Origin: Arenibacter sp. P308M17 | GTDB taxonomy: Bacteria > Bacteroidota > Bacteroidia > Flavobacteriales > Flavobacteriaceae | Assembly (NCBI RefSeq): GCF_003426735.1 | Contig: NZ_QVON01000001.1 | Coordinates: 434,001-498,000 of the forward strand | DNA length: 64,000 nt | Direction: 5' to 3' | In this document: piece after piece, positions 1-64,000 of the stretch | Position numbering within the stretch: position 1 is the stretch's first letter | How the letters are laid out: every line of letters begins with the position of its first letter | The notes under the pieces: model-generated | What the model was told of the DNA's origin: nothing | What the model saw: the letters and a program-made list of their open reading frames with translations, nothing else | Databases searched by the model: none | Position numbers and translations under genes: made by a program

Positions 1-1
1 C

Positions 2-2296
2 TATATGCAAATGGATAATGAAAAGGCCTGGAACGACAATGGAAATGATGGTAATGAATACCCTACTTGGTCGGAGGAACTCATTTCCAACTATACAGCC
101 AACAATGCGATTAATCCAGACCAGTATCCAGATACCAATTGGAGAGACCTCATACTTAGGAAGTCTTCATCGGGATATCGTCACAACATCAATATAAGTG
201 GGGGGTCAGAAAAGGTAAGGACCAATGCCTCCTTTGGTTATGAGTATCAAGATGCCTTGTACGCCTATCGGGACTGGAAAAGATATAATGCAAGGATCAA
301 CAACGATATAAAAATATCGAATAAACTTGGTGCGACATTGGATTTTGCCATGAGATTGACAAAGGATGATAGGCCAACCGCAGATCCAACGGCCAGGGCA
401 ATACAATCTGCACCAGTTTATGCGGCCATATGGGCCGATGGGAGGATAGGCGAAAGTAAATCTGGGGACAATATGTATGCGCAACTGCATCAAGGGGGGT
501 ACCAGACCAATGAAAATTACCTGTTTTACGGAAAAGTGGGATTGTTTTATAAACCTAACGATGCTCTTAAGATTTCCGTGAATTTGGCTCCCAATTTCGA
601 ATTTAATAAATATAAATTCTTTAATAAATCAATTCCTTATTGGGGCTTTGATGACCCAAACCAATTGGCTAATCCCAATTATATTTCGGGTCACAACTCA
701 ACCCAAACCTATCTTATTGAAAGAAGGGCCAATGACAACACCATTACCACCCAAGCTCTGGTGAATTATGAAGAAAGTTTTGGCAATCATAATATTAGTG
801 GTGTAATAGGCTATGAAGAGTTTTCATCCCAAAGTGAAACTTTGGGTGTTAGGGGCAATGAATTTGTCAGTAGCGATTATCCCTTCCTCAATCAAGCACC
901 TATAGACAAGGTTTTTGATAGTGGTACAGGTGTATCGGAAAACGCCTATTCCTCATATTTCGGAAGGGTGGCCTATAATTTCAATAATAAATATTATCTA
1001 CAGGGTACGGTTAGAAGGGATGGTTCTTCCAGATTTGGAAAAGATTATAGATGGGGGTCGTTTCCCTCTGTTTCTGGAGGATGGGTTGTTTCCAACGAAA
1101 ATTTTATGGAAGCCCTGGATCCAGCTATTTCATTTTTAAAATTAAGGGCATCCTATGGTAGCCTTGGTAACGATAGATTGGGGAACTACCTTTACTTATC
1201 GGTACTTCAATTCAGTAATGCCTTAATCGCCAATGGGGGCAATGTACAGGCGGTAAGGTCTGCCGCCCAACGTTTTTTGGCTATTGAGGATGTAACTTGG
1301 GAAACCACTACAACCTTGGATCTTGGTATAGATTTAAACCTTTTCAATGACAGATTGTCCATAACCGCAGATTATTTTAAAAAAGATACCAGAGACATGC
1401 TTTTAGATCTTAGTATACCGGCGTTAAGTGGTTATGACGATCCAACAGTCAACGTGGGAGGAATGGATACCAAAGGTTGGGAATTGGGGTTAACCTATCG
1501 TCAAAGTATAGGGGATGTAAGATTGACAACCTCTTTTAACATTTTCGATTCCAAATCCATAATAGGTAATGTTAGTGGAAAACGTTTATTTGATGGGAAT
1601 TTTTTGTCTGAAGAGGGAACTGAATTTAGATCTTGGTATGGTTATCAATCGGACGGACTCTATCAAACTCAGGCGGAGGTTGATAATTCGGCCACAACCA
1701 GTGATGCGGTTAGCCCTGGAGACATTAAATATAAGGACATCAGTGGTCCGGACGGTACTCCTGATGGGGTGATAAATGAATTGGACAAGACTATTTTAGG
1801 CGGTTCATTACCGCGATATCAGTACGGGGGCAATCTTAATTTGGCCTACAAAAGGTTTGATTTTGGAGTGGTGTTTCAAGGTGTAGGACAGCAAAGTTTT
1901 AACCTATCCTCCAACTTTATCAGACCATTTCAAGAAAGTTGGCTGTCGCCTTCTACCCTATACGCAGGTAATTACTGGAGTGCCTATAATTCTCCGGATG
2001 AGAATTTAAAGGCAGCCTATCCACGGTTGTCCGAAAACGCTGTGGGCAATAACTACAATAGTTTTTCAGATTACTGGTTGATCAATGGTTCCTATTTAAG
2101 GGTTAAGAACATTACACTTGGTTATACCTTGCCCTCTGAAATATTTGGGGAAAACGGATTCTCTGCATTAAGATTATATGTTGCGGGAAACGACCTGTTT
2201 ACAGTGGATAGGTTGCCGGAAGGGATAGATCCGGAGCAGGGGAGCGGATATTTAATCACAAAGTCCTTCATTGTTGGGGTAAAAGCTAATTTTTAA
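2..2296 (+). CDS. SusC-type TonB-dependent outer-membrane transporter, C-terminal part
   Basis: This is the C-terminal 764 or so residues of a SusC/RagA family TonB-linked outer-membrane transporter. The frame is open to the window edge, so the ATG at base 5 is internal; the signal peptide, carboxypeptidase-like domain and most of the plug lie upstream. The visible part is rich in alternating aromatic beta-strands and has the family stretch YYLQGTVRRDGSSRFG near residues 330-345. It ends in a phenylalanine (GVKANF), as outer-membrane barrels do. An SusD gene begins 10 bases after the stop, the usual SusC-SusD pairing. SusC forms the channel that takes in oligomers held by SusD. The substrate cannot be read from this sequence; the neighbours include redox proteins rather than glycoside hydrolases. 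Confidence 0.93.
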   Translation, partial: YMQMDNEKAWNDNGNDGNEYPTWSEELISNYTANNAINPDQYPDTNWRDLILRKSSSGYRHNINISGGSEKVRTNASFGYEYQDALYAYRDWKRYNARINNDIKISNKLGATLDFAMRLTKDDRPTADPTARAIQSAPVYAAIWADGRIGESKSGDNMYAQLHQGGYQTNENYLFYGKVGLFYKPNDALKISVNLAPNFEFNKYKFFNKSIPYWGFDDPNQLANPNYISGHNSTQTYLIERRANDNTITTQALVNYEESFGNHNISGVIGYEEFSSQSETLGVRGNEFVSSDYPFLNQAPIDKVFDSGTGVSENAYSSYFGRVAYNFNNKYYLQGTVRRDGSSRFGKDYRWGSFPSVSGGWVVSNENFMEALDPAISFLKLRASYGSLGNDRLGNYLYLSVLQFSNALIANGGNVQAVRSAAQRFLAIEDVTWETTTTLDLGIDLNLFNDRLSITADYFKKDTRDMLLDLSIPALSGYDDPTVNVGGMDTKGWELGLTYRQSIGDVRLTTSFNIFDSKSIIGNVSGKRLFDGNFLSEEGTEFRSWYGYQSDGLYQTQAEVDNSATTSDAVSPGDIKYKDISGPDGTPDGVINELDKTILGGSLPRYQYGGNLNLAYKRFDFGVVFQGVGQQSFNLSSNFIRPFQESWLSPSTLYAGNYWSAYNSPDENLKAAYPRLSENAVGNNYNSFSDYWLINGSYLRVKNITLGYTLPSEIFGENGFSALRLYVAGNDLFTVDRLPEGIDPEQGSGYLITKSFIVGVKANF

Positions 2297-2306
2297 ACTT
2301 ATAAAA

Positions 2307-4061
2307 ATGAAAAATTATATATATAGAACAATTTTTGGTCTGGGATTCCTGCTTTTGGGAATTTCCTGTACTGAGTTGGATCTGGTGCAAGAGGATGCCG
2401 CCAGTTCTGGAAGTTGGTATCAGAATAAAGATCAATTTAGACAATCTTTGAATGAGGGCTATAGGGAAGTATTTTGGCCCGTGGACCAATCTGCTGAAGG
2501 TTGGACGGACGATTGGCAGAGAAGGGATGCCTTGGATGCAATTAAAGCTGGAACCGTTTCTTCGGAGTATGGGATTGCTAATACCAATTGGGATAATATC
2601 TACAAGGGAATTACCAGGGTTTTAGTGGTATTGGAGAAATTGGAATCACAGGATTTTCTTACAGATGAGGATGAAAGGTTGTTTAAGGCAGAAGCTAACT
2701 TTTTAAGGGCATCTTATTGGTCATACCTAATTTCTCATTACGGTGACGTTCCCTTCTATGAGGAAGAACTTACCGTTGATGAATCTTTCGAAATAGGTAG
2801 GACCAATAAGGATGAAATACTTCAGAGAATTTATGCGTATTATGATGATGCAACTCTTAATTTACCGGTTTCGTATGATGGATTAAAGTATGCTACCAAG
2901 GGAGCGGCCTATGCCATGAAAGCTAGGATTGCCTTATATATGGGAGATAATGCCACGGCTGCGGAAGCGGCTGAGGATTGTATGGATTTAGGGGAATATG
3001 AGCTTTATCCAAATTTTGAAGAGCTTTTTATCGCCAGTACTAAAAATTCCAAAGAAACTATTTTCCATATTCCCAGAAATGTGGATCTAAATGAGATTAG
3101 GAACGATAATGTTCGCGATTATCTTCCAAGAAATCATGGGGGCTGGGGGGCAAGGCAACCCACCTGGGAACTACTGGCTTCCTTTGAATGCGTAGATGGA
3201 TTACCTATAGACGAATCCCCATTATTTGATCCCCAAAACCCATTTAAAAATAGAGATCCAAGATGTAGTATTACCATTGTACCCTTTGGTTCTTTGGAAG
3301 AGGGCGATGGATTGGCCCCAAGTGATGGTTCCAATTTTATGAATTTGGAATATACCCCACATCCTGCAAAAAAGGAAGTAATGGATTATTCTTCCAATAG
3401 TCTTATAAAAAATAATGATACCCCCTCTGTTGCCGCTTTTGCCTCCTTTAATGGTTTGGCATGGAAAAAAGGAATAGACGAGGATTGGAAGGACTATCTT
3501 ACGGATCCGGATTTAACGGTTATCAGGTATGCCGATGTTTTATTGATGTATGCGGAGGCAAAAATTGAATTGGATCAAATTGATGCCAGTGTACTTGCGG
3601 CAATTAATGCAGTACGTGATAGGGCATACGCCAATTCAGGTATACCAAATCCAGCGGTGACCACTACAGATCAAGATGAACTAAGGCGAAAGGTTAGAAG
3701 TGAAAGACGGGCAGAACTCGCTTTTGAAGGCAGAAGATATATGGACCTTATACGATGGCGTTTGGCTGAAAAGGCCCTTACAGGTACTTCCTACGGTTTG
3801 TTGAATGTGGCAACGGATGGAAATGTAACGGTACCTCCAACTGGCCCCTTAATGGATGATGTTGTAACCCCTGGCCTGTGGTTTTGGGGAATGGTACCGG
3901 AAATAGACGAAGATGGCCTACCTGATTTTTCAGCATTGTTGAATGCCGGGCTATGTAGGTCACTTAATACCATTAATTTTCCAGAGCGTCAATATTTATG
4001 GCCAATACCTGCTTCCGAGCGATTGTTGAACCCTAACTTAACCCAAAATACAGGTTATTAA
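2307..4061 (+). CDS. SusD/RagB family outer-membrane lipoprotein
   Basis: This is the substrate-capturing lid of the upstream SusC transporter. A short hydrophobic signal ends in a lipobox with Cys21 (LGIS-C), so the mature protein is a surface lipoprotein. The 584-residue length is typical of the family. The C-terminal region carries the SusD hallmark RRAELAFEGRRYMDLIRW near residues 470-487, and the protein ends at NTGY, a common SusD end. The spacing to susC is 10 bases, so the two are surely co-transcribed. A MITE-like inverted-repeat element begins three bases after its stop codon, followed by a possible terminator, so expression of the downstream genes may be partly uncoupled. Confidence 0.93.
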   Translation: MKNYIYRTIFGLGFLLLGISCTELDLVQEDAASSGSWYQNKDQFRQSLNEGYREVFWPVDQSAEGWTDDWQRRDALDAIKAGTVSSEYGIANTNWDNIYKGITRVLVVLEKLESQDFLTDEDERLFKAEANFLRASYWSYLISHYGDVPFYEEELTVDESFEIGRTNKDEILQRIYAYYDDATLNLPVSYDGLKYATKGAAYAMKARIALYMGDNATAAEAAEDCMDLGEYELYPNFEELFIASTKNSKETIFHIPRNVDLNEIRNDNVRDYLPRNHGGWGARQPTWELLASFECVDGLPIDESPLFDPQNPFKNRDPRCSITIVPFGSLEEGDGLAPSDGSNFMNLEYTPHPAKKEVMDYSSNSLIKNNDTPSVAAFASFNGLAWKKGIDEDWKDYLTDPDLTVIRYADVLLMYAEAKIELDQIDASVLAAINAVRDRAYANSGIPNPAVTTTDQDELRRKVRSERRAELAFEGRRYMDLIRWRLAEKALTGTSYGLLNVATDGNVTVPPTGPLMDDVVTPGLWFWGMVPEIDEDGLPDFSALLNAGLCRSLNTINFPERQYLWPIPASERLLNPNLTQNTGY

Positions 4062-4063
4062 TA

Positions 4064-4222
4064 GAACTCATCTTGACTTTTTGTTTTCAACCGAAAAGTT
4101 ATGCTTTTGTATCCTAATGAAGGCTTTTTGGAGCAGCATAGCAGCGCTACGGTGAGAGAAAAGACAAAATTAGGGTGCAAAATGATGATTTTGCAGGGAA
4201 TAGAAAAAGTCAAGATGAGTTC
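4064..4222. repeat. MITE-like element with perfect 19-bp terminal inverted repeats
   Basis: Bases 4064-4082 and 4204-4222 are exact 19-base reverse complements that enclose 121 bases with no open frame. The arms begin GAACTCATC and end GATGAGTTC. The trinucleotide ATA lies immediately outside both ends (4061-4063 and 4223-4225) and could be a short target duplication. The size, ends and position just after a stop codon fit a non-autonomous miniature element. A long transcription-attenuating stem is the alternative. No transposase is present in this window. Confidence 0.55.
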
Positions 4223-4229
4223 ATAGTTT

Positions 4230-4274
4230 ATTCCCCGGGAATAACAATATTTCTGGGGATTTTTTTATTTTTTC
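4230..4274 (+). terminator. Possible rho-independent terminator after susD
   Basis: An ATTCCCC arm (from 4230) can pair with GGGGAT (4255-4260), and a run of seven T residues and further T-rich sequence follows at once (4260-4273). The loop is long and one T is bulged, so the stem is only moderately strong. It would separate the susCD pair from the lipoprotein gene at 4385. Confidence 0.4.
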
Positions 4275-4384
4275 AAAAAGAGGATTCGTCAAAGTTGGTA
4301 TTGGAAATACTTCTAGACCCTTAATTTTTTGAGATATAAATTAATTGAAATTGGTTACGCGATTACAAAATCAAAAAAATAATA

Positions 4385-6892
4385 ATGATAAAAGCTATAA
4401 AAACAAATTTCTTTTCTCTTGTGGGGATACTGTTGTTTGGTTTTGCCCTATCCTGCAAAGACAATATGGATAAAAGTGAAACCGAGGGGAAAGCGGATAA
4501 ATATATTTCACTTAGTGGGATATACCCACATTTGGCGATGTACAATTTAGGAGGTGAATGCGGAACCGGGGCCGTGGTACCCTGGGCCAATAAATTATGG
4601 GTAATGACCTATAGTCCTCATCAACCCAATGGTTCTTCGGATAAACTGTACTCCATAAATTCAGATCTGGATCAAGAAGTAAGGGAAGAGAGTATTGGCG
4701 GAACCCCCGCCAATCGTATGGTACACTTGGAAAGTAATAAGCTGTTTATAGGTCCGTATGCCATAAATGGAGAAGGAAAGGTAAGGGCCATTCCCTATGG
4801 GAAAATGCCCGGGAGGCATACTGGGAATGCCCGACATTTATTTGATCCTGAGGGTAAAATATATTACGCTACCATGGAGGAAGGGTTTTATGAGGTTGAT
4901 GTAAATACCTTGGAGCCAACAACGCTTTACCCAGATGCCAATGCATTGCGGACAGCCAAAGACATGGCACAATATGGTCCGTTATTACCTGGTGCCCATG
5001 GAAAGGGATTGTATTCAGGGCAGGGCGTTATGGTATATAGTAATAATGGGGAGGCCAATCATGAGGCTTTAGGAAAATTTGATGTGGAATCCGGTTCATT
5101 GTCGGAATGGGATGGGAAAGATTGGAATGTGGTTCGTCGAAACCAATTTGTGGAAGTTACGGGGCCAGGAGGTATTTACGGAAATAAAGATCCGGAAAAT
5201 GACCCCATTTGGGCCACGGGCTGGGATTTTAAATCGGTGCTTATAGGTGTTAGAAATCCAGAAACCGGATGGAACTATTACAGGCTGCCCAAGGCGAGTC
5301 ATTCTTACGACGGCGCACATGGTTGGAATACGGAATGGCCTAGGATAAGAAATATTGGCACTGAAGAAACCCCAGAGTTCCTAATGACCATGCATGGCAT
5401 GTTCTGGCATTTTCCAGAAACCTTTACGGCCAATAATTCTGCTGGTATTAGACCTCGTTCATCCTATCTTAAAGTAATTGGCGATTTTTCTAGATGGAAC
5501 GATCAATTGATTTTTGGTTGTGACGATTCTGCAGAGAAAGAGTTTTTAAATACGCGTAAGCAGAAAGGTAGTTTGATAGGTCCTGGGCAATCCAATTCCA
5601 ACCTTTGGTTTACCACTCTGGATAAGCCCGATGAATTGGGACCTAATACAGCTGAAGGTGCGGTCTGGATTTCCGAAGAAATTGGGGGCAATGAATTTTC
5701 CGAACCATTTCTTTTTACAGGTTGGGATAAAAGATCGGCCTGGATCAAGAACGAAGGTAATTCAACGGTTACTTTTTACTTTGAAGTAGATAAAAAGGGA
5801 GATGGCAACTGGACACCTTTAAAAACTGTTGATGCTCTAGCAGGCGAGTCCAAGCATATAATGTTCCAAGATAACGAAATAGGGGAGTGGGTACGCATTA
5901 AGCCAAACAAAGCTACAAAGGCCACAGTTCATTTTTTCTATAGTGATACGGATAACAGGAACGTCCAACCAAATGAGATGTTCCGGGGAATAGCGGATAT
6001 CTCGGATAGGAATGCCACTGGTGGGCTACTTTGGGCCCTTGGGGACAACAGACGGACCCTTGGGGTTTTGGCAGGAAAGGTCTCCACTTCGGGATTCCAG
6101 GAAACCGGATACTACGAATTGGATTCTTTATTGAACTTGGTTAAAAAAGAGGATGACAAAACCGTGCAATTAATGCGGGACAAGGTCGCCATACCCAAAA
6201 ACGTGGTGACAACCGATGCGGCTTCTGTTTTAATAGTAGACGATCAGGGGAGACGCTGGAGATTGCCCAAGGGCAATGATGCCTACGGCGAAGGGATGGA
6301 TAACGGAGCACTACGTATATGTCGGGAGGTTTCTACAGAACGCGATCTATTAAATTGCTCAGGTACCTTTTATGAGTTGCCTGCAGAGAATGCCGATGGT
6401 TTTGCAAAAATACGGCCTGTTTCCTCCCATAATATGCTTATTCATGATTATGCATCATACCGTGGACTGTTCGTGTTAACCGGTATTGAAAACGATTTTA
6501 TGGGAGACAATGAACATGTTATCACATCTAATGACGGGAAAGCCAAGGTATGGGCGGGAACTATAGATGATTTGTGGAAATTGGGCAAACCAGTGGGTGT
6601 AGGGGGGCCATGGAAAGATACCGAGGTATTGGCCAATATACCTAGTGACCCCTATTTGATAGGATTTTATGACAAGAAAAATATCAAAATTTCCAATCTA
6701 TCCAATATATCGGTTACTTACAAGATTGAGGTAGAGCCTATAGGGCATGGACCATGGATGACCTATAAGGAGGTAACTGTTAAGGGAGGTGGGGAGTATG
6801 ACTATACCTTTCCTGATAACTTTCAATCTAGATGGATCAGGATTGTAGCGGATAAAGACTGTAAGGCAACCGTGCAATTGGAGTATAGGTAA
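4385..6892 (+). CDS. Large surface lipoprotein of unknown function with two C-terminal beta-domain copies
   Basis: I do not recognise the family. The product has 835 residues and a lipoprotein signal ending at Cys24 (ALS-C). The first 440 residues have the rhythm of a beta-propeller (repeated W/Y/G strands such as NKLWVMTY and NKLFIGPY), which would fit ligand binding or a lyase-like fold. Two related segments occur, at about residues 448-520 and 766-835. Each has a strand of the type S-x-V-T-x-x-x-E-V, a G-x-W-T/M-x-x-K turn, a W-[VI]-R-I core strand, and an ending K-A-T-V-x-x-x-Y. This looks like a duplicated beta-sandwich. It lies between susCD and an exported flavoprotein gene, so it probably handles the same substrate at the cell surface. 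Catalysis cannot be shown. Confidence 0.7.
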   Translation: MIKAIKTNFFSLVGILLFGFALSCKDNMDKSETEGKADKYISLSGIYPHLAMYNLGGECGTGAVVPWANKLWVMTYSPHQPNGSSDKLYSINSDLDQEVREESIGGTPANRMVHLESNKLFIGPYAINGEGKVRAIPYGKMPGRHTGNARHLFDPEGKIYYATMEEGFYEVDVNTLEPTTLYPDANALRTAKDMAQYGPLLPGAHGKGLYSGQGVMVYSNNGEANHEALGKFDVESGSLSEWDGKDWNVVRRNQFVEVTGPGGIYGNKDPENDPIWATGWDFKSVLIGVRNPETGWNYYRLPKASHSYDGAHGWNTEWPRIRNIGTEETPEFLMTMHGMFWHFPETFTANNSAGIRPRSSYLKVIGDFSRWNDQLIFGCDDSAEKEFLNTRKQKGSLIGPGQSNSNLWFTTLDKPDELGPNTAEGAVWISEEIGGNEFSEPFLFTGWDKRSAWIKNEGNSTVTFYFEVDKKGDGNWTPLKTVDALAGESKHIMFQDNEIGEWVRIKPNKATKATVHFFYSDTDNRNVQPNEMFRGIADISDRNATGGLLWALGDNRRTLGVLAGKVSTSGFQETGYYELDSLLNLVKKEDDKTVQLMRDKVAIPKNVVTTDAASVLIVDDQGRRWRLPKGNDAYGEGMDNGALRICREVSTERDLLNCSGTFYELPAENADGFAKIRPVSSHNMLIHDYASYRGLFVLTGIENDFMGDNEHVITSNDGKAKVWAGTIDDLWKLGKPVGVGGPWKDTEVLANIPSDPYLIGFYDKKNIKISNLSNISVTYKIEVEPIGHGPWMTYKEVTVKGGGEYDYTFPDNFQSRWIRIVADKDCKATVQLEYR

Positions 6893-6988
6893 AATTTTGT
6901 ATTATTTACGGAGGAAATAGAATGGAAGTATTAGATGCCATAACCTCCTAGAGGAATAAGTTTTTTTTAACAATTAATATATATCCGA

Positions 6989-8776
6989 ATGAAATATTTA
7001 GTTCTGATTCTGTGCTTCTTCAACATAAATTTTATGATTTCCCAAGATTTGTTGTTGGAAGCGGAAAGTTTTGACGATACAGGTGGATGGGTCGTTGATC
7101 CACAATTCATTGAACAGATGGGTTCTTCCTATCTTCTGGCCCACGGTATGGGAGAACCGGTGAAAAATGCAAAGACTGAAGTGAATTTTAAGAAAGATGG
7201 CAAGTATAAGGTCTGGGTTCGCACCAAGAATTGGGTACCTGGGGAATGGGAAGCCCCAGGGAAATTTCAAATAAAAGTAAATGATGTGTTATTGGAAAAT
7301 ACCTTGGGTCTCCGATCCGGTTGGGGATGGGAATATGCCGGGGCCATACAAATCAAGAATAAAAAAAATGTTTTGGAACTAGTAGACCTTACAGGTTTCA
7401 ATGGGCGCTGTGATGCAATCTATTTTACTACTTCGGATAATGAACCGCCTTCATCTTTAAAAAAGTTGACCGCTTGGAGGAAAACAGTGGTTATGGAACC
7501 CTTGGCACCGGAGGTGACTAAAAAATATGATCTTGTAGTCGTAGGTGGAGGAATTGCCGGTTGTGCAGCTGCAATTGCAGCTGCGGAGCAAGGACTTCAG
7601 GTTGCCCTGATTCACGATAGGCCCGTTTTGGGGGGTAATGCAAGTAGTGAGATTAGGGTACATACCTTAGGGATATATGGCAATTTTGAGAGGATCTTAA
7701 AAAAGTTGGATACGGAACATTATCCCAATGGTTCACCGGAAGCACATAAAGACCAGATAAAAAGGGACAACAATGTAAAAAGTTATAACAACATTTCCCT
7801 CTTTTTAAACTGGAGGGCCTATGATGCCAAGGCAGTTGAAAACAGAATTAGCTATGTAGATGCACGCCAGACCGCAACAGGGGAGCGCATTCGGTTTAAT
7901 GCACCGCTTTTTGTTGATTCTACAGGAGATGGTTGGATAGGTTTTTGGGCCGGTGCGGAATTTTCATATGGTAGGGAAAGTGTAGATGAATACGGGGAAG
8001 AATGGAAAGAACACGGGGAATTATGGAGTCCAAAGCAACCCGACAATGCGGTGATGGGGTCTTCTGTTCTTTGGCGTTCCTATGAGGTAGAACAAAAGGT
8101 CGACTTTCCAAAGGTACCTTGGGCAATGCCGGTGGCTAAGGATTATGCAAAGGTAAAAGGGGAATGGCAGTGGGAGTTTAGTCGAAATGACCTTAATCAG
8201 ATCGATGATGCAGAAGAAATTCGTGATCATATGCTCCGAGCTATTTATGGCTCATTTGCAAATGCCAAAAAACAACCTGAAAACGCCAATCGAAAATTGG
8301 AATGGGTATCTTATTTGGTAGGTAAACGTGAATCCCGAAGATTGGTAGGGGATTATATTTTTACATTGAACGATGCTAAAACTGGCCGTACTTTTCCCGA
8401 TGGTGTAGTTGAAGAAACCAGGGAAGTGGATGTGCATTATCAGACGGTGTTGGAGGATGAGAAAAACCCCGACTTTATTTCTGAGGCACTTTTTTATAAG
8501 ACCCCCAAATATTACATTCCCTATCGAAGTTTGTATTCAAAAAATATTAGTAATTTATTTATGGCGGGGAGAAATTTCAGTACTTCCCATGTTGGCCTGG
8601 GTGGGCCTAGGGTAATGAGGACCACAGGACAAATGGGTGCGGCCGTAGGTTTTGCGGCATCACTTTGTAAAAAGTACGAGGTAGACCCTAGGGATATTTA
8701 TACGGGTTATTTGGATGAATATATGGAGCTTATCGAAAAACAAAAATATACACCCATTCCAGACTCCAAAAAATAG
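6989..8776 (+). CDS. Exported FAD-dependent oxidoreductase with N-terminal beta-sandwich domain
   Basis: The protein has a Sec-type signal peptide (about residues 1-19, ending ISQ), then a carbohydrate-binding-like beta-sandwich at about 20-150 starting LLLEAESFDD, and then a FAD_oxidored-type flavoprotein domain from about residue 178. The Rossmann dinucleotide motif is VVVGGGIAGCAAAIAAAE, followed by the family stretch VLGGNASSEIR. A C-terminal segment MAGRNFSTSH...GGPRVMRTTGQMG closes the FAD site. Proteins of this family are redox enzymes of mostly unknown substrate. The next gene encodes another exported protein with an FMN_bind-like motif, so the two may form a periplasmic redox pair. 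No twin-arginine motif is visible although a cofactor-loaded enzyme would often use Tat. Confidence 0.85.
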   Translation: MKYLVLILCFFNINFMISQDLLLEAESFDDTGGWVVDPQFIEQMGSSYLLAHGMGEPVKNAKTEVNFKKDGKYKVWVRTKNWVPGEWEAPGKFQIKVNDVLLENTLGLRSGWGWEYAGAIQIKNKKNVLELVDLTGFNGRCDAIYFTTSDNEPPSSLKKLTAWRKTVVMEPLAPEVTKKYDLVVVGGGIAGCAAAIAAAEQGLQVALIHDRPVLGGNASSEIRVHTLGIYGNFERILKKLDTEHYPNGSPEAHKDQIKRDNNVKSYNNISLFLNWRAYDAKAVENRISYVDARQTATGERIRFNAPLFVDSTGDGWIGFWAGAEFSYGRESVDEYGEEWKEHGELWSPKQPDNAVMGSSVLWRSYEVEQKVDFPKVPWAMPVAKDYAKVKGEWQWEFSRNDLNQIDDAEEIRDHMLRAIYGSFANAKKQPENANRKLEWVSYLVGKRESRRLVGDYIFTLNDAKTGRTFPDGVVEETREVDVHYQTVLEDEKNPDFISEALFYKTPKYYIPYRSLYSKNISNLFMAGRNFSTSHVGLGGPRVMRTTGQMGAAVGFAASLCKKYEVDPRDIYTGYLDEYMELIEKQKYTPIPDSKK

Positions 8777-8841
8777 TTGTCCCAATCTTAAAAAAGACTA
8801 TGTAACTGGTCTTGTTATATGCCTTGGGCAGGTAAATTATC

Positions 8842-9957
8842 ATGAAATTAATAGTTGTCAACATATTAATTTGCGGATTGGGATTTTTGTCGACCCAAAA
8901 ATTGGTCATGAACTACAACGGTGATGGGCAAGATAGGGGGATTACAAAAAAGCCGGAGTACTATGCCATGGAATGGCAAGATGGCCTTGCATTGAACAAT
9001 AAGGCAACTCCTTTTTATATTGAGGTGGAGGCGATGGGCAATCAAAATGTAGATATGCTCGTAACCGATCTGCAAAGACCAGTTCTCTATACAGCGGATA
9101 TTTGTACTCCCGTTTGTGCCGATGGTGAATGTAGGTTAATGTACCTTACACTTTATTGGAATTTATTGGGAGCTTATGTTGGTTTTGATAAGGTGGAAGG
9201 CCAAGCACTAACAAAACATGATCATGTGGAATTTGTGGAGCAGGATTATGAAAAATTACACCAGTTATTGTTGGATGATAATTCAATTCTTAAAAGAAGG
9301 AAAATTGATGAGTTGGTATCAAAACCAAAAGAGCCACAATTGGATGGTGTAGATGCCATAGCCGGTGCTACAATAGCTGAGGTTAAGGAGTCTGTGGTAG
9401 ATGGGGCGCTCTACTCCTGTTATGTGGCATGGAATATTGCTAATGGTCCAATTAAGGCAGAGCTCCAGAAATATACCGCATCTATGTTCGATGAGGAATT
9501 AAAGAATTATATGCTCATGAGCAGGGAGGTGGATTATCAAATGTATGCCCTTAATTCCTTGAGAGAATCCGAATACATGGAACATAAGGACCGAATTGCT
9601 CAAATTTTTAGGGAAAGTATTCCACTGGTCCGTACCTATATTGTGCAAAATCTTCCTAAATTGTTCTGGGAAACAGATAGTCTACAAATTCCTTTTTGGG
9701 CGAGCTTTGCAGAAGTCGATATCAATAATAGAAGCTTGTTGCTAAATCATATTCAGAAGGCTCCAGTCGAGGTTTTGGTCTCCTTGGCCGGCAATTTGGA
9801 GTTAATGACCAAAAATCAGCTGAAATTGTATCTATCGGCTATTGAAAATACCGTAAAGACCAATCCTGATATTAACGCACAACTTTTGCGGTTTGCCGAG
9901 TCGGGTAACCACACATACGCCTACATTGTAACTGAATTTTTAGAGGATTTGGAATAA
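8842..9957 (+). CDS. Exported protein with an FMN_bind-like motif
   Basis: The product has 371 residues and a probable signal peptide (about residues 1-18). The stretch VDAIAGATIAEVKESVVDG near residue 169 resembles the S-G-A-T motif of FMN_bind proteins (NqrC/RnfG type), where ApbE attaches FMN to the threonine; here the serine is alanine. A cysteine cluster CTPVCADGEC lies near residue 87 and could bind a metal or form a disulfide. The last 130 residues look alpha-helical and may form a HEAT-like or scaffold segment. The gene follows the exported FAD oxidoreductase by 65 bases and precedes cstA. A role as electron partner of the FAD enzyme is inference. Flavin binding has not been shown by anything other than the motif. 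Confidence 0.6.
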   Translation: MKLIVVNILICGLGFLSTQKLVMNYNGDGQDRGITKKPEYYAMEWQDGLALNNKATPFYIEVEAMGNQNVDMLVTDLQRPVLYTADICTPVCADGECRLMYLTLYWNLLGAYVGFDKVEGQALTKHDHVEFVEQDYEKLHQLLLDDNSILKRRKIDELVSKPKEPQLDGVDAIAGATIAEVKESVVDGALYSCYVAWNIANGPIKAELQKYTASMFDEELKNYMLMSREVDYQMYALNSLRESEYMEHKDRIAQIFRESIPLVRTYIVQNLPKLFWETDSLQIPFWASFAEVDINNRSLLLNHIQKAPVEVLVSLAGNLELMTKNQLKLYLSAIENTVKTNPDINAQLLRFAESGNHTYAYIVTEFLEDLE

Positions 9958-10014
9958 TTGGGGTAGAGGTGATTGATTTGGAAAAATTAATTTTATAATT
10001 ATAACATTATCGAA

Positions 10015-11454
10015 ATGATATCATTTTTATTATCTATTGGAGCTTTGGTACTGGGCTATTTCACATACGGGAAATTGATGGAGCGGATATTTGGGGTCGA
10101 TAAGGACAGGGAAACTCCAGCGGTCAGACTTCGGGACGATGTTGATTTTATGACATTGCCCACATGGAAGGTCTTTCTGATCCAGTTTCTGAATATTGCA
10201 GGCTTGGGACCCATCTTTGGTGCCATTGCCGGGGCCATGTTTGGGCCTGCCGCTTTTTTGTGGATCGTATTGGGAAGCATCTTTGCAGGTGCGGTACACG
10301 ACTATTTTTCCGGAATGTTGTCCATTAGGCATGATGGATTGAGTATTAGTGAAGTGGTCGGAATTTATCTAGGACCTACTGCCAAACAGTTTATGCGCCT
10401 TTTTTCAGTGGTCCTATTAATTTTTGTGGGGACCGTATTCTTGGTAGGTCCCGCCAAAATAATAGATGGAATGACCGGGAATATCTGGAACGTATGGGTT
10501 TGGGTAGCCATTATTTTGGTTTATTATATACTCTCCACTTTGCTGCCAATAGATAAGTTGATAAGTAAACTTTACCCTATTTTTGGCGTGGCCATGTTGC
10601 TAATGGCCATTGGCTTGGTAATTGCACTTTTTTTTGGGGATTACAACATTCCGGAACTGGTGCCGGGTAATTTAAGAAATATGACCAGTGATCCAGAGGC
10701 GACCCCCTTGTTTCCAATCCTTTTTATAACCATAGCCTGTGGTGCCATTTCCGGATTCCACGCCACCCAGTCCCCGCTCATGGCGCGCTGCATGAAAAAT
10801 GAAACGGACGGAAGAAAGATCTTTTACGGCACAATGGTCACAGAAGGTATCGTAGCCCTGATATGGGCCGCAGCTGCAATGACCTTCTTTGGTAATGTGG
10901 AAGGTTTAAACGGCGCTATGATTGCCAATAACAACAACGCTGCATGGGCGGCAAATGAGATATCGCTTAACATGCTGGGCCAAATTGGGGGGGTACTGGC
11001 CTTATTGGGTATTGTTGCCGCCCCGATTACTTCTGGCGATACCGCCTTCAGGTCTGCACGTCTAATATTGTCCGATATATTTAAATCCGACCAAAAAAAA
11101 ATAATCAACAGACTTCTTATTAGTCTGCCGCTATTTGTAGTAGCCTTTGTGCTTACCCAAATCGATTTTGGAATTATATGGCGTTATTTTGCCTGGAGCA
11201 ACCAAACCTTGGCCATGATTGTGCTATGGACAATAACCGCCTATTTAATTTATGAAAACAAGGCATATTGGGTTACCCTTTTACCGGCAATTTTTATGAC
11301 CATGGTATGTAGTACCTATATTTTGATAGCTCCAGAAGGTTTCCAATTGCCCAATGATATTTCATACATAGGTGGCACGCTAATAACATTGACTATTACA
11401 ATCTCATTTTGGGTATATACCGCCCAAAAGAAAAAAATATTTGTTGGGGTATGA
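10015..11454 (+). CDS. cstA: CstA-family (carbon starvation) inner-membrane transporter
   Basis: This is a polytopic inner-membrane protein of 479 residues, the short form of the CstA family; enterobacterial CstA is about 700. Recognisable family stretches are FLNIAGLGPIFGAIAGAMFG (about 61-80), GAVHDYFSGMLSIRHDG (about 95-111) and GFHATQSPLMARC (about 246-258). CstA-type proteins take up peptides or pyruvate. In this locus it could import the small product of the exported redox enzymes. The stop codon overlaps the start of the next gene (ATGA at 11451-11454), so the two are translationally coupled. Substrate assignment is not possible from sequence. Confidence 0.92.
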   Translation: MISFLLSIGALVLGYFTYGKLMERIFGVDKDRETPAVRLRDDVDFMTLPTWKVFLIQFLNIAGLGPIFGAIAGAMFGPAAFLWIVLGSIFAGAVHDYFSGMLSIRHDGLSISEVVGIYLGPTAKQFMRLFSVVLLIFVGTVFLVGPAKIIDGMTGNIWNVWVWVAIILVYYILSTLLPIDKLISKLYPIFGVAMLLMAIGLVIALFFGDYNIPELVPGNLRNMTSDPEATPLFPILFITIACGAISGFHATQSPLMARCMKNETDGRKIFYGTMVTEGIVALIWAAAAMTFFGNVEGLNGAMIANNNNAAWAANEISLNMLGQIGGVLALLGIVAAPITSGDTAFRSARLILSDIFKSDQKKIINRLLISLPLFVVAFVLTQIDFGIIWRYFAWSNQTLAMIVLWTITAYLIYENKAYWVTLLPAIFMTMVCSTYILIAPEGFQLPNDISYIGGTLITLTITISFWVYTAQKKKIFVGV

Positions 11455-14400
11455 TGCAAAAAATTCAGACCCTTATTTTCACATCCGTTCTGTTGATTAT
11501 TGGTTTAGAGTTCCTTTCTTGTTCCGATGATCGGGCCCAAAAGATTATTGGGGAAGAGCAGGAATTATATACCGTACTAGGGGTTGAGGATACCGGTCTC
11601 AATTTTGTCAATAAGCTGGAGGAAACCACTACCATGAACGGATTTTACTATGAATACTTTTATAATGGGGGAGGGGTTGCCGTGGCCGATTTTAACAATG
11701 ATGGACTTCAAGATGTCTATTTTATTAGCAACCTTCGGACCAATAAGTTATTCTTAAATATAGGAAACCTAAAGTTCAGAAATGTAAGTGTAACTGCCAA
11801 TGCCCAAGGCAATGGTGGGTTTCCTACAGGTGTGACCGTTGTGGATATCAACAATGACGGTTTAAAGGATATTTACATTCTTAGATCAGGTCGGTTTGAA
11901 TCCGATGAGCCATTACGCAATCTGTTATTGATCAATAAAGGAATGAATAAAGACAATATCCCTGTCTTTGAGGAGGATGCGAAATCGTATGGACTGGACT
12001 TGCCACATTATTCCACCCAAGCTTCTTTTTTTGACTATGACCGTGATGGGGATCTGGACATGTTCTTGATCAACCATAATATAGAAATGTACGGGATAGA
12101 GGAGACAGCTGAAATAATGAATGGAACATCCGATAAGATTGGGGAAAAACTCTACCGCAATGATGATGGAATGTTTATCAATGTAACTGAAAAGGCAGGA
12201 ATTATCAGCAATAATCTCGGTTTTGGCCTGGGTCTTGCCGTTGGGGATGTAAATTATGATGGTTGGCCGGATGTTTATATAAGCAATGATTACTATGAAA
12301 AGGATCATCTTTATTTGAACAATCAAAATGGCACTTTTACGGAAAGTTCCCATAAGTCATTTAATCATATGTCCACTTTTTCTATGGGCAATGATATTGC
12401 CGATATCAATAATGATGGCTTATTGGACATAGTATCACTTGATATGATGGCTGAGGATAATTATACCCAAAAGACAAGTATGAGCGGTATGAATGTAGCT
12501 CAATTTTATAATATTGAGAATTTGGGTCTTCATAGGCAGTATATGTACAACGCTCTTCAGATTAACAATGGTAGGTACCCCAATACGAATATCCCAGCCT
12601 TCTCGGATATAGCGCAACTGGCAGATATATCCAGTACGGATTGGAGTTGGGCACCATTGCTTTTGGATATGGATAACGACGGATATAGGGATCTGTTTGT
12701 TTCCAACGGCATTAAAATGGATTTCAGAAATAATGATTTTGCTATTTATTTGGAGGAAAAATATCAAGAAGGGCAACGCAGCAGAAAAGTGGATCTGGCA
12801 AAGTATGTGGATGATCTATTGGACAAGTTGCCTGAACGAAAAAAGGAAAATTATTTTTATCTGAACCAAGGAGATCTAAAATTCAATAAACTCGCCGTAA
12901 ATCAATCGGCTACCTATTCAAATGGCGCAGCATATGCCGATTTTGATAATGATGGGGACTTGGATATCGTAGTCAATAATACGGATGATTTCGCCCAATT
13001 GTATCGTAACAATCAGTCTAAAAATGCATTTTTGAAAATAATATTAAAAGGGCCGGATAGGAATATTGATGGCATTGGGGCCCGCATAGAGATCAAGGCC
13101 GACAATAGGACCTTTTATGCCGAAAATTATTTTTCAAGAGGTTTCCAATCCGCTATGGCTACACCTATTCATTTTGGACTTGGAAATATTGATAAAATTG
13201 ATTCCGTTAAAGTAATTTGGCCAGATGGGGATTGCCAGATCTTGACCAATATAAAGGCTAACCAAGAAATTTTTATTCAATATGCCCCTGTAGGGACAGT
13301 AACGTTCGAAAAGGATAAGCCGGACTATACATTTCTGGATATAACGGAGGACTATGGCATCAACTTTAAACATGAGGAAAATGATTATAATGATTTTTCT
13401 TTGGAATCCTTATTGCCCCATAAAATGTCACAATTTGGACCATGTCTTGCTGTTGCTGATGTGAATAGTGATGGTTTGGATGATTTTTATGTTGGAGGGG
13501 CAATGGGTCAATCGGGGATGTTGTTTGTCCAAACTACTGCTAATAAGTTTGAGGGCAGGCGAATGGAATCGTTTTTATTGGACAAAAACCATGAGGATAC
13601 CGGTGCTATTTTTATGGATGCCGATAAAGATGGAGACCAAGATTTGTATGTTGTAAGTGGTGGTAACGAAAAAAAAGCCGGAAATTTATTTTATTTGGAC
13701 CGTTTTTATGAAAATAATGGTAAGGGCGAGTTTATAAGAAACAACAATGCTATTCCCGAAATCCTTGGTAGTGGCCAGGTTGTTAAGACTTTGGATTATG
13801 ATAGGGATGGTAATTTGGATCTGTTCATCGGGTCAAGGTTACAGCCCCAAAACTATGGTTATCCTGCAAAAAGTTTACTGTTAAAAAATGTATCCCATAG
13901 TGGTAGCATTGAATTTAAGGATGTCACGGATAAAGTTTTTCCCGGACTTAATGATTTAGGGATGGTAACAGACGCGTTATGGGTGGATTTGGATAACGAT
14001 CAATTTGAAGAACTGATTATTGCCCAAGAATGGGGAAATATTCAGGCCTTTAGCTGCAGGAACAATGAATTTCAAAACATATCCGAACGATTTGGATTAA
14101 ATAATAATGTAGGTTGGTGGTTTAGTCTTGCGGCTGCCGATGTTGATTATGATGGGGACACAGATATCATTGCAGGCAACTTAGGGCTTAATTATAAATA
14201 TAAGGCTTCAAAAGAGGAGCCCTTTCATTTATATTTAAATGATTTTGATGATAATAATACCAACGATATTGTTTTAGGATACCATGAAGGGGAGCAAATG
14301 TATCCTTTGCGCGGGCGGGAATGTTCTTCTGGCCAAATGCCCTTTATAAAGAAAAAGTTTAAGACGTATGAGGACTTTGGCAAGGCCAGTTTAAGTGAGG

Positions 14401-14834
14401 TTTATGGTGAGGGCTTGGACAAAGCCCGTCATTTGGCAGCTACTAATTTTGCAAGTAGTATTCTAATTAATGTGGACAATCAATATTTTGATTTTGCTCC
14501 ACTCCCAAATAGTGCACAGATTTCGTCAATAAATAAAATATTGACTCTGCAGAACAAAAGTGCAAAAGATACAGATCTAGTTTTCTTCGGAAATCTATAT
14601 GGTTCGGAAGTCGAAACTCCCCGAAATGATGCAAGTTATGGTCTATATCTAAATAAATCTGCAAATGGTAGCTTTGAAACTATTCCCTCCAAAGAGTCTG
14701 GATTCTATGTTCAAGGAGATGTAAGGGGAGCAGCGGTTATATATTTGGGACAAGAAAAAAGGAAAGCTTTTATGGTGGCCAGAAATAATGAATCCGTTAT
14801 ATTATACCAAAGGCATACTGAAAAAATTAAATAA
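11451..14834 (+). CDS. CRTAC1-like surface lipoprotein with FG-GAP/VCBS repeats and ASPIC/UnbV domain
   Basis: The ATG at 11451 is preferred: it overlaps the cstA stop by four bases and gives a clean lipoprotein signal ending at Cys24 (FLS-C). The 1127-residue product has many calcium-binding D-x-[DN]-x-DG-x-x-D repeats: a first set at about residues 78-520 (for example FNNDGLQDVYF, DRDGDLDMF, DNDGDLDIVV) and a second at about 665-925. An ASPIC/UnbV domain between them carries FGLGNIDKIDSVKVIWPDG near residue 575. Such proteins form propeller-like binding or adhesion modules and in marine Bacteroidota are often encoded beside SusCD pairs. It is the last gene of the locus; a 310-base gap follows. 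Confidence 0.88.
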   Translation: MMQKIQTLIFTSVLLIIGLEFLSCSDDRAQKIIGEEQELYTVLGVEDTGLNFVNKLEETTTMNGFYYEYFYNGGGVAVADFNNDGLQDVYFISNLRTNKLFLNIGNLKFRNVSVTANAQGNGGFPTGVTVVDINNDGLKDIYILRSGRFESDEPLRNLLLINKGMNKDNIPVFEEDAKSYGLDLPHYSTQASFFDYDRDGDLDMFLINHNIEMYGIEETAEIMNGTSDKIGEKLYRNDDGMFINVTEKAGIISNNLGFGLGLAVGDVNYDGWPDVYISNDYYEKDHLYLNNQNGTFTESSHKSFNHMSTFSMGNDIADINNDGLLDIVSLDMMAEDNYTQKTSMSGMNVAQFYNIENLGLHRQYMYNALQINNGRYPNTNIPAFSDIAQLADISSTDWSWAPLLLDMDNDGYRDLFVSNGIKMDFRNNDFAIYLEEKYQEGQRSRKVDLAKYVDDLLDKLPERKKENYFYLNQGDLKFNKLAVNQSATYSNGAAYADFDNDGDLDIVVNNTDDFAQLYRNNQSKNAFLKIILKGPDRNIDGIGARIEIKADNRTFYAENYFSRGFQSAMATPIHFGLGNIDKIDSVKVIWPDGDCQILTNIKANQEIFIQYAPVGTVTFEKDKPDYTFLDITEDYGINFKHEENDYNDFSLESLLPHKMSQFGPCLAVADVNSDGLDDFYVGGAMGQSGMLFVQTTANKFEGRRMESFLLDKNHEDTGAIFMDADKDGDQDLYVVSGGNEKKAGNLFYLDRFYENNGKGEFIRNNNAIPEILGSGQVVKTLDYDRDGNLDLFIGSRLQPQNYGYPAKSLLLKNVSHSGSIEFKDVTDKVFPGLNDLGMVTDALWVDLDNDQFEELIIAQEWGNIQAFSCRNNEFQNISERFGLNNNVGWWFSLAAADVDYDGDTDIIAGNLGLNYKYKASKEEPFHLYLNDFDDNNTNDIVLGYHEGEQMYPLRGRECSSGQMPFIKKKFKTYEDFGKASLSEVYGEGLDKARHLAATNFASSILINVDNQYFDFAPLPNSAQISSINKILTLQNKSAKDTDLVFFGNLYGSEVETPRNDASYGLYLNKSANGSFETIPSKESGFYVQGDVRGAAVIYLGQEKRKAFMVARNNESVILYQRHTEKIK

Positions 14835-15144
14835 TGTTTGTTTGGGTTGAGTTGGTTAGTTGATTGATTGATTGATGGGTAAGGAGGCCTTATCCCAATT
14901 TTATTTAGTGCTGGGATCAAGCTGTGCTAAAAAGTGTTTCCCCAAATCTTACCATAACCTAACCGCACAGGGTTCCCGATTTTATTTTATAGTGTTTCAG
15001 AAGATAAGTGTTAAATAAAATCGAATTTAGGCGCAATCGTAATTTGCCTAGTTCATAAATGCCTAAAGATGTAAAATGTTTTTTTTCAAAGTATTACCTT
15101 GACATGCCTTGGGATAATGCATTACGTTGCATAAATTCAAAAAA
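14835..15144. other. Intergenic gap between the first locus and the DeoR regulator
   Basis: The two flanking genes converge here. A short TTGATTGA-type run is present near 14855-14875. An 11-base inverted repeat occurs at 14977-14987 and 15013-15023 (CGATTTTATTT and its complement) without a following T run, so it is only a weak candidate for a bidirectional terminator. No open frame is credible. Confidence 0.4.
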
Positions 15145-15900
15145 TCACACAATTGTTACTAATATGCCCATATCCTCAAGTTTGTCCAGAACCGTGGTAG
15201 AAATGCCCTTGTCAGTTATAATATGATCTATTTGTTCCAAACCACATATTCGGGCAAAGCTTTTTTTGCCAAACTTGGACGAATCGGCCAAGACTATGGT
15301 TTTTTGTGCTGAGGATAACATTTTTTTATTAAGTTGTGCCTCCTCTAAATTAGAGGTAGTTAATCCATATTCCAAATCTATTCCATCTACACCTAAAAAG
15401 AGTTTGCTACAGGAAACGTTTTCTAAGATGTGTAAAGCATAGCTGCCAACTACAGAAGCGGAACTATGTCTAACGTATCCACCCAATTGTAGGGCATCTA
15501 CTTCCTTAAATTTAATTAATTCCAATACAACATATAAAGAAGATGTAATTACCATTAGTTTTCCTATTGGCTTAATGGATTTTGCCAATGCCTGCACAGT
15601 GGTACCCGAACCTATCAAGATAGTGTCGTTTTCTACAATGAGTTTGGCGGCTGTAAGTGCTATTCCACTCTTCTCCTCTACTGATATTTTTTCTTTTTCA
15701 GTTACATGTCGATCATTAATATATGGGTCTTCCAATGAAGCTCCGCCATGAGTTCGAAACAATAGACCTTTATCTTCCAAAAATTTAAGGTCTTTTCTAA
15801 TAGTAACAGCAGATACACCAAGCGATTTGCATAGGTCTAACACCTCAACATACTTTTCCTGATCTAATTTATCCAAAATGATCTGATGTCTTTTCATCAT
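15145..15900 (-). CDS. DeoR/GlpR-family transcriptional repressor
   Basis: The 251-residue length and domain order are standard for the family. An N-terminal helix-turn-helix (about residues 1-57) contains VTIRKDLKFLEDKGLLFRTH and is followed by HGGAS. A C-terminal sugar-phosphate sensor domain has ILIGSGTTVQALA near residue 95, GGYVRHSSASVVG near 140 and the family end LADSSKFGKKSFARIC. The ligand is normally a phosphorylated sugar or, for GlpR, glycerol 3-phosphate. It is divergent from glpD-glpK-glpF, which strongly suggests a GlpR role. TTTC[A/G]TT repeats upstream of the second susC and of the SGNH gene are likely additional targets. Two adjacent ATG codons mark the start. Confidence 0.88.
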   Translation of the reverse strand: MMKRHQIILDKLDQEKYVEVLDLCKSLGVSAVTIRKDLKFLEDKGLLFRTHGGASLEDPYINDRHVTEKEKISVEEKSGIALTAAKLIVENDTILIGSGTTVQALAKSIKPIGKLMVITSSLYVVLELIKFKEVDALQLGGYVRHSSASVVGSYALHILENVSCSKLFLGVDGIDLEYGLTTSNLEEAQLNKKMLSSAQKTIVLADSSKFGKKSFARICGLEQIDHIITDKGISTTVLDKLEDMGILVTIV

Positions 15901-16227
15901 TGTACGATTAATTATTTACGAGTGAAATATATTCTAGACAATTAATGAAGATGCAGTATTGTAATGTACGCTTTCCCATTAATTCTTTTTCCCAGAATCT
16001 TTGTGTGTTTCAAAATACAAAAAAAATTTTCACAATATGTAAAAATAGAACAAAACGAAACCAAATACCTATTGGATAGCCTAATTATACCTTGTCTGGG
16101 AATTTCAGATTTTATCAAGTTATGTTTAAAAGCATTAAAAAGTTTCATAATTCTTCATTTTATTATTAAATACTTTTGTTTTAATAATATTTTAATTAAT
16201 ATTGGCCTAAATTGAAAATTTTCATAA
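15901..16227. promoter_or_regulatory. Divergent control region between the DeoR regulator and glpD
   Basis: This 327-base, very AT-rich spacer must hold the promoters of both divergent genes. A box AACGAAA at 16054-16060 reads TTTCGTT on the minus strand and is followed there by TTGTTCT, matching the TTTCRTTTYRNTTT pattern of some DeoR-family operators with one mismatch. A degenerate copy (AATAGAA) lies 10 bases to its left. AGTGAAA at 15921-15927 is a near match close to the regulator start, which could allow autoregulation. I could not place a convincing TAnnTTTG promoter for glpD. Confidence 0.4.
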
Positions 16228-17820
16228 GTGAATATATTTGAAAGGAAAATAATAATAGAAGAGTTAAATCCATACAAAGAATGGGATACGATTATTATAG
16301 GGGGCGGTGCAACGGGTTTAGGGGTAGCACTGGATAGTGTTACAAGAGGTTATAAAACCCTTTTGCTTGAACAGATCGATTTTGCCAAAGGAACATCAAG
16401 TAGAAGTACAAAATTGGTTCATGGTGGGGTTCGTTATTTAGCTCAGGGTGATTTAGGATTGGTTAAAGAAGCTTTATACGAAAGGGGATTATTGGCTGCT
16501 AATGCGGCCCATTTGGTAAAAAATCAATCATTTATTATCCCAAATTACAAATGGTGGGGTGGTATGTTTTATACAATAGGACTCAAGGTATATGACTATT
16601 TGGCGGGCGGGTTGAGCTTGGGCAAATCAGTGCATATTGGCAAGTCGGAGACACTGGAGCGTGCAAAAACTCTTAAAAGAAATAAACTAAAGGGTGGAGT
16701 TGTATATCATGATGGTCAATTTGATGATTCAAGGTTGGCCGTAAATCTTGCTCAAACTTGTATAGAAAGGGGAGCTACGGTCATAAACCATTTTCCGGTT
16801 ACCCAATTATTAAAGGATAATCTAGGGGTTGTGTGCGGTGTTGTTGGTAAAGACCTTGAGACGAATAGGGAATACCGTTTGCATGCCAAGGTGGTAGTTA
16901 ATGCAACAGGTGTTTTTACGGATCAAATTTTAAAAATGGACGATCAAACAGCCAAGAATATGGTCCGTCCAAGTCAAGGAATACATTTGGTGGTGGATAG
17001 TACTTTTCTGCCCGGCGAGGACGCCATAATGATACCGAAGACAGATGATGGTAGGGTTTTGTTTTTGGTCCCTTGGCACAATAGGGTGTTAATAGGTACA
17101 ACTGACACGGTGCTGAACGATCATAGTCTTGAGCCTGTTGCTTTGGAGGAGGAGATTAACTTTATAATCAATACCGCCAATAATTATCTCGCAAAAAAGG
17201 TTTCGAGAAAGGATATACTAAGTGTTTTTGCAGGCCTCAGACCTTTGGCAGCCCCTAAGGACGGATCTGAAAAGACAAAAGAGATTTCTAGAAGCCATAA
17301 GATTATTGTTTCTAAATCCAACTTGGTTACGATCACGGGAGGGAAATGGACCACATATAGAAAGATGGCACAGGATACCATAGATAAGATAATTCGTATG
17401 GGAATACTCCCGAAAAGAAAGTGTATTACCCATAATATTGAAATCCACGGTTCGACCGAGGATAAGTTTGAGGACGATCATTTAACGATTTATGGAAGTG
17501 ATAGGAAGGCCATTTTGAAGTTAGTGGAAGAATGTCCTGAATTAGGGGAAAAAATACATCCGAATTTAGAGTTCATCAAGGCGGAAGTTGTTTGGGCGGT
17601 CCGTTATGAGATGGCGAGAACTGTTGAAGACATTCTCGCCAGAAGGGTGAGGATTTTGTTTCTTGATGCTCTTGCCTCTATGGAAATTGCTCCTATGGTT
17701 GCGAAAATTTTGGCTACAGAAATGGATATGGATTTGCTATGGCAGGAAAAACAGGTATTGGATTTTAAGGCTATGGCCAACAAATATGTTTTAAAAGAAA
17801 TCCTGAATCCAACATTTTAA
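16228..17820 (+). CDS. glpD: FAD-dependent glycerol-3-phosphate dehydrogenase
   Basis: This enzyme oxidises sn-glycerol 3-phosphate to dihydroxyacetone phosphate at the inner membrane and passes electrons to quinone. It has 530 residues. The FAD-binding motif IIIGGGATGLGVALDS is at about residues 22-37, followed by the family signatures GTSSRSTKLVHGGVRYL (about 53-69) and a C-terminal DAO_C domain. Translation starts at GTG: an in-frame stop lies directly upstream (16225-16227), and no ATG is suitably placed. glpK follows after 26 bases and glpF after that, forming a complete glycerol catabolic operon divergent from the DeoR-type regulator. Confidence 0.96.
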   Translation: MNIFERKIIIEELNPYKEWDTIIIGGGATGLGVALDSVTRGYKTLLLEQIDFAKGTSSRSTKLVHGGVRYLAQGDLGLVKEALYERGLLAANAAHLVKNQSFIIPNYKWWGGMFYTIGLKVYDYLAGGLSLGKSVHIGKSETLERAKTLKRNKLKGGVVYHDGQFDDSRLAVNLAQTCIERGATVINHFPVTQLLKDNLGVVCGVVGKDLETNREYRLHAKVVVNATGVFTDQILKMDDQTAKNMVRPSQGIHLVVDSTFLPGEDAIMIPKTDDGRVLFLVPWHNRVLIGTTDTVLNDHSLEPVALEEEINFIINTANNYLAKKVSRKDILSVFAGLRPLAAPKDGSEKTKEISRSHKIIVSKSNLVTITGGKWTTYRKMAQDTIDKIIRMGILPKRKCITHNIEIHGSTEDKFEDDHLTIYGSDRKAILKLVEECPELGEKIHPNLEFIKAEVVWAVRYEMARTVEDILARRVRILFLDALASMEIAPMVAKILATEMDMDLLWQEKQVLDFKAMANKYVLKEILNPTF

Positions 17821-17846
17821 ATTAAATGAAAACAATTTTTTAATCT

Positions 17847-19355
17847 ATGATTTCTAATATGGAGAAATATATACTTGCCTTGGATCAAGGTACTACAAGT
17901 TCCCGGGCAGTAATTTTTGACCAAAAGGGCGATATTGTATCTATAGCCCAAAAAGAGTTTACACAGTATTTTCCCAAACCAGGTTGGGTAGAGCACGATC
18001 CTGTTGAAATTTGGTCTACTCAGGCTGGGATAGCAGCAGAGGTTGTAACCAAAAAAGGACTAAGCGGGGCCAATATTGCAGCTATCGGTATTACGAACCA
18101 ACGGGAGACTGTTGTTGTTTGGGATAAAAGAACCGGAGATCCGGTATATAATGCTATCGTTTGGCAGGACAAAAGAACAGCAGATTTTTGTGATGAGCTT
18201 AATTTGTCGGGGAAGGCCGACCTAATAAGGGCTAAAACTGGTTTGGTTATCGATTCCTATTTTTCGGCCACAAAGGTGAAATGGATTTTAGACAATGTAA
18301 GCGGCGTCAGGGACCTTGCCGAGACTGGTAAATTACTGTGCGGGACAATAGATTCCTGGCTTATTTGGAAAATGACTCAGGGCGAGCTCCATATTACTGA
18401 TGTTACTAATGCCAGTAGGTCTTTAATCTTCAATATAAACACTTTGGAATGGGACGATGAATTATTGGAGCTTTTCACTATTCCAAAAAATATGTTGCCC
18501 CAAGTAAGGGAGTCAAGTGAGATCTACGGTTATACCCATCCCAATTTTTTTGCGCACAGGATACCTATAGCCGGAATTGCCGGAGACCAACAAGCTGCAC
18601 TTTTTGGTCAGATGTGTACAAGACCGGGAATGGTAAAGAATACATATGGTACAGGGTGCTTCATGCTTATGAACATTGGTGATAAGCCAATTATATCCAC
18701 CAATAATTTATTGACAACAATCGCTTGGAAAATTAATGGTAAAACATATTACGCCCTTGAGGGAAGTGTATTTATTGCTGGGGCAGTGGTACAATGGTTG
18801 CGGGACAGTTTGAAAATTATAGCCAACTCCTCCGAGGTTGAAAAATTGGCAAGCTCGGTAGAAAGTTCAGACGGTGTTTATTTTGTTCCGGCCTTTGCCG
18901 GATTGGGGGCTCCCTATTGGAATCAAAGAGTACAGGGAACAGTATTTGGGCTCACTAGGGGAAGTACCGACGCACATATTGCCAGAGCTGCCTTAGAATC
19001 CATCGCTTACCAGACAATGGATATTTTAAAGGCAATGGAAGCCGATTCCGGAGTGAAAATAAAGGAGCTCCGAGTTGATGGGGGAGCTACGGTAAACGAT
19101 ATGTTAATGCAATTTCAGGCAGACGTATTAAATACTAAAACGGTGCGTCCAAAAGTAGTAGAGACTACTGTTATGGGAGCAGCCTATCTAGCGGGACTAG
19201 CAGTAGGTTTTTGGAAGGATCTAGAAGAAATTCAGGAGATTTGGAAGACCGATCGACATTTTGTGCCTACCAATGATCGAAAACAAATTCAACAGGGCAT
19301 AAAAGGGTGGTACAAGGCCATTGATACTCTTCAATATTGGGCGGAGCAAGATTAA
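17847..19355 (+). CDS. glpK: Glycerol kinase
   Basis: This FGGY-family kinase phosphorylates glycerol to sn-glycerol 3-phosphate with ATP. The N-terminal phosphate-binding signature [15 protein letters not shown] and the family stretches [34 protein letters not shown] and [16 protein letters not shown] are all present. Its 502 residues match the usual length. The ATG at 17847 is given as the start, but the second ATG at 17859 gives an N-terminus ([11 protein letters not shown]) closer to characterised kinases. The gene lies between glpD and glpF, so imported glycerol is trapped and oxidised by products of one operon. Confidence 0.97.
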
Positions 19356-19376
19356 TCAATAAAAAATAGATATATA

Positions 19377-20111
19377 ATGACATCATTTATTGCAGAAATT
19401 ATTGGAACAATGTTATTAATTCTTTTGGGAGGGGGTGTAGTGGCCAATGTAGTATTGAATCTTACCAAGGGACATAATAGTGGGTGGATTGTAATTACAA
19501 CAGGTTGGGCATTAGCAGTCTATGTTGGTGTTGTGGTGTCGGCACCATACAGTGGAGCGCATTTAAACCCGGCGGTAAGTGTCGGATTGGCCATTGCCGG
19601 TAGTTTTCCATGGCAAGATGTGCCCCATTATGTATTGGGGCAATTGATAGGTTCAATGTTAGGTGCGTTTTTGGTATGGTTAATTTATCGAAAACATTTT
19701 GATGCGACCTCTGATGGGGGACTAAAAAAAGCAGTTTTTTGTACAGATCCCGCTATCCGTGATACAGCTACTAATCTAATTAGCGAAATTATGGGCACTT
19801 TCGTCCTTCTTTTTGCTGTTCTTTATTTTACCGATGCTACCATTAGCGATAATGAAACGGTCATAGGACTCGGCTCTTTAGGGGCTATCCCAGTTGCATT
19901 TGTAGTTTGGTCAATTGGTTTGTCGCTAGGAGGAACAACGGGATACGCTATTAACCCGGCTAGGGATCTTGGGCCCAGGATAATGTATGCTATTTTGCCT
20001 ATAAGAGGGAAGGGGAAGGCAGATTGGAGGTATTCATGGATCCCGGTAATTGGCCCGCTTATCGGTGCCATTATAGCAGCATTGCTCATGTTGTTTTTAT
20101 CAGGAATATAG
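19377..20111 (+). CDS. glpF: Glycerol facilitator, MIP/aquaporin family
   Basis: This is an inner-membrane channel for glycerol of 244 residues with six predicted membrane segments. The two half-helix motifs are present: HLNPAVSVG near residue 62 and INPARDLGPR near residue 192. The aspartate after the second NPAR motif is the feature that separates glycerol facilitators from water-only aquaporins. It starts 21 bases after glpK and closes the glp operon. The presence of a facilitator and kinase means that free glycerol, not only glycerol 3-phosphate, is a growth substrate here. Confidence 0.95.
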   Translation: MTSFIAEIIGTMLLILLGGGVVANVVLNLTKGHNSGWIVITTGWALAVYVGVVVSAPYSGAHLNPAVSVGLAIAGSFPWQDVPHYVLGQLIGSMLGAFLVWLIYRKHFDATSDGGLKKAVFCTDPAIRDTATNLISEIMGTFVLLFAVLYFTDATISDNETVIGLGSLGAIPVAFVVWSIGLSLGGTTGYAINPARDLGPRIMYAILPIRGKGKADWRYSWIPVIGPLIGAIIAALLMLFLSGI

Positions 20112-20201
20112 TTTTAAGAAAATTTGACCTGCTTTTAAGGGGGGTGCTCAAATAGGAAAGAAATGGGCTTTTTGGTTAATCAACAAAAAACATTCGAATT
20201 A

Positions 20202-20240
20202 TTTCACATAATTATATTTTATTTCATATTGTTTTGTTTT
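20202..20240 (+). promoter_or_regulatory. Candidate DeoR-family operator upstream of the second susC
   Basis: TTTCACA (20202-20208) and TTTCATA (20222-20228) are spaced exactly 20 bases, and a further T-rich box (TTTTGTT, from 20232) continues the 10-base phase. The core TTTCATATTGTTTT matches the TTTCRTTTYRNTTT pattern except for one base. It lies about 120 bases before susC in an otherwise open 247-base gap. Binding by the nearby DeoR-type protein is inference. Confidence 0.4.
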
Positions 20241-20358
20241 ATTATTAATATTTATGTATTATTGACAAGTTAATAATAATTCGAAACAAAATAGTGTTCA
20301 TTCAAAAAATTCAGGTTCGGAATTTGTTTAGCTAATCAACAATTAAACTTAAAAAGTA

Positions 20359-23300
20359 ATGAGAAAAAGAATTACAAAACTTCTGGCAGTGTGCATGCTA
20401 CCTTTGCTCTCTTGGGGTCAGGATTTTATTATTGAAGGGGAGGTTACCGATCAGGAAGGCATCCCGTTGCTTGGTGCAAGTATTGTAGAAAAGGGTACCA
20501 ACAATGGGGTTGTTTCAGATTTTGATGGGAATTTTAGTATAAAGACTTCTACGAAAGACGCTCAATTGGTTGTTTCGTTTATAGGATATATAACCAAAGA
20601 AGTCAAAGCATCTTCTGGTGTTTTACAAAAAATTGTGATGTTGGAGGATGCCAATACTCTTGATGAGGTAGTTGTCACGGCTCTAAATATTACCCGTGAA
20701 GAGAAATCGCTTGGCTACTCCATAGCCAAGGTTGAAGGCGAAGAAATTACAAAAACGGTTTCTGGAAATTGGCTGAACGGAATGTCGGGTAAAGTTGCAG
20801 GATTGACTTTTGATCAGGCGGGAACCGGTCCTAGCGGTTCTATTCGGGTTACTTTACGTGGAGACCAATCGTTGAACTATGGTAACAACGAAGCTCTTTT
20901 TGTGATTGACGGGGTGCCAGTGACTTCTGGAGCTACTGCTACCCGAAGCGTGAGTAACTATGCACAAGGTGATGCGCCGATCGATTATGGTAATGGGATG
21001 AGCGATCTCAATCCCGATGATATTGCTTCAGTATCTGTTTTGAAGGGGCCCGCCGCTGCGGCTTTGTATGGTTCTAGAGCAGCAAATGGCGCTATAGTGA
21101 TCACTACTAAATCTGGAAGAAAAAATAAAGGTTTGGGCATTTCGGTCAGTTCTTCCGTGACATTTGAACAGGCGGGATATTTCCCTGATTTTCAAACGGA
21201 ATATGGAAATGGATCGGACATGGGGGAAGGTGAATTTTCTTTGTGGGAACTTACTCCTGAAATGGCTCCGGATGGGGTAGGTGTACCAAGACGTTATTCG
21301 AGGTATACTTTTGGTGAAAAATTTGATTCCAATAAATTGCGTTACCTGTACGCCTCAAAAAACTGGGACACCGGCGAATTTAAGAAATTACCATTTGTTT
21401 ATCAAGATGATTGGTATACCGGATTATTCCAAACGGGACTTACGACCAGCAATACTGTTAGTCTTAGTGGAAATAATGGGAAGGGTACATCTACCCGTTT
21501 TTCGATGACCAATTTTAAGAATGATTGGATAATGCCGAATACAGGTTTTGATAGGAAAAATGTTTCCTTGACTTTCAATACGCCCGTAACGGAAAAAATT
21601 AAACTAAACGCGAAGGTTAATTATTATATGAAAGAAAGCGATAATATGCCTGGTGGAGGGTATAATGAGACTAACCCGATGTATGCTTTGGTTTGGGGAT
21701 TTAATGTAAATAGTATTGATGATTGGAGAGAGGAGTATTTTCAAGGTCGCTATAATTACGCCAACTGGTCTGCACAAGGAGAGAACGGCCAAGGATTGGT
21801 TTATCCTTCCACCAATGGATTTAACCCATATCGATCATTATATGAGGAACTAAACACTCAGGATAAGAATAGGGTCTTTGGAAATATTGGTTTGACCTTT
21901 GATCTGATGAAGGATCTTACCCTAAGCGTTGGATCTGGCTTGGATTGGTCAGATGAATTCCGCACACAACGAAGACCATTTTATACAGCGGATTATCAAA
22001 ATGGTTTCTATCGTGAGCAGACCGTTAGGGTAATCGAGAACAATAATGACATTATGTTGCGTTATGCCAATAATGATTTTGCCAACGGGCGCTTTGGCCT
22101 TTCTACCATGATAGGTGCCAACAACAGGATAAATGAGTATTATAACAGTAAGATAACATTGGGTCAGTTGGGAGAAGAAGGAGTTTATCATACCACCAAT
22201 CTCCCTACTGGGGTAATTCCTGATCCTTATAACTATAGAAGTAAAAAAATTGTCAATAGTTTGTATGGGTTGGCTTCGTTAAGTTGGGATGATACGTACT
22301 ATTTGGATATTACAGGTCGTAATGATTGGTCCAGTACCCTCTCTGAAGGGAATTGGTCATTTTTTTATCCGTCCGTGGCTGCCAGTATTTTAATGAATGA
22401 AATCTTTGATTTTCCATCCAATGTGCCCTGGGTAGATTTTACAAAAATGCGCTTATCATGGGCGAACGTGGGGAACGATACTTCGCCTTATTCGTTAGAT
22501 CAGTACTATGGGACGTCTTCCTATCCTGGAGGATATGTATTGCCCGGAACAATTCCAGATCCACTGATCAAGCCAGAGAATGTGGAGAGTTGGGAAGCCG
22601 GTTTGGAAGCTAAACTTTTCAAAAACCGCATTTCGTTCGATGTCACTGCCTATCATTCATCCACAACTAACCAGATCGTTTCGGTTGATGTGGATCAGAT
22701 TTCAGGTGCTACAGGGTTGAAAATCAATGCCGGAGAAATAACCAATGAAGGATTAGAGGTTTCTGCTGGTTTTGTGCCGGTAAGAAGTCAGGATTTTGAA
22801 TGGTCATTTGATCTTACCTGGTCTAAAAACAAGAACAAATTGGTTAGTTTGCAAGACGGTTGGGATCCGGAGGTACCCTTGGAAACCGATATGGGTACTA
22901 CCATAGGGGGAAGGGTATATGTTTATTCCTATGTAGGTCAGGAAATGCATGAATTATATGGCCGTGGATTTCAAAGAGCACCTGAAGGATCAACCTATAC
23001 TGATGAAAACGGGGCAGAAGTCGATGCTTCCGGAATGCATATTGTAAATGCCGATGGTTACCCTGTTCTGGATGAATCCCCAGATCGCAAACTTGGAAAT
23101 GTAAATCCCGATTGGCGAGGTGGAATGGTGCAACGTTTCAGGTATAAGAATTTTTCTTTAATGGCTTCATTTACAGGACAAATGGGAGGAAATACTTTTT
23201 CTGTAACCAATTTTGCCCTTTCATACCAGGGGAAACTTAAAAATTCTTTGGAAGGAAGATACGATGGCCTTGTACATGAAGGTGTAAATGTCATTAACAA

Positions 23301-23661
23301 TGACGACGGAACTGTAAGTTATCAAAAGAACAATACAGTGACCAAAAATATTCAAACGTACTATAATTCATATATATGGAATCGTAATAATGTGGAGATG
23401 AATACTTTTAGCAACTCATTTTTAAAATTGAGGGAATTACGCCTGAATTATAATTTGCCACAAGAGGTGTTACAGAAAACGGGCTTTTTGCACGACTTAA
23501 GTTTTGGAGTGTACGCCACCAATATATTTACCATTACGGATTTTCCACAATATGATCCGGAAACAGGAATGCTGAACGGATCCAATATATACAAGGGAAT
23601 AGAATCAATGTCCTTTCCAATGACAAGATCTTATGGCTTTGACGTTAAATTTTCATTCTAA
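20359..23661 (+). CDS. SusC-type TonB-dependent outer-membrane transporter
   Basis: This is a complete SusC of 1100 residues. It has a signal peptide (about 1-20, ending SWG-Q), a carboxypeptidase-regulatory-like domain at about 25-95 (DQEGIPLLGASIVEKGTNNG), and a plug with LRGDQSLNYGNNEALFVIDG and VSVLKGPAAAALYGSRAANG at about 170-250. A large beta-barrel follows and ends in an aromatic strand (FDVKFSF). SusC imports bulky substrates with energy from TonB. The downstream genes encode phosphodiester- and phosphomonoester-cleaving enzymes, so glycerophosphodiesters or a glycerol-phosphate polymer are the most likely cargo. The 247-base upstream region carries DeoR-type TTTC repeats. Confidence 0.96.
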   Translation: MRKRITKLLAVCMLPLLSWGQDFIIEGEVTDQEGIPLLGASIVEKGTNNGVVSDFDGNFSIKTSTKDAQLVVSFIGYITKEVKASSGVLQKIVMLEDANTLDEVVVTALNITREEKSLGYSIAKVEGEEITKTVSGNWLNGMSGKVAGLTFDQAGTGPSGSIRVTLRGDQSLNYGNNEALFVIDGVPVTSGATATRSVSNYAQGDAPIDYGNGMSDLNPDDIASVSVLKGPAAAALYGSRAANGAIVITTKSGRKNKGLGISVSSSVTFEQAGYFPDFQTEYGNGSDMGEGEFSLWELTPEMAPDGVGVPRRYSRYTFGEKFDSNKLRYLYASKNWDTGEFKKLPFVYQDDWYTGLFQTGLTTSNTVSLSGNNGKGTSTRFSMTNFKNDWIMPNTGFDRKNVSLTFNTPVTEKIKLNAKVNYYMKESDNMPGGGYNETNPMYALVWGFNVNSIDDWREEYFQGRYNYANWSAQGENGQGLVYPSTNGFNPYRSLYEELNTQDKNRVFGNIGLTFDLMKDLTLSVGSGLDWSDEFRTQRRPFYTADYQNGFYREQTVRVIENNNDIMLRYANNDFANGRFGLSTMIGANNRINEYYNSKITLGQLGEEGVYHTTNLPTGVIPDPYNYRSKKIVNSLYGLASLSWDDTYYLDITGRNDWSSTLSEGNWSFFYPSVAASILMNEIFDFPSNVPWVDFTKMRLSWANVGNDTSPYSLDQYYGTSSYPGGYVLPGTIPDPLIKPENVESWEAGLEAKLFKNRISFDVTAYHSSTTNQIVSVDVDQISGATGLKINAGEITNEGLEVSAGFVPVRSQDFEWSFDLTWSKNKNKLVSLQDGWDPEVPLETDMGTTIGGRVYVYSYVGQEMHELYGRGFQRAPEGSTYTDENGAEVDASGMHIVNADGYPVLDESPDRKLGNVNPDWRGGMVQRFRYKNFSLMASFTGQMGGNTFSVTNFALSYQGKLKNSLEGRYDGLVHEGVNVINNDDGTVSYQKNNTVTKNIQTYYNSYIWNRNNVEMNTFSNSFLKLRELRLNYNLPQEVLQKTGFLHDLSFGVYATNIFTITDFPQYDPETGMLNGSNIYKGIESMSFPMTRSYGFDVKFSF

Positions 23662-23672
23662 ATAATCAGGAT

Positions 23673-25241
23673 ATGAACAAAATAAAAATAATAACAATTG
23701 GATTGTTAACAGTAATTGGCCATGCTTGTACTGCAGATTTTGAAGAAATCAATACAAATCCAAATACAACTAATGTAGGTCAGATACAGGCTAGCGGTAT
23801 GTTTGAACCATTGTTATACAATGGGGCCAACTTCTGGCTAAATTATACTTGGTACTGGAATAATGAACTTATTCAATTTACGGCATTTACAGGCGGAACA
23901 ACTCGTCAGGAACATCGTTATTTTATAAGTGACAGCAATTGGCAAAGTGTTTGGAATGCTTACAGTAGATATGGCAATAATGTTTCCCATTTGTACGATT
24001 TAAGTGTTGAACAGGAAGATCGCTCATTGGAGGCAATTTCTCTAACCTTGAAGGTTCTTTATATGTCCAATCTTACGGATATGTTTGGAGATGTTCCGTA
24101 CTCTGAGGCTTTTACCGCCCGTAAGGCAAATGGAACTACCAAGCCAAAGTTCGAGTCCCAGAAGGAGGTGTATGAACAAATGTTTGCAGATCTGGCCACT
24201 GCCAATGCTATTTACGCTACTGAACCCATATTTATAAAACCGGCTCTTGATGGAATGTATTCCGGGTCCATGAAAAAATGGCAAAAATTTAATAACTCCT
24301 TATATCTTCGACTGCTCATGCGGGTAAGTGGACGTAATGAAATGAATGTGGGAGCAAAAATGACAGAGATAATCAACAATCCTTCTACCTATCCCATATT
24401 TACTTCAAATGCAGATAATGCCACAGTTGTATTTTCAGGGAACGACCCATATCGAAGTCAATTCGCGGATACAAACGAAGGTAGTTTTACCAGTTCGGGT
24501 AGAAAACTGACCGAGCAACTTATTAAGATGGCCGTCATTAAAGATGGCAATGGCCAAGAAACTTTTGTTGATCCCCGACTTCCTATTATTGGAAAGAAAA
24601 ATCCTAATTTGAGTGTCAATCCGGACAACGTATGGAAGGGAACGGTATCGGGCGTTCCGGAACAAGATCAAAGTGATGCGGATCGTGGGTCCTCTTGGTT
24701 AAATACAGCAGTTTTGGCTAGAGTAGATGCTCCAGGAAGTTTTATGGATTATGCAGAAGTTCAATTTATTTTGGCCGAGGCAGCATTGAGAGGTCTAATT
24801 TCAGGTGGGGAATCAGCCTCAAAGGAATATTATGAAAATGGGGTTACGGCTTCGGTTGAAAAATGGGCGGAATATGGCCAGTATAGTGAAACTCCTGTCA
24901 CTGTGGAAAATGCAGATATTACAGCCTTATTGAAATCCGATTTGGCATCTTGGGATAAGGCCTCTGATAAGAACGAGTTAATAGGTAACCAAAAATATCT
25001 AGCCTTGTTTTGGATCGGAATGGAAGCTTATCATGAATTTCGTAGAACAGGTTATCCCGAATTAACCATTGGGGCAGGTACTGTTTTTAACGATTATACC
25101 CTACCTACAAGGTTTGTTTATCCCACCACTACATTGGCAACAAATCCCGACAACGTTGAAGAAGCAATTGCAAGGATGGGGGGCAATACTATGAAAACTC
25201 CTGTTTGGTGGAGCCAACAGGCAATTCAAGGAGGAAATTAA
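23673..25241 (+). CDS. SusD/RagB-like nutrient-binding lipoprotein (SusD-like_2 type)
   Basis: This is the partner of the upstream SusC and starts 11 bases after its stop. The 522-residue product has a lipobox at Cys19 (GHA-C) and then the family start DFEEINTNPN. Conserved stretches are NLTDMFGDVPYSEAF (about residues 133-147), MKKWQKFNNSLYLRLLMRVSG (near 202-222), the helix AEVQFILAEAALRG, and QKYLALFWIGMEAYHEFRRTGYP near the C-terminus. These mark the SusD-like_2 branch, distinct from the RagB-type SusD at 2307-4061, so the two loci are not recent duplicates. It should bind the substrate at the cell surface. Confidence 0.93.
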   Translation: MNKIKIITIGLLTVIGHACTADFEEINTNPNTTNVGQIQASGMFEPLLYNGANFWLNYTWYWNNELIQFTAFTGGTTRQEHRYFISDSNWQSVWNAYSRYGNNVSHLYDLSVEQEDRSLEAISLTLKVLYMSNLTDMFGDVPYSEAFTARKANGTTKPKFESQKEVYEQMFADLATANAIYATEPIFIKPALDGMYSGSMKKWQKFNNSLYLRLLMRVSGRNEMNVGAKMTEIINNPSTYPIFTSNADNATVVFSGNDPYRSQFADTNEGSFTSSGRKLTEQLIKMAVIKDGNGQETFVDPRLPIIGKKNPNLSVNPDNVWKGTVSGVPEQDQSDADRGSSWLNTAVLARVDAPGSFMDYAEVQFILAEAALRGLISGGESASKEYYENGVTASVEKWAEYGQYSETPVTVENADITALLKSDLASWDKASDKNELIGNQKYLALFWIGMEAYHEFRRTGYPELTIGAGTVFNDYTLPTRFVYPTTTLATNPDNVEEAIARMGGNTMKTPVWWSQQAIQGGN

Positions 25242-25266
25242 TAATGATCAATATAGATTTAATAAG

Positions 25267-26496
25267 ATGAGAAATAATTTTTTTAGATTAAAACGAATGG
25301 GAAGGATATTGTTATTTATATTTTTCCTCTGCCCCCTGATTTTTATTTCCTGTAGTGATGATGAAAACGTGGTCAAAGAAGAACCATATTTTAGAATTGA
25401 AGAAAACCCTACCGGTCTTTCCGTAGATATCAATGGCGCTACGGAAAATTATGTTGTACGGTCCAATCGCCCGTGGCAAATTGTAGCCCAAAGTCAAGTA
25501 GATTGGATAAGGGCTTTTCCTGCAGAGGGGGAAGATGACGGTATTTTTGAATTTATAGTAGAGGGAAATGATACCTTTGAACCACGTAATGCCAATTTTG
25601 CATTTATTGTTGATGGAAATGAACAACCCGTTCTTTTCAGAGTGGACCAAGAGGCCAACGTCCCGTTTATAGTAATCGAAGATTCCGAAAGTGGCATTGG
25701 CGTGCCTTCCGCTCTAACAGATGTAACCATTAATGTTCAATCCAATGTAAATTGGAGCTATACCATAGTTGATGGTAGTTGGTTGACCGGTACGGATTTA
25801 TCGGAAAGTGTAATAAAATTGATTGCGGCTAAAAACACTGGAGAGGAACGTGTAGCCAAATTAACAGTTAGTTCGGCTCAGTACCCTAATTTGGATCAGG
25901 AAATTACTATTACCCAATCTCCGGGCAATGTTATTTTGGAGGAGGGTTTTGACTGGTTGAATTATGGTAGTACTATCTTTTATACCACAACAGGGGAAAC
26001 CAGAATGGATTCTTGGAGTACCGAAGAGATGGACAGGGGATGGAACAGTACGGAGAACGTTAGCTCAAGCAACCAAAAGGTGGTCTACGCTCGCACTGGG
26101 TTCCTTAAGTTGGGTAAAACTGGTTATGGAGGTGATTTGATTTCTCCGGCTTTATCGGCATTGGAAGAACCACAAAACCTAAGAGTTACTTTTAAGGCCG
26201 TACCCTATAAGACCAAGGGAGGTACGGAAGATGATAATATTCTTAACGTGAGCGTCGTTGGCCCAGGAACTACCAATATAGGGTCATTGACAATTGATAA
26301 TTGGCCCGATTACGATAGCGATCCGGAATGTATCGCTATATGGGAAGATGAATCTTCCAATTATGAGTTTATTATTACTGGGGCAACTGCAGAAACAAAA
26401 ATAAAGTTTCTGGGGGGCGATTATAATCTGGTAGGCGTTGGTAAAGGTAAAAACCGAATTTTTCTTGACGATATCAAGGTAAAAATAATCGAATAA
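25267..26496 (+). CDS. Surface lipoprotein with two BACON domains
   Basis: The product has 409 residues and a lipobox at Cys29 (FIS-C); an alternative ATG at 25297 gives a shorter, more usual signal. Two BACON domains (about residues 45-125 and 130-215) show the typical pattern of a W-x-[AI]-x-x-x-x-x-W strand and a terminal I-x-[VI]-x-Q (RVDQEAN, ITITQSPG). A C-terminal beta-sandwich at about 220-409, opening LEEGFDWLNYG, resembles domains found in Bacteroidota binding proteins. In SusCD loci, lipoproteins at this position often act as extra surface binding proteins. The direct role here is inferred from position. Confidence 0.8.
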   Translation: MRNNFFRLKRMGRILLFIFFLCPLIFISCSDDENVVKEEPYFRIEENPTGLSVDINGATENYVVRSNRPWQIVAQSQVDWIRAFPAEGEDDGIFEFIVEGNDTFEPRNANFAFIVDGNEQPVLFRVDQEANVPFIVIEDSESGIGVPSALTDVTINVQSNVNWSYTIVDGSWLTGTDLSESVIKLIAAKNTGEERVAKLTVSSAQYPNLDQEITITQSPGNVILEEGFDWLNYGSTIFYTTTGETRMDSWSTEEMDRGWNSTENVSSSNQKVVYARTGFLKLGKTGYGGDLISPALSALEEPQNLRVTFKAVPYKTKGGTEDDNILNVSVVGPGTTNIGSLTIDNWPDYDSDPECIAIWEDESSNYEFIITGATAETKIKFLGGDYNLVGVGKGKNRIFLDDIKVKIIE

Positions 26497-26557
26497 ATCA
26501 AAATTGTGTAACTAAAGTAGTTGCTTTTTAACGATCCTTACACTAAAGATATCTAAT

Positions 26558-27808
26558 ATGGGAACAAAGTTTTATATTGTTTGTTTTGCGGTATGCGTAT
26601 TATCTATAGGTTGTACGGAAGAAGATGTAGTGGCAGATGCCCCAACAGCCTCGGAAAAAGAAGCAACTACCCCGGTGCAAAATTTAGTTGCATCGGGAAT
26701 ATCGGTTAACCACAGCTACTCGGATAGTTATATAAGTAGCGGTTTTTCATTTTTAAGTCCAGATCAGCTCGATAAAAACAGACAGGCCATAGGTGGCAGT
26801 TCCTATACGGAAGTCTATGGCTTTAATGTCCCAGAAGCAAACAGGGCAAGAGGAATTCGCTGGAATAGTGGCGATGAAACAACGGCTTCTTGGAGACCTC
26901 AGGGAATAGCGGGATTTAAAAAAAACGGTATAAGGTATCTGCTGATTACTTGGTATGCGCGAAATGCTTCGGATTATAAGGGGTCACGTATTACCTTACT
27001 TGATATTAGTCCAAGTTCCAGTACATATCTTATGTACAGACATATACTTTTGGTGCATGATGTAATACCCTCAAGTGTTTCCGGATATACTCAATATGGA
27101 AGCTACGCCCCATTAAACTTACATGCTGGTGGCGTTGCCTATTTTAATGATAAAATCTACATTGCCAGTACCAACCTTGGTATGAGGGTGTTCGACCTTA
27201 ATAAAATAGTGGAAGTTTCAACAGGCTCATCCACTAGCACAAAATGCGGCCAAGATTCCGGTGGAAACCTATATGCATTTAATTACAGGTATATTCTGCC
27301 TCAGATGGAGTATTATGATATCAATGGCGGGGCCAATCCCTTTTCTACAATTCAACTAAATGAAGAGGGAAATGAATTTTGGACCGCTCAATATTCCCAT
27401 GGTAGTGCGAGTTCGTCAGTAGTTCCAAAAATTTATGGTTTTCCTATAGACTCGAATGGGACCGTTCTTAATTCGGGAATTGAATATTTTATTCCCAAAA
27501 ATTCCCTTTTTGCAGATGATCATGCCCATGGAATGCAGGGAATTTTTAGAAAGGGATCAAGAACATGGTTGTCCTGTACAGGTTCCCCATCGTCATCATA
27601 TGGTTCTACGGCACGATTGGCACGTTACACAGATGGGGCCTCCAATACAGTACGTTATAGATGGCCTTATGGAGCAGAATCATTATACTATGAAAAGCAA
27701 TATGATTATCTCTGGAGTTTAACGGAATACGAACCCAATAGTGGTGCTGCAAATGGTAGCCAGGTTAATCGCTGCATATTTGCGGTTCACTTTTCCAACT
27801 ATGAATAA
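26558..27808 (+). CDS. Lipoprotein of unknown function, probable beta-propeller
   Basis: I do not recognise the family. The product has 416 residues and a lipobox at Cys19 (SIG-C). The body is beta-rich with repeated strand pairs such as GIRYLLITWYA, KIYIASTNLGMRVFDL and TWLSCTGSP, consistent with a beta-propeller. Histidines and aspartates in DDHAHGMQGI near residue 325 and the segment NLHAGGVAYF near residue 190 are possible ligand or metal sites. It sits between the BACON lipoprotein and the calcineurin-like phosphoesterase, in the same orientation with short gaps, so it is probably part of the same transcript and handles the same substrate. Confidence 0.7.
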   Translation: MGTKFYIVCFAVCVLSIGCTEEDVVADAPTASEKEATTPVQNLVASGISVNHSYSDSYISSGFSFLSPDQLDKNRQAIGGSSYTEVYGFNVPEANRARGIRWNSGDETTASWRPQGIAGFKKNGIRYLLITWYARNASDYKGSRITLLDISPSSSTYLMYRHILLVHDVIPSSVSGYTQYGSYAPLNLHAGGVAYFNDKIYIASTNLGMRVFDLNKIVEVSTGSSTSTKCGQDSGGNLYAFNYRYILPQMEYYDINGGANPFSTIQLNEEGNEFWTAQYSHGSASSSVVPKIYGFPIDSNGTVLNSGIEYFIPKNSLFADDHAHGMQGIFRKGSRTWLSCTGSPSSSYGSTARLARYTDGASNTVRYRWPYGAESLYYEKQYDYLWSLTEYEPNSGAANGSQVNRCIFAVHFSNYE

Positions 27809-27865
27809 CCTTTTTAAGCAGGCGGTTTTCACGGAAATTAGCTCGCAAAATCAATAAAGATATAA

Positions 27866-29854
27866 ATGGAGAATACAAGAAGAAAGTTTATAAGAATGGG
27901 AGGCTTGACTACCATAGCCGGATTGAGCGGTATGGGAGTGGCATTTTCGAGTTGTAGTGAAGATGAAGGGAGCGGTCCTGTAGACGGAGACAACAATTTA
28001 AATATTACAGGGGTCTCCATTCCATCAAGCATGGACATAGTTGAAGAGGGCAATATTACCTTAATAGGGAAAGGATTCAAATTAGGGGATAAAATACAAT
28101 TGACCCCTTCCTTAGCTTCCCTTAAACCCTTTGCCAGTGAGGTTACTTCGGTTACGGATGGCACAGTGGTTTTTTCCGTACCTATCGGATTTGCAACAGG
28201 GAACTATAAGATTTCTGTAGTCAGGGGAACAGAAAGCTTGGTATTGGGCACTGTTTTACTTAATTTGATTGCTGACACCCATATTCCGGATATGGAAGGA
28301 ATGACGGTAAAGGGAATTGTATTTTCAGATGGGAAGGGTATCCCCGGTGTTGCGGTCTCGGATGGCCATGAAGTTGCGATTACCGATGAAGAAGGGATAT
28401 ATTACCTTCCTTCACTAAAAAAAACAGGCTTTGTATTTATTTCCATTCCCGGAAATTATGAAGTGGTAACTACAGGAAACGCCCCTCAATTTTTTAAGCG
28501 CTTAAGCAGTAGTGTCAGCACAGTGGAGCAAAAGGATTTTTCCCTGATCAAGGTAGACAACCAAAAACATGTGGTTATCCCAATGGCAGACTGGCATTTG
28601 GCCAATCGCAATAACGATATTGATCAGTATACGGGCAAAGTACTCCCCGACGTAAATGCAAGTATAGACAAATACGCAGCTGATGGGACCAAGGTGTATG
28701 TATTGACCCTAGGTGATATGACCTGGGATCTTTATTGGTACGACAATAATTTTGGATTGAACGAGTACCTACCTTATATGAACATGCTAAATTGCCCTGT
28801 CTTTAATCTGATAGGGAACCATGATTATGATCCCTACTATGCCAATGACTGGGAAGCTGAAAATAAGTATAGGGATGTTCTGGGGCCAACCTATTATTCT
28901 TTCAATCTGGGGGATATCCATTATGTGGTATTGGATGATGTTGAATATATAAATACGGGAGGTTCGCAAGGTACTGTGGGTAGTCGTAACTACAATTACA
29001 TCATTAACTCTGAACAGATGAAATGGTTGAAAAAGGATCTCTCGACCATTACCGATAAAAGTACTCCTATCGTGGTAGCTATGCACACGCCACTGTACAA
29101 AAAACCATCCTTGGATCAAAATGGCGATCAGGTCAGTGAAGTTTATTTAAGCAACGGGAACGATCTAATAGAAAGCCTTAAAGAATTTACTACAGTCCAT
29201 GTTTTAACGGGTCACACGCATGTAAATTATAGGGTAGAGGAAGAGGCCAATTTGATGGAGCACAATACAGCGGCCATTTGTGCCACATGGTGGTGGACGG
29301 GTAAAAATGGCTATGCCAATAATCATATCTGTAAAGATGGCAGCCCTGGAGGATATGGGATTTGGCAGATGAACGGAAGGGATATGCAATGGCGTTATAA
29401 AAGCATTGGGTACAGTGAAGAGTATCAATTCCGTACCTATGATTTAAATTCGGTACATATTACAGCTGCCAATTTTGCCCCGCAATCTACGGATTCTGAA
29501 TTAGCACCGTATGCGGGTCCATACGCCCTGCAGAATAGTAACAATGAGGTTTTAATAAATATTTGGTCCTATGAAAAGGATTGGACAATTGAGGTAACTG
29601 AAAATGGTGAAAATCTGGAAGTGGCACGAATAGTGGCAAAAGATCCATTGCATATTATTTCATATGATGCGCTGCGTTTAAATGCAGGGGCAACACCTAC
29701 AAGTTCGTTTGCAACCAATGAAACATCGCACCTATTCAAAGTAATGGCTTCGGCACCGGGTACGACGCTCGAAATCAAGGTAACGGACCGATTTGGAAAT
29801 GTTTATACTGAAAGCATGATACGTCCCAAAGCCTTTTCTTTAAATATGAGCTGA
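27866..29854 (+). CDS. Tat-type exported calcineurin-like phosphoesterase
   Basis: The 662-residue protein begins with a twin-arginine motif (TRRKFIRMGG) and a Cys at position 30, so it is likely a Tat-exported lipoprotein. An Ig-like segment is followed by a MetallophosN-type beta domain (about 145-230, VKGIVFSDGKGIPGVAVSDG), then the metallophosphoesterase core: DWH (about 244), GDMTWD (about 285), GNHDYD (about 315), MHTP (about 410) and GHTH (about 450). A MetallophosC-type domain follows to the end. All usual dimetal ligands are visible. It should hydrolyse a phosphodiester or phosphomonoester outside the cytoplasm. Its place before a glycerophosphodiester phosphodiesterase gene supports a first or last step in glycerol-phosphate release. 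Confidence 0.88.
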   Translation: MENTRRKFIRMGGLTTIAGLSGMGVAFSSCSEDEGSGPVDGDNNLNITGVSIPSSMDIVEEGNITLIGKGFKLGDKIQLTPSLASLKPFASEVTSVTDGTVVFSVPIGFATGNYKISVVRGTESLVLGTVLLNLIADTHIPDMEGMTVKGIVFSDGKGIPGVAVSDGHEVAITDEEGIYYLPSLKKTGFVFISIPGNYEVVTTGNAPQFFKRLSSSVSTVEQKDFSLIKVDNQKHVVIPMADWHLANRNNDIDQYTGKVLPDVNASIDKYAADGTKVYVLTLGDMTWDLYWYDNNFGLNEYLPYMNMLNCPVFNLIGNHDYDPYYANDWEAENKYRDVLGPTYYSFNLGDIHYVVLDDVEYINTGGSQGTVGSRNYNYIINSEQMKWLKKDLSTITDKSTPIVVAMHTPLYKKPSLDQNGDQVSEVYLSNGNDLIESLKEFTTVHVLTGHTHVNYRVEEEANLMEHNTAAICATWWWTGKNGYANNHICKDGSPGGYGIWQMNGRDMQWRYKSIGYSEEYQFRTYDLNSVHITAANFAPQSTDSELAPYAGPYALQNSNNEVLINIWSYEKDWTIEVTENGENLEVARIVAKDPLHIISYDALRLNAGATPTSSFATNETSHLFKVMASAPGTTLEIKVTDRFGNVYTESMIRPKAFSLNMS

Positions 29855-29989
29855 TTTCAGAAAATAAAATACCAACTATTTTTAAAAATAAAGGAAAAGG
29901 AGGGATGGGACTTAAAACTTTTCGCTTTTTCCATAAAGTAAATTACACTATTCGATTAATTTTATACTTAATGTTTAATAAATAAATTA

Positions 29990-30790
29990 ATGACATCAAG
30001 ATTCTTAACTGTCCAAAATATTAAAATAGCTACTTTATCCTTGGCTTTTTCTCTTCTATCGGGAGGCTGTAAAAGTATAGATAATCCTGTAATAGCCCAT
30101 AGAGGTGCTTGGAAGGCACAGGGGCTTCCGGAAAATTCCATTGCCGCCCTTAAAGAAGCCATTGTATTAGGGTGCTATGGCTCGGAATTCGATGTGCATC
30201 TTACCAAAGACGATATTCCGGTAGTTAATCATGATAAGGATTTTATGGGAATCGATATTGAAACTTCCACCTATAGTGAATTATTGGCCAAGCAACTTTC
30301 CAATGGGGAGAGGATACCCACCCTTAAAGCCTATCTGGAAGAAGGGCTCAAGCAAAAAAAGACCAAATTGATCTTGGAGATCAAGTCTGCCCCTTCTGGA
30401 AAAGAAAGAACATTAAAGTTGACCAAAATGGCGGTAGATATGGTACATAGTTTAGAGGGTCGGTCTTTGGTGGAATATATATGTTTTGATTTTGATGCCG
30501 GTCAATTGGTAAGTAAACTGGACCCCAAAGCGGAGATAGCCTATCTTAATGGGGACAGAACGCCGGCCGAAGCCAAACAGGCGGGTTATACAGGTATAGA
30601 TTACAACTATATGGTGTATAAAAAAAATCCAACTTGGATCAAGGATGCCTTGGATTTGGGGCTAACAGTTAATGTCTGGACAGTCAATAATGAGGAAGAT
30701 ATACAAGACTTGTTGCGCCAGAATGTAGATTATATTACGACTAATGAATCGGAGCTGCTTTTTAAGGTGCTGAATAAAAATAAGCGATAA
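29990..30790 (+). CDS. Lipoprotein glycerophosphodiester phosphodiesterase
   Basis: This GDPD-family TIM barrel cleaves glycerophosphodiesters to sn-glycerol 3-phosphate and an alcohol. The 266-residue product has a lipobox at Cys27 (SGG-C), so it acts outside the cytoplasm. The catalytic and metal residues are in place: HRG in VIAHRGAWKAQG with PEN nearby (about 35-50), EFDVHLTKD (about 65-73), the second histidine in PVVNHD, and LILEIK (about 129). The end VNVWTVNNEEDIQDLL is typical. The HAD phosphatase gene starts 4 bases after its stop. With glpFKD upstream this gives a route from diesters to central metabolism. Confidence 0.93.
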   Translation: MTSRFLTVQNIKIATLSLAFSLLSGGCKSIDNPVIAHRGAWKAQGLPENSIAALKEAIVLGCYGSEFDVHLTKDDIPVVNHDKDFMGIDIETSTYSELLAKQLSNGERIPTLKAYLEEGLKQKKTKLILEIKSAPSGKERTLKLTKMAVDMVHSLEGRSLVEYICFDFDAGQLVSKLDPKAEIAYLNGDRTPAEAKQAGYTGIDYNYMVYKKNPTWIKDALDLGLTVNVWTVNNEEDIQDLLRQNVDYITTNESELLFKVLNKNKR

Positions 30791-30794
30791 ACAA

Positions 30795-31742
30795 ATGCTG
30801 TTTGAACTAAAACTCAAGAAAGTACTCCTACTTCCCTGCCTATTGTTGTTCGTCTTTATCGGTCATACACAATCATACAGAAATATTGGGGGTTGGAGTA
30901 CGGAGATAAATCAAAAGATAGAGAGTTTTCTCAATTCCACTCTTATCATTAAAGAACGAAAAGTTGCTGTTTTTGATTGTGACGGAACTTTGTTTGGCCA
31001 GACACCTTATTATTTGGCAGATGAAGCTATTTATTCATACGCCAAAGATAAATTCGCGGCAAGAAGTGATAGTTTGTCATTGGCCAAAATGGCTATAATA
31101 AATAATCTCATTCAAGGCAATAACGTTGGTGTGGACTATGTTAAAAATCGCATTGGATTTCTGTCCGGATTATCTCCAGAAGAGATAGAAACCATAGGTG
31201 AGAATTATTTTCGTGCAAAGTATCAAACCAAATTCTATCCCGAGATGCGAGAACTTTTGGCCAATTTGCAGGAATATGGATTTGAAATATGGGTCCTGAC
31301 AGCTTCCCCTGAAATTTTATATCAAAAATTTGTAAGTGAGAATCTTGGTATACCTGAGAATCGTATTTTAGGTGTTAAATCTGTCATTAGTCAAGGGAAG
31401 GTTACAGATAAAATAGTCTATCCAATTCCCCAAGATAAAGGTAAGGCAGAGGCTATACAGACTTTTATAAAAGCTAGGCCCTTATTTGTTGGGGGCAATA
31501 GCAGGGGCGATCTTGAAATGATGAACGAGTCTATAGGAATTAAGATGATTGTAAACCCGGATGATGGAAAGGTTGAAAAGGGTCTACATGCGGGAGCTAT
31601 GGAAGGACATACTGTTAAGGAATATTGGGATAGGCACAACGGGCTCGCCGTATATTGCAAGGACGTTCCGGAAGGCTCCTATCACTATGTATCCGAAGAA
31701 ATGAATATTAAGCCCAATAAGGTTAATCCTATAACAAAATAG
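30795..31742 (+). CDS. Exported HAD-superfamily phosphatase
   Basis: The 315-residue protein has a signal peptide (about residues 1-26, ending GHTQ) and a HAD-IB (phosphoserine-phosphatase-like) core. The nucleophile motif is VAVFDCDGTLFG (about 55-66), motif II lies in VLTASPE (about 168-174), and the late acidic motif in FVGGNSRGDLEMM (about 232-244). Outside the cytoplasm it can only act on exported or released phosphate esters. It follows the phosphodiesterase gene by 4 bases, so dephosphorylation of released glycerol 3-phosphate (or of phosphocholine or phosphoethanolamine head groups) is plausible; free glycerol would then enter through GlpF. A strong terminator follows at 31784. Confidence 0.85.
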   Translation: MLFELKLKKVLLLPCLLLFVFIGHTQSYRNIGGWSTEINQKIESFLNSTLIIKERKVAVFDCDGTLFGQTPYYLADEAIYSYAKDKFAARSDSLSLAKMAIINNLIQGNNVGVDYVKNRIGFLSGLSPEEIETIGENYFRAKYQTKFYPEMRELLANLQEYGFEIWVLTASPEILYQKFVSENLGIPENRILGVKSVISQGKVTDKIVYPIPQDKGKAEAIQTFIKARPLFVGGNSRGDLEMMNESIGIKMIVNPDDGKVEKGLHAGAMEGHTVKEYWDRHNGLAVYCKDVPEGSYHYVSEEMNIKPNKVNPITK

Positions 31743-31783
31743 GGTATATTTATTAGGTTTAATATAGTTTTTGATGACCAGCG

Positions 31784-31816
31784 GGGCCGACTTTTGTTTA
31801 AAGTCGGCCCTTTTTT
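31784..31816 (+). terminator. Strong rho-independent terminator of the phosphodiester locus
   Basis: An 11-base perfect stem (31784-31794 with 31800-31810, GGGCCGACTTT and its complement) encloses a five-base loop and is followed by six T residues (31811-31816). It lies 42 bases after the HAD phosphatase stop and marks the end of the transcript that begins at susC. Confidence 0.9.
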
Positions 31817-32029
31817 AATGACAAACAACTGGAAAGCTGTCCATATCATTGATTGGGAACAATGTTTTGTTTTAAGTGTTTCAAAGGCCTACAAAAAGGC
31901 AGGCAGATTTATATTTTTAGGTCCAGCCCATCTTCATTGATCATGGAACTTTTCTGCAATAAAAAATGGTATTGAAAATCCTTTTAGGAACATTTTTCTA
32001 TTGGAATTAGAGACTAATGGACCTACTTT

Positions 32030-32713
32030 TTAATGGGCTATATATGGTTCTAGAATTTTCGCCCAATGTTCATATCCTTTCTCATTAAGGTGGAGTCCTT
32101 CATCTGTGTAAATGGCATTAAGCCTTTCCTCTTCATCTAAAAATTGGGAATAAAGGTCGATGAGTGTTACTTGGTGCTTTTGTGCCAACTTCTTTATGCC
32201 ATTATTTATGTTTAGGATATGTTGGTCCTTGTTGTAGTGGTTGTTATAGACTCCAAAACTACTGTTTACGGGCAGTATGGTTTCAATATATAATTTGGTA
32301 TTTGGGGATTCTTTCCCAATTCTCCTCATGATGGATTCGTAATTTGCCAAAATTGCTGAATCTGGAAAGTTTCTTGAAATATCGTTGATGCCGATTAATA
32401 AAAATATTTTGGCCGGATGTCCTTCTGTTATTTCATTCAATCTTTCTAAAATGCCAAAAGTAGTGTCTCCGGAAATTCCCCGATTTTTAGCATTAGGGAG
32501 TCGTAAAAGTTCGTTCCAATGAGCTCTTGCAGTAATACTATTGCCTAAAAATATGATATCGGTGGATTGGTTTAAATAGCTTTTAAATTGTCTTACTTGT
32601 ACATCGTAAGTCTTAGGTCTATAGGTGGTGTCAATTTTTATTTCCTGTCCATTAATTATAAATGTGCCTAACAGAAAAATGAATGTGAAATGTAAAATTT
32701 TTGTTATGTTCAT
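32030..32713 (-). CDS. Exported SGNH/GDSL-type hydrolase
   Basis: The 227-residue product has a signal peptide (about 1-22, ending NGQ) and the four SGNH blocks: the nucleophile serine in IIFLGNSITA (about 53-62), the glycine in NRGISGDTT, the asparagine in LLIGINDISR, and D-x-x-H in DEGLHLNEKGYEHW near the C-terminus. Such enzymes remove acyl or acetyl groups from lipids or glycans. It converges on the SusCD locus and has TTTC[A/G]TT repeats in its upstream region. Deacylation of glycerolipids to glycerophosphodiesters, ahead of the GDPD, is an attractive but unproven role; deacetylation of a glycan is the alternative. Confidence 0.87.
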   Translation of the reverse strand: MNITKILHFTFIFLLGTFIINGQEIKIDTTYRPKTYDVQVRQFKSYLNQSTDIIFLGNSITARAHWNELLRLPNAKNRGISGDTTFGILERLNEITEGHPAKIFLLIGINDISRNFPDSAILANYESIMRRIGKESPNTKLYIETILPVNSSFGVYNNHYNKDQHILNINNGIKKLAQKHQVTLIDLYSQFLDEEERLNAIYTDEGLHLNEKGYEHWAKILEPYIAH

Positions 32714-32731
32714 TGTATTACTTGTTAATTA

Positions 32732-32780
32732 AATGAAATAAAACGAAATATAATGAAATTTTTTATAAAACAAAATGAAA
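32732..32780 (-). promoter_or_regulatory. Array of four TTTC[A/G]TT boxes upstream of the SGNH gene
   Basis: On the minus strand TTTCATT, TTTCATT, TTTCGTT and TTTCATT occur at plus-strand positions 32774-32780, 32752-32758, 32742-32748 and 32732-32738. Three are spaced exactly 10 bases and the fourth two helical turns further. The distal box continues as TTTCATTTTGTTTT, a full match to TTTCRTTTYRNTTT. The array begins 19 bases before the start codon, where a repressor would block transcription. Confidence 0.5.
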
Positions 32781-32790
32781 TTTAAAATGA

Positions 32791-33166
32791 TATAGCCAAG
32801 CTATGCTGAATTATTTGAGCAAGCCGGATTACAGCAAAAATCACGAAAGCGTTTTTGCAATTAGCAAAGTATAAATTATTAAAATTTTGATTATCCAATA
32901 TGCAGGTTACCTTTGGAGAAAAGCATTCCATTTAATACTATGTGAAATATAAAAAATGTCATTGTAGCGGTTAAATGGAGTTGGTTAAAATCAATCAGTA
33001 AATCAAATCAAACCTGATAAAAATTGTTTTAACTTATTAATATTTAATAAAAAAAAGACTGAAAGTTCTGTGTCTTGACTCCTTGACTCCAAATGATAAA
33101 GAGGTAGAACTATAATTTTACAAATAAAACATTACAGCCGTACAAATATCATATATAAATGTAAAT
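32791..33166. other. AT-rich intergenic gap, no gene seen
   Basis: Between the operator array and the tRNA terminator there are about 375 AT-rich bases without a credible open frame or strong stem. Nothing further can be assigned. Confidence 0.5.
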
Positions 33167-33212
33167 AAAAAAGACTTAAAAAGCAGTATTTCAGCTTGTT
33201 AAGTCTTTTTTT
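33167..33212 (-). terminator. Terminator of tRNA-Leu (works in either direction)
   Basis: AAAAAAGACTTA (33167-33178) pairs with TAAGTCTTTTTT (33200-33211), leaving a loop of about 21 bases. Read on the minus strand the stem begins three bases after the tRNA 3' end and finishes in a T run, so it terminates the tRNA transcript. Confidence 0.7.
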
Positions 33213-33214
33213 AG

Positions 33215-33294
33215 TACTCGAGGTGGGAATCGAACCCACACTCCGAAGAACTGGATTTTGAATCCAGCGCGTCTACCAGTTCCGCCACTCGAGC
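33215..33294 (-). tRNA. tRNA-Leu (anticodon CAA)
   Basis: On the minus strand a class II tRNA of 80 bases without the CCA end folds cleanly. The acceptor arms are GCTCGAG and CTCGAGT. The D arm contains GGTAGAC. The anticodon stem CTGGA/TCCAG has loop TTCAAAA, so the anticodon is CAA and reads UUG. A variable arm (TTCTTCGGAGT) and a T arm with GTGGG-TTCGATT-CCCAC follow. CCA is not encoded, as is common in Bacteroidota. Confidence 0.95.
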
Positions 33295-33366
33295 ATTATA
33301 GGTAATTTTCTTAAAGTCGGAATAAGCCAACCTTAATATGCAATCTCAAAATTTCATTTTTAACTT

Positions 33367-33425
33367 GTCTACCATCCCGATAGCTATCGGGGCCGCCCTG
33401 CCTACCGCAGGCAGGCACTCGAGCA
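33367..33425 (-). pseudogene. Interrupted fragment of the tRNA-Leu 5' part with two inserted palindromes
   Basis: GTCTACCA (33367-33374) and CACTCGAGCA (33416-33425) are identical to the two ends of the adjacent tRNA-Leu 5' segment at 33271-33295. In the tRNA they are separated by 7 bases; here they are separated by 41. The extra sequence holds the palindrome 33376-33391 (CCCGATAGCTATCGGG) and a CCTGCCT/AGGCAGG stem (33397-33403 with 33409-33415). It looks like a broken partial tRNA duplicate carrying intergenic palindromes. Confidence 0.5.
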
Positions 33426-33566
33426 AGGTAATTATTTTTTGGTTTTCAATTTTCCCTGGAGCTAAAAACGCCTGAGATTTAATTGAGACTGCAAAACTAA
33501 AAAATAATTTCTTTATAACACTAAAAAAATAACAAGATTTATACTTTAGCAACCCAAATTAATTTC

Positions 33567-33574
33567 TAAATTTG
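33567..33574 (+). promoter_or_regulatory. Bacteroidota -7 promoter box for prs
   Basis: TAAATTTG matches the TAnnTTTG box of the Bacteroidota housekeeping sigma factor and is followed by CACC. It lies 52 bases before the chosen prs start. A TTTAG about 18 bases upstream is a poor -33 element. Confidence 0.5.
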
Positions 33575-33625
33575 CACCTCCTTATAAAAAGGAGTTGCAA
33601 TAAACTAAAAAACAAGACATTAACA

Positions 33626-34567
33626 ATGCCATATCAAGTGCCGGAGCCTAAAATTTTTACCTGTACCCAAAGTACAAAGCTATCCGAAAAAATAGCAGAG
33701 CATTTTGGTTCCAATTTGGGCAATGTTATTTTTTCCAGATACAGTGATGGGGAGTTTCAGCCATCCTTTGAAGAATCTGTACGTGGAATGCGTGTGTTTA
33801 TTATTGGGTCTACAAACCCCAGTTCTGAAAACTTGATGGAAATGTTGTTGATGTTGGATGCCGCAAAAAGGGCGTCCGCAAGGCACATAACTGCGGTAAT
33901 GCCTTATTTCGGTTGGGCCAGACAGGACAGAAAGGACAAGCCCAGAGTGCCAATAGCGGCCAAGTTGGTGGCCAAAATGTTGGAGGCGGCAGGGGCTACC
34001 CGGATCATTACCATGGACCTGCATGCCGATCAAATACAAGGTTTTTTTGAAAAGCCGGTAGACCATTTATTTGCTTCTACTTTGTTTTTGCCCTATTTGA
34101 ACAGCCTTAACCTCAAAGACCTTACCATAGCCTCACCGGATATGGGCGGATCCAAAAGGGCATACGCCTATTCCAAGGCACTCAATTGCGATGTGGTCAT
34201 ATGTTACAAGCAAAGGGCACTGGCCAATGTAATTTCGCACATGGAACTTATTGGCGATGTGCAAGGGAAAAATGTGGTTTTGGTAGATGATATGGTAGAT
34301 ACTGCCGGAACCTTGACAAAAGCTGCTGATTTAATGATGGAACGGGGAGCTCTAAGTGTCAGGGCCATTACTACCCACGCACTTCTATCCGGGGATGCCT
34401 ATGAAAAAATTGAAAAATCGAAACTGTCGGAACTTATAGTAACCGATTCCATACCCCTAAAAAAGGAAAGTAAAAAAATTAGGGTAATAAGCTGTGCCGA
34501 GTTGTTTGCCGATGTAATGCACAGGGTACACCACAATACTTCCATTAGTTCCAAGTTTTTGATGTAG
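33626..34567 (+). CDS. prs: Ribose-phosphate pyrophosphokinase
   Basis: This enzyme makes 5-phosphoribosyl 1-diphosphate from ribose 5-phosphate and ATP for nucleotide, His and Trp synthesis. The start at 33626 (MPYQVPEPKIF) gives 313 residues, the normal length; a longer frame upstream overlaps the promoter box and is unlikely. The family motifs are present: YSDGEFQPSFEESVRG near 36, PYFGWARQDRKDKPR near 95, the metal site TMDLHADQIQGFF near 129, and the PRPP-binding loop VVLVDDMVDTAGTL near 218. rplY and pth follow, a gene order common in flavobacteria. Confidence 0.97.
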   Translation: MPYQVPEPKIFTCTQSTKLSEKIAEHFGSNLGNVIFSRYSDGEFQPSFEESVRGMRVFIIGSTNPSSENLMEMLLMLDAAKRASARHITAVMPYFGWARQDRKDKPRVPIAAKLVAKMLEAAGATRIITMDLHADQIQGFFEKPVDHLFASTLFLPYLNSLNLKDLTIASPDMGGSKRAYAYSKALNCDVVICYKQRALANVISHMELIGDVQGKNVVLVDDMVDTAGTLTKAADLMMERGALSVRAITTHALLSGDAYEKIEKSKLSELIVTDSIPLKKESKKIRVISCAELFADVMHRVHHNTSISSKFLM

Positions 34568-34612
34568 AAGTTATAGTACTAGAATAATTTTAATTAATAT
34601 TTAATAAATACA

Positions 34613-35242
34613 ATGAAGTCAATTACAATTAAAGGATCAGAAAGAGAAAGCGTGGGCAAAAAAGCTACAAAGGCCTTACGTAATGCTGGAAAGGTTCCTT
34701 GCGTTATTTACGGAGGGGATAAACCATTACACTTTGCAGCGGAAGAACTATCGTTCAAGGATTTAGTGTACACTCCAAACGCACACACCGTTGTGGTTGA
34801 TTTGGAAGGTGGTAAAAAGTATGATGCGGTAATGCAGGATATTCAATTTCACCCTGTAACCGATAGTATTTTACACGTAGACTTTTATCAGTTGTTCAAA
34901 GACAAGGAAGTTACTATGGACATTCCAGTTAGACTGTTGGGGAATTCTCCAGGGGTTAGAAACGGGGGTAGATTATTGTTCAGAAAAAGAAAGCTTGCCA
35001 TTAAGGCCTTACCGGACAATTTGCCCGATTTCTTTGATGTGGATATCTCTAAATTGAGAATTGGAGGAAATATTTCCGTATCTACATTGTTGAAGGATGA
35101 ATTTACCATTCTTCACCCGGAAAATACAGTGGTGGTTCAGGTTAAAGCTGCACGTAATGCGGTCTTGGTAGATGATGAGGAAGAAGACGAAGAGGGAGCG
35201 GAAGCTGCTGCGGACGCATCCACTGATGGAGGTGAAGCATAG
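34613..35242 (+). CDS. rplY: 50S ribosomal protein L25 (Ctc family)
   Basis: This binds 5S rRNA in the large subunit. The 209-residue product is the long Ctc form: an L25 domain at about 1-92 ([19 protein letters not shown]) plus the TL5 beta-domain at about 100-185 ([20 protein letters not shown]). The last 25 residues are very acidic ([16 protein letters not shown]), as in many Bacteroidota L25 proteins. It lies 45 bases after prs, and a terminator follows within 30 bases, so prs and rplY may share a transcript. Confidence 0.96.
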
Positions 35243-35263
35243 ATGTAATCTAAAAATAAGTGT

Positions 35264-35293
35264 AAAAGCATCCCGTATCTGCGGGATGCTTTT
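35264..35293 (+). terminator. Rho-independent terminator after rplY
   Basis: A perfect 12-base stem (35264-35275 with 35282-35293) has the core AGCATCCCG and ends in TTTT, followed by GTATTTTT. The loop is six bases. It separates prs-rplY from pth. Confidence 0.85.
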
Positions 35294-35330
35294 GTATTTT
35301 TAAGGATGAAGTGATTTAAAAAATAAGGAT

Positions 35331-35960
35331 ATGTTCCGGTTTTTAGCATCTATTTTTAAATTGAAAGGGACATTGTTGGATGAAAAAGACGCCATGAAGA
35401 AATTTTTAGTTGTAGGATTGGGCAATATTGGGGAGGAATACGTTGAAACCCGTCATAATATCGGCTTTAAAATATTGGATTCCCTATCCGTGGAGGAAGA
35501 TTTTAGCTTTGAGACCGCAAAATTGGGCGATGTGGGCACGTTTAAGGTTAAGGGAAAAAGTATCATCTGTCTCAAACCGTCTACTTATATGAACAGAAGT
35601 GGAAAGGCCTTAAAATATTGGATGGACAAGGAAAATATACCCCTTGAAAATGTACTTATCATCACTGATGACATTAATCTTTCTTTCGGGACCATCCGTT
35701 TAAAGACCAAAGGAAGTGACGGGGGCCATAACGGATTGAAGGATGTTCAACAGTACCTGCTTACTACCAATTACAATAGATTAAGGTTTGGTGTTGGTTC
35801 CGATTTTGGAAAAGGCAAACAAATAGATTACGTTTTGGGAGAATGGAACCAAGAGGAAAAGGAGGCCTTGACAGAACGATTTGCAAGAGTCAATGCCCTG
35901 ATCCGCTCCTTTGTCCTTTCCGGGGTCAATAGGACCATGAACGAATACAATGGTACCTAA
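35331..35960 (+). CDS. pth: Peptidyl-tRNA hydrolase
   Basis: This rescues tRNAs from peptidyl-tRNAs dropped by the ribosome. Conserved residues of the family are visible: the catalytic histidine in ETRHNIGFKILD, the asparagine in CLKPSTYMNRSGKAL, DDINLSFGTIRLKTKGSDGG and GGHNGLKDVQQYL. The frame from 35331 gives 209 residues with a 21-residue N-terminal extension that is common in flavobacterial Pth; the ATG at 35394 (MKKFLVVGLGNIG) would give the core 188 residues. The gene follows rplY as usual, but after a strong terminator. Confidence 0.96.
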   Translation: MFRFLASIFKLKGTLLDEKDAMKKFLVVGLGNIGEEYVETRHNIGFKILDSLSVEEDFSFETAKLGDVGTFKVKGKSIICLKPSTYMNRSGKALKYWMDKENIPLENVLIITDDINLSFGTIRLKTKGSDGGHNGLKDVQQYLLTTNYNRLRFGVGSDFGKGKQIDYVLGEWNQEEKEALTERFARVNALIRSFVLSGVNRTMNEYNGT

Positions 35961-35965
35961 CCTGT

Positions 35966-36649
35966 TTAACGTACCTTAAATTCCGAAATGGTATTGGTAG
36001 CCGTATTGCCTTCCCTATCCATGGTAATTATTCGCCAGTAATACACGGTATTGGCTGCAACACTTACCTTTAGACTGGATTGCCCGGATGTAAGCGTACC
36101 TATCAGCGTGGTCGGCGGGGTTTCGGTAGAAAAATACACCTCATAGCCTTCAAGGTCGTTATCCACATCGGCGCCCTCCCAATCCAAAAGAACTTCATTG
36201 TTGATATCCCTGGCTATGTTCGATCCTGTCTTTGGAGATATGACCGCTGCGGGAAAAGGGGGATGGGTGGTTTCTGCACCGGCATTAAAAAATTGCCATG
36301 TTTCGCTACGTGCCGTTTCCGGAACTTTGGTGTTTTTGGAAACTACCAGCCAAGAATATGGGGTTCCTTTTTCAATGGTCAAATTTGCCGAAGTACCGCT
36401 CACTACAATGGTTTGGGTGGTGTTGGTATTTAAATTGGTAGCCCTCAATTCATAGGATTCCGTGTGGTCCGCACCCTGCCATCTAAACTCCACCGTAGAA
36501 GTATTGGTTCCCGCTACGTTTAGGCCTGTGTTGCATTCCGAATTTTTTTGGGGAAAGACCAATAGGGCGGACGAGGGTGGTTTGGGACTGTCCTTTCCTC
36601 CGCATCCTGTTAGGGCCAAAAAACATAGGATTATGGTTATTGGTTTCAT
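35966..36649 (-). CDS. Lipoprotein with two fibronectin type III-like domains
   Basis: The 227-residue product has a lipobox at Cys16 (LTG-C) and two beta-sandwich domains (about 30-120 and 130-227). Both show the FN3-type pattern of an early strand with a tryptophan (FRWQGADHTESYELR, LDWEGADVDNDLEGYEVYF) and a late W-x-[VI] strand (YSWLVVSKN, YYWRIITMD). No catalytic motif is visible. It lies downstream of, and in the same direction as, the large metalloprotease gene. It is probably a surface binding or anchoring protein. Confidence 0.75.
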   Translation of the reverse strand: MKPITIILCFLALTGCGGKDSPKPPSSALLVFPQKNSECNTGLNVAGTNTSTVEFRWQGADHTESYELRATNLNTNTTQTIVVSGTSANLTIEKGTPYSWLVVSKNTKVPETARSETWQFFNAGAETTHPPFPAAVISPKTGSNIARDINNEVLLDWEGADVDNDLEGYEVYFSTETPPTTLIGTLTSGQSSLKVSVAANTVYYWRIITMDREGNTATNTISEFKVR

Positions 36650-36665
36650 CCGTTTATATTTATTG

Positions 36666-36745
36666 CCTGCCTGTTCGGCAGACAGGTTTTTTTATCGGTC
36701 AGATGTAATATCCAAGTAATCATTTTCGTCCCGATAATTATCGGG
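36666..36745. repeat. Pair of intergenic palindromes between two minus-strand genes
   Basis: A CCTGCCTG/CAGACAGG stem (36666-36673 with 36679-36686; one wobble on the minus strand) and the perfect 16-base palindrome CCCGATAATTATCGGG (36730-36745) occur in one gap. The same two palindrome types, in the opposite order, interrupt the tRNA fragment at 33376-33415. This points to a dispersed pair of repeat units rather than to a terminator. Confidence 0.6.
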
Positions 36746-36781
36746 AGGTTTGAAAATTTTGTTAATGGATATTTCATCCGT

Positions 36782-39700
36782 TTATTTTTTTACTACTTTA
36801 AAATTACTGTTTACACCTTCTCCCTTAATCTTAAGGATATAAACGCCGGAGGGCCAGCCTGTAAAATTAATTTTAATTTCATGGTTATCCGGGATATAAT
36901 CCCTATTACTTATCAACTGACCGGCATAATCGAAAATTTGGGCATTTACGACATCCGGTCCATTACTGAGTAAAATGTTGATTTCCTCCTCAAAGGGGTT
37001 GGGGAATACCAAAGGCTTGTCCATAAGATACAATTGATCTTCATAAACGCCCTGACATGGCAGATTGGTGTGCACTTTTATTTGGTTGATGCCTTGTTTT
37101 AGGTCCAAGCTTATGCTCGAAGATTTGGTTTGCATAACAATACCATTTAATTCAATATGGTACATGTCGCCCCCTGCCAGGTTCAATATGGCCTGACTTC
37201 CAGTGTCCGTTAGCTTTGAAGTAACGGTGAATGGCGAAGGTTCTGTAATGATGGCTTCAAAACAATAGGGTTCGTACACCTTGCCATCTTCCATGCCAAT
37301 AATACATATTTCATAAGTACCGGCTGCAAGGCCTTCCCTAAAAAAGAAATTGGTAAAATTACTGCTCTCATTTATACCATTGCCATTAAGGGTTAGGTCG
37401 TAATCCATATGAATCCCGGCCACGACACGGATAGAGCCATTATTTTGATTGCTACAGGATTCACTGTTGATTTCCACTTCAAAATTATCGGTAGGTAAAA
37501 TATAAACAGGGCACCCGTTTAGGTCTACAGTTGCCCCCAAGGGGGTGTTAGGGCATAGGTCGTCCCCATCATCGAAAACGCCATCCTTGTCCTCATCCGC
37601 TCTAAAGACGCCTTCTACACAGATGTCCATGGAAAATGCGTTTAAAGTTCCTCCGTCCGAGGCCGCAATATCCTTGACTTCCAATATCCAGTCCCCATAG
37701 GTAGATTCCCCATTAAAAGCGGCCAAAGAACTTAAGGGCCTTACGGTACCCTGTATGGCCGGAGTTGTACCGCATATGAACCCTTCAGCACTATCATCAA
37801 ATGTTGCCATTATATCCTGATTTCCGCCACAGGAATTGGAGACAAGAATTACCCGAGTGCCGGCAGGGGATATAAGGCTTACTTCCAAATCGGCAAGGAA
37901 GGTATGCGTCAGGTCCAAATTCACATTGATATCGGCCACAGGCAGATCGTTCATTAAAGTGATGGTAGATGTTATCGTAGGTGCCCCGGTCGTTGAAATG
38001 GTAATGGGCAAGTCCTTGGCGGATTCCAATTCGCAGTTCTGTTCTAGGGTGGTAAAGCTAAAGGCAGGGCCAAAGGTTCCTTCCCCACAGCTATTTTTGG
38101 GTCTAACACGCCAATAATAGGTAGTTTCCTCTTGTAGGTCGGGGCTTAAATAGGAGTTGAAAATAACAGTGGTGGTATCAATGATATTGGTGAAGGCCAC
38201 GTCAGTGGCAATCTCGACATCATAGGAGGTATGGGAAATATTGGATTCCCATTCCAATTGTGGTGCAATACGCGTATTTGTAGCGCCATTGGCGGGCAAT
38301 TGCAGCACAACATCCGTAAATGTAGTTTCCAGTATTTTAACATCGATGATCACTTCCTTGGTAACATTTGCCGTTGTGGCCACTATGTTTATGGGGTAGT
38401 TGCCGGGATTTACCAAATCCGTATCGGTAAAGCTAATGCTCACCGGGGTATCGTTTGCCATTGCAGTAGTAAGGGAGAAGTCAACGGACAATCCAGAGGG
38501 CATTCCGGTAGCGGAAAAGGTAGCCTCCTCTGAAAAGTCATTATAGGTCTGGTAGGTGAAGGGCACTACCAAATCAGTACCTTGGCAAACTTCGTGCTGC
38601 AATTGGTCGAAGCCCAACACTATATCGGAGGGTGTTATGGTAATATCGGAAGCATTTACCGCCAAAAAGATATTGTTGTGGGCACTGACCATTATACGGC
38701 CGGTAGGAGTGGCAAATCCTGGGATCAAGATATCCTGTTGTCCGTCATTGGGCACGCTGTCCGCTAATTGTATGGGAAATGAAGCGCCCCCGTTTGCCGA
38801 AAAATAAATGTCCACTTTTTGGGTGTTTACCGGGCCCTGATCTGTTTTTGCCACATCCCATACAACGGCTTGTCTCGTGCCCGCAACATATTGCTCATTG
38901 GCGGATTGGGAAGTTATTACAAACGGTCCCGCATTGTCTATAACCTTAACTTTGACCAGATCCGATGTAACTTGCCCTCCCCCAAGGGCATTGTCCCTTA
39001 CGGTAAGGGCAAAATCCATTTCCCTTTCTACATCGGAAACGGTTTCCCAGGTGGTATTTACATTGGGATTGGTCTGGGTAAGATTGCCCGATACGATACT
39101 GCTTAACCTCGGAAAATATCTGGTTGGGGATACCGTTGGTTTTAAGGATCTAAAGTTGGCGCCACTCAGATTTGTTGGTCCAAAGGTATTATGGGTAACT
39201 ACACCGTCATTTATCTGTTCCCAATTGTAGGTGAGGATATCAACTTCATCCACATCCGTGGCATTGCCCTTTAACCTAAAGGCGGTAGATTTTGGTATGG
39301 TAAAGTTACCTGTGGGCACTATTTCGGGTGGATTGTCCAACAAGGAAATTTCCTGGGCACAACCCGTTGTTTTTATATATTCCAATATCTGAAATATGCT
39401 GTAGTAATGAAAGTAGTCATCTCCGTTTAGGGCCACATTGTTGCTGCCGGAAATACCTGCATAGCCCATAATGGTCGTTCCGCTTCCCGGTTCGGCCTGG
39501 ACCTGGGTGCCTTCGGACTCAAAGGACCAGGTGTGGGAGGCACCAAACTGATGCCCCATTTCATGGGCCACAAAATCCAGATCAAAAACATCTCCTTGCG
39601 GAACCAAAGCGGAAGAATAGCCACTTCCTTTTCTGGAGTCTATGCAGACCGAAGCAATGAAACCGGCATTTCCCCCATTTTCATCATTTTGGAACAAATG

Positions 39701-40555
39701 GCCTACATCGTAGTTTTCCGGGCCTATGACCGTCGTAAGGGTGTTCTGTACCTCGGAATTTAAATTGATGCCGTAGGGGTCCGTGTCCTTGTTGGTGTAT
39801 ATGACTTGATCTGTATTGGCTACAATTTCCAGGCGGATGCCCAGATCGGTTTCAAAGACTTCGTTTACCCTGGTTAAAGTCGCATTAATGGCGGCAAGGG
39901 CATCGGGTACCGTTCCGCCATGGAACTCGGTATACTCCCCGGTTGCCGAAATGGCCACCCTGAATTTTCTTAGTACTTGGCCATCCACCAACTTTAAGGC
40001 GGAGGGTCCTTTTTCCTTTTCGATCAGGGAAGTGGTACTACAAATGAAATTGCTGTTCATCATATAGGCATCCTTCCTATTGTACACTACATATTCATTG
40101 TCCGAACCCGATACTTTTTGCATATAGGTGGCATTTTTGTCTCCCCCGTATACGATCATGCTTTGTATGCCCTTTTGGGAAACACTAAATCTTACCCTGT
40201 CCTTGTTATTCTTTAATCCCCTGCCTACATACGACTTTATTTGGGGGTATTTCTTGGAAAGTTCCGGAGAAAGTACGGGGGCTTCCCGTACAACGAAAGG
40301 GACCAAGTCCCCGTTTTCATCTGGAAAGCTTATTGTTTTTGAAGACTTATGGATTTGGGCCGACTTTAGTTCATTGCTAAAAATATCTTTTTCCAAAGAA
40401 AAAACAAGGCCTTGGCCTATTGCTAATGCCGCTGTCTGCCTATTGATATTCTTGCCCCTTGACTCGGTTTTTTGCCAATATTTGGTTTGCCCAAATCCGC
40501 AATAGCAAAGAAAAAATATGGATATTGAAAAAACAAGACGTAATTTTACAACCAT
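36782..40555 (-). CDS. Secreted reprolysin-like zinc metalloprotease with T9SS sorting tail
   Basis: The ATG at 40555 is preferred to the TTG one codon earlier, giving 1257 residues with a signal peptide (about 1-22, CGFG-Q). A propeptide precedes a reprolysin-type M12 catalytic domain with the zinc motif HEMGHQFGASH near residue 331. Ig- and FN3-like domains follow, then a proprotein-convertase P domain (about 840-978), a calcium-binding thrombospondin type 3-like segment DEDKDGVFDDGDDLCPNTP, and a type A T9SS C-terminal domain (about 1180-1257) with FPNPFEEEI and the end GVYILKIKGEG..FKVVKK. It should be exported by the type IX system to the surface or medium to degrade protein. A -7 promoter box lies just upstream. 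Confidence 0.92.
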   Translation of the reverse strand: MVVKLRLVFSISIFFLCYCGFGQTKYWQKTESRGKNINRQTAALAIGQGLVFSLEKDIFSNELKSAQIHKSSKTISFPDENGDLVPFVVREAPVLSPELSKKYPQIKSYVGRGLKNNKDRVRFSVSQKGIQSMIVYGGDKNATYMQKVSGSDNEYVVYNRKDAYMMNSNFICSTTSLIEKEKGPSALKLVDGQVLRKFRVAISATGEYTEFHGGTVPDALAAINATLTRVNEVFETDLGIRLEIVANTDQVIYTNKDTDPYGINLNSEVQNTLTTVIGPENYDVGHLFQNDENGGNAGFIASVCIDSRKGSGYSSALVPQGDVFDLDFVAHEMGHQFGASHTWSFESEGTQVQAEPGSGTTIMGYAGISGSNNVALNGDDYFHYYSIFQILEYIKTTGCAQEISLLDNPPEIVPTGNFTIPKSTAFRLKGNATDVDEVDILTYNWEQINDGVVTHNTFGPTNLSGANFRSLKPTVSPTRYFPRLSSIVSGNLTQTNPNVNTTWETVSDVEREMDFALTVRDNALGGGQVTSDLVKVKVIDNAGPFVITSQSANEQYVAGTRQAVVWDVAKTDQGPVNTQKVDIYFSANGGASFPIQLADSVPNDGQQDILIPGFATPTGRIMVSAHNNIFLAVNASDITITPSDIVLGFDQLQHEVCQGTDLVVPFTYQTYNDFSEEATFSATGMPSGLSVDFSLTTAMANDTPVSISFTDTDLVNPGNYPINIVATTANVTKEVIIDVKILETTFTDVVLQLPANGATNTRIAPQLEWESNISHTSYDVEIATDVAFTNIIDTTTVIFNSYLSPDLQEETTYYWRVRPKNSCGEGTFGPAFSFTTLEQNCELESAKDLPITISTTGAPTITSTITLMNDLPVADINVNLDLTHTFLADLEVSLISPAGTRVILVSNSCGGNQDIMATFDDSAEGFICGTTPAIQGTVRPLSSLAAFNGESTYGDWILEVKDIAASDGGTLNAFSMDICVEGVFRADEDKDGVFDDGDDLCPNTPLGATVDLNGCPVYILPTDNFEVEINSESCSNQNNGSIRVVAGIHMDYDLTLNGNGINESSNFTNFFFREGLAAGTYEICIIGMEDGKVYEPYCFEAIITEPSPFTVTSKLTDTGSQAILNLAGGDMYHIELNGIVMQTKSSSISLDLKQGINQIKVHTNLPCQGVYEDQLYLMDKPLVFPNPFEEEINILLSNGPDVVNAQIFDYAGQLISNRDYIPDNHEIKINFTGWPSGVYILKIKGEGVNSNFKVVKK

Positions 40556-40577
40556 CAAGCAGGTTTTTGTACAAACT

Positions 40578-40585
40578 CAAAGATA
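40578..40585 (-). promoter_or_regulatory. Bacteroidota -7 promoter box for the metalloprotease gene
   Basis: On the minus strand TATCTTTG matches TAnnTTTG and lies 22 bases before the ATG at 40555. No clear -33 element is visible; the divergent ribF start codon is only 22 bases to the right, so the two promoters would overlap. Confidence 0.45.
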
Positions 40586-40607
40586 AGTTTTTTTATTATT
40601 CGAATTT

Positions 40608-41534
40608 GTGATAACAGTTCAAAGCATTTCCAATTACGATAAAGCGCACCCTACTGCCATTACCATTGGCACTTTTGATGGGGTGCATATCGGTCACCGA
40701 AAAATATTGGAACGTCTCATAAACAATGCCAAAGTGCTGGAGTTGAAAGCTACGGTACTTACTTTTTTTCCCCATCCTAGAATGGTGCTTCAGAAAGATG
40801 TCTCTATAAAGCTTTTGAATACCATTGACGAGAAGATCAAGATTTTGGAGGAATTAGGGATCGATTATTTGATAATACATCCGTTTACCAAAGAATTTTC
40901 CCGCTTAACGGCAACACAGTTCGTTAGGGATATTTTGGTCAATGATCTAAAGACCAAGAAAATAATTATTGGTTACGATCATAGGTTTGGAAGGAACAGG
41001 AATGCCAACATAAATGATTTGATGGCATTTGGGAATGCCATGGATTTTGAGGTAGAGGAAATTTCGGCCCAAGAAGTGGACGACGTTTCCGTTAGTTCCA
41101 CAAAAATCAGGAAGGCTTTGGAAGAGGGGGACGTTAAAACGGCCAATATGTATCTGGGATATAATTATATGCTAACAGGGAGCATTGTAAAAGGGAAGGG
41201 ATTGGGCAGAAAGCTAAACTTCCCTACGGCCAATTTATCCATTCAAGAGGAGTATAAGCTAATACCTAAGAACGGGGTCTATGTGGTGAGCAGTGTATTG
41301 GAGGGCCATACGGTGTACGGAATGATGAATATTGGTTTTAACCCTACGGTGGAGGGCAAGATAAAAAGCATAGAAATTAATTTTTTCGATATTGATCTCG
41401 ATCTTTACGGCAAAAAAATTCAGATCGATATAATAGATCGTATTAGGAATGAGAAAAAATTTAATTCCCTGGAAGGCCTACAGGCGCAATTGAAAAAAGA
41501 CCGGGAGACTTCCCTTGCCATAATCTCCAAGTAA
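40608..41534 (+). CDS. ribF: Bifunctional riboflavin kinase / FAD synthetase
   Basis: This converts riboflavin to FMN and then FAD in the cytoplasm. The 308-residue protein has an N-terminal nucleotidyltransferase domain with TIGTFDGVHIGHRKILE (about 19-35), a middle stretch IIGYDHRFGRNR and VSSTKIRKAL, and a C-terminal flavokinase domain with VKGKGLGRKLNFPTANL (about 194-210) and the catalytic region NIGFNPTVEG. The start codon is GTG. The HTTM-domain gene begins at the very next base after its stop, so the two are coupled. Supply of FAD may matter for the flavoenzymes in this window, but no regulatory link is visible. Confidence 0.96.
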   Translation: MITVQSISNYDKAHPTAITIGTFDGVHIGHRKILERLINNAKVLELKATVLTFFPHPRMVLQKDVSIKLLNTIDEKIKILEELGIDYLIIHPFTKEFSRLTATQFVRDILVNDLKTKKIIIGYDHRFGRNRNANINDLMAFGNAMDFEVEEISAQEVDDVSVSSTKIRKALEEGDVKTANMYLGYNYMLTGSIVKGKGLGRKLNFPTANLSIQEEYKLIPKNGVYVVSSVLEGHTVYGMMNIGFNPTVEGKIKSIEINFFDIDLDLYGKKIQIDIIDRIRNEKKFNSLEGLQAQLKKDRETSLAIISK

Positions 41535-42869
41535 ATGTGGGACCGGTTTCTTTTTAAGCAAATCGATAACAGTCCCCTCCTAATTTTCAGGATATTTTTT
41601 GGTATTTTGGTAAGTCTTGAATGCTTTGGGGCCATTGCCACGGGTTGGGTAAAAAGAAATCTGATAGACCCCGAGTTTACCTTTAATTTTATAGGGTTCG
41701 ATTGGTTGCAGCCACTGCCAGGGATAGGGATGTACCTGTATTTTATTGTAATGGGCAGCTTGGGGATCTGTATTGCCCTGGGATATAGGTACCGATGGAC
41801 CACAGCGGCCTTTACCCTGCTTTGGACCGCAGTTTACCTTATGCAAAAAACAGCCTACAACAATCATTATTACCTGCTGGTGTTGATTGCGCTGATAATG
41901 GCCTTTATGCCGGCGAACAGGGATTATTCGCTGGATGCCAAGAGAAACCCTTCCATAAGGACCAACCATATGTCCGCCTATTTAAAATGGATGGTAGTAT
42001 TGCAATTGTTCATTGTCTATACCTATGCCGCCATGGCCAAGTTGTACGGCGATTGGTTGGATTTCAGCATTATAGAGATCCTCTTTAAAAATAGGAAATC
42101 CTATCCCCTTATCGGGGAGCTTCTTCAGGAGCCTATGATGCACAGGGTGGTAGGTGTTTCGGGCATCCTGTTCGATTTGCTCATTGTGCCGGCCCTTCTG
42201 TGGAAACCTACAAGAAAATGGGCTTTTTTGGCTTCCCTGTTCTTTCATTTATTTAATTCCATTGTTTTTCAAATAGGCATTTTTCCCTATTTGTCCTTGG
42301 CGTTTACGGTATTCTTCTTTGAGCCTGAAACCATCCGGAAATTGTTTTTTAAAAAAAAGGAACCTTACCTAGGGAATACCCTGCTCGTACCGCCCCAACG
42401 TGCCCTGGTTTTAGGAATTTTATCCCTTTATTTTTTCGTCCAACTGGCCCTGCCGATCCGTCATCATTTTATACAGGACGATGTGTTATGGACAGAGGAG
42501 GGGCATAGGTTGAGTTGGAGAATGATGTTGAGGAGCCGCAACGGAATTACTTCCTTTAGAATAGTAAACCACAGCAACGGAAACTCGTATCCGGTAAAAT
42601 TGGACGATTATTTAACAAAGGGGCAGAAAAGTAAGGTGAAGTGCTATCCGGATTTTATATGGCAGTTTGCCCAACGCTTAAAACAGGAGTACGCTGAAAA
42701 GGGGGAGGATGTCTCCGTATTTGTATATTCCAGGCTAAGCGTAAACGGAAAACCGTACCAAGAGTTTATAGACCCCAAAATAGATCTGGGCAGCGTGTCC
42801 TGGAACTATTTTGGACATAATGCCTGGATCTTGCCTTCCCCTACCCACCCAATAAGGAATGCCCAATAG
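41535..42869 (+). CDS. HTTM-domain membrane protein, vitamin K-dependent gamma-carboxylase-like
   Basis: The 444-residue product has a membrane domain of several helices typical of HTTM proteins (the fold shared with vitamin K-dependent gamma-glutamyl carboxylase): LLIFRIFFGILVSLECFGAI (about 15-34), a central YNNHYYLLVLIALIMAFMP, and FQIGIFPYLSLAFTVFFF. Its soluble C-terminal part contains GHRLSWRMMLRSRNG, found in bacterial homologues. The bacterial reaction is not established. Its ATG is directly adjacent to the ribF stop, and the VOC gene converges on it. Confidence 0.85.
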   Translation: MWDRFLFKQIDNSPLLIFRIFFGILVSLECFGAIATGWVKRNLIDPEFTFNFIGFDWLQPLPGIGMYLYFIVMGSLGICIALGYRYRWTTAAFTLLWTAVYLMQKTAYNNHYYLLVLIALIMAFMPANRDYSLDAKRNPSIRTNHMSAYLKWMVVLQLFIVYTYAAMAKLYGDWLDFSIIEILFKNRKSYPLIGELLQEPMMHRVVGVSGILFDLLIVPALLWKPTRKWAFLASLFFHLFNSIVFQIGIFPYLSLAFTVFFFEPETIRKLFFKKKEPYLGNTLLVPPQRALVLGILSLYFFVQLALPIRHHFIQDDVLWTEEGHRLSWRMMLRSRNGITSFRIVNHSNGNSYPVKLDDYLTKGQKSKVKCYPDFIWQFAQRLKQEYAEKGEDVSVFVYSRLSVNGKPYQEFIDPKIDLGSVSWNYFGHNAWILPSPTHPIRNAQ

Positions 42870-42873
42870 TTTT

Positions 42874-43254
42874 TTAAAACGGTTCGGCCCTATGGCAAAG
42901 TTGCAAGGGCATGCCCCAGGGATCCCGTAGCATTACCAAATGGCTTCCATCTTCCTTTGTTATTTCCTCTACGAAACCAGCACCCTTATCCATTAGCCTC
43001 CTCTTATCGGCATTGGCATCTTGGGAAACAAAGGCCATGTGAAAAGTAAGGGGATGCTTCGTTTTAAAATCGGTCATTTCTTCCTCTGGCCTATGGTAAA
43101 GTTCCAAAATTACCCGTCCGGACGAGTCTGCAAAGAAAGTCATGAAGGGCGCTTCCGTTTGTTCGCTTACTACCCTCAGCCCTATATGGTCAACATACCA
43201 ATCCTTAATATCCTTGATGTTTTTTACGTTCAGGGCGATGTGTTCAAAAACCAT
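42874..43254 (-). CDS. VOC-superfamily (glyoxalase-like) protein
   Basis: The ATG at 43254 (MVFEHIALNVKNI) is preferred to a TTG 18 bases upstream. The 126-residue product is a single vicinal-oxygen-chelate unit built of two beta-alpha-beta-beta-beta modules. Candidate metal ligands are the histidine in FEHIALNV, the glutamate in RVILELYHRPEE, the histidine in LTFHMAFV, and the acidic or aromatic residue in RDPWGMPLQL. Members act as glyoxalases, dioxygenases or resistance proteins. The substrate is unknown. The stop is 4 bases from that of the converging HTTM gene. Confidence 0.85.
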   Translation of the reverse strand: MVFEHIALNVKNIKDIKDWYVDHIGLRVVSEQTEAPFMTFFADSSGRVILELYHRPEEEMTDFKTKHPLTFHMAFVSQDANADKRRLMDKGAGFVEEITKEDGSHLVMLRDPWGMPLQLCHRAEPF

Positions 43255-43315
43255 ATAATTTAATTTTGACAATTATATCTAACCCAAAATTATATCGAAA
43301 ATCCGAAGATTAGGT

Positions 43316-43323
43316 TAAATTTG
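43316..43323 (+). promoter_or_regulatory. Bacteroidota -7 promoter box for serS
   Basis: TAAATTTG followed by CACG matches TAnnTTTG, 19 bases before the serS ATG, giving a short leader. No good -33 element is seen. The same TAAATTTGCAC sequence occurs before prs. Confidence 0.5.
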
Positions 43324-43342
43324 CACGATAAAAATTAAAAAA

Positions 43343-44614
<1,272 letters not shown>

Positions 44615-45174
44615 GGCAGGACGACGGACCCGAAACATTAAAAATTGAGGAAAATCTAGTGGAATTTAATTTTGTCATGAACTGAGATAAAAGTTACGGC
44701 TTAAATCTAAGCTGAATTTAAAGTTTAGGATACACATAATCTTTATATCGGCCTAAAATCATTCGGCAATAATTGTCCGGGGATAAGCCATAGATACTCC
44801 ATAGATACTCCATAGATAGTCCATAGTTAGGCCGTATATGGAATGGGCATGACCAAAATTGGGTCGCCAGCCCTAAAAATTCATTCTGGGGGCAAACTCA
44901 AATGCAGATATGCGAATTATACTTCCTGTTTGGATTAACTCGGTTATTTGCGTAAATATCCAAATACCCAGGAATTGTATTTGATCCATAGTAATGCATC
45001 GCCCCAGATAGTCATAGTTTTGTCCTGGGCCCTTAGCGTTGTGCTCCTTGGTAGTATCAGCAATATAGACAAAGTTTTATACGGTGAAGGAATAGAACAG
45101 TCCCCTGACTTAGGTTGTAAACCATATTTTATTAACATTAGCAGGAATTCTTTATTGGGGCCTTAACACCCACT
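44615..45174. other. Long intergenic region without a credible gene
   Basis: This 560-base gap contains short open frames on both strands that overlap each other and lack family features. The visible structure is an 11-base tandem repeat at 44788-44831. A TATCTTTG box at 45189-45196, just outside the gap, probably drives the TPR gene. Confidence 0.5.
44788..44831. repeat. Tandem repeat of an 11-base unit, four copies
   Basis: CCATAGATACT occurs at 44788-44798 and 44799-44809, followed by CCATAGATAGT (44810-44820) and CCATAGTTAGG (44821-44831). The last two copies diverge stepwise, as in a decaying minisatellite. Units are contiguous, so this is not a CRISPR. Confidence 0.85.
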
Positions 45175-45207
45175 TTGTACATTCTGTGTATCTTTGAAAA
45201 AAAATCT

Positions 45208-46992
45208 TTGAGACTACTTATTTTCATACTACTAATTTCTTGTTCCCAACTACTGGTTTCTCAGGAAGACTTTTTGGCGAAGCAGTATTTTGAGGATGGG
45301 GCGTTTGATAAGGCCGTAGTTTTCTATGAAAAATTGGTGGCCAAAAATCCGATGAGGACCGATTACAGTGAAGGCCTAGTGGCCTGCTACCAACAATTGG
45401 AACAGTATGGCAAGGCTGAAGAATTTTTGTTGAGGGCGGTGAAAGGGCAGCATGTGTACCCTACCATGTTTATTGAGCTGGGTTATAATTACACCTTACA
45501 GGACCAAGCGGAAAAGGCTGACGAATATTACAATTTGGCCCTCCAAAAAATAAACGAAAACCCTAATTTTGGCTATGGCCTTGGGTATAGGTTTCAAAAA
45601 TATGCCTTGTTGGATTATGCCATAAAAGCGTATTCCATGGCAATGGAGCTAAATCCCCAATTGGATTATAATTTTCAAAAAGCTAGGATCTATGGGGAGC
45701 AAGGGAATATAGGGCAGATGTACGAATCCTACTTGAAATTAATAAGCGAAGGCAAGGCTTCCCAGGCAAATGTGCTTCGGAACATTAACGATTTTATTAG
45801 TTCGGAGGCCGAGAACCCAAATAACATTATTTTCAAAAAGGTGTTGCTCCAAAATGCACAAAAAAGCCCGGATATCCTATGGAACGAATTGCTGAGCTGG
45901 CTTTTTGTTCAACAAAAACAGTTTAAGAGCGCCTTCAGCCAGGAAAAGGCCATTTACAAAAGAGGAGGGGAGACCTCCTTGCAACGTTTGCAGGGATTGG
46001 GAAAATTGGCCATGGAAGAACAGGATATGGATACGGCAAAAGAAGTATTTGGCTATATAACCGAAAATAGTGCAGATGCCGAAGTGGCCCTGGATGCCCA
46101 GTTAAATCTTATTGAAATGGATTTGCTGGATACCGATGATAAGGTATTGGACAAGGTCCAAAAGAAGTTTGAGGCCCTAATGGGCGTTTATGGTTACGAA
46201 ATGGAGACCTTACAGCTACAGATAGCCTATGCCAAATTTTTAACCTTCCATAAGAACACGCCCGAACCGGCTATTGGCATACTGCATCAATGTTTGGAGC
46301 TGCCCTTGAATAATTACGGCAAATCCTACATTAAAAGTACTTTGGGCGATATTCTGGTCTATGATCGGCAGTTTAATCAGGCTTTGATCTATTTTTCCCA
46401 GATCCAGAGAGATTTAAAAAATGATGTCCTTGGTCAGGATGCCCGTTTTAAGGTAGCGCAGACCAGTTTTTACAAAGGGGATTTTGATTGGGCATTAACA
46501 CAATTAAAGATTCTTAGGGGATCAACCTCGCAATTGATAGCCAACGATGCCATGCAATTAAGCCTGTTGATCTCCGATAATTCCTTGGAAGATTCTACCC
46601 AAACGGCTTTAAAGAAGTATGCACGAGCCGATTTTTTGGCCTATCAGAATAAGAAGGGGGATGCGGTGGACCTGTTGGAGGAGATTCTGCAAAATCATAA
46701 AGGGGAAAAAATTGAGGACGAGGCACTTTTAAAACAGGCCCAAATTTTAATCGAATTAAAGGATTATGAAAAGGCGGAATTTAACTACCTTAAAATAGTG
46801 GAATTCTACGCCAACGATATTTTGGCCGATGATGCCAATTTTGCCTTGGCGGAACTATACCGCAATATCCTGGATCAACCTGAAAAGGCCAAGGCCTATT
46901 ACGAAAAAATTATCTATAACTACCAGGACAGTTACTTTTTTCCATTGGCAAGAAGAAATTTTAGGATGTTGCGGGGAGACAGTATTAATTAA
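45208..46992 (+). CDS. Exported tetratricopeptide-repeat protein
   Basis: The product is about 594 residues of TPR-type helices after a signal peptide (LLIFILLISCSQLLVSQ). Clear TPR units include AKQYFEDGAFDKAVVFYEKL, YYNLALQKINENPNFGYG, ARIYGEQGNIGQMYESYLKL and AQILIELKDYEKAEFNYLKI. The start is uncertain: there is no early ATG, a TTG at 45208 gives a good signal peptide, and a TTG at 45175 precedes a TATCTTTG promoter-like box (45189-45196) that would fall inside the longer frame. The protein is probably a periplasmic scaffold. The cargo is unknown. Confidence 0.85.
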   Translation: MRLLIFILLISCSQLLVSQEDFLAKQYFEDGAFDKAVVFYEKLVAKNPMRTDYSEGLVACYQQLEQYGKAEEFLLRAVKGQHVYPTMFIELGYNYTLQDQAEKADEYYNLALQKINENPNFGYGLGYRFQKYALLDYAIKAYSMAMELNPQLDYNFQKARIYGEQGNIGQMYESYLKLISEGKASQANVLRNINDFISSEAENPNNIIFKKVLLQNAQKSPDILWNELLSWLFVQQKQFKSAFSQEKAIYKRGGETSLQRLQGLGKLAMEEQDMDTAKEVFGYITENSADAEVALDAQLNLIEMDLLDTDDKVLDKVQKKFEALMGVYGYEMETLQLQIAYAKFLTFHKNTPEPAIGILHQCLELPLNNYGKSYIKSTLGDILVYDRQFNQALIYFSQIQRDLKNDVLGQDARFKVAQTSFYKGDFDWALTQLKILRGSTSQLIANDAMQLSLLISDNSLEDSTQTALKKYARADFLAYQNKKGDAVDLLEEILQNHKGEKIEDEALLKQAQILIELKDYEKAEFNYLKIVEFYANDILADDANFALAELYRNILDQPEKAKAYYEKIIYNYQDSYFFPLARRNFRMLRGDSIN

Positions 46993-47079
46993 GGTCCTAT
47001 ACCTTGATCCGTGGATAATGCATTGAACTCAAGACGAGTTCATTATAAATATTCCCTTTTGGGAACGTAAAGACGAAGC

Positions 47080-47391
47080 ATGTATATTTACAATGTTACC
47101 ATAAATATTGAAGAATCGATCCAGGTACAGTGGTTGTCCTGGATGAAGGAAGTGCATATCCCCGAGATGTTGAAAACTGGAAAGTTTACCAAGGCCCTGA
47201 TGTCCCAAGTTTTGGTGGAGGAACAGATGGGAGGAATTACCTATTCTATTCAATATACCACCGATTCCAAAGAAACCCTTCAAAAATATTATGACGAAGA
47301 TGCAGAAAGACTGCGCAAAAAAGTGATGGAACGCTTTGAGGGCAAGTTTGTTGCCTTTAGGACAGAGTTGGCGATCATTAGCGAACATTAA
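47080..47391 (+). CDS. DUF4286 family protein
   Basis: This small cytoplasmic protein of 103 residues matches the DUF4286 pattern: a first strand [13 protein letters not shown], the helix [14 protein letters not shown], a strand YSIQYTTDS, and the closing [10 protein letters not shown]. It resembles a ferredoxin-like dimeric alpha-beta barrel. No function is established. It is regularly found next to rsmA in flavobacteria, as here, where rsmA starts 16 bases after its stop. A short inverted repeat (GAACTC, loop AAGAC, GAGTTC; 47025-47041) lies before it. Confidence 0.85.
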
Positions 47392-47407
47392 TTATTTAGG
47401 CTGTACC

Positions 47408-48280
47408 ATGAACAAAAAGGGGAAAAAGGCCTTCCAATCCAAGAAGGAAAAGTTCAACAGGCCTTGGAAGGAGGAAAGTCCGGTGAAGGCAAAAAAACAT
47501 TTGGGGCAGCATTTTTTGAAAGATGAGGCCGTTGCCCAAAAAATTGGGGAAACGCTGAGGTTGGATGGGTATCACAATGTTTTGGAAATTGGGCCGGGTA
47601 CCGGAGTACTCACCAAATATTTATTGGAAAAGGATATCGATTTGGTAGTGATGGATCTGGATGAGGAATCCATTATCTACCTTAACCATAGTTTCCCTTT
47701 GGAATACCATAGTTTAATGCAGCGCAAGGGAGGGTTCAAGGTGCTGGAGGCCGATTTTTTAAAGTATGATCTATGGGCCCTTTTCGGAGAGGAACAATTT
47801 GCCATTACCGGGAATTTCCCCTATAATATTTCTACCCAGATTGTTTTTAAGATGTTGGAATTTAAGGATCAGATCCCGGAATTTACCGGCATGTTCCAAA
47901 AAGAGGTGGCCGAAAGGATTTGTGAAAGGGAAGGGAGCAAGGCCTATGGGATACTTTCCGTTTTGGTACAGGCATTTTACGATGCGGAATATTTATTTAC
48001 AGTTTCGCCCCAAGTTTTTGATCCGCCCCCTAAAGTGCAGTCCGGAGTATTGCGACTTACCAGAAAGGAAAATTTTCAACTGGGGGTGGATGAAAAACTG
48101 TTCAGGCAGGTGGTCAAGGCTGCGTTCAACCAACGCAGAAAAACCCTTCGTAACAGTTTAAAAACATTCAATCTTTCCGAAGTTTTCAAAGAAGATGCTA
48201 TATTTGGCCTGCGTCCGGAGCAATTGGGGGTTGCGGACTTTATTACGTTGACACAGAAGATAGCAGATGATACCATTTAA
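47408..48280 (+). CDS. rsmA: 16S rRNA dimethyladenosine transferase
   Basis: This methylates two adjacent adenines in helix 45 of 16S rRNA during 30S maturation. The ATG at 47408 gives 290 residues with a basic N-terminal extension of about 30, then [13 protein letters not shown], the SAM-binding motif [16 protein letters not shown], the catalytic motif [16 protein letters not shown], and the C-terminal [13 protein letters not shown]. The 3' end overlaps mgtE by 14 bases, indicating translational coupling. Confidence 0.96.
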
Positions 48281-49619
48281 ACTCACCGAAGAATATTTGG
48301 CCGAAATAGAAAGGCTAATAGACGACCGGCAGGACGCACAATTGTCCGTGCTATTGGCCGAGGTGCATTATGCGGATGTGGCGGAGATCATCAACGAAAT
48401 GGACGAGGACCATGCCACCTATTTAATTAAACTTCTGGACAGCGAAAAGACATCGGAAACCCTTACGGAGCTGGATGTAGATGTTAGGGAGGCGATTCTT
48501 GCCAATCTTTCCGCAAAGGAAATTGCCGGGGAATTGGACGAGCTGGACACCGATGATGCCGCGGATATCATAGGGGAACTGCCCAAAGAAATGGTACAGG
48601 AGGTCATTTCCGAATTGGAAGATAGGGAACATGCCAAGCATATTGTGGACCTGTTGCGCTATGATGAAAATTCGGCGGGGGGACTTATGGCCAAGGAGCT
48701 GGTAAAGGTAAATGAGAATTGGAACGTGCTTACCTGTGTAAAGGAAATGCGGGCCCAGGCAGAAAATGTAACCAGGGTACATTCCATATATGTGGTGGAT
48801 GATGAAGGGAAACTTAAGGGGCGACTTTCCTTAAAGGATTTGCTGACTACCTCTACCAAGACCCATATCAGTGAAGTATATATTCCCAAGGTAGATGCCG
48901 TTAACGTTAATGAAAAACCGGAGGAAGTTGCCAAAATCATGTCCAAATACGATTTGGAGGCCATTCCCGTGGTAGATGAAATTGGACGGCTTGTAGGCCG
49001 GATAACCATAGACGATATTGTGGATGTTATCCGTGAGGAAGCAGAAAAGGATTATCAATTGGCGGCCGGTATTTCCCAGGATGTGGAGGCAGATGATAGT
49101 ATATGGGATCTGACCCGGGCAAGACTGCCCTGGTTGTTTCTGGGCCTTTTGGGAGGTGTAGGGGCGGCGGCCATCATGGGTGGCTTCGAGACCCTGATGA
49201 GCGATTATGGAGTGCTGTTCTTCTTTACTCCGCTAATAGCGGCAATGGCCGGCAACGTTGGGGTGCAGTCCAGCGCTATAATGGTACAGGGGTTGGCCAA
49301 TGACGATCTTAAAGGGAGTATTAGCGGCAGGCTTGTAAAGGAAATGCTGTTGGCCCTGCTCAATGGGACCGTTTTGGCATCCATACTGTTATTTTTCACC
49401 TGGCTTTGGAAAGGCAGTTTTCTTACCTCCTTGGCCATTTCCATCTCCTTGATCACCGTAACCGTGGTGGCAGGAATCATAGGGACCTTTATACCGCTGT
49501 TTCTCCATAAAAGGGGCATAGATCCGGCCATAGCTACGGGGCCGTTCATTACTACCAGCAATGATATATTTGGCATTTTGATCTATTTTTCCATCGCCAA
49601 GGTTATTTTGGGCATTTAG
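48267..49619 (+). CDS. mgtE: Magnesium transporter MgtE
   Basis: This is an inner-membrane magnesium channel of 450 residues. A cytosolic MgtE_N domain of acidic helices (about 20-125, [18 protein letters not shown]) is followed by two CBS domains (about 130-250) with [15 protein letters not shown] and [20 protein letters not shown], which sense intracellular magnesium, and a C-terminal five-helix pore domain (about 280-450) with [12 protein letters not shown], the pore-lining region [11 protein letters not shown] and [15 protein letters not shown] ending ([13 protein letters not shown]). It overlaps the end of rsmA by 14 bases. Confidence 0.96.
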
Positions 49620-49673
49620 TGCCCAATAAACGTTTAAATTACCCGTAGGTTTAGGCTTGACTGGATACTGGGG

Positions 49674-49740
49674 CACTCCGCCTTCTTCGGCGGCGGCGGG
49701 CTTTCCGCGCTACATGGTAGCCAGCTGCAATCCCTAGTGC
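49674..49740. repeat. GC-rich intergenic hairpin sequence, possible dispersed repeat
   Basis: In an AT-rich gap this segment is markedly GC-rich, with a stem CCGCC/GGCGG (49678-49682 with 49689-49693) followed by GGCGGGCTTTCCGCGC. It resembles GC-rich hairpin sequences that I recall as recurrent in flavobacterial intergenic regions. This is memory, not a search result. Confidence 0.3.
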
Positions 49741-49813
49741 AAGTACATCTTCAAATTTATATGCAAACCTGAAAATAGTCCGGTTTCTTGTTTCCAATAG
49801 CTCGGCGGTCTTG

Positions 49814-49821
49814 TATCTTTG
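49814..49821 (+). promoter_or_regulatory. Bacteroidota -7 promoter box for the 2-hydroxyacid dehydrogenase gene
   Basis: TATCTTTG followed by CC matches TAnnTTTG, 18 bases before the ATG. A TTG at 49788-49790 is about 23 bases upstream, slightly far for a -33 element. Confidence 0.5.
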
Positions 49822-49839
49822 CCGTTTAATATTTAGTTT

Positions 49840-50778
49840 ATGAAAGTACTCCATTTAGATGTAAACCATCCATTGATCATTGAGCAATTCAATGCCCTGG
49901 GGTTTCAAAATGATGAAGATTATTGGTCCTCCAAGGAGGAAATTGAAAAGAAAATAGCAGATTATGATGGTGTTATCATCAGAAGCAGGTTCACTTTGGA
50001 TAAGGCCTTTTTGGATAAGGCCGTCAACCTTAAATTTATAGGGCGCCTAGGTGCCGGTCTGGAAAATATAGATACCGATCATGCCAAGCAACTGGGAATC
50101 TTTTTGGCTGCCGCTCCCGAAGGGAATAGGAATGCTGTAGGGGAACACGCCCTAGGAATGATCCTATCCCTTTTCAATAAATTGAACAAGGCGGACAAAG
50201 AGGTGAAAAATGGAAAATGGGACAGGGAAGGAAATCGGGGAATAGAGTTGGATGGCAAAACAGTGGGCATCATCGGGTATGGAAATATGGGCAGGGCCTT
50301 TGCCAAAAAGTTAAAGGGCTTTGATGTGGAAGTAATATGCTATGACATTGTTGGTGGTGTAGGGGATGGGAATGCCAGACAGGTGGGGATATTGGAATTT
50401 AAACAAAGGGCCGAAGTAATCAGCCTTCACCTGCCCCAGACTCCAGCTACCATAAATATGATCAATGCCGATTTCCTAAAGGATTTCAAAAATCCCCTTT
50501 GGCTCGTCAATACCGCAAGGGGGAAATGTGTGGTTACGGAAGACCTTGTTTCCGCTCTAAAGGAAGGCAAGGTGCTCGGAGCCGGTTTGGACGTTCTTGA
50601 ATACGAGAAAAAATCTTTTGAGGATATGTTTAGCGGTTCAGAATTGCCAGAAGCCTTTACCTATTTGATCAATGCCGATAATGTGCTCCTTAGTCCGCAC
50701 GTGGCGGGATGGACAGTGGAGAGCAAAGTAAAATTGGCACAGACGGTGGTAGATAAGATCAAGGAAAAATTCTGTTAG
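49840..50778 (+). CDS. NAD-dependent 2-hydroxyacid dehydrogenase (D-3-phosphoglycerate dehydrogenase-like)
   Basis: The 312-residue protein has the two Rossmann domains of the D-isomer-specific family. The nucleotide-binding motif GIIGYGNMGRAFAKKL is at about residues 143-158. Catalytic residues are the arginine in VNTARGKCVV (about 229), the glutamate in GAGLDVLEYEKKSF, and the histidine in LLSPHVAGWT near 287. It is the short form without ACT domain. 3-Phosphoglycerate dehydrogenase of serine synthesis is the best guess, but no serC is adjacent, so other 2-hydroxy acids remain possible. Confidence 0.9.
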   Translation: MKVLHLDVNHPLIIEQFNALGFQNDEDYWSSKEEIEKKIADYDGVIIRSRFTLDKAFLDKAVNLKFIGRLGAGLENIDTDHAKQLGIFLAAAPEGNRNAVGEHALGMILSLFNKLNKADKEVKNGKWDREGNRGIELDGKTVGIIGYGNMGRAFAKKLKGFDVEVICYDIVGGVGDGNARQVGILEFKQRAEVISLHLPQTPATINMINADFLKDFKNPLWLVNTARGKCVVTEDLVSALKEGKVLGAGLDVLEYEKKSFEDMFSGSELPEAFTYLINADNVLLSPHVAGWTVESKVKLAQTVVDKIKEKFC

Positions 50779-51041
50779 GCTACATAGCCTTCAAACTTGG
50801 ATTCCGTTCCTACGGATACTGTTGTTAACACTTGGAAGCAGGCGTATCCGAAAATAGGGAATCACGAAAAAAGGGATACAGGATTGGGCGGAAATGCAAT
50901 GTACAGTTACGGTAAATTTGGTTGTATTTTGGATACTGATGGCAATTGGTTGGAAATGTAATAACCTCATGACAAAGCGTTTCTTTGATTAGAAAAAAAT
51001 TATTACATTTAGAACTGTTATTAATCAACTAAAACACAACC
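50779..51041. other. Intergenic gap before the TM2 gene
   Basis: A weak AGGCT/AGCCT stem lies just after the dehydrogenase stop (about 50778-50792). The rest is AT-rich and has no credible open frame or recognised promoter. Confidence 0.4.
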
Positions 51042-51509
51042 ATGTCAGAAGAAAATAAAGATTTGGGAGATAAGGCCGAAGAGGCTGCAAAAGGCGCCAA
51101 AGAGTCTGCCCAGGAGTTTGTAAACGAAACCAAGGAATCGGCAAAGGAGTTTGCGGACGACACCAAGGAAGCTGCCAAGGATTTTGGACAGGAAGCCAAG
51201 AAAACCGCCAACGAGTTTAAGGAAGGCTTGGCAAGTGCAGGAGGGGATAACAAGAAAATTCTAGTTGGGGTCCTCGCTATACTTTTTGGCCAATTGGGCG
51301 TGCATAAGTTTATATTGGGCTATCAAAAGGAAGGGATAATCATGTTGGTAGCAACCGTAATTGGATACGCAACCATGTGTTTTATAATTGGTAGTTTTAT
51401 TGTTATGGCCACAGCAATTGTTGGTCTTATAGAAGGGATCATATATCTGACCAAAAGCGATGAGGAATTCTACAATACCTATCAGGTAGGGAAAAAACCT
51501 TGGTTCTAA
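51042..51509 (+). CDS. TM2-domain membrane protein with LEA/YtxH-like repeat N-terminus
   Basis: The first 65 residues are a charged amphipathic helix made of roughly 11-residue units such as AKEFADDTKEA and AKDFGQEAKKT, like LEA or YtxH-type stress proteins. Residues 72-150 form a TM2 domain: ILFGQLGVHKFILGYQKEGI, a turn, and a second membrane helix, ending near the typical D-E-F-x-x-x-Y. The product has 155 residues and no signal peptide. The repeat part should lie in the cytoplasm or along the membrane. A stress role is suggested by the repeat type only. Confidence 0.85.
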   Translation: MSEENKDLGDKAEEAAKGAKESAQEFVNETKESAKEFADDTKEAAKDFGQEAKKTANEFKEGLASAGGDNKKILVGVLAILFGQLGVHKFILGYQKEGIIMLVATVIGYATMCFIIGSFIVMATAIVGLIEGIIYLTKSDEEFYNTYQVGKKPWF

Positions 51510-51518
51510 GAATAATAT

Positions 51519-51550
51519 AAAGTCGGGCTATATTGGTCCGACTTTCTTTT
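51519..51550 (+). terminator. Rho-independent terminator after the TM2 gene
   Basis: AAAGTCGG (51519-51526) pairs with CCGACTTT (51538-51545), loop 11 bases, followed by CTTTT. It begins 9 bases after the stop. Confidence 0.7.
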
Positions 51551-51586
51551 GCCCCAATCAATCGTAATATTACGATTGATTGGGGC
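51551..51586. repeat. Perfect 36-base palindrome
   Basis: Bases 51551-51568 and 51569-51586 are exact reverse complements with no spacer; the centre is GTAATATTAC. It follows the terminator directly. Without a spacer it can only form a cruciform or a hairpin with a few unpaired bases. No T run follows on the plus strand. Confidence 0.9.
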
Positions 51587-51633
51587 AATAATTCAAGGGT
51601 TTTGAATAGTGGTCCTGCCATAAAAGAACATTT

Positions 51634-52125
51634 ATGGAGATTCGGAAAATGATAAATAGCGATTGGCCAGCGGTGGCCCAAATTTATCAGCAAGGTATGG
51701 ATACCGGTTATGCGACCTTCGAGACAATGGTCCCGACTTTTGAAACATGGGATGCCGCTCATCTAAAGGTAGGCAGATTGGTGGCCGCCAAAGGGGAAAC
51801 AATTTTGGGCTGGGCCGCACTTTCTCCGGTATCAGGCAGATGTGTTTACGGGGGTGTGGCGGAGGTAAGTGTTTATATAGGGCAGAACCATAGGGGTCAA
51901 GGTGCGGGAAAAATGCTTATTCGGCAATTGATTGTTGACAGTGAAGAAGCAGGTTTATGGACCCTGCAATCGGGAATATTCCCCGAGAATAAGGGGAGCG
52001 TGGAATTGCATCTCAAAATGGGATTCCGTTTTATAGGTAAAAGGGAGCGCATAGGCAAACGGGATAATGTCTGGAAAGATAATCTGCTCTTTGAAAGGAG
52101 AAGTGTTGTTATTGGTATCGATTAG
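51634..52125 (+). CDS. GNAT acetyltransferase, phosphinothricin acetyltransferase-like
   Basis: The 163-residue protein is a single GNAT domain. The family pattern is clear: an N-terminal IRKMINSDWPAVAQIYQQGM, the strand ILGWAALSPVS, the acetyl-CoA loop VYIGQNHRGQGAGKMLI near residues 88-104, and QSGIFPENKGSVELHLKMGF near 115-134. These mark the PAT branch, which N-acetylates amino acid analogues such as methionine sulfone or phosphinothricin. The natural substrate is unknown. It stands alone between a terminator-palindrome pair and the converging acyltransferase gene. Confidence 0.88.
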   Translation: MEIRKMINSDWPAVAQIYQQGMDTGYATFETMVPTFETWDAAHLKVGRLVAAKGETILGWAALSPVSGRCVYGGVAEVSVYIGQNHRGQGAGKMLIRQLIVDSEEAGLWTLQSGIFPENKGSVELHLKMGFRFIGKRERIGKRDNVWKDNLLFERRSVVIGID

Positions 52126-52164
52126 TCCAATACGGCCGCTTTAACGATTGCCTGGTCTAATATC

Positions 52165-53988
52165 CTATACAGGATTTCCTTCATCTTGTTGCCCCTCGGC
52201 CAATTTTCGTTCCAGCTCGGCCTGAAACTCTTCCATAACAGGCTTTACCGTGCTTTCCGGTAAGTCGGCTATTTTAATGTACATGAGACCATCCACAGAG
52301 TTATTGAACAAGGGGTCTACATTAAAGGCCACTACCTTGGCGTTTTGTTTAATGTATTTTTTTATAAGTACCGGCAGTCTTAAACTTCCCGGCTCCACTT
52401 CTTCGATAAGCTTGTCAAATTTGTTAAGATCCGCCTCGGTTTCATCAAATATAAAGTCCTTGTCCGCATCGTTAAGTTTTACCTTAAATTCCTTTTTGGG
52501 CCTAATGTATTGCGCCACATACGGATCCCAATAATTACTTTTCATAAATTCTATCATCAAGGATTTGGAAAAGTTGGAAAACTGATTACTGATGCTTACC
52601 CCTCCAATTAAAAATTTGTGGTCGGGGAATCGCAGGGTGGTATGTACAATGCCCTTCCATAAAAGAAATAACGGCATTGGTTTTTGTTGGTATTCCTTAA
52701 TGATGTAGGCCCTGCCCATTTCTATGGATTGGGACATCATTGCGTACAGTTCCGGTTCAAACCTAAACAGGTCCTGTAGGTAAAACCCATCTATTCCGTG
52801 TTCTTCAAATATTTCAGACCCCATGCCCATGCGGTAGGCCCCTACAATAACCTTCTCCTCATCGTCCCAAAGGAATAGATGTCGGTAATAAGTATCAAAC
52901 TTGTCCAGATCAATGGCATTATTGGTACCTTCGCCTATGGCCCTAAAGGTAACTTCGCGCTGTCTGCCTATTTCCTTTAGAATAAAGGGCATGTCCGCGG
53001 CCTTGGCCAGAAAGACCTCATAATTTTTGCTTTGCAATAGCCTACAGTCTTTTTCCCTTAGGCGTTCAATCTCTTCCTGAATAACCTCTTTGCGTATGGC
53101 TGCAGCTATTTTTCTTGGTGACTTCGGGATTTTTAGGCTGGTCGGAATCTGGTCCAACAGTCTTTCCTTCTCATAGGCATTGGACAGCATATAGGTCTTG
53201 CGCCTTAAAAGGTCGGCAAATTCAGCAAGGTTTTCCTGTTCGTTCTGTGTTTGCACGGAAATAGGTTGCCCAATCCGTACCTTGATGATCCTGTTCTTTT
53301 GCGAGGTAACCTCGGAAGGTAGTTTGGCGGTACGGAATACATCGCTTATCTTGGATAGGCGGTAAAACAATCTGCTGTTCTTGGCATGAAAGTAAATAGG
53401 GACCACAGGTACCTCCGCCCGTCGTATGAGTTTTAGGGCAGCCTCCTCCCAGGGCCTGTCCACAATTAATTTCCCATCCCTGTAGGTAGACACTTCCCCT
53501 GCCGGAAAAATGCCCAAGGGATGGCCTTCCTGTAAATGCTTCATGGCACTCTTAAACCCAGATATACTACTCTTGGCGTCCTTGTGGGTCTCAAAGGGAT
53601 TTACCGGAAGTATATATGGGGACATGGGTGCTATCCTGTTCAACAGAAAGTTGGCGATGATCTTAAAATCGGATCTATGGCTTAATAGTAATTTTAATAG
53701 TAGTACGCCGTCTATCCCGCCTAATGGATGATTGCTAATGGTGATATAGCAACCTTGTTTGGGCAAGCGTTTAAAATCTTCCTCCGGAATTTCGAATTTT
53801 ATTTCATAATGGTCCAAAATGGCATCCAAAAAGTCCTGTCCTTCCAAATGCTTGTGTTCGTCGTAAAATTGGTTGATGCTGGAAATTTTTGTTATTTTCA
53901 TAAGCACCCATCCAATAAACGTTCCCAGAAAGCCGTATTTATCCAAGTGAATAGCTATAGCTACTTCCTTTGCGGTTACTAAACCCAT
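52165..53988 (-). CDS. olsF: Bifunctional acyltransferase, OlsF-like (PlsC-type plus GNAT-type)
   Basis: The 607-residue protein joins two acyltransferases. The N-terminal PlsC-type domain (about 60-290) has the catalytic motif ISNHPLGGIDGV near residues 82-93 and GIFPAGEVS near 160. The C-terminal part (about 320-560) is a GNAT-like acyltransferase of the OlsB type, with LVWDDEEKVIVGAYRMG-like strands and MGRAYIIKEYQQKPMPLFLL. This order matches OlsF, a bifunctional enzyme for ornithine (or related aminoacyl) lipids that is known from Flavobacterium and Serratia. Related Bacteroidota enzymes make glycine lipids, so the head-group amino acid is not certain. It would act at the inner membrane and yield phosphate-free lipids. 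Confidence 0.8.
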   Translation of the reverse strand: MGLVTAKEVAIAIHLDKYGFLGTFIGWVLMKITKISSINQFYDEHKHLEGQDFLDAILDHYEIKFEIPEEDFKRLPKQGCYITISNHPLGGIDGVLLLKLLLSHRSDFKIIANFLLNRIAPMSPYILPVNPFETHKDAKSSISGFKSAMKHLQEGHPLGIFPAGEVSTYRDGKLIVDRPWEEAALKLIRRAEVPVVPIYFHAKNSRLFYRLSKISDVFRTAKLPSEVTSQKNRIIKVRIGQPISVQTQNEQENLAEFADLLRRKTYMLSNAYEKERLLDQIPTSLKIPKSPRKIAAAIRKEVIQEEIERLREKDCRLLQSKNYEVFLAKAADMPFILKEIGRQREVTFRAIGEGTNNAIDLDKFDTYYRHLFLWDDEEKVIVGAYRMGMGSEIFEEHGIDGFYLQDLFRFEPELYAMMSQSIEMGRAYIIKEYQQKPMPLFLLWKGIVHTTLRFPDHKFLIGGVSISNQFSNFSKSLMIEFMKSNYWDPYVAQYIRPKKEFKVKLNDADKDFIFDETEADLNKFDKLIEEVEPGSLRLPVLIKKYIKQNAKVVAFNVDPLFNNSVDGLMYIKIADLPESTVKPVMEEFQAELERKLAEGQQDEGNPV

Positions 53989-54074
53989 GCCTTAATGTAA
54001 TTTGGTAACCGCTAAGATAGGAAAATCGCTACAGCTATCCTTATATATACTTTCCAATAAATAAAATCACCCCT

Positions 54075-55325
54075 CTATTGCACCACCAACTGCACCGTCT
54101 CCTTACCCCGTTGTTCAAGCAGGATTTCCTTGCCTTTTTGTAGACTTGTCAAGGCTTCCGTATCAAAATGCCTAATGGTGTACAGGGAAACGCCCTCCTG
54201 GTGCACTACCTTGAACCTACTTTTTAATAGGTTTAAAAGCTCCTGCAATTTGCCAAATTTATTATCAACGCAAACCGAAAAACTTATGGCGGAATTTTGG
54301 ATGAGATCTACTTTCATCTGATGATCGTGCAATAATTTAAAGAGTTCGCTGATACTATCTTCAACAATGAAAGAAAAATCCAGGGAGGAAAGTTTCATAA
54401 GTACAAGGTTCTTTTTTACGATAAAACAGGGAACCTTAGGTTCTATTCCAATGCCCTTGCCCACTGTTGTCCCCTTGTCCTTAGGGTTTATGAACGATTT
54501 AACATGCAGGGGTATTTCCTTTCTCTGTAAGGGTTGCAAGGTTTTGGGGTGGATAACGGAAGCTCCATAAAACGCAAGTTCAATAGCTTCCCTATAGGAG
54601 ATGTTGTTCAATAGTTCCGTTTTTTCAAAATACCTGGGATCCGCGTTCAGAACCCCAGGGACATCTTTCCATATGGTCACTTCTTCGGCATTTAGGCAAT
54701 AGGCCAAAATGGCTGCGGTATAGTCGGAACCCTCCCGGCCCAAAGTAGTGGTAAAGTTGTTGTCGTCACTTCCCAAAAAGCCTTGGGTAATATTTAACTT
54801 GTGTTTGTCCACTTTTTCAGTAATGTTCTTCTGTGTCTTTTCCCAATTTACAATGGCATCGCGATAGTCATCGTTGGTTTTGATCAAGGTACGCACGTCC
54901 AACCACTGGTTGGCTATTCCAATTTCATTAAAATAGGCACTGAGAATGGTGGTCGATACCAATTCCCCATAACCTACTACTTGATCATATACAAATCCGT
55001 ATTTGGGGGATTTGTTCCAGACCAAAAAGCCCTGCACTTCATCAAAAAGTGTTTTTACCTGCTCAAAGACCGGATGCTTGTCGTTGGGAAACAAGTCGCG
55101 CAAAATCTGGTCATGATATTGAACAACTTCGTGTACGGTAGACGGCAATAACGACTTATCCTTAAAATAGGCATTTACCACATCTTCCATGGCATTGGTC
55201 GTTTTTCCCATAGCGGATACTACCAGAAGGGTATTTTCATGACCAACTTCCTTTAAAACCTTAACCACGTTTTTTACACTGCTTGCATCTTTCACCGATG
55301 CTCCTCCAAATTTAAAAACCCTCAT
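54075..55325 (-). CDS. Aspartate kinase (monofunctional)
   Basis: This phosphorylates aspartate as the first step to Lys, Thr and Met. It has 416 residues. The catalytic domain shows the lysine motif VFKFGGASVKDA at the N-terminus, GREGSDYTAAILAYCL near residue 198 and KDVPGVLNADPRYF near 220. Two ACT-type regulatory segments follow from about residue 290. There is no fused homoserine dehydrogenase, unlike ThrA. The start overlaps the upstream GNAT gene by four bases (55322-55325), so the two are coupled. Feedback control through the ACT domains is expected, but the effector is not visible. Confidence 0.94.
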   Translation of the reverse strand: MRVFKFGGASVKDASSVKNVVKVLKEVGHENTLLVVSAMGKTTNAMEDVVNAYFKDKSLLPSTVHEVVQYHDQILRDLFPNDKHPVFEQVKTLFDEVQGFLVWNKSPKYGFVYDQVVGYGELVSTTILSAYFNEIGIANQWLDVRTLIKTNDDYRDAIVNWEKTQKNITEKVDKHKLNITQGFLGSDDNNFTTTLGREGSDYTAAILAYCLNAEEVTIWKDVPGVLNADPRYFEKTELLNNISYREAIELAFYGASVIHPKTLQPLQRKEIPLHVKSFINPKDKGTTVGKGIGIEPKVPCFIVKKNLVLMKLSSLDFSFIVEDSISELFKLLHDHQMKVDLIQNSAISFSVCVDNKFGKLQELLNLLKSRFKVVHQEGVSLYTIRHFDTEALTSLQKGKEILLEQRGKETVQLVVQ

Positions 55326-55801
55326 AACTTATTTAAAAATGTTTTAATTCCTTTTTCGTCCAAATGAACAACATTCCAATCCCGTAAAACTTTGGCACCC
55401 TTACTTTCGTAAAATGAAATGGCAGGATCGTTCCATTCCAGTACCTCCCAGCTAATGCGCTTAACCCCGAGTTGATATCCGTGTTCCACTACTTTTGTCA
55501 ATAAGGCCGCACCCAGACCGCTACCTCTCATGGCCTCTGTCACGATCAGATCTTCCAAGTGTATAATAGGCCCCTTCCAAGTAGAGTACCTATTGTACAA
55601 GAGTGCTAGCCCTACCACACTCCCATTGGTCACGGCCACATAGCAATGGAATAATTTATTGGTACCAAAACCATCCCGTATTAAATCCGCTACCGTAACC
55701 TCCACCGCATTTTCCTCCTTTTCGAAAACGGCCAGCTCTTTGATCAATTGATGTACCTGGGCCATGTCCTTGGCTTCGGCGTCTCGAATACTGTACTCCA
55801 T
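55322..55801 (-). CDS. GNAT acetyltransferase, diamine-acetyltransferase-like
   Basis: The 159-residue single-domain protein has the pattern of the spermidine/diamine N-acetyltransferase group: IRDAEAKDMAQVHQLIKELA at the start, EDLIVTEAMRGSGLGAALL near residues 83-101, and WEVLEWNDPAISFYESKGAK near 118-137. Its natural substrate is unknown. Its stop overlaps the aspartate kinase start by four bases in the same operon. A TAACTTTG box on the minus strand at 55821-55828 is its probable -7 promoter element. Confidence 0.88.
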   Translation of the reverse strand: MEYSIRDAEAKDMAQVHQLIKELAVFEKEENAVEVTVADLIRDGFGTNKLFHCYVAVTNGSVVGLALLYNRYSTWKGPIIHLEDLIVTEAMRGSGLGAALLTKVVEHGYQLGVKRISWEVLEWNDPAISFYESKGAKVLRDWNVVHLDEKGIKTFLNKL

Positions 55802-55860
55802 AATTGTTACAAATAAAACACAAAGTTATAAATTTAAAAAATCAAACTTTTACGAAAACG

Positions 55861-55889
55861 TTGTAGTTTCACAAATTAACCGATATTTG
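55861..55889 (+). promoter_or_regulatory. Candidate promoter for fbp
   Basis: A -33-like TTG (55861-55863) is followed after 18 bases by GATATTTG (55882-55889), one base from TAnnTTTG. The spacing is right for a Bacteroidota promoter, and the ATG lies 26 bases downstream. Confidence 0.4.
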
Positions 55890-55914
55890 TGCTCAAATAA
55901 ACAAAGCCATTGCA

Positions 55915-56922
55915 ATGCATAGAAAAAATACCACTCTGGGGGAGTTCATCATTGAAAATCAAGCATCCTTCCCATATTCCTCAGGGGAACTTTCCAAGCT
56001 TATCAATGCCATTAGATTGGCGGCAAAAGTAGTGAACCACGAGGTAAATAAGGCAGGACTGGTAGATATTATTGGGGCGGCAGGGGATACCAATATCCAA
56101 GGAGAGGACCAGCAAAAACTGGATGTTCTGGCCAACCAAAAATTTATTCAAACCTTAATAAATAGGGAAATAGTCTGCGGGATCGCCTCTGAGGAAGAAG
56201 ATGATTTTATTAGTATCAATAGCAGTGACAACCGGCACCAAAATAAGTACATTGTGCTGATAGATCCCTTGGATGGGTCTTCCAATATAGATGTGAACGT
56301 TTCGGTAGGAACTATTTTCTCCATCTATAGGAGGGTGACCCCTATTGGCACTCCTGTTGCCCTAGAGGATTTTTTACAGCCGGGAAGGGCGCAAATTGCT
56401 GCCGGTTATATTGTTTACGGAACTTCCACTATGTTGGTCTATACCACTGGCGATGGGGTAAACGGATTTACCTTAAACCCTGCACTGGGTACATTTTACC
56501 TTTCCCATCCCAATATGGAGTTTCCGGAAACGGGAAAAATTTATTCTGTAAACGAAGGGAATTATGTGCATTTTCCACAAGGTGTAAAGGATTACCTCAA
56601 ATATTGTCAAAAGGAGGAAGGGGATAGGCCCTATACCTCAAGGTACATAGGCTCCCTGGTTTCCGATTTCCATAGAAATATGATAAAGGGCGGAATTTAT
56701 TTATATCCCAAAAGCAGTGTTGCAGCTGAGGGCAAATTGCGATTGCTCTATGAATGCAATCCCATGGCATTTATTGCCGAACAGGCCAAGGGTAAGGCCA
56801 GTAATGGGTTTGGCCGTATAATGGATATTAAACCCACCGAACTGCACCAAAGGGTGCCCTTCTTTTGTGGAAGCAAAAAAATGGTAGAAAAGGCCGAGGA
56901 ATTTATGCAGGCCGCAAAATAG
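55915..56922 (+). CDS. fbp: Fructose-1,6-bisphosphatase, class 1
   Basis: This gluconeogenic enzyme hydrolyses fructose 1,6-bisphosphate. It has 335 residues, the usual length. The metal and substrate residues are visible: [12 protein letters not shown] near residue 63, [10 protein letters not shown] near 84, the signature [21 protein letters not shown] near 118-138, and [23 protein letters not shown] near 242. Gluconeogenesis would be needed for growth on glycerol or peptides, which fits the uptake loci in this window, but no shared control is visible. A terminator follows at once. Confidence 0.97.
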
Positions 56923-56923
56923 G

Positions 56924-56948
56924 AAAAGGAGCTTTTGGCTCCTTTTTT
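56924..56948 (+). terminator. Rho-independent terminator after fbp
   Basis: AAAAGGAGC (56924-56932) pairs with GCTCCTTTT (56938-56946), a five-base loop between them, and the T run continues to 56948. It begins two bases after the stop codon. Confidence 0.85.
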
Positions 56949-57130
56949 AATTCATATCGCAATGGGACCCTAGTGTCGGGACAATGCTACTGTGTCGTTT
57001 AAGTCGCCGTAATTTTTTGTCTGGCCAAGGCAAAAAATGTTGCATAGCCTTAGCTACAGAACTGTTTTTTAACGAAGGCCGGGTGAAAAAGAACAAGACT
57101 TGGGATGGCTAAAGTAGGGTTGACAGGACA

Positions 57131-57553
57131 CTAGTGTTTTAAAAGGTACAAATAGTCTTCAAAATCTATTTTTCCAGAAAAAATATCTATAGATCTTTTA
57201 ATGATCAGATTGGCACTTTCGGATCTATACCCCAAGCCAATGGCGTATTTGGTTATTAGGGTCCGCTCTTCCTCATCAATATTATGATCAACGAAAATAA
57301 TCCTGAACAGATCGAACAATCTTTCCAAACGTTCCTCTGAACTTACAGGGGGATTGATGGGATATTTGATCTCTGATTTCATTACTTCCTGGTATTCGGC
57401 ATCGGTAATGTCCAGTTTATTGGCGAAACGGTCCAATAATTTTTTTTCTTCCGTATTTATGGCCCCATCCACTGCGGCCAAGGTAGCAATGGATGCGAAA
57501 TGTGCCAAATTTCTTCTGTGCGTTCCACTACTATATAAATCTACATAAGACAT
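57131..57553 (-). CDS. TerB-like (tellurite resistance family) protein
   Basis: The product is an all-helical protein of about 140 residues. The acidic helix-loop pattern of the TerB fold is present: HFASIATLAAVDGAINTEEKKLLDRFA and a second DHNIDEEERTLITKYAIGLG. The ATG at 57553 (MSYVDLYSSG) is preferred; an ATG at 57559 is also possible. A TTG further upstream (57577) is inside a TATCTTTG promoter box on the minus strand (57575-57582), so translation cannot start there. TerB proteins bind metal ions in membrane stress systems, but other Ter genes are absent here. Confidence 0.8.
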   Translation of the reverse strand: MSYVDLYSSGTHRRNLAHFASIATLAAVDGAINTEEKKLLDRFANKLDITDAEYQEVMKSEIKYPINPPVSSEERLERLFDLFRIIFVDHNIDEEERTLITKYAIGLGYRSESANLIIKRSIDIFSGKIDFEDYLYLLKH

Positions 57554-57778
57554 ATTCATGATATTTATTTGAAACAAAGATAAATTTTTAGAAAAGCTTA
57601 TTTGTAAATTTCTTTAATTTTTTCATTGGGGCAGGCAAGAGTATATGTTGGGATGGGTTAAAGATGGTAGCCGCCTATGAAGAATGGCCGAATATGATTA
57701 TTGGACAGAAGTTGGTAAGTAATTGGCAGCATTTCGCCAATGGTTTTCAGTCCGTGAAACTGTTTTAACACCCCTGTA

Positions 57779-57828
57779 TATTACAATAAATAAAAAGAGT
57801 TGTTTTTTTATTTATTGTAATATCTTTG
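57779..57828 (+). promoter_or_regulatory. 18-bp inverted repeat overlapping a promoter for the hybrid kinase
   Basis: Bases 57779-57796 and 57805-57822 are exact 18-base reverse complements around an 8-base loop. A -33-like TTG (57800-57802) lies in the loop, and after 18 bases the -7 box TATCTTTG (57821-57828) begins at the end of the right arm. The ATG is 49 bases further. The whole promoter is thus embedded in a symmetric site, as in an operator. Confidence 0.6.
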
Positions 57829-57876
57829 GTTATCTCAACCACAAATTATAATAATTCGCTTTAGAGCACCCCAAGT

Positions 57877-59919
57877 ATGTCCTTTAAGATCCCAAAGAAA
57901 GAAATAATATACCCGCTTTCTGTTTTTGCCATATTAATGATTGTGGTAGTTTTCCTTTGGAAGAATTCTTTGGATTCCAATAGGGAACTGCTCAAAAAGG
58001 ACATTGAGGCGAATGGTCTTATCCAGTCCCAGGGGTTTTTGTCTTCCGGCCAAAAAAGTATAATTGTCCTTGAGAATCTTATGAAGAGGTTGGAGATGAC
58101 CAATGGGGATTATTTCGAGTATTGGGAAAAGGACGCCGAACTTATTCTAAAAGAAGATCAATCCTTTAAGTTTGTTGAATGGATCGATAGTTCCTTGGTG
58201 ATCAGGAAGATTGTTCCGTTGAAAGGGAACGAGGCCGTGGTTGGCATGGATTTGCTAAACCATCCACGGCGTGATGAATGGTTGCGGCATGTACGGGACA
58301 CATCGACCAACTTAACCTCTTGGATACCAATGATGCAAGGAGGCCATTCCATATTATTGGATGTACCTGTTTTTTTTGGGGGTAAATTTCAGGGAACCAT
58401 AACCGCTGGCATGGAATTTACGGCCACATTTGATAAGTTGTCGGCCGGAATGGATAATTATGCCATCGAAATAAAGGACGATAAGGGAACTACTTTTTAT
58501 AAACGCAATGACCCCTCGCCCGGCGACTTTAGCGATGATTTGGTCTATGTTAGGTCTTATGAGGTGGACCAGGACGACAAACAGGTATGGACCTTTTATT
58601 TAATGCCCCGCAATAAAAACGTATTGGCCGAAAGAAATAGGTCCTCTTCCAGCATTTTAATTTTTGGGATACTTATATCCCTGCTAATGAGTTTATTGAC
58701 CTATTTTTATCAATCTTCCAGAAATGAAAATACACGTTTTAGGGATTTGAACATTAAGCTCCGGGTAGCCAATAGAAGTTTGAGGGAGGAACGGATAAAA
58801 GCGGAAAAGGCCTCCAAGGCAAAAACCGAGTTTGTTTCCAATATGAGCCATGAAATCAGGACCCCTTTAAATGCTATTATGGGCTTTATCGAAGTGCTAA
58901 AGGAATCCAAAATGGATAGTTCCCTACAGGAATACCTTTCTTTGATGGATGTTTCTTCCAAAAAACTGCTGCTATTGGTGAACGATATTTTGGAAATAGA
59001 CAAAATAGAATCTGGCCAAATAAGCTTTAAAAAGGATATCTTTTCCCCATCGGAAGAGTTGCGGAATATTATTAGTATTTATAGGCCCAGTATTGAAGCT
59101 AAAGGGCTTTACGCTAATTTGGATATTGTCTCGGATTCCAAATCCCATGTTATTGCGGACATAGGTAAGTTTGGCCAAATCCTCACCAATCTATTAAGGA
59201 ATGCCCTAAAGTTTACGGAAAAGGGCGGAATAGACATTTCTTATGAAGAGACCATAGTCAAAAATGACCTAAATATAAGTATTGGCATTCGGGATACCGG
59301 AATCGGAATTCCTAAAAACAAACTGAAAACCATATTTGATAGGTTTACACAAATAGATTCCGGTTTAACCAAGAGACACGAAGGCAGTGGTCTTGGCCTG
59401 TACATTACCTATCTGCTTATAGAGCTGCTGGAGGGGCATATTGAGGTAGACAGCATGGAAAATGAGGGTACGGAATTTAAGATTTCGTTCAAGTTTCCTA
59501 TTACCGAGAAACAACCGAAAACCAATGCGCCCATTTCCAAGAGTATTGATTTGACCGGATTTAAGGTATTGATCGTAGACGACAATAAGGTAAATGTAGT
59601 GGTTCTTAAGAAGACCTTGGATGCCTTTGGTATTAATACTTATTGGGTGGGCAATGGAAAAGAGGCCGTAACGGCAGTGGCCGAAAACCAATACGATCTG
59701 GTCTTTATGGACATACATATGCCGGAAATGGATGGTTTTGAAGCCACCCTGGAAATTAGAAAAACCCAAAAGGACCTCATTATAATCGGTTTCTCGGCCG
59801 ATGTAACCAAGGAAACCATCCAAGGGGCCATGGAGGTCGGGATGAACGATTATTTTACCAAGCCGATTACATTTGATAAACTTAGGCAGAACCTATCCAA
59901 ATACCTTGTTCGGTTATAG
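57877..59919 (+). CDS. Hybrid sensor histidine kinase with CHASE-type sensor and receiver domain
   Basis: The 680-residue protein has a first membrane helix (about 10-28), a periplasmic CHASE-type sensor (about 50-240, IPMMQGGHSILLDVPVFFGGKFQG), a second membrane helix (about 258-280), a coiled-coil link, a HisKA domain with the phospho-histidine in NMSHEIRTPLNAIMGF near residue 325, an ATPase domain with ILTNLLRNALKFTEKG and RDTGIGIPKNKLKTIFDRF and GSGLGLYI, and a receiver domain (about 562-680) with VLIVDDNKVN, the phosphoacceptor aspartate in LVFMDIHMPEMDG, and the lysine in DYFTKPI. No DNA-binding partner is adjacent. It is possibly autoregulated through the inverted repeat over its promoter. 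Confidence 0.94.
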   Translation: MSFKIPKKEIIYPLSVFAILMIVVVFLWKNSLDSNRELLKKDIEANGLIQSQGFLSSGQKSIIVLENLMKRLEMTNGDYFEYWEKDAELILKEDQSFKFVEWIDSSLVIRKIVPLKGNEAVVGMDLLNHPRRDEWLRHVRDTSTNLTSWIPMMQGGHSILLDVPVFFGGKFQGTITAGMEFTATFDKLSAGMDNYAIEIKDDKGTTFYKRNDPSPGDFSDDLVYVRSYEVDQDDKQVWTFYLMPRNKNVLAERNRSSSSILIFGILISLLMSLLTYFYQSSRNENTRFRDLNIKLRVANRSLREERIKAEKASKAKTEFVSNMSHEIRTPLNAIMGFIEVLKESKMDSSLQEYLSLMDVSSKKLLLLVNDILEIDKIESGQISFKKDIFSPSEELRNIISIYRPSIEAKGLYANLDIVSDSKSHVIADIGKFGQILTNLLRNALKFTEKGGIDISYEETIVKNDLNISIGIRDTGIGIPKNKLKTIFDRFTQIDSGLTKRHEGSGLGLYITYLLIELLEGHIEVDSMENEGTEFKISFKFPITEKQPKTNAPISKSIDLTGFKVLIVDDNKVNVVVLKKTLDAFGINTYWVGNGKEAVTAVAENQYDLVFMDIHMPEMDGFEATLEIRKTQKDLIIIGFSADVTKETIQGAMEVGMNDYFTKPITFDKLRQNLSKYLVRL

Positions 59920-60267
59920 TACAGTTGGCCCTAGTTATTTGCCCTGAGACATTATGGTTCTTCATGGATTTGAGGCGTTTCCTCCATGTAGCGTTATATA
60001 TGCTACTATTCTTAGGTAATCCCAGCTCTTAATCGGACTTTCGGAGGTCGTGAAAAACAGTCTGTTAACAATCATATAACCTAATTTTAAAGCTGTATTT
60101 AGGTTATTATCAACCTGAAATGTCAATCTTTGAATTTATATTGATTTTCTATACATGAAAATTGTTTTCAATTCAATGACCTCCATGGTCTTATTCTTTC
60201 ATCTGGAATCCAGGTCCCTTTGCCCTCTTTTCAAGTTTCATCCCATAAACCGACCAAATACAACTTC
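59920..60267. other. Intergenic gap before the LpxH-like gene
   Basis: About 350 bases. A 9-base inverted repeat ATAACCTAA/TTAGGTTAT lies at 60076-60084 and 60099-60107. No T run follows. An in-frame extension from 60220 would lengthen the next gene but has no family support. Nothing else is assignable. Confidence 0.4.
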
Positions 60268-61128
60268 ATGAAAAAAAGAACTGTGGAACTAGTGGTCTTG
60301 TCCGATGTGCATTTGGGGACCTACGGATGCCATGCCAAAGAATTGGGCAAATATCTAAAGTCGATAAAACCCAAGGAAGTGGTTTTGAATGGTGATATTA
60401 TCGATATATGGCAATTTAGCAAACGCTATTGGCCAAAATCCCATATGAAGGTGGTAAAGATCATTATGCAATGGGTAGCTGAAGGAGTCCCCGTACACTA
60501 TGTGGCGGGCAACCATGATGAAATGTTAAGGAAATTTCTGGGATTTAAATTGGGCTCCTTTAGTATTGTCAACAAAGTGGTCCTGGAGATTAATGGGAGC
60601 AAGGCCTGGATGTTCCATGGGGATGTTTTTGATGTTACCATGCAACATTCCAAATGGATAGCAAGGCTGGGTGCCACAGGGTATGATATGTTGATTTTGT
60701 TGAACAGTGCCATAAATTATTGCAGCAAAAAAATAGGAAGGGGACCGGTTTCCATGTCCAAGAAGATAAAGAACAGTGTTAAATCGGCCGTTAAATTTAT
60801 TAATGACTTTGAACAGATTGCAGCCGATATCGCCATAGAAAATGAATACGATTATGTGGTTTGCGGTCATATTCACCAGCCGGAGATGAGGGAAATAACT
60901 ACCTCCAAAGGCTCGGTCATGTATCTTAATTCCGGAGATTGGATAGAGAATTTAACCAGTTTGGAATATAATTATGGAGCGTGGAAATTATACCACTATA
61001 TGGACGATGTTACGGTTATAAATGAGGACGAAAATATTTTGGAGCCTACGGAAATCCTGGATAAGAACCAACTTTTTCAAAATTTGGTGAAGGAGTTTCA
61101 ATTTTTGTCCTCCATCGGGAACAAATGA
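60268..61128 (+). CDS. LpxH-like UDP-2,3-diacylglucosamine diphosphatase family metallophosphoesterase
   Basis: The ATG at 60268 (MKKRTVELVVLSDVHLG) gives 286 residues. The metallophosphoesterase motifs are all present: SDVHLG near 12-17, NGDIIDIW near 43, AGNHDEMLR near 80, and the late GHIHQPEM near 200. FHGDVFDVTMQHSKW is typical of LpxH-type enzymes, which cleave the pyrophosphate of UDP-diacylglucosamine in lipid A synthesis. Many Bacteroidota carry several homologues, so a different diphosphate or phosphodiester substrate is possible. A glycosyltransferase gene follows after 38 bases. Confidence 0.85.
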   Translation: MKKRTVELVVLSDVHLGTYGCHAKELGKYLKSIKPKEVVLNGDIIDIWQFSKRYWPKSHMKVVKIIMQWVAEGVPVHYVAGNHDEMLRKFLGFKLGSFSIVNKVVLEINGSKAWMFHGDVFDVTMQHSKWIARLGATGYDMLILLNSAINYCSKKIGRGPVSMSKKIKNSVKSAVKFINDFEQIAADIAIENEYDYVVCGHIHQPEMREITTSKGSVMYLNSGDWIENLTSLEYNYGAWKLYHYMDDVTVINEDENILEPTEILDKNQLFQNLVKEFQFLSSIGNK

Positions 61129-61166
61129 TCTTCCTATCCGTTTGATCCCATTAAAACGATAATGAA

Positions 61167-62162
61167 ATGAAAGTATTATATGCCATCCAGGGAACTGGTA
61201 ATGGACATTTAAGTAGGGCTCGAGATGTTATTCCGGCACTACAGAAAAAGGGCTTGGAATTGGATATACTGGTAAGTGGAATACAGGCAGATATTCAGAT
61301 TCCCCATCCGGTAAAATATCGGCTTCAAGGCCTTAGTTTTATTTTTGGGAAACAGGGAAATGTTAATTTATGGAGGACCTATCTCAAGTCCAATGCAGCT
61401 AGATTGCAGCGGGAGATAAAAAGTATACCCATAGGGGATTATGATCTGGTCATAAACGATTTTGAGCCTGTTTCCGCCTGGGCTTGTAAGCTAAAAAACA
61501 AACCTTCCGTAAGTTTTAGCCATCAGGCGGCGGTGCTTTCCCCCAATTCTCCCAAACCGGACAAAAATGACTTGATGGGAAAGTTTATCCTAAAGAATTA
61601 TGCGCCTACCACCCAACAATTCGGGCTTCATTTTAGAGCTTATGGGGATAAGATCTATACCCCTATTATAAGACAGGATATTAGAACGGCGGAGGCTAGG
61701 GAGGGGAGCCATTATACGGTATACCTACCGTCTTATAGTGATGGAAGGATATTGAAAACCCTTTCAGAGGTTCCCCATATAAATTGGGAGGTTTTTTCCA
61801 AACATAATAAGGTGGAATTTTATGGCAAGCATATTAGCATTAGGCCAATAACCAATGAGGCCTTTGTAAACAGTATGGTCACCGCCAAGGGTATATTGTG
61901 CGGCGCAGGTTTTGAGACACCGGCGGAGGCATTGTACCTGGGCAAAAAGCTGATGGTAATCCCTATGAAGGGGCAATATGAACAACAGTGCAATTCCGCT
62001 GCATTGGAAGAATTGGGGGTACCGGTAATCAAATCCCTAAAGAACAAGCATTTGGACAAACTAAGACAGTGGGTAGATAGTGATGCAAAAATAGAGGTAA
62101 ACTATCCGGATATAACCGAACAGATTATTGGCCAGTTGCTGGAAGAGGTAGTTCTGGGCTAA
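61167..62162 (+). CDS. Glycosyltransferase, MJ1255/VC2487-like family
   Basis: The 331-residue protein is a GT-B fold glycosyltransferase. The N-terminal loop YAIQGTGNGHLSRARDVIPAL near residues 5-25 is the acceptor-side glycine loop, and the C-terminal donor site is in GILCGAGFETPAEALYLGKKLMVIPM near 245-270, as in MurG-like enzymes, followed by QYEQQCNSAALEELG. No signal peptide or membrane helix is present, so it acts on the cytoplasmic side. The GH1 gene starts 14 bases later. Donor and acceptor are unknown; a lipid-linked acceptor is inferred from the LpxH-like neighbour. Confidence 0.85.
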   Translation: MKVLYAIQGTGNGHLSRARDVIPALQKKGLELDILVSGIQADIQIPHPVKYRLQGLSFIFGKQGNVNLWRTYLKSNAARLQREIKSIPIGDYDLVINDFEPVSAWACKLKNKPSVSFSHQAAVLSPNSPKPDKNDLMGKFILKNYAPTTQQFGLHFRAYGDKIYTPIIRQDIRTAEAREGSHYTVYLPSYSDGRILKTLSEVPHINWEVFSKHNKVEFYGKHISIRPITNEAFVNSMVTAKGILCGAGFETPAEALYLGKKLMVIPMKGQYEQQCNSAALEELGVPVIKSLKNKHLDKLRQWVDSDAKIEVNYPDITEQIIGQLLEEVVLG

Positions 62163-62176
62163 GCATCTTAATTATT

Positions 62177-63550
62177 ATGTCGAAAAATTCAGGTTATTTC
62201 AATTTAAGGGCAAATGACTATGGTAAAGATTTTATTTGGGGCGTAGCTACAGCGGCATATCAGATAGAGGGTGCCCACGACCTACATGGTAAAGGACCCT
62301 CCATTTGGGACGACTTTACCTCAAAAAAAGGAAATACCTATCAAAATCAGCACGGCAATGATGCCTGCGAATTTTATCATAGGTTTCAGGAGGATATCCT
62401 CCTGATGGCGAAAATGAATATTGGCCATTTTAGGTTCTCCCTGTCCTGGTCCAGGATACTGCCAAATGGAACAGGAACGGTCAGCACCAAAGGCATTCAA
62501 TTTTATAATGATGTCATTAACTTTTGTCTGGAATGCGGTATAACCCCTTGGGTAACCTTATACCACTGGGACCTGCCCCTTGCCTTGGAAAAAAAAGGGG
62601 GATGGACCAATCGTGAAATTCTTGGATGGTTTCGGGAATATGCCACTGTTTGTGCCCATAATTTTGGGGATAGGGTAAAGAATTGGATGGTATTGAACGA
62701 ACCTATGGTCTTTACGGGTGCTGGGTATTTTATAGGGGTACACGCTCCAGGGAGGAAAGGTTTAAGCAATTTTTTGCCCGCCGTGCACCACGCCGTATTG
62801 TGCCAGGCTGTGGGTGGTAGAATTTTACGCAGTTTAGTGTCCAATGCCAATATTGGCACTACCTTCTCTTGTTCCCAAATATCACCTTATAGGAACAATC
62901 CAAGGGACCTTAAGGCTGCTGAGAGGGCGGATGCCATGCTTAACCGACTCTTTATAGAACCTTCTTTGGGAATGGGGTACCCTTGGGATATCGTTCCGGT
63001 ATTAAAACGACTGCAATCCTATATATTGCCGGGGGACGCCGACAACTCCGTTTTTGATTTCGATTTTATTGGGGTCCAAAATTATACGCGGGAAAAAGTT
63101 AAGCATTCCTATTTCGTACCCTATATAAGGGCAAAAATTGTAAAGGCAAGTAAGCGAAAGGTGAATGCTACCCTAATGGACTGGGAAGTCCATCCCCCCA
63201 GTATTTTTAAAATGATAAAAAGATTCAACAGTTATAAGGGCATAAAAAAAATAATAATTACCGAAAACGGAGCTGCCTTTGCCGATGAAATCTACAAGGG
63301 CAGGGTAGATGATAAAGAAAGGCTTTCCTATCTACAGGCGTATTTGAAAGAGGTGCACAGAGCACAAAGGGAGGGACTAAAGGTAGATGGGTATTTTGTG
63401 TGGACATTTACCGATAATTTTGAATGGGCAGAAGGATATTACCCTAGATTTGGATTAGTCTACATCGATTTTGAAAATCAGCAACGCATTATAAAGTCAT
63501 CCGGAAAATGGTTCAGAGAATTTCTGGACACTGGGAAGTTAGCGTTATAG
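62177..63550 (+). CDS. Glycoside hydrolase family 1 (beta-glycosidase type)
   Basis: The 457-residue TIM-barrel protein has the GH1 signatures FIWGVATAAYQIEGAHDLHG near residue 18, the acid/base glutamate in WMVLNEPMVF near 171-180, and the nucleophile glutamate in IIITENGAAF near 354-363. WTFTDNFEWAEGY near 415 forms the sugar-binding pocket. There is no signal peptide, so it is cytoplasmic, whereas many Bacteroidota beta-glucosidases are exported. It is the third gene of a tight trio with the LpxH-like enzyme and the glycosyltransferase. It may trim or transfer sugars on an internal glycolipid rather than digest food glycans. Confidence 0.93.
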   Translation: MSKNSGYFNLRANDYGKDFIWGVATAAYQIEGAHDLHGKGPSIWDDFTSKKGNTYQNQHGNDACEFYHRFQEDILLMAKMNIGHFRFSLSWSRILPNGTGTVSTKGIQFYNDVINFCLECGITPWVTLYHWDLPLALEKKGGWTNREILGWFREYATVCAHNFGDRVKNWMVLNEPMVFTGAGYFIGVHAPGRKGLSNFLPAVHHAVLCQAVGGRILRSLVSNANIGTTFSCSQISPYRNNPRDLKAAERADAMLNRLFIEPSLGMGYPWDIVPVLKRLQSYILPGDADNSVFDFDFIGVQNYTREKVKHSYFVPYIRAKIVKASKRKVNATLMDWEVHPPSIFKMIKRFNSYKGIKKIIITENGAAFADEIYKGRVDDKERLSYLQAYLKEVHRAQREGLKVDGYFVWTFTDNFEWAEGYYPRFGLVYIDFENQQRIIKSSGKWFREFLDTGKLAL

Positions 63551-63561
63551 AGATCCCTTTT

Positions 63562-64000
63562 TTACAAGGAATATCCCAACCTTAGGCTGCCGTAATAATT
63601 CCTTCCGTTTCCGGGATAGTAGAATCTGGGTTCCGCCCCGCCAAATCCCGTGGTGTTGATAAGTACGGATTGGGCATAGTTGATGTCGAAGATATTATTG
63701 ATCCCAAAAGCCAAATCCATGGACAACCTTTTCCCCAATTGCTTTTTATACCCCAGCTTGGTATTCATTACATTGTAGGCATTACTGTAGAGGCTATTGG
63801 CGTCCGTTAACGGAATTTCCCCTACGTACTGGTGGGTGGTATACCAATACATTTTATTGTTGAGTTGGGCTTGTAGGCCAGAATTTAATCGGTGTTGGGG
63901 AACCCCCGTCAAGGGATTTCCGGAATAATCGTTATCCCCGTCCACAAAGGTCACAAAATTATGATCGTTAAAGGTATAGCTGATAAAGGGGGTTATCCTT
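63562..64000 (-). CDS. TonB-dependent receptor, C-terminal fragment
   Basis: The last 146 or so residues of an outer-membrane TonB-dependent receptor lie at the window edge; the frame is open to the end, and the GTG at 63954 is internal. The fragment shows beta-barrel strands: PLTGVPQHRLNSGLQAQLN, a MNTKLGYKKQLGKRLSMDL strand, and the final NYYGSLRLGYSL. The NIFDINYAQS stretch is the N-I-F-D/N motif common in siderophore- and vitamin-type TonB receptors. The start and plug are outside the window. Substrate unknown; it is not SusC-like in this part. Confidence 0.88.
   Translation of the reverse strand, partial: RITPFISYTFNDHNFVTFVDGDNDYSGNPLTGVPQHRLNSGLQAQLNNKMYWYTTHQYVGEIPLTDANSLYSNAYNVMNTKLGYKKQLGKRLSMDLAFGINNIFDINYAQSVLINTTGFGGAEPRFYYPGNGRNYYGSLRLGYSL

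Follow-up and report, generated by a model that had tools for sequence, protein, structure and literature searches.

Bacteroidota are marked by SusCD complexes as their hallmark nutrient importers, most of which are read as glycan systems. In enterobacteria, the periplasmic glycerophosphodiesterase GlpQ feeds GlpT and GlpD. According to the passages of PMC8115612 on PusCD, PUSI and PUSII of Flavobacterium johnsoniae encode SusCD-like complexes together with phosphodiesterases or a phosphatase, are induced by low phosphate and have been proposed to take up organic phosphorus. The locus studied here lies in a 64,000-nucleotide stretch of DNA from Arenibacter sp. P308M17, called the window below. 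It resembles PusCD in both respects, since a SusCD-like pair stands beside exported phosphodiesterases and phosphatases and not beside glycan enzymes, and uptake of organic phosphorus is likewise proposed. A preliminary description of this DNA had held that a SusCD locus dedicated to phosphodiesters would be notable, a claim of novelty weakened because phosphate-related PusCD complexes are already published for Flavobacterium (PMC8115612). Among the papers listed by literature searches pairing SusCD with either phosphodiesters or glp genes, no title or abstract opening describes a SusCD locus with glp genes.

Gene content, export signals and regulator

The genes are listed below, with their occurrence among 70 named loci in other genomes that were retrieved with the window's SusD; these loci are related and the counts are not independent.

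15145..15900, minus strand: DeoR-type transcriptional regulator, GlpR by context only (PF00455 and PF08220; homologue in 22/70 loci)
16228..17820, plus strand: glpD, FAD-dependent glycerol-3-phosphate dehydrogenase (PF01266, PF16901; 22/70)
17847..19355, plus strand: glpK, glycerol kinase (TIGR01311, 740.8 bits, cut-off 590.35; 11/70)
19377..20111, plus strand: glpF-like aquaglyceroporin (PF00230, MIP; 12/70)
20359..23661, plus strand: susC-like TonB-dependent transporter (PF13715, PF07715; 69/70)
23673..25241, plus strand: susD-like lipoprotein (PF12771/PF12741; TADFEE after the lipobox Cys)
25267..26496, plus strand: BACON lipoprotein (PF13004, two stretches; SDDEN after the Cys; 65/70)
26558..27808, plus strand: lipoprotein without Pfam family (6/70)
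27866..29854, plus strand: MPP, a Tat-type lipoprotein calcineurin-like phosphoesterase (PF16371, PF00149, PF16370; 61/70)
29990..30790, plus strand: lipoprotein GDPD (PF03009, 100.7 bits, cut-off 23.6)
30795..31742, plus strand: exported HAD-type phosphatase (PF12710; 13/70)
32030..32713, minus strand: exported SGNH/GDSL hydrolase, an optional member (PF13472; 6/70)

Every gene named in the preliminary description is present at or near the place given there, and the claimed gene order is confirmed. The susC-like and susD-like genes are adjacent, as in SusCD-type uptake loci, and the BACON lipoprotein is probably a surface binding protein. In the GDPD, the residues H37, R38, E66, D68 and H81, which we take to be catalytic, are invariant in 9 sequences, as are D61 and D63 of the HAD protein in 13. 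The lipoprotein 26558..27808 gave no Pfam match at a threshold as loose as E 10, and its structure model is beta-propeller-like at low confidence (pLDDT 52.4). This protein and the SGNH hydrolase had both been counted as members of the locus, a status made doubtful by their scarcity; the six carriers of the SGNH gene are all Flagellimonas/Allomuricauda, and its product could be an esterase of either a glycan or a non-glycan locus. A second glpFK is present elsewhere in the genome.

A lipoprotein export signal has been described in PMC5080379. In the window, SusD, the BACON protein, the lipoprotein 26558..27808 and MPP carry at least two acidic residues among the five that follow the Cys, and the GDPD carries one. 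Among lipobox-bearing homologues across the loci, at least two such residues were counted for SusD in 33/51, BACON in 43/56 and MPP in 21/54, and for the family of the lipoprotein 26558..27808 in 1/5, the GDPD in 1/10, a second GDPD type in 0/8 and a third in 4/7, these being counts from a crude finder that picked the wrong Cys in several rows. For MPP, such signals lean towards the cell surface, and we go no further than this.

The regulator had been called a DeoR/GlpR-type repressor. It does match DeoR-family models, and the DeoR part of the name stands, but it falls below every NCBIfam cut-off listed: the GlpR models gave 172.9 bits (cut-off 300) and 106.5 bits (cut-off 331), and the best model, AgaR, 229.8 bits (cut-off 260). 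Two word matches are candidate operators:

16055..16064, plus strand: WCGAAASHWA, in the glpR/glpD intergenic region
20281..20290, plus strand: WCGAAASHWA, upstream of susC

The word is not rare, with 5 matches in the window versus 2.7 expected and 6 hits for the reversed control, and neither the second glpK nor the glpD-like gene on C20 has it upstream. The promoter pattern TAnnTTTG was found upstream of glpD and not upstream of susC. The DeoR-type repressor would probably couple the glp half and the susCD half of the locus.

Recurrence of the locus and its core phosphoesterase

The same gene set was looked for in other Bacteroidota, as the preliminary description had suggested, and the core of susC, susD, BACON lipoprotein and MPP does recur in the 70 loci, and 32 of them are accompanied by one or more of glpR, glpD, glpK, glpF and glpT; the arrangement exceeds chance. 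The glp genes sit in several arrangements, and along the SusD tree their presence switches 11 times or more. glpK is found in 11 loci, of Flavobacteria, and glpT, encoding the glycerol-3-phosphate transporter, in 19, mostly of Bacteroidales; no locus has both. This replacement of glpK and glpF by glpT is a single change on the SusD tree, one event and not many. The earlier claim that this SusCD system is tied to glycerol catabolism was upheld, and the link to glycerol or glycerol-3-phosphate catabolism is well supported by these gene neighbourhoods. Within the DNA stretches covered, 38 of the 70 loci have no glp gene; among the long loci this holds for 24 of 46, with an ECF sigma gene taking the place of glp genes in 15 of those 24.

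We reject the GDPD as the defining enzyme: a GDPD of any type occurs in 36/70 loci and is optional, versus 61/70 for the MPP cluster, and MPP is the core enzyme of the locus. The best alignment of the MPP model is with the glycerophosphodiesterase GpdQ, in a near tie with Lmo2642 (20.0), Rv0805 (19.8) and purple acid phosphatases (about 19), which Foldseek ranks first.

At 1e-60, MPP was found in 5 of 199 genomes of the family, its own included, and SusD in its own genome only, both at 1e-150 (1 of 296 genomes of the order) and at 1e-120 (1 of 395 of the phylum), although with such strict thresholds and few candidates scored per genome these absences are soft.

A proposed route for glycerol-phosphate diesters and its rivals

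We observe directly which genes are present and conserved, the replacement of glpKF by glpT, the conserved motifs and the fold class, and we infer the substrate, the localisation, the order of steps and the regulation of a locus acquiring carbon and phosphate from glycerol-phosphate diesters, a reading to which we give a probability of roughly 0.7. SusCD and the BACON lipoprotein would capture a glycerol-phosphate compound and import it across the outer membrane, and the diester would be cut by MPP, probably at the cell surface, and by the GDPD, probably facing the periplasm. In this genome the exported HAD protein may dephosphorylate glycerol 3-phosphate to glycerol, which would enter the GlpF-GlpK-GlpD route; in Flagellimonas-type loci PafA could be the exported phosphatase in place of HAD, and in relatives mostly belonging to Bacteroidales glycerol 3-phosphate would be taken up directly by GlpT and passed to GlpD.

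That HAD supplies glycerol to GlpF, as first claimed, is doubtful, and its role as an obligatory glycerol-3-phosphate phosphatase is unsupported: 11 of its 13 loci carry glpT and 1 carries glpK. The frequent company of HAD and glpT, the loci devoid of glp genes and the nearly tied GpdQ match of MPP, with purple acid phosphatases ahead in Foldseek, all speak against the diester model. So do the fact that glpK gave way to glpT only once on the tree, the frequency of the operator-like word and of its reversed control, and the sulfatase, GH20 and glucanase matches described below for the glycan rival.

A bolder proposal, which we put forward tentatively and hold to be less likely than its negation by a good deal, is that of a distinct, thinly spread class of Bacteroidota SusCD loci feeding on polymeric glycerol phosphate, for example the teichoic acids of nearby Gram-positive bacteria. 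Fragments freed by a metallophosphoesterase at the surface would be imported by SusCD, and their glycerol phosphate would be burnt as carbon in a co-regulated sink that differs by lineage, GlpF-GlpK-GlpD in some and GlpT-GlpD in others.

The best-surviving rival is a PusCD-like phosphate-starvation system, for which phosphorus would be the purpose and glycerol a mere by-product salvaged by neighbouring genes. PUSI and PUSII offer the precedent, and the ECF gene of PUSI and the FecR gene of PUSII reported in passages of PMC8115612 have counterparts here in 20/70 and 18/70 loci, respectively. Yet a DeoR-type regulator and glpD, K, F or T recur at these loci, needless for a pure phosphate system, the SusD class differs (see below), and the word "glycerol" stands nowhere in the main text of PMC8115612; we find this rival unlikely.

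Somewhat more improbable still is a locus for a glycan, or a phosphorylated or sulfated glycan, lying beside a glycerol operon, with phosphoesterases that trim the glycan. Glycan loci are where BACON and SusD are best known, and the solved sequence nearest to the GDPD belongs to an entry that carries the name beta-1,3(4)-glucanase. GH20 and BNR gene clusters occur in 4/70 and 3/70 loci, and the 116 flanking proteins include PF00884 sulfatases (4), GH20 (2) and BNR_2 (2); the sulfatase-type and GH20 genes would fit a glycan locus as well. We slightly lowered the weight of the diester model and raised that of this rival on account of the sulfatase genes in the flanks and of glpK having been exchanged for glpT only once. 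However, profile search found no glycan-cleaving family among window genes 15145-32713, and the glycoside hydrolase or lyase of a polysaccharide utilisation locus is missing from them. Sulfatases apart, none of the glycan-cleaving families among the 25 listed of 150 accounts for more than 2 of the 116 flanking proteins. Glycan-cleaving families are few there, and glp genes recur in differing arrangements.

Scavenging of nucleotides or nucleic acids, with MPP as nucleotide phosphodiesterase or phosphatase, is very improbable: a 5'-nucleotidase-type cluster in 5/70 loci and a weak match of the C-terminal part of the BACON protein to a surface DNase model (31.6 bits, cut-off 260) would fit, but nucleotide-type neighbours are few (PF02872 in 2/116 flanking proteins) and the GDPD and glp genes would be left unexplained.

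Should this class import glycerol-phosphate diesters for carbon, annotators would learn that certain SusCD pairs lacking glycan enzymes are there for phosphorylated substrates other than glycans, and the turnover of phospholipid or teichoic acid would be tied to a defined uptake route. The combination MPP-susC-susD-BACON with glp genes would then be a marker, testable in several cultured species; Arenibacter certesii and Flagellimonas olearia are cultured carriers of the locus.

Comparison with described systems

PusCD differs from the locus in its SusD class, PusD1 and PusD2 having PF07980/PF14322 and the SusD here PF12771/PF12741; the comparison covers these two of six forms, and PusD is called polyphyletic in PMC8115612. 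Induction by low phosphate belongs to PusCD, and the passages of PMC8115612 on PusCD mention no glp gene. MPP shares 16% identity with GpdQ (PDB 3d03) and is unlike it in its extra domains PF16371 and PF16370 and its Tat-type lipoprotein signal. A gene of the type of PafA, the F. johnsoniae enzyme treated in PMC8812569, borders the Flagellimonas-type loci; PafA itself is a separate enzyme, outside the locus of the window. Finally, the functions of the GlpQ-GlpT-GlpD route of enterobacteria are all found in the loci with glpT, with the difference that SusCD would here be the outer-membrane step and that a metallophosphoesterase is the recurring hydrolase.

Gene order and the conserved core

The claimed gene set and order were borne out, every gene named in the preliminary description being present where it was placed: DeoR-type regulator, glpD, glpK, glpF, susC, susD, BACON lipoprotein, unknown lipoprotein, calcineurin-like metallophosphoesterase (MPP), lipoprotein glycerophosphodiester phosphodiesterase (GDPD), exported HAD phosphatase and convergent SGNH hydrolase. 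Same-strand spacings from glpD to HAD are at most 61 bases, apart from glpF-susC (247 bases) and MPP-GDPD (135 bases). The glpK product scores above its NCBIfam cut-off; the regulator is below every NCBIfam cut-off listed, so GlpR is a name given by context. Upstream of the locus, window positions 5-14834 carry, besides further genes, a second SusC/SusD-like pair (5-2296 and 2307-4061, so judged by sequence look), a CstA-like transporter (10015-11454, also by look) and an FG-GAP/UnbV protein (11409-14834).

A five-protein SusD alignment, used to scan one genome per species, yielded 70 named loci; the scan was seeded by two peptide patterns, and loci with neither are therefore missed. To count gene presence, open frames from these loci and from the window were clustered; the counts are lower bounds since contig ends truncate some loci. 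SusC was found in 69/70 loci, the BACON lipoprotein in 65, MPP in 61, GDPD (any of three types) in 36, HAD in 13, and the SGNH hydrolase and the unknown lipoprotein in six each. Thus, MPP, SusC, SusD and BACON form the core, GDPD and HAD being accessories. Some loci have an additional MPP gene near the core: L025, L060, L063, L064, L074, L076 and L080 carry a shorter one (470-496 residues), and eight others a different one, MPP2, of about 530 residues. L051, L068 and L078 carry by the core a phosphate-selective-porin-like gene (PF07396 in L068) together with a gene for an unknown protein (300-336 residues). Among solved sequences, the window GDPD comes closest to the first half of an entry of 480 residues (PDB 7ww4, 7wwc) named beta-1,3(4)-glucanase; a literature search for the entry codes returned no paper recognised by title as theirs.

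Long loci (at least 20 kb) supplied 120 proteins from inside or next to their blocks, of which 116 were scanned. In the 25 of 150 Pfam families shown, PF01663 is the commonest (9/116), followed by HTH_18 (5), Sulfatase (4) and Metallophos (4), with GH20 and BNR_2 at two each; cluster 22, which includes the GH20 genes, is present in 4/70 loci and cluster 28, which includes the BNR genes, in three. From these counts, glycan enzymes are few in the flanks, not absent.

Link to glycerol metabolism

At least one of glpR, glpD, glpK, glpF and glpT is present in 32/70 loci and at least two in 22; for the 46 long loci the figures are 22 and 18. Enzyme homologues thus do not consistently accompany glycan genes without glp genes, the pattern that the preliminary description had set against its own proposal. 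Against the link, no glp gene was seen in 38/70 loci, including 24 of the long ones. Fifteen of these 24 have an ECF sigma gene, and the ones among them whose SusC is about 1,190-1,210 residues long probably use it to sense the substrate. The arrangement of the glp genes varies.

Position of glp genes relative to the SusCD core
Upstream, same strand: window, Arenibacter, one Sinomicrobium
Downstream: Gelidibacter
Divergent: Flagellimonas/Allomuricauda
glpR-glpD-glpT-(HAD)-(GDPD)-MPP-susC-susD-BACON: many Bacteroidales
glpD-glpT-GDPD on one side, glpR on the other: L027 and L084

On a quick SusD tree (57 rows), glp presence changes at least 11 times, an approximate count, given that 29/68 inner branches carry a star and that glp absence was scored for long loci alone. 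By our estimate, a gene present in one or two copies in a genome of 4-5 Mb would fall by chance within a given 20 kb with a probability of about 1% or less. Of 33 stretches matching the SusD family in the Arenibacter genome, only the window's has, by position, a glpK or GlpD-type match no more than 10 kb away.

In glpR-bearing loci, the DNA upstream of glp, susC or MPP genes shows an excess of WCGAAAS-type words. With the six Flagellimonas/Allomuricauda loci set apart, the others have 19 words in 8,480 bases (15/35 stretches), whereas other intergenic DNA has 21 in 37,468 bases (21/196 stretches; Poisson p ~1e-6) and a reversed-sequence control has six; this hold-out is not clean, because the first scan pooled all loci, and the stretches are related to one another. 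A longer form has five matches in the window (2.7 expected), among them:

16055, glpR/glpD region
20281, before susC

An operator common to the glp and susC halves is plausible.

Free glycerol or glycerol 3-phosphate

glpK occurs in 11/70 loci, all from named genera that we take to be Flavobacteriaceae, and glpT in 19, most of them in records that bear the name Bacteroidales; the two never share a locus. Their swap is a single change on the SusD tree and so counts as one event. Each of the 20 scanned GlpT candidates matches glycerol-3-phosphate transporter models, that of L027 lying above the TIGR00712 cut-off of 632.55 (649) and that of L044 below (521.5). This distribution and these matches suggest that glpK-type loci are equipped for free glycerol and glpT-type loci for glycerol 3-phosphate, both leading to GlpD. 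We regard this functional replacement as the most telling evidence for a glycerol-phosphate compound as substrate.

The window glp set looks dedicated to the SusCD locus, since a second glpK-glpF pair (79% and 74% identical) lies elsewhere in the Arenibacter genome, with no regulator homologue found in the 19 kb fetched around it, and no strong GlpT was detected (best match 179.8 bits). That pair adjoins the genome's best-scoring GDPD match (G000:C20:302221-306422), beside which, in the same 19 kb, the SusCD core is absent except for a SusC-like end at one edge. Also outside the window, at G000:C1:722715-731483, two PF01663 phosphodiesterase-type matches flank two GlpT-like MFS matches, which may mark a further locus for the uptake of phosphoesters or phosphonates.

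HAD goes with glpT in 11 of its 13 loci and with glpK in one (two counting the window), and its role may therefore not be the release of glycerol; a head-group phosphate is a possible target. One gene cluster adjoins the regulator in the six Flagellimonas/Allomuricauda loci, and its L035 member is a PF01663 protein above the PafA cut-off. Flavobacterium johnsoniae requires PafA to grow when phosphorylated carbohydrates are its only source of carbon (PMC8812569).

The proposal of a glycerol-phosphate SusCD locus therefore stands in part: the glp link and the glpK/glpT replacement favour it, whereas GDPD is an accessory and dephosphorylation to glycerol by HAD is doubtful.

Comparison with known SusCD systems for phosphate

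F. johnsoniae PusCD comprises SusCD-like complexes that are induced at low phosphate and whose genes neighbour those of phosphodiesterases and phosphatases (PMC8115612). The use of SusCD for organic phosphate is therefore not new, which weakens the novelty first claimed for a phosphodiester-dedicated system. The word glycerol is absent from the main text of that paper, and no paper linking SusCD to glp genes was among those listed by searches of openly licensed literature. The SusD classes differ: PusD1 and PusD2 belong to PF07980/PF14322, the window SusD to PF12771/PF12741. The reading that we favour is that the locus represents a new variant of the organic-phosphate SusCD systems, one linked to glycerol metabolism; candidate substrates are teichoic acids, deacylated phospholipids or some other compound of glycerol phosphate.
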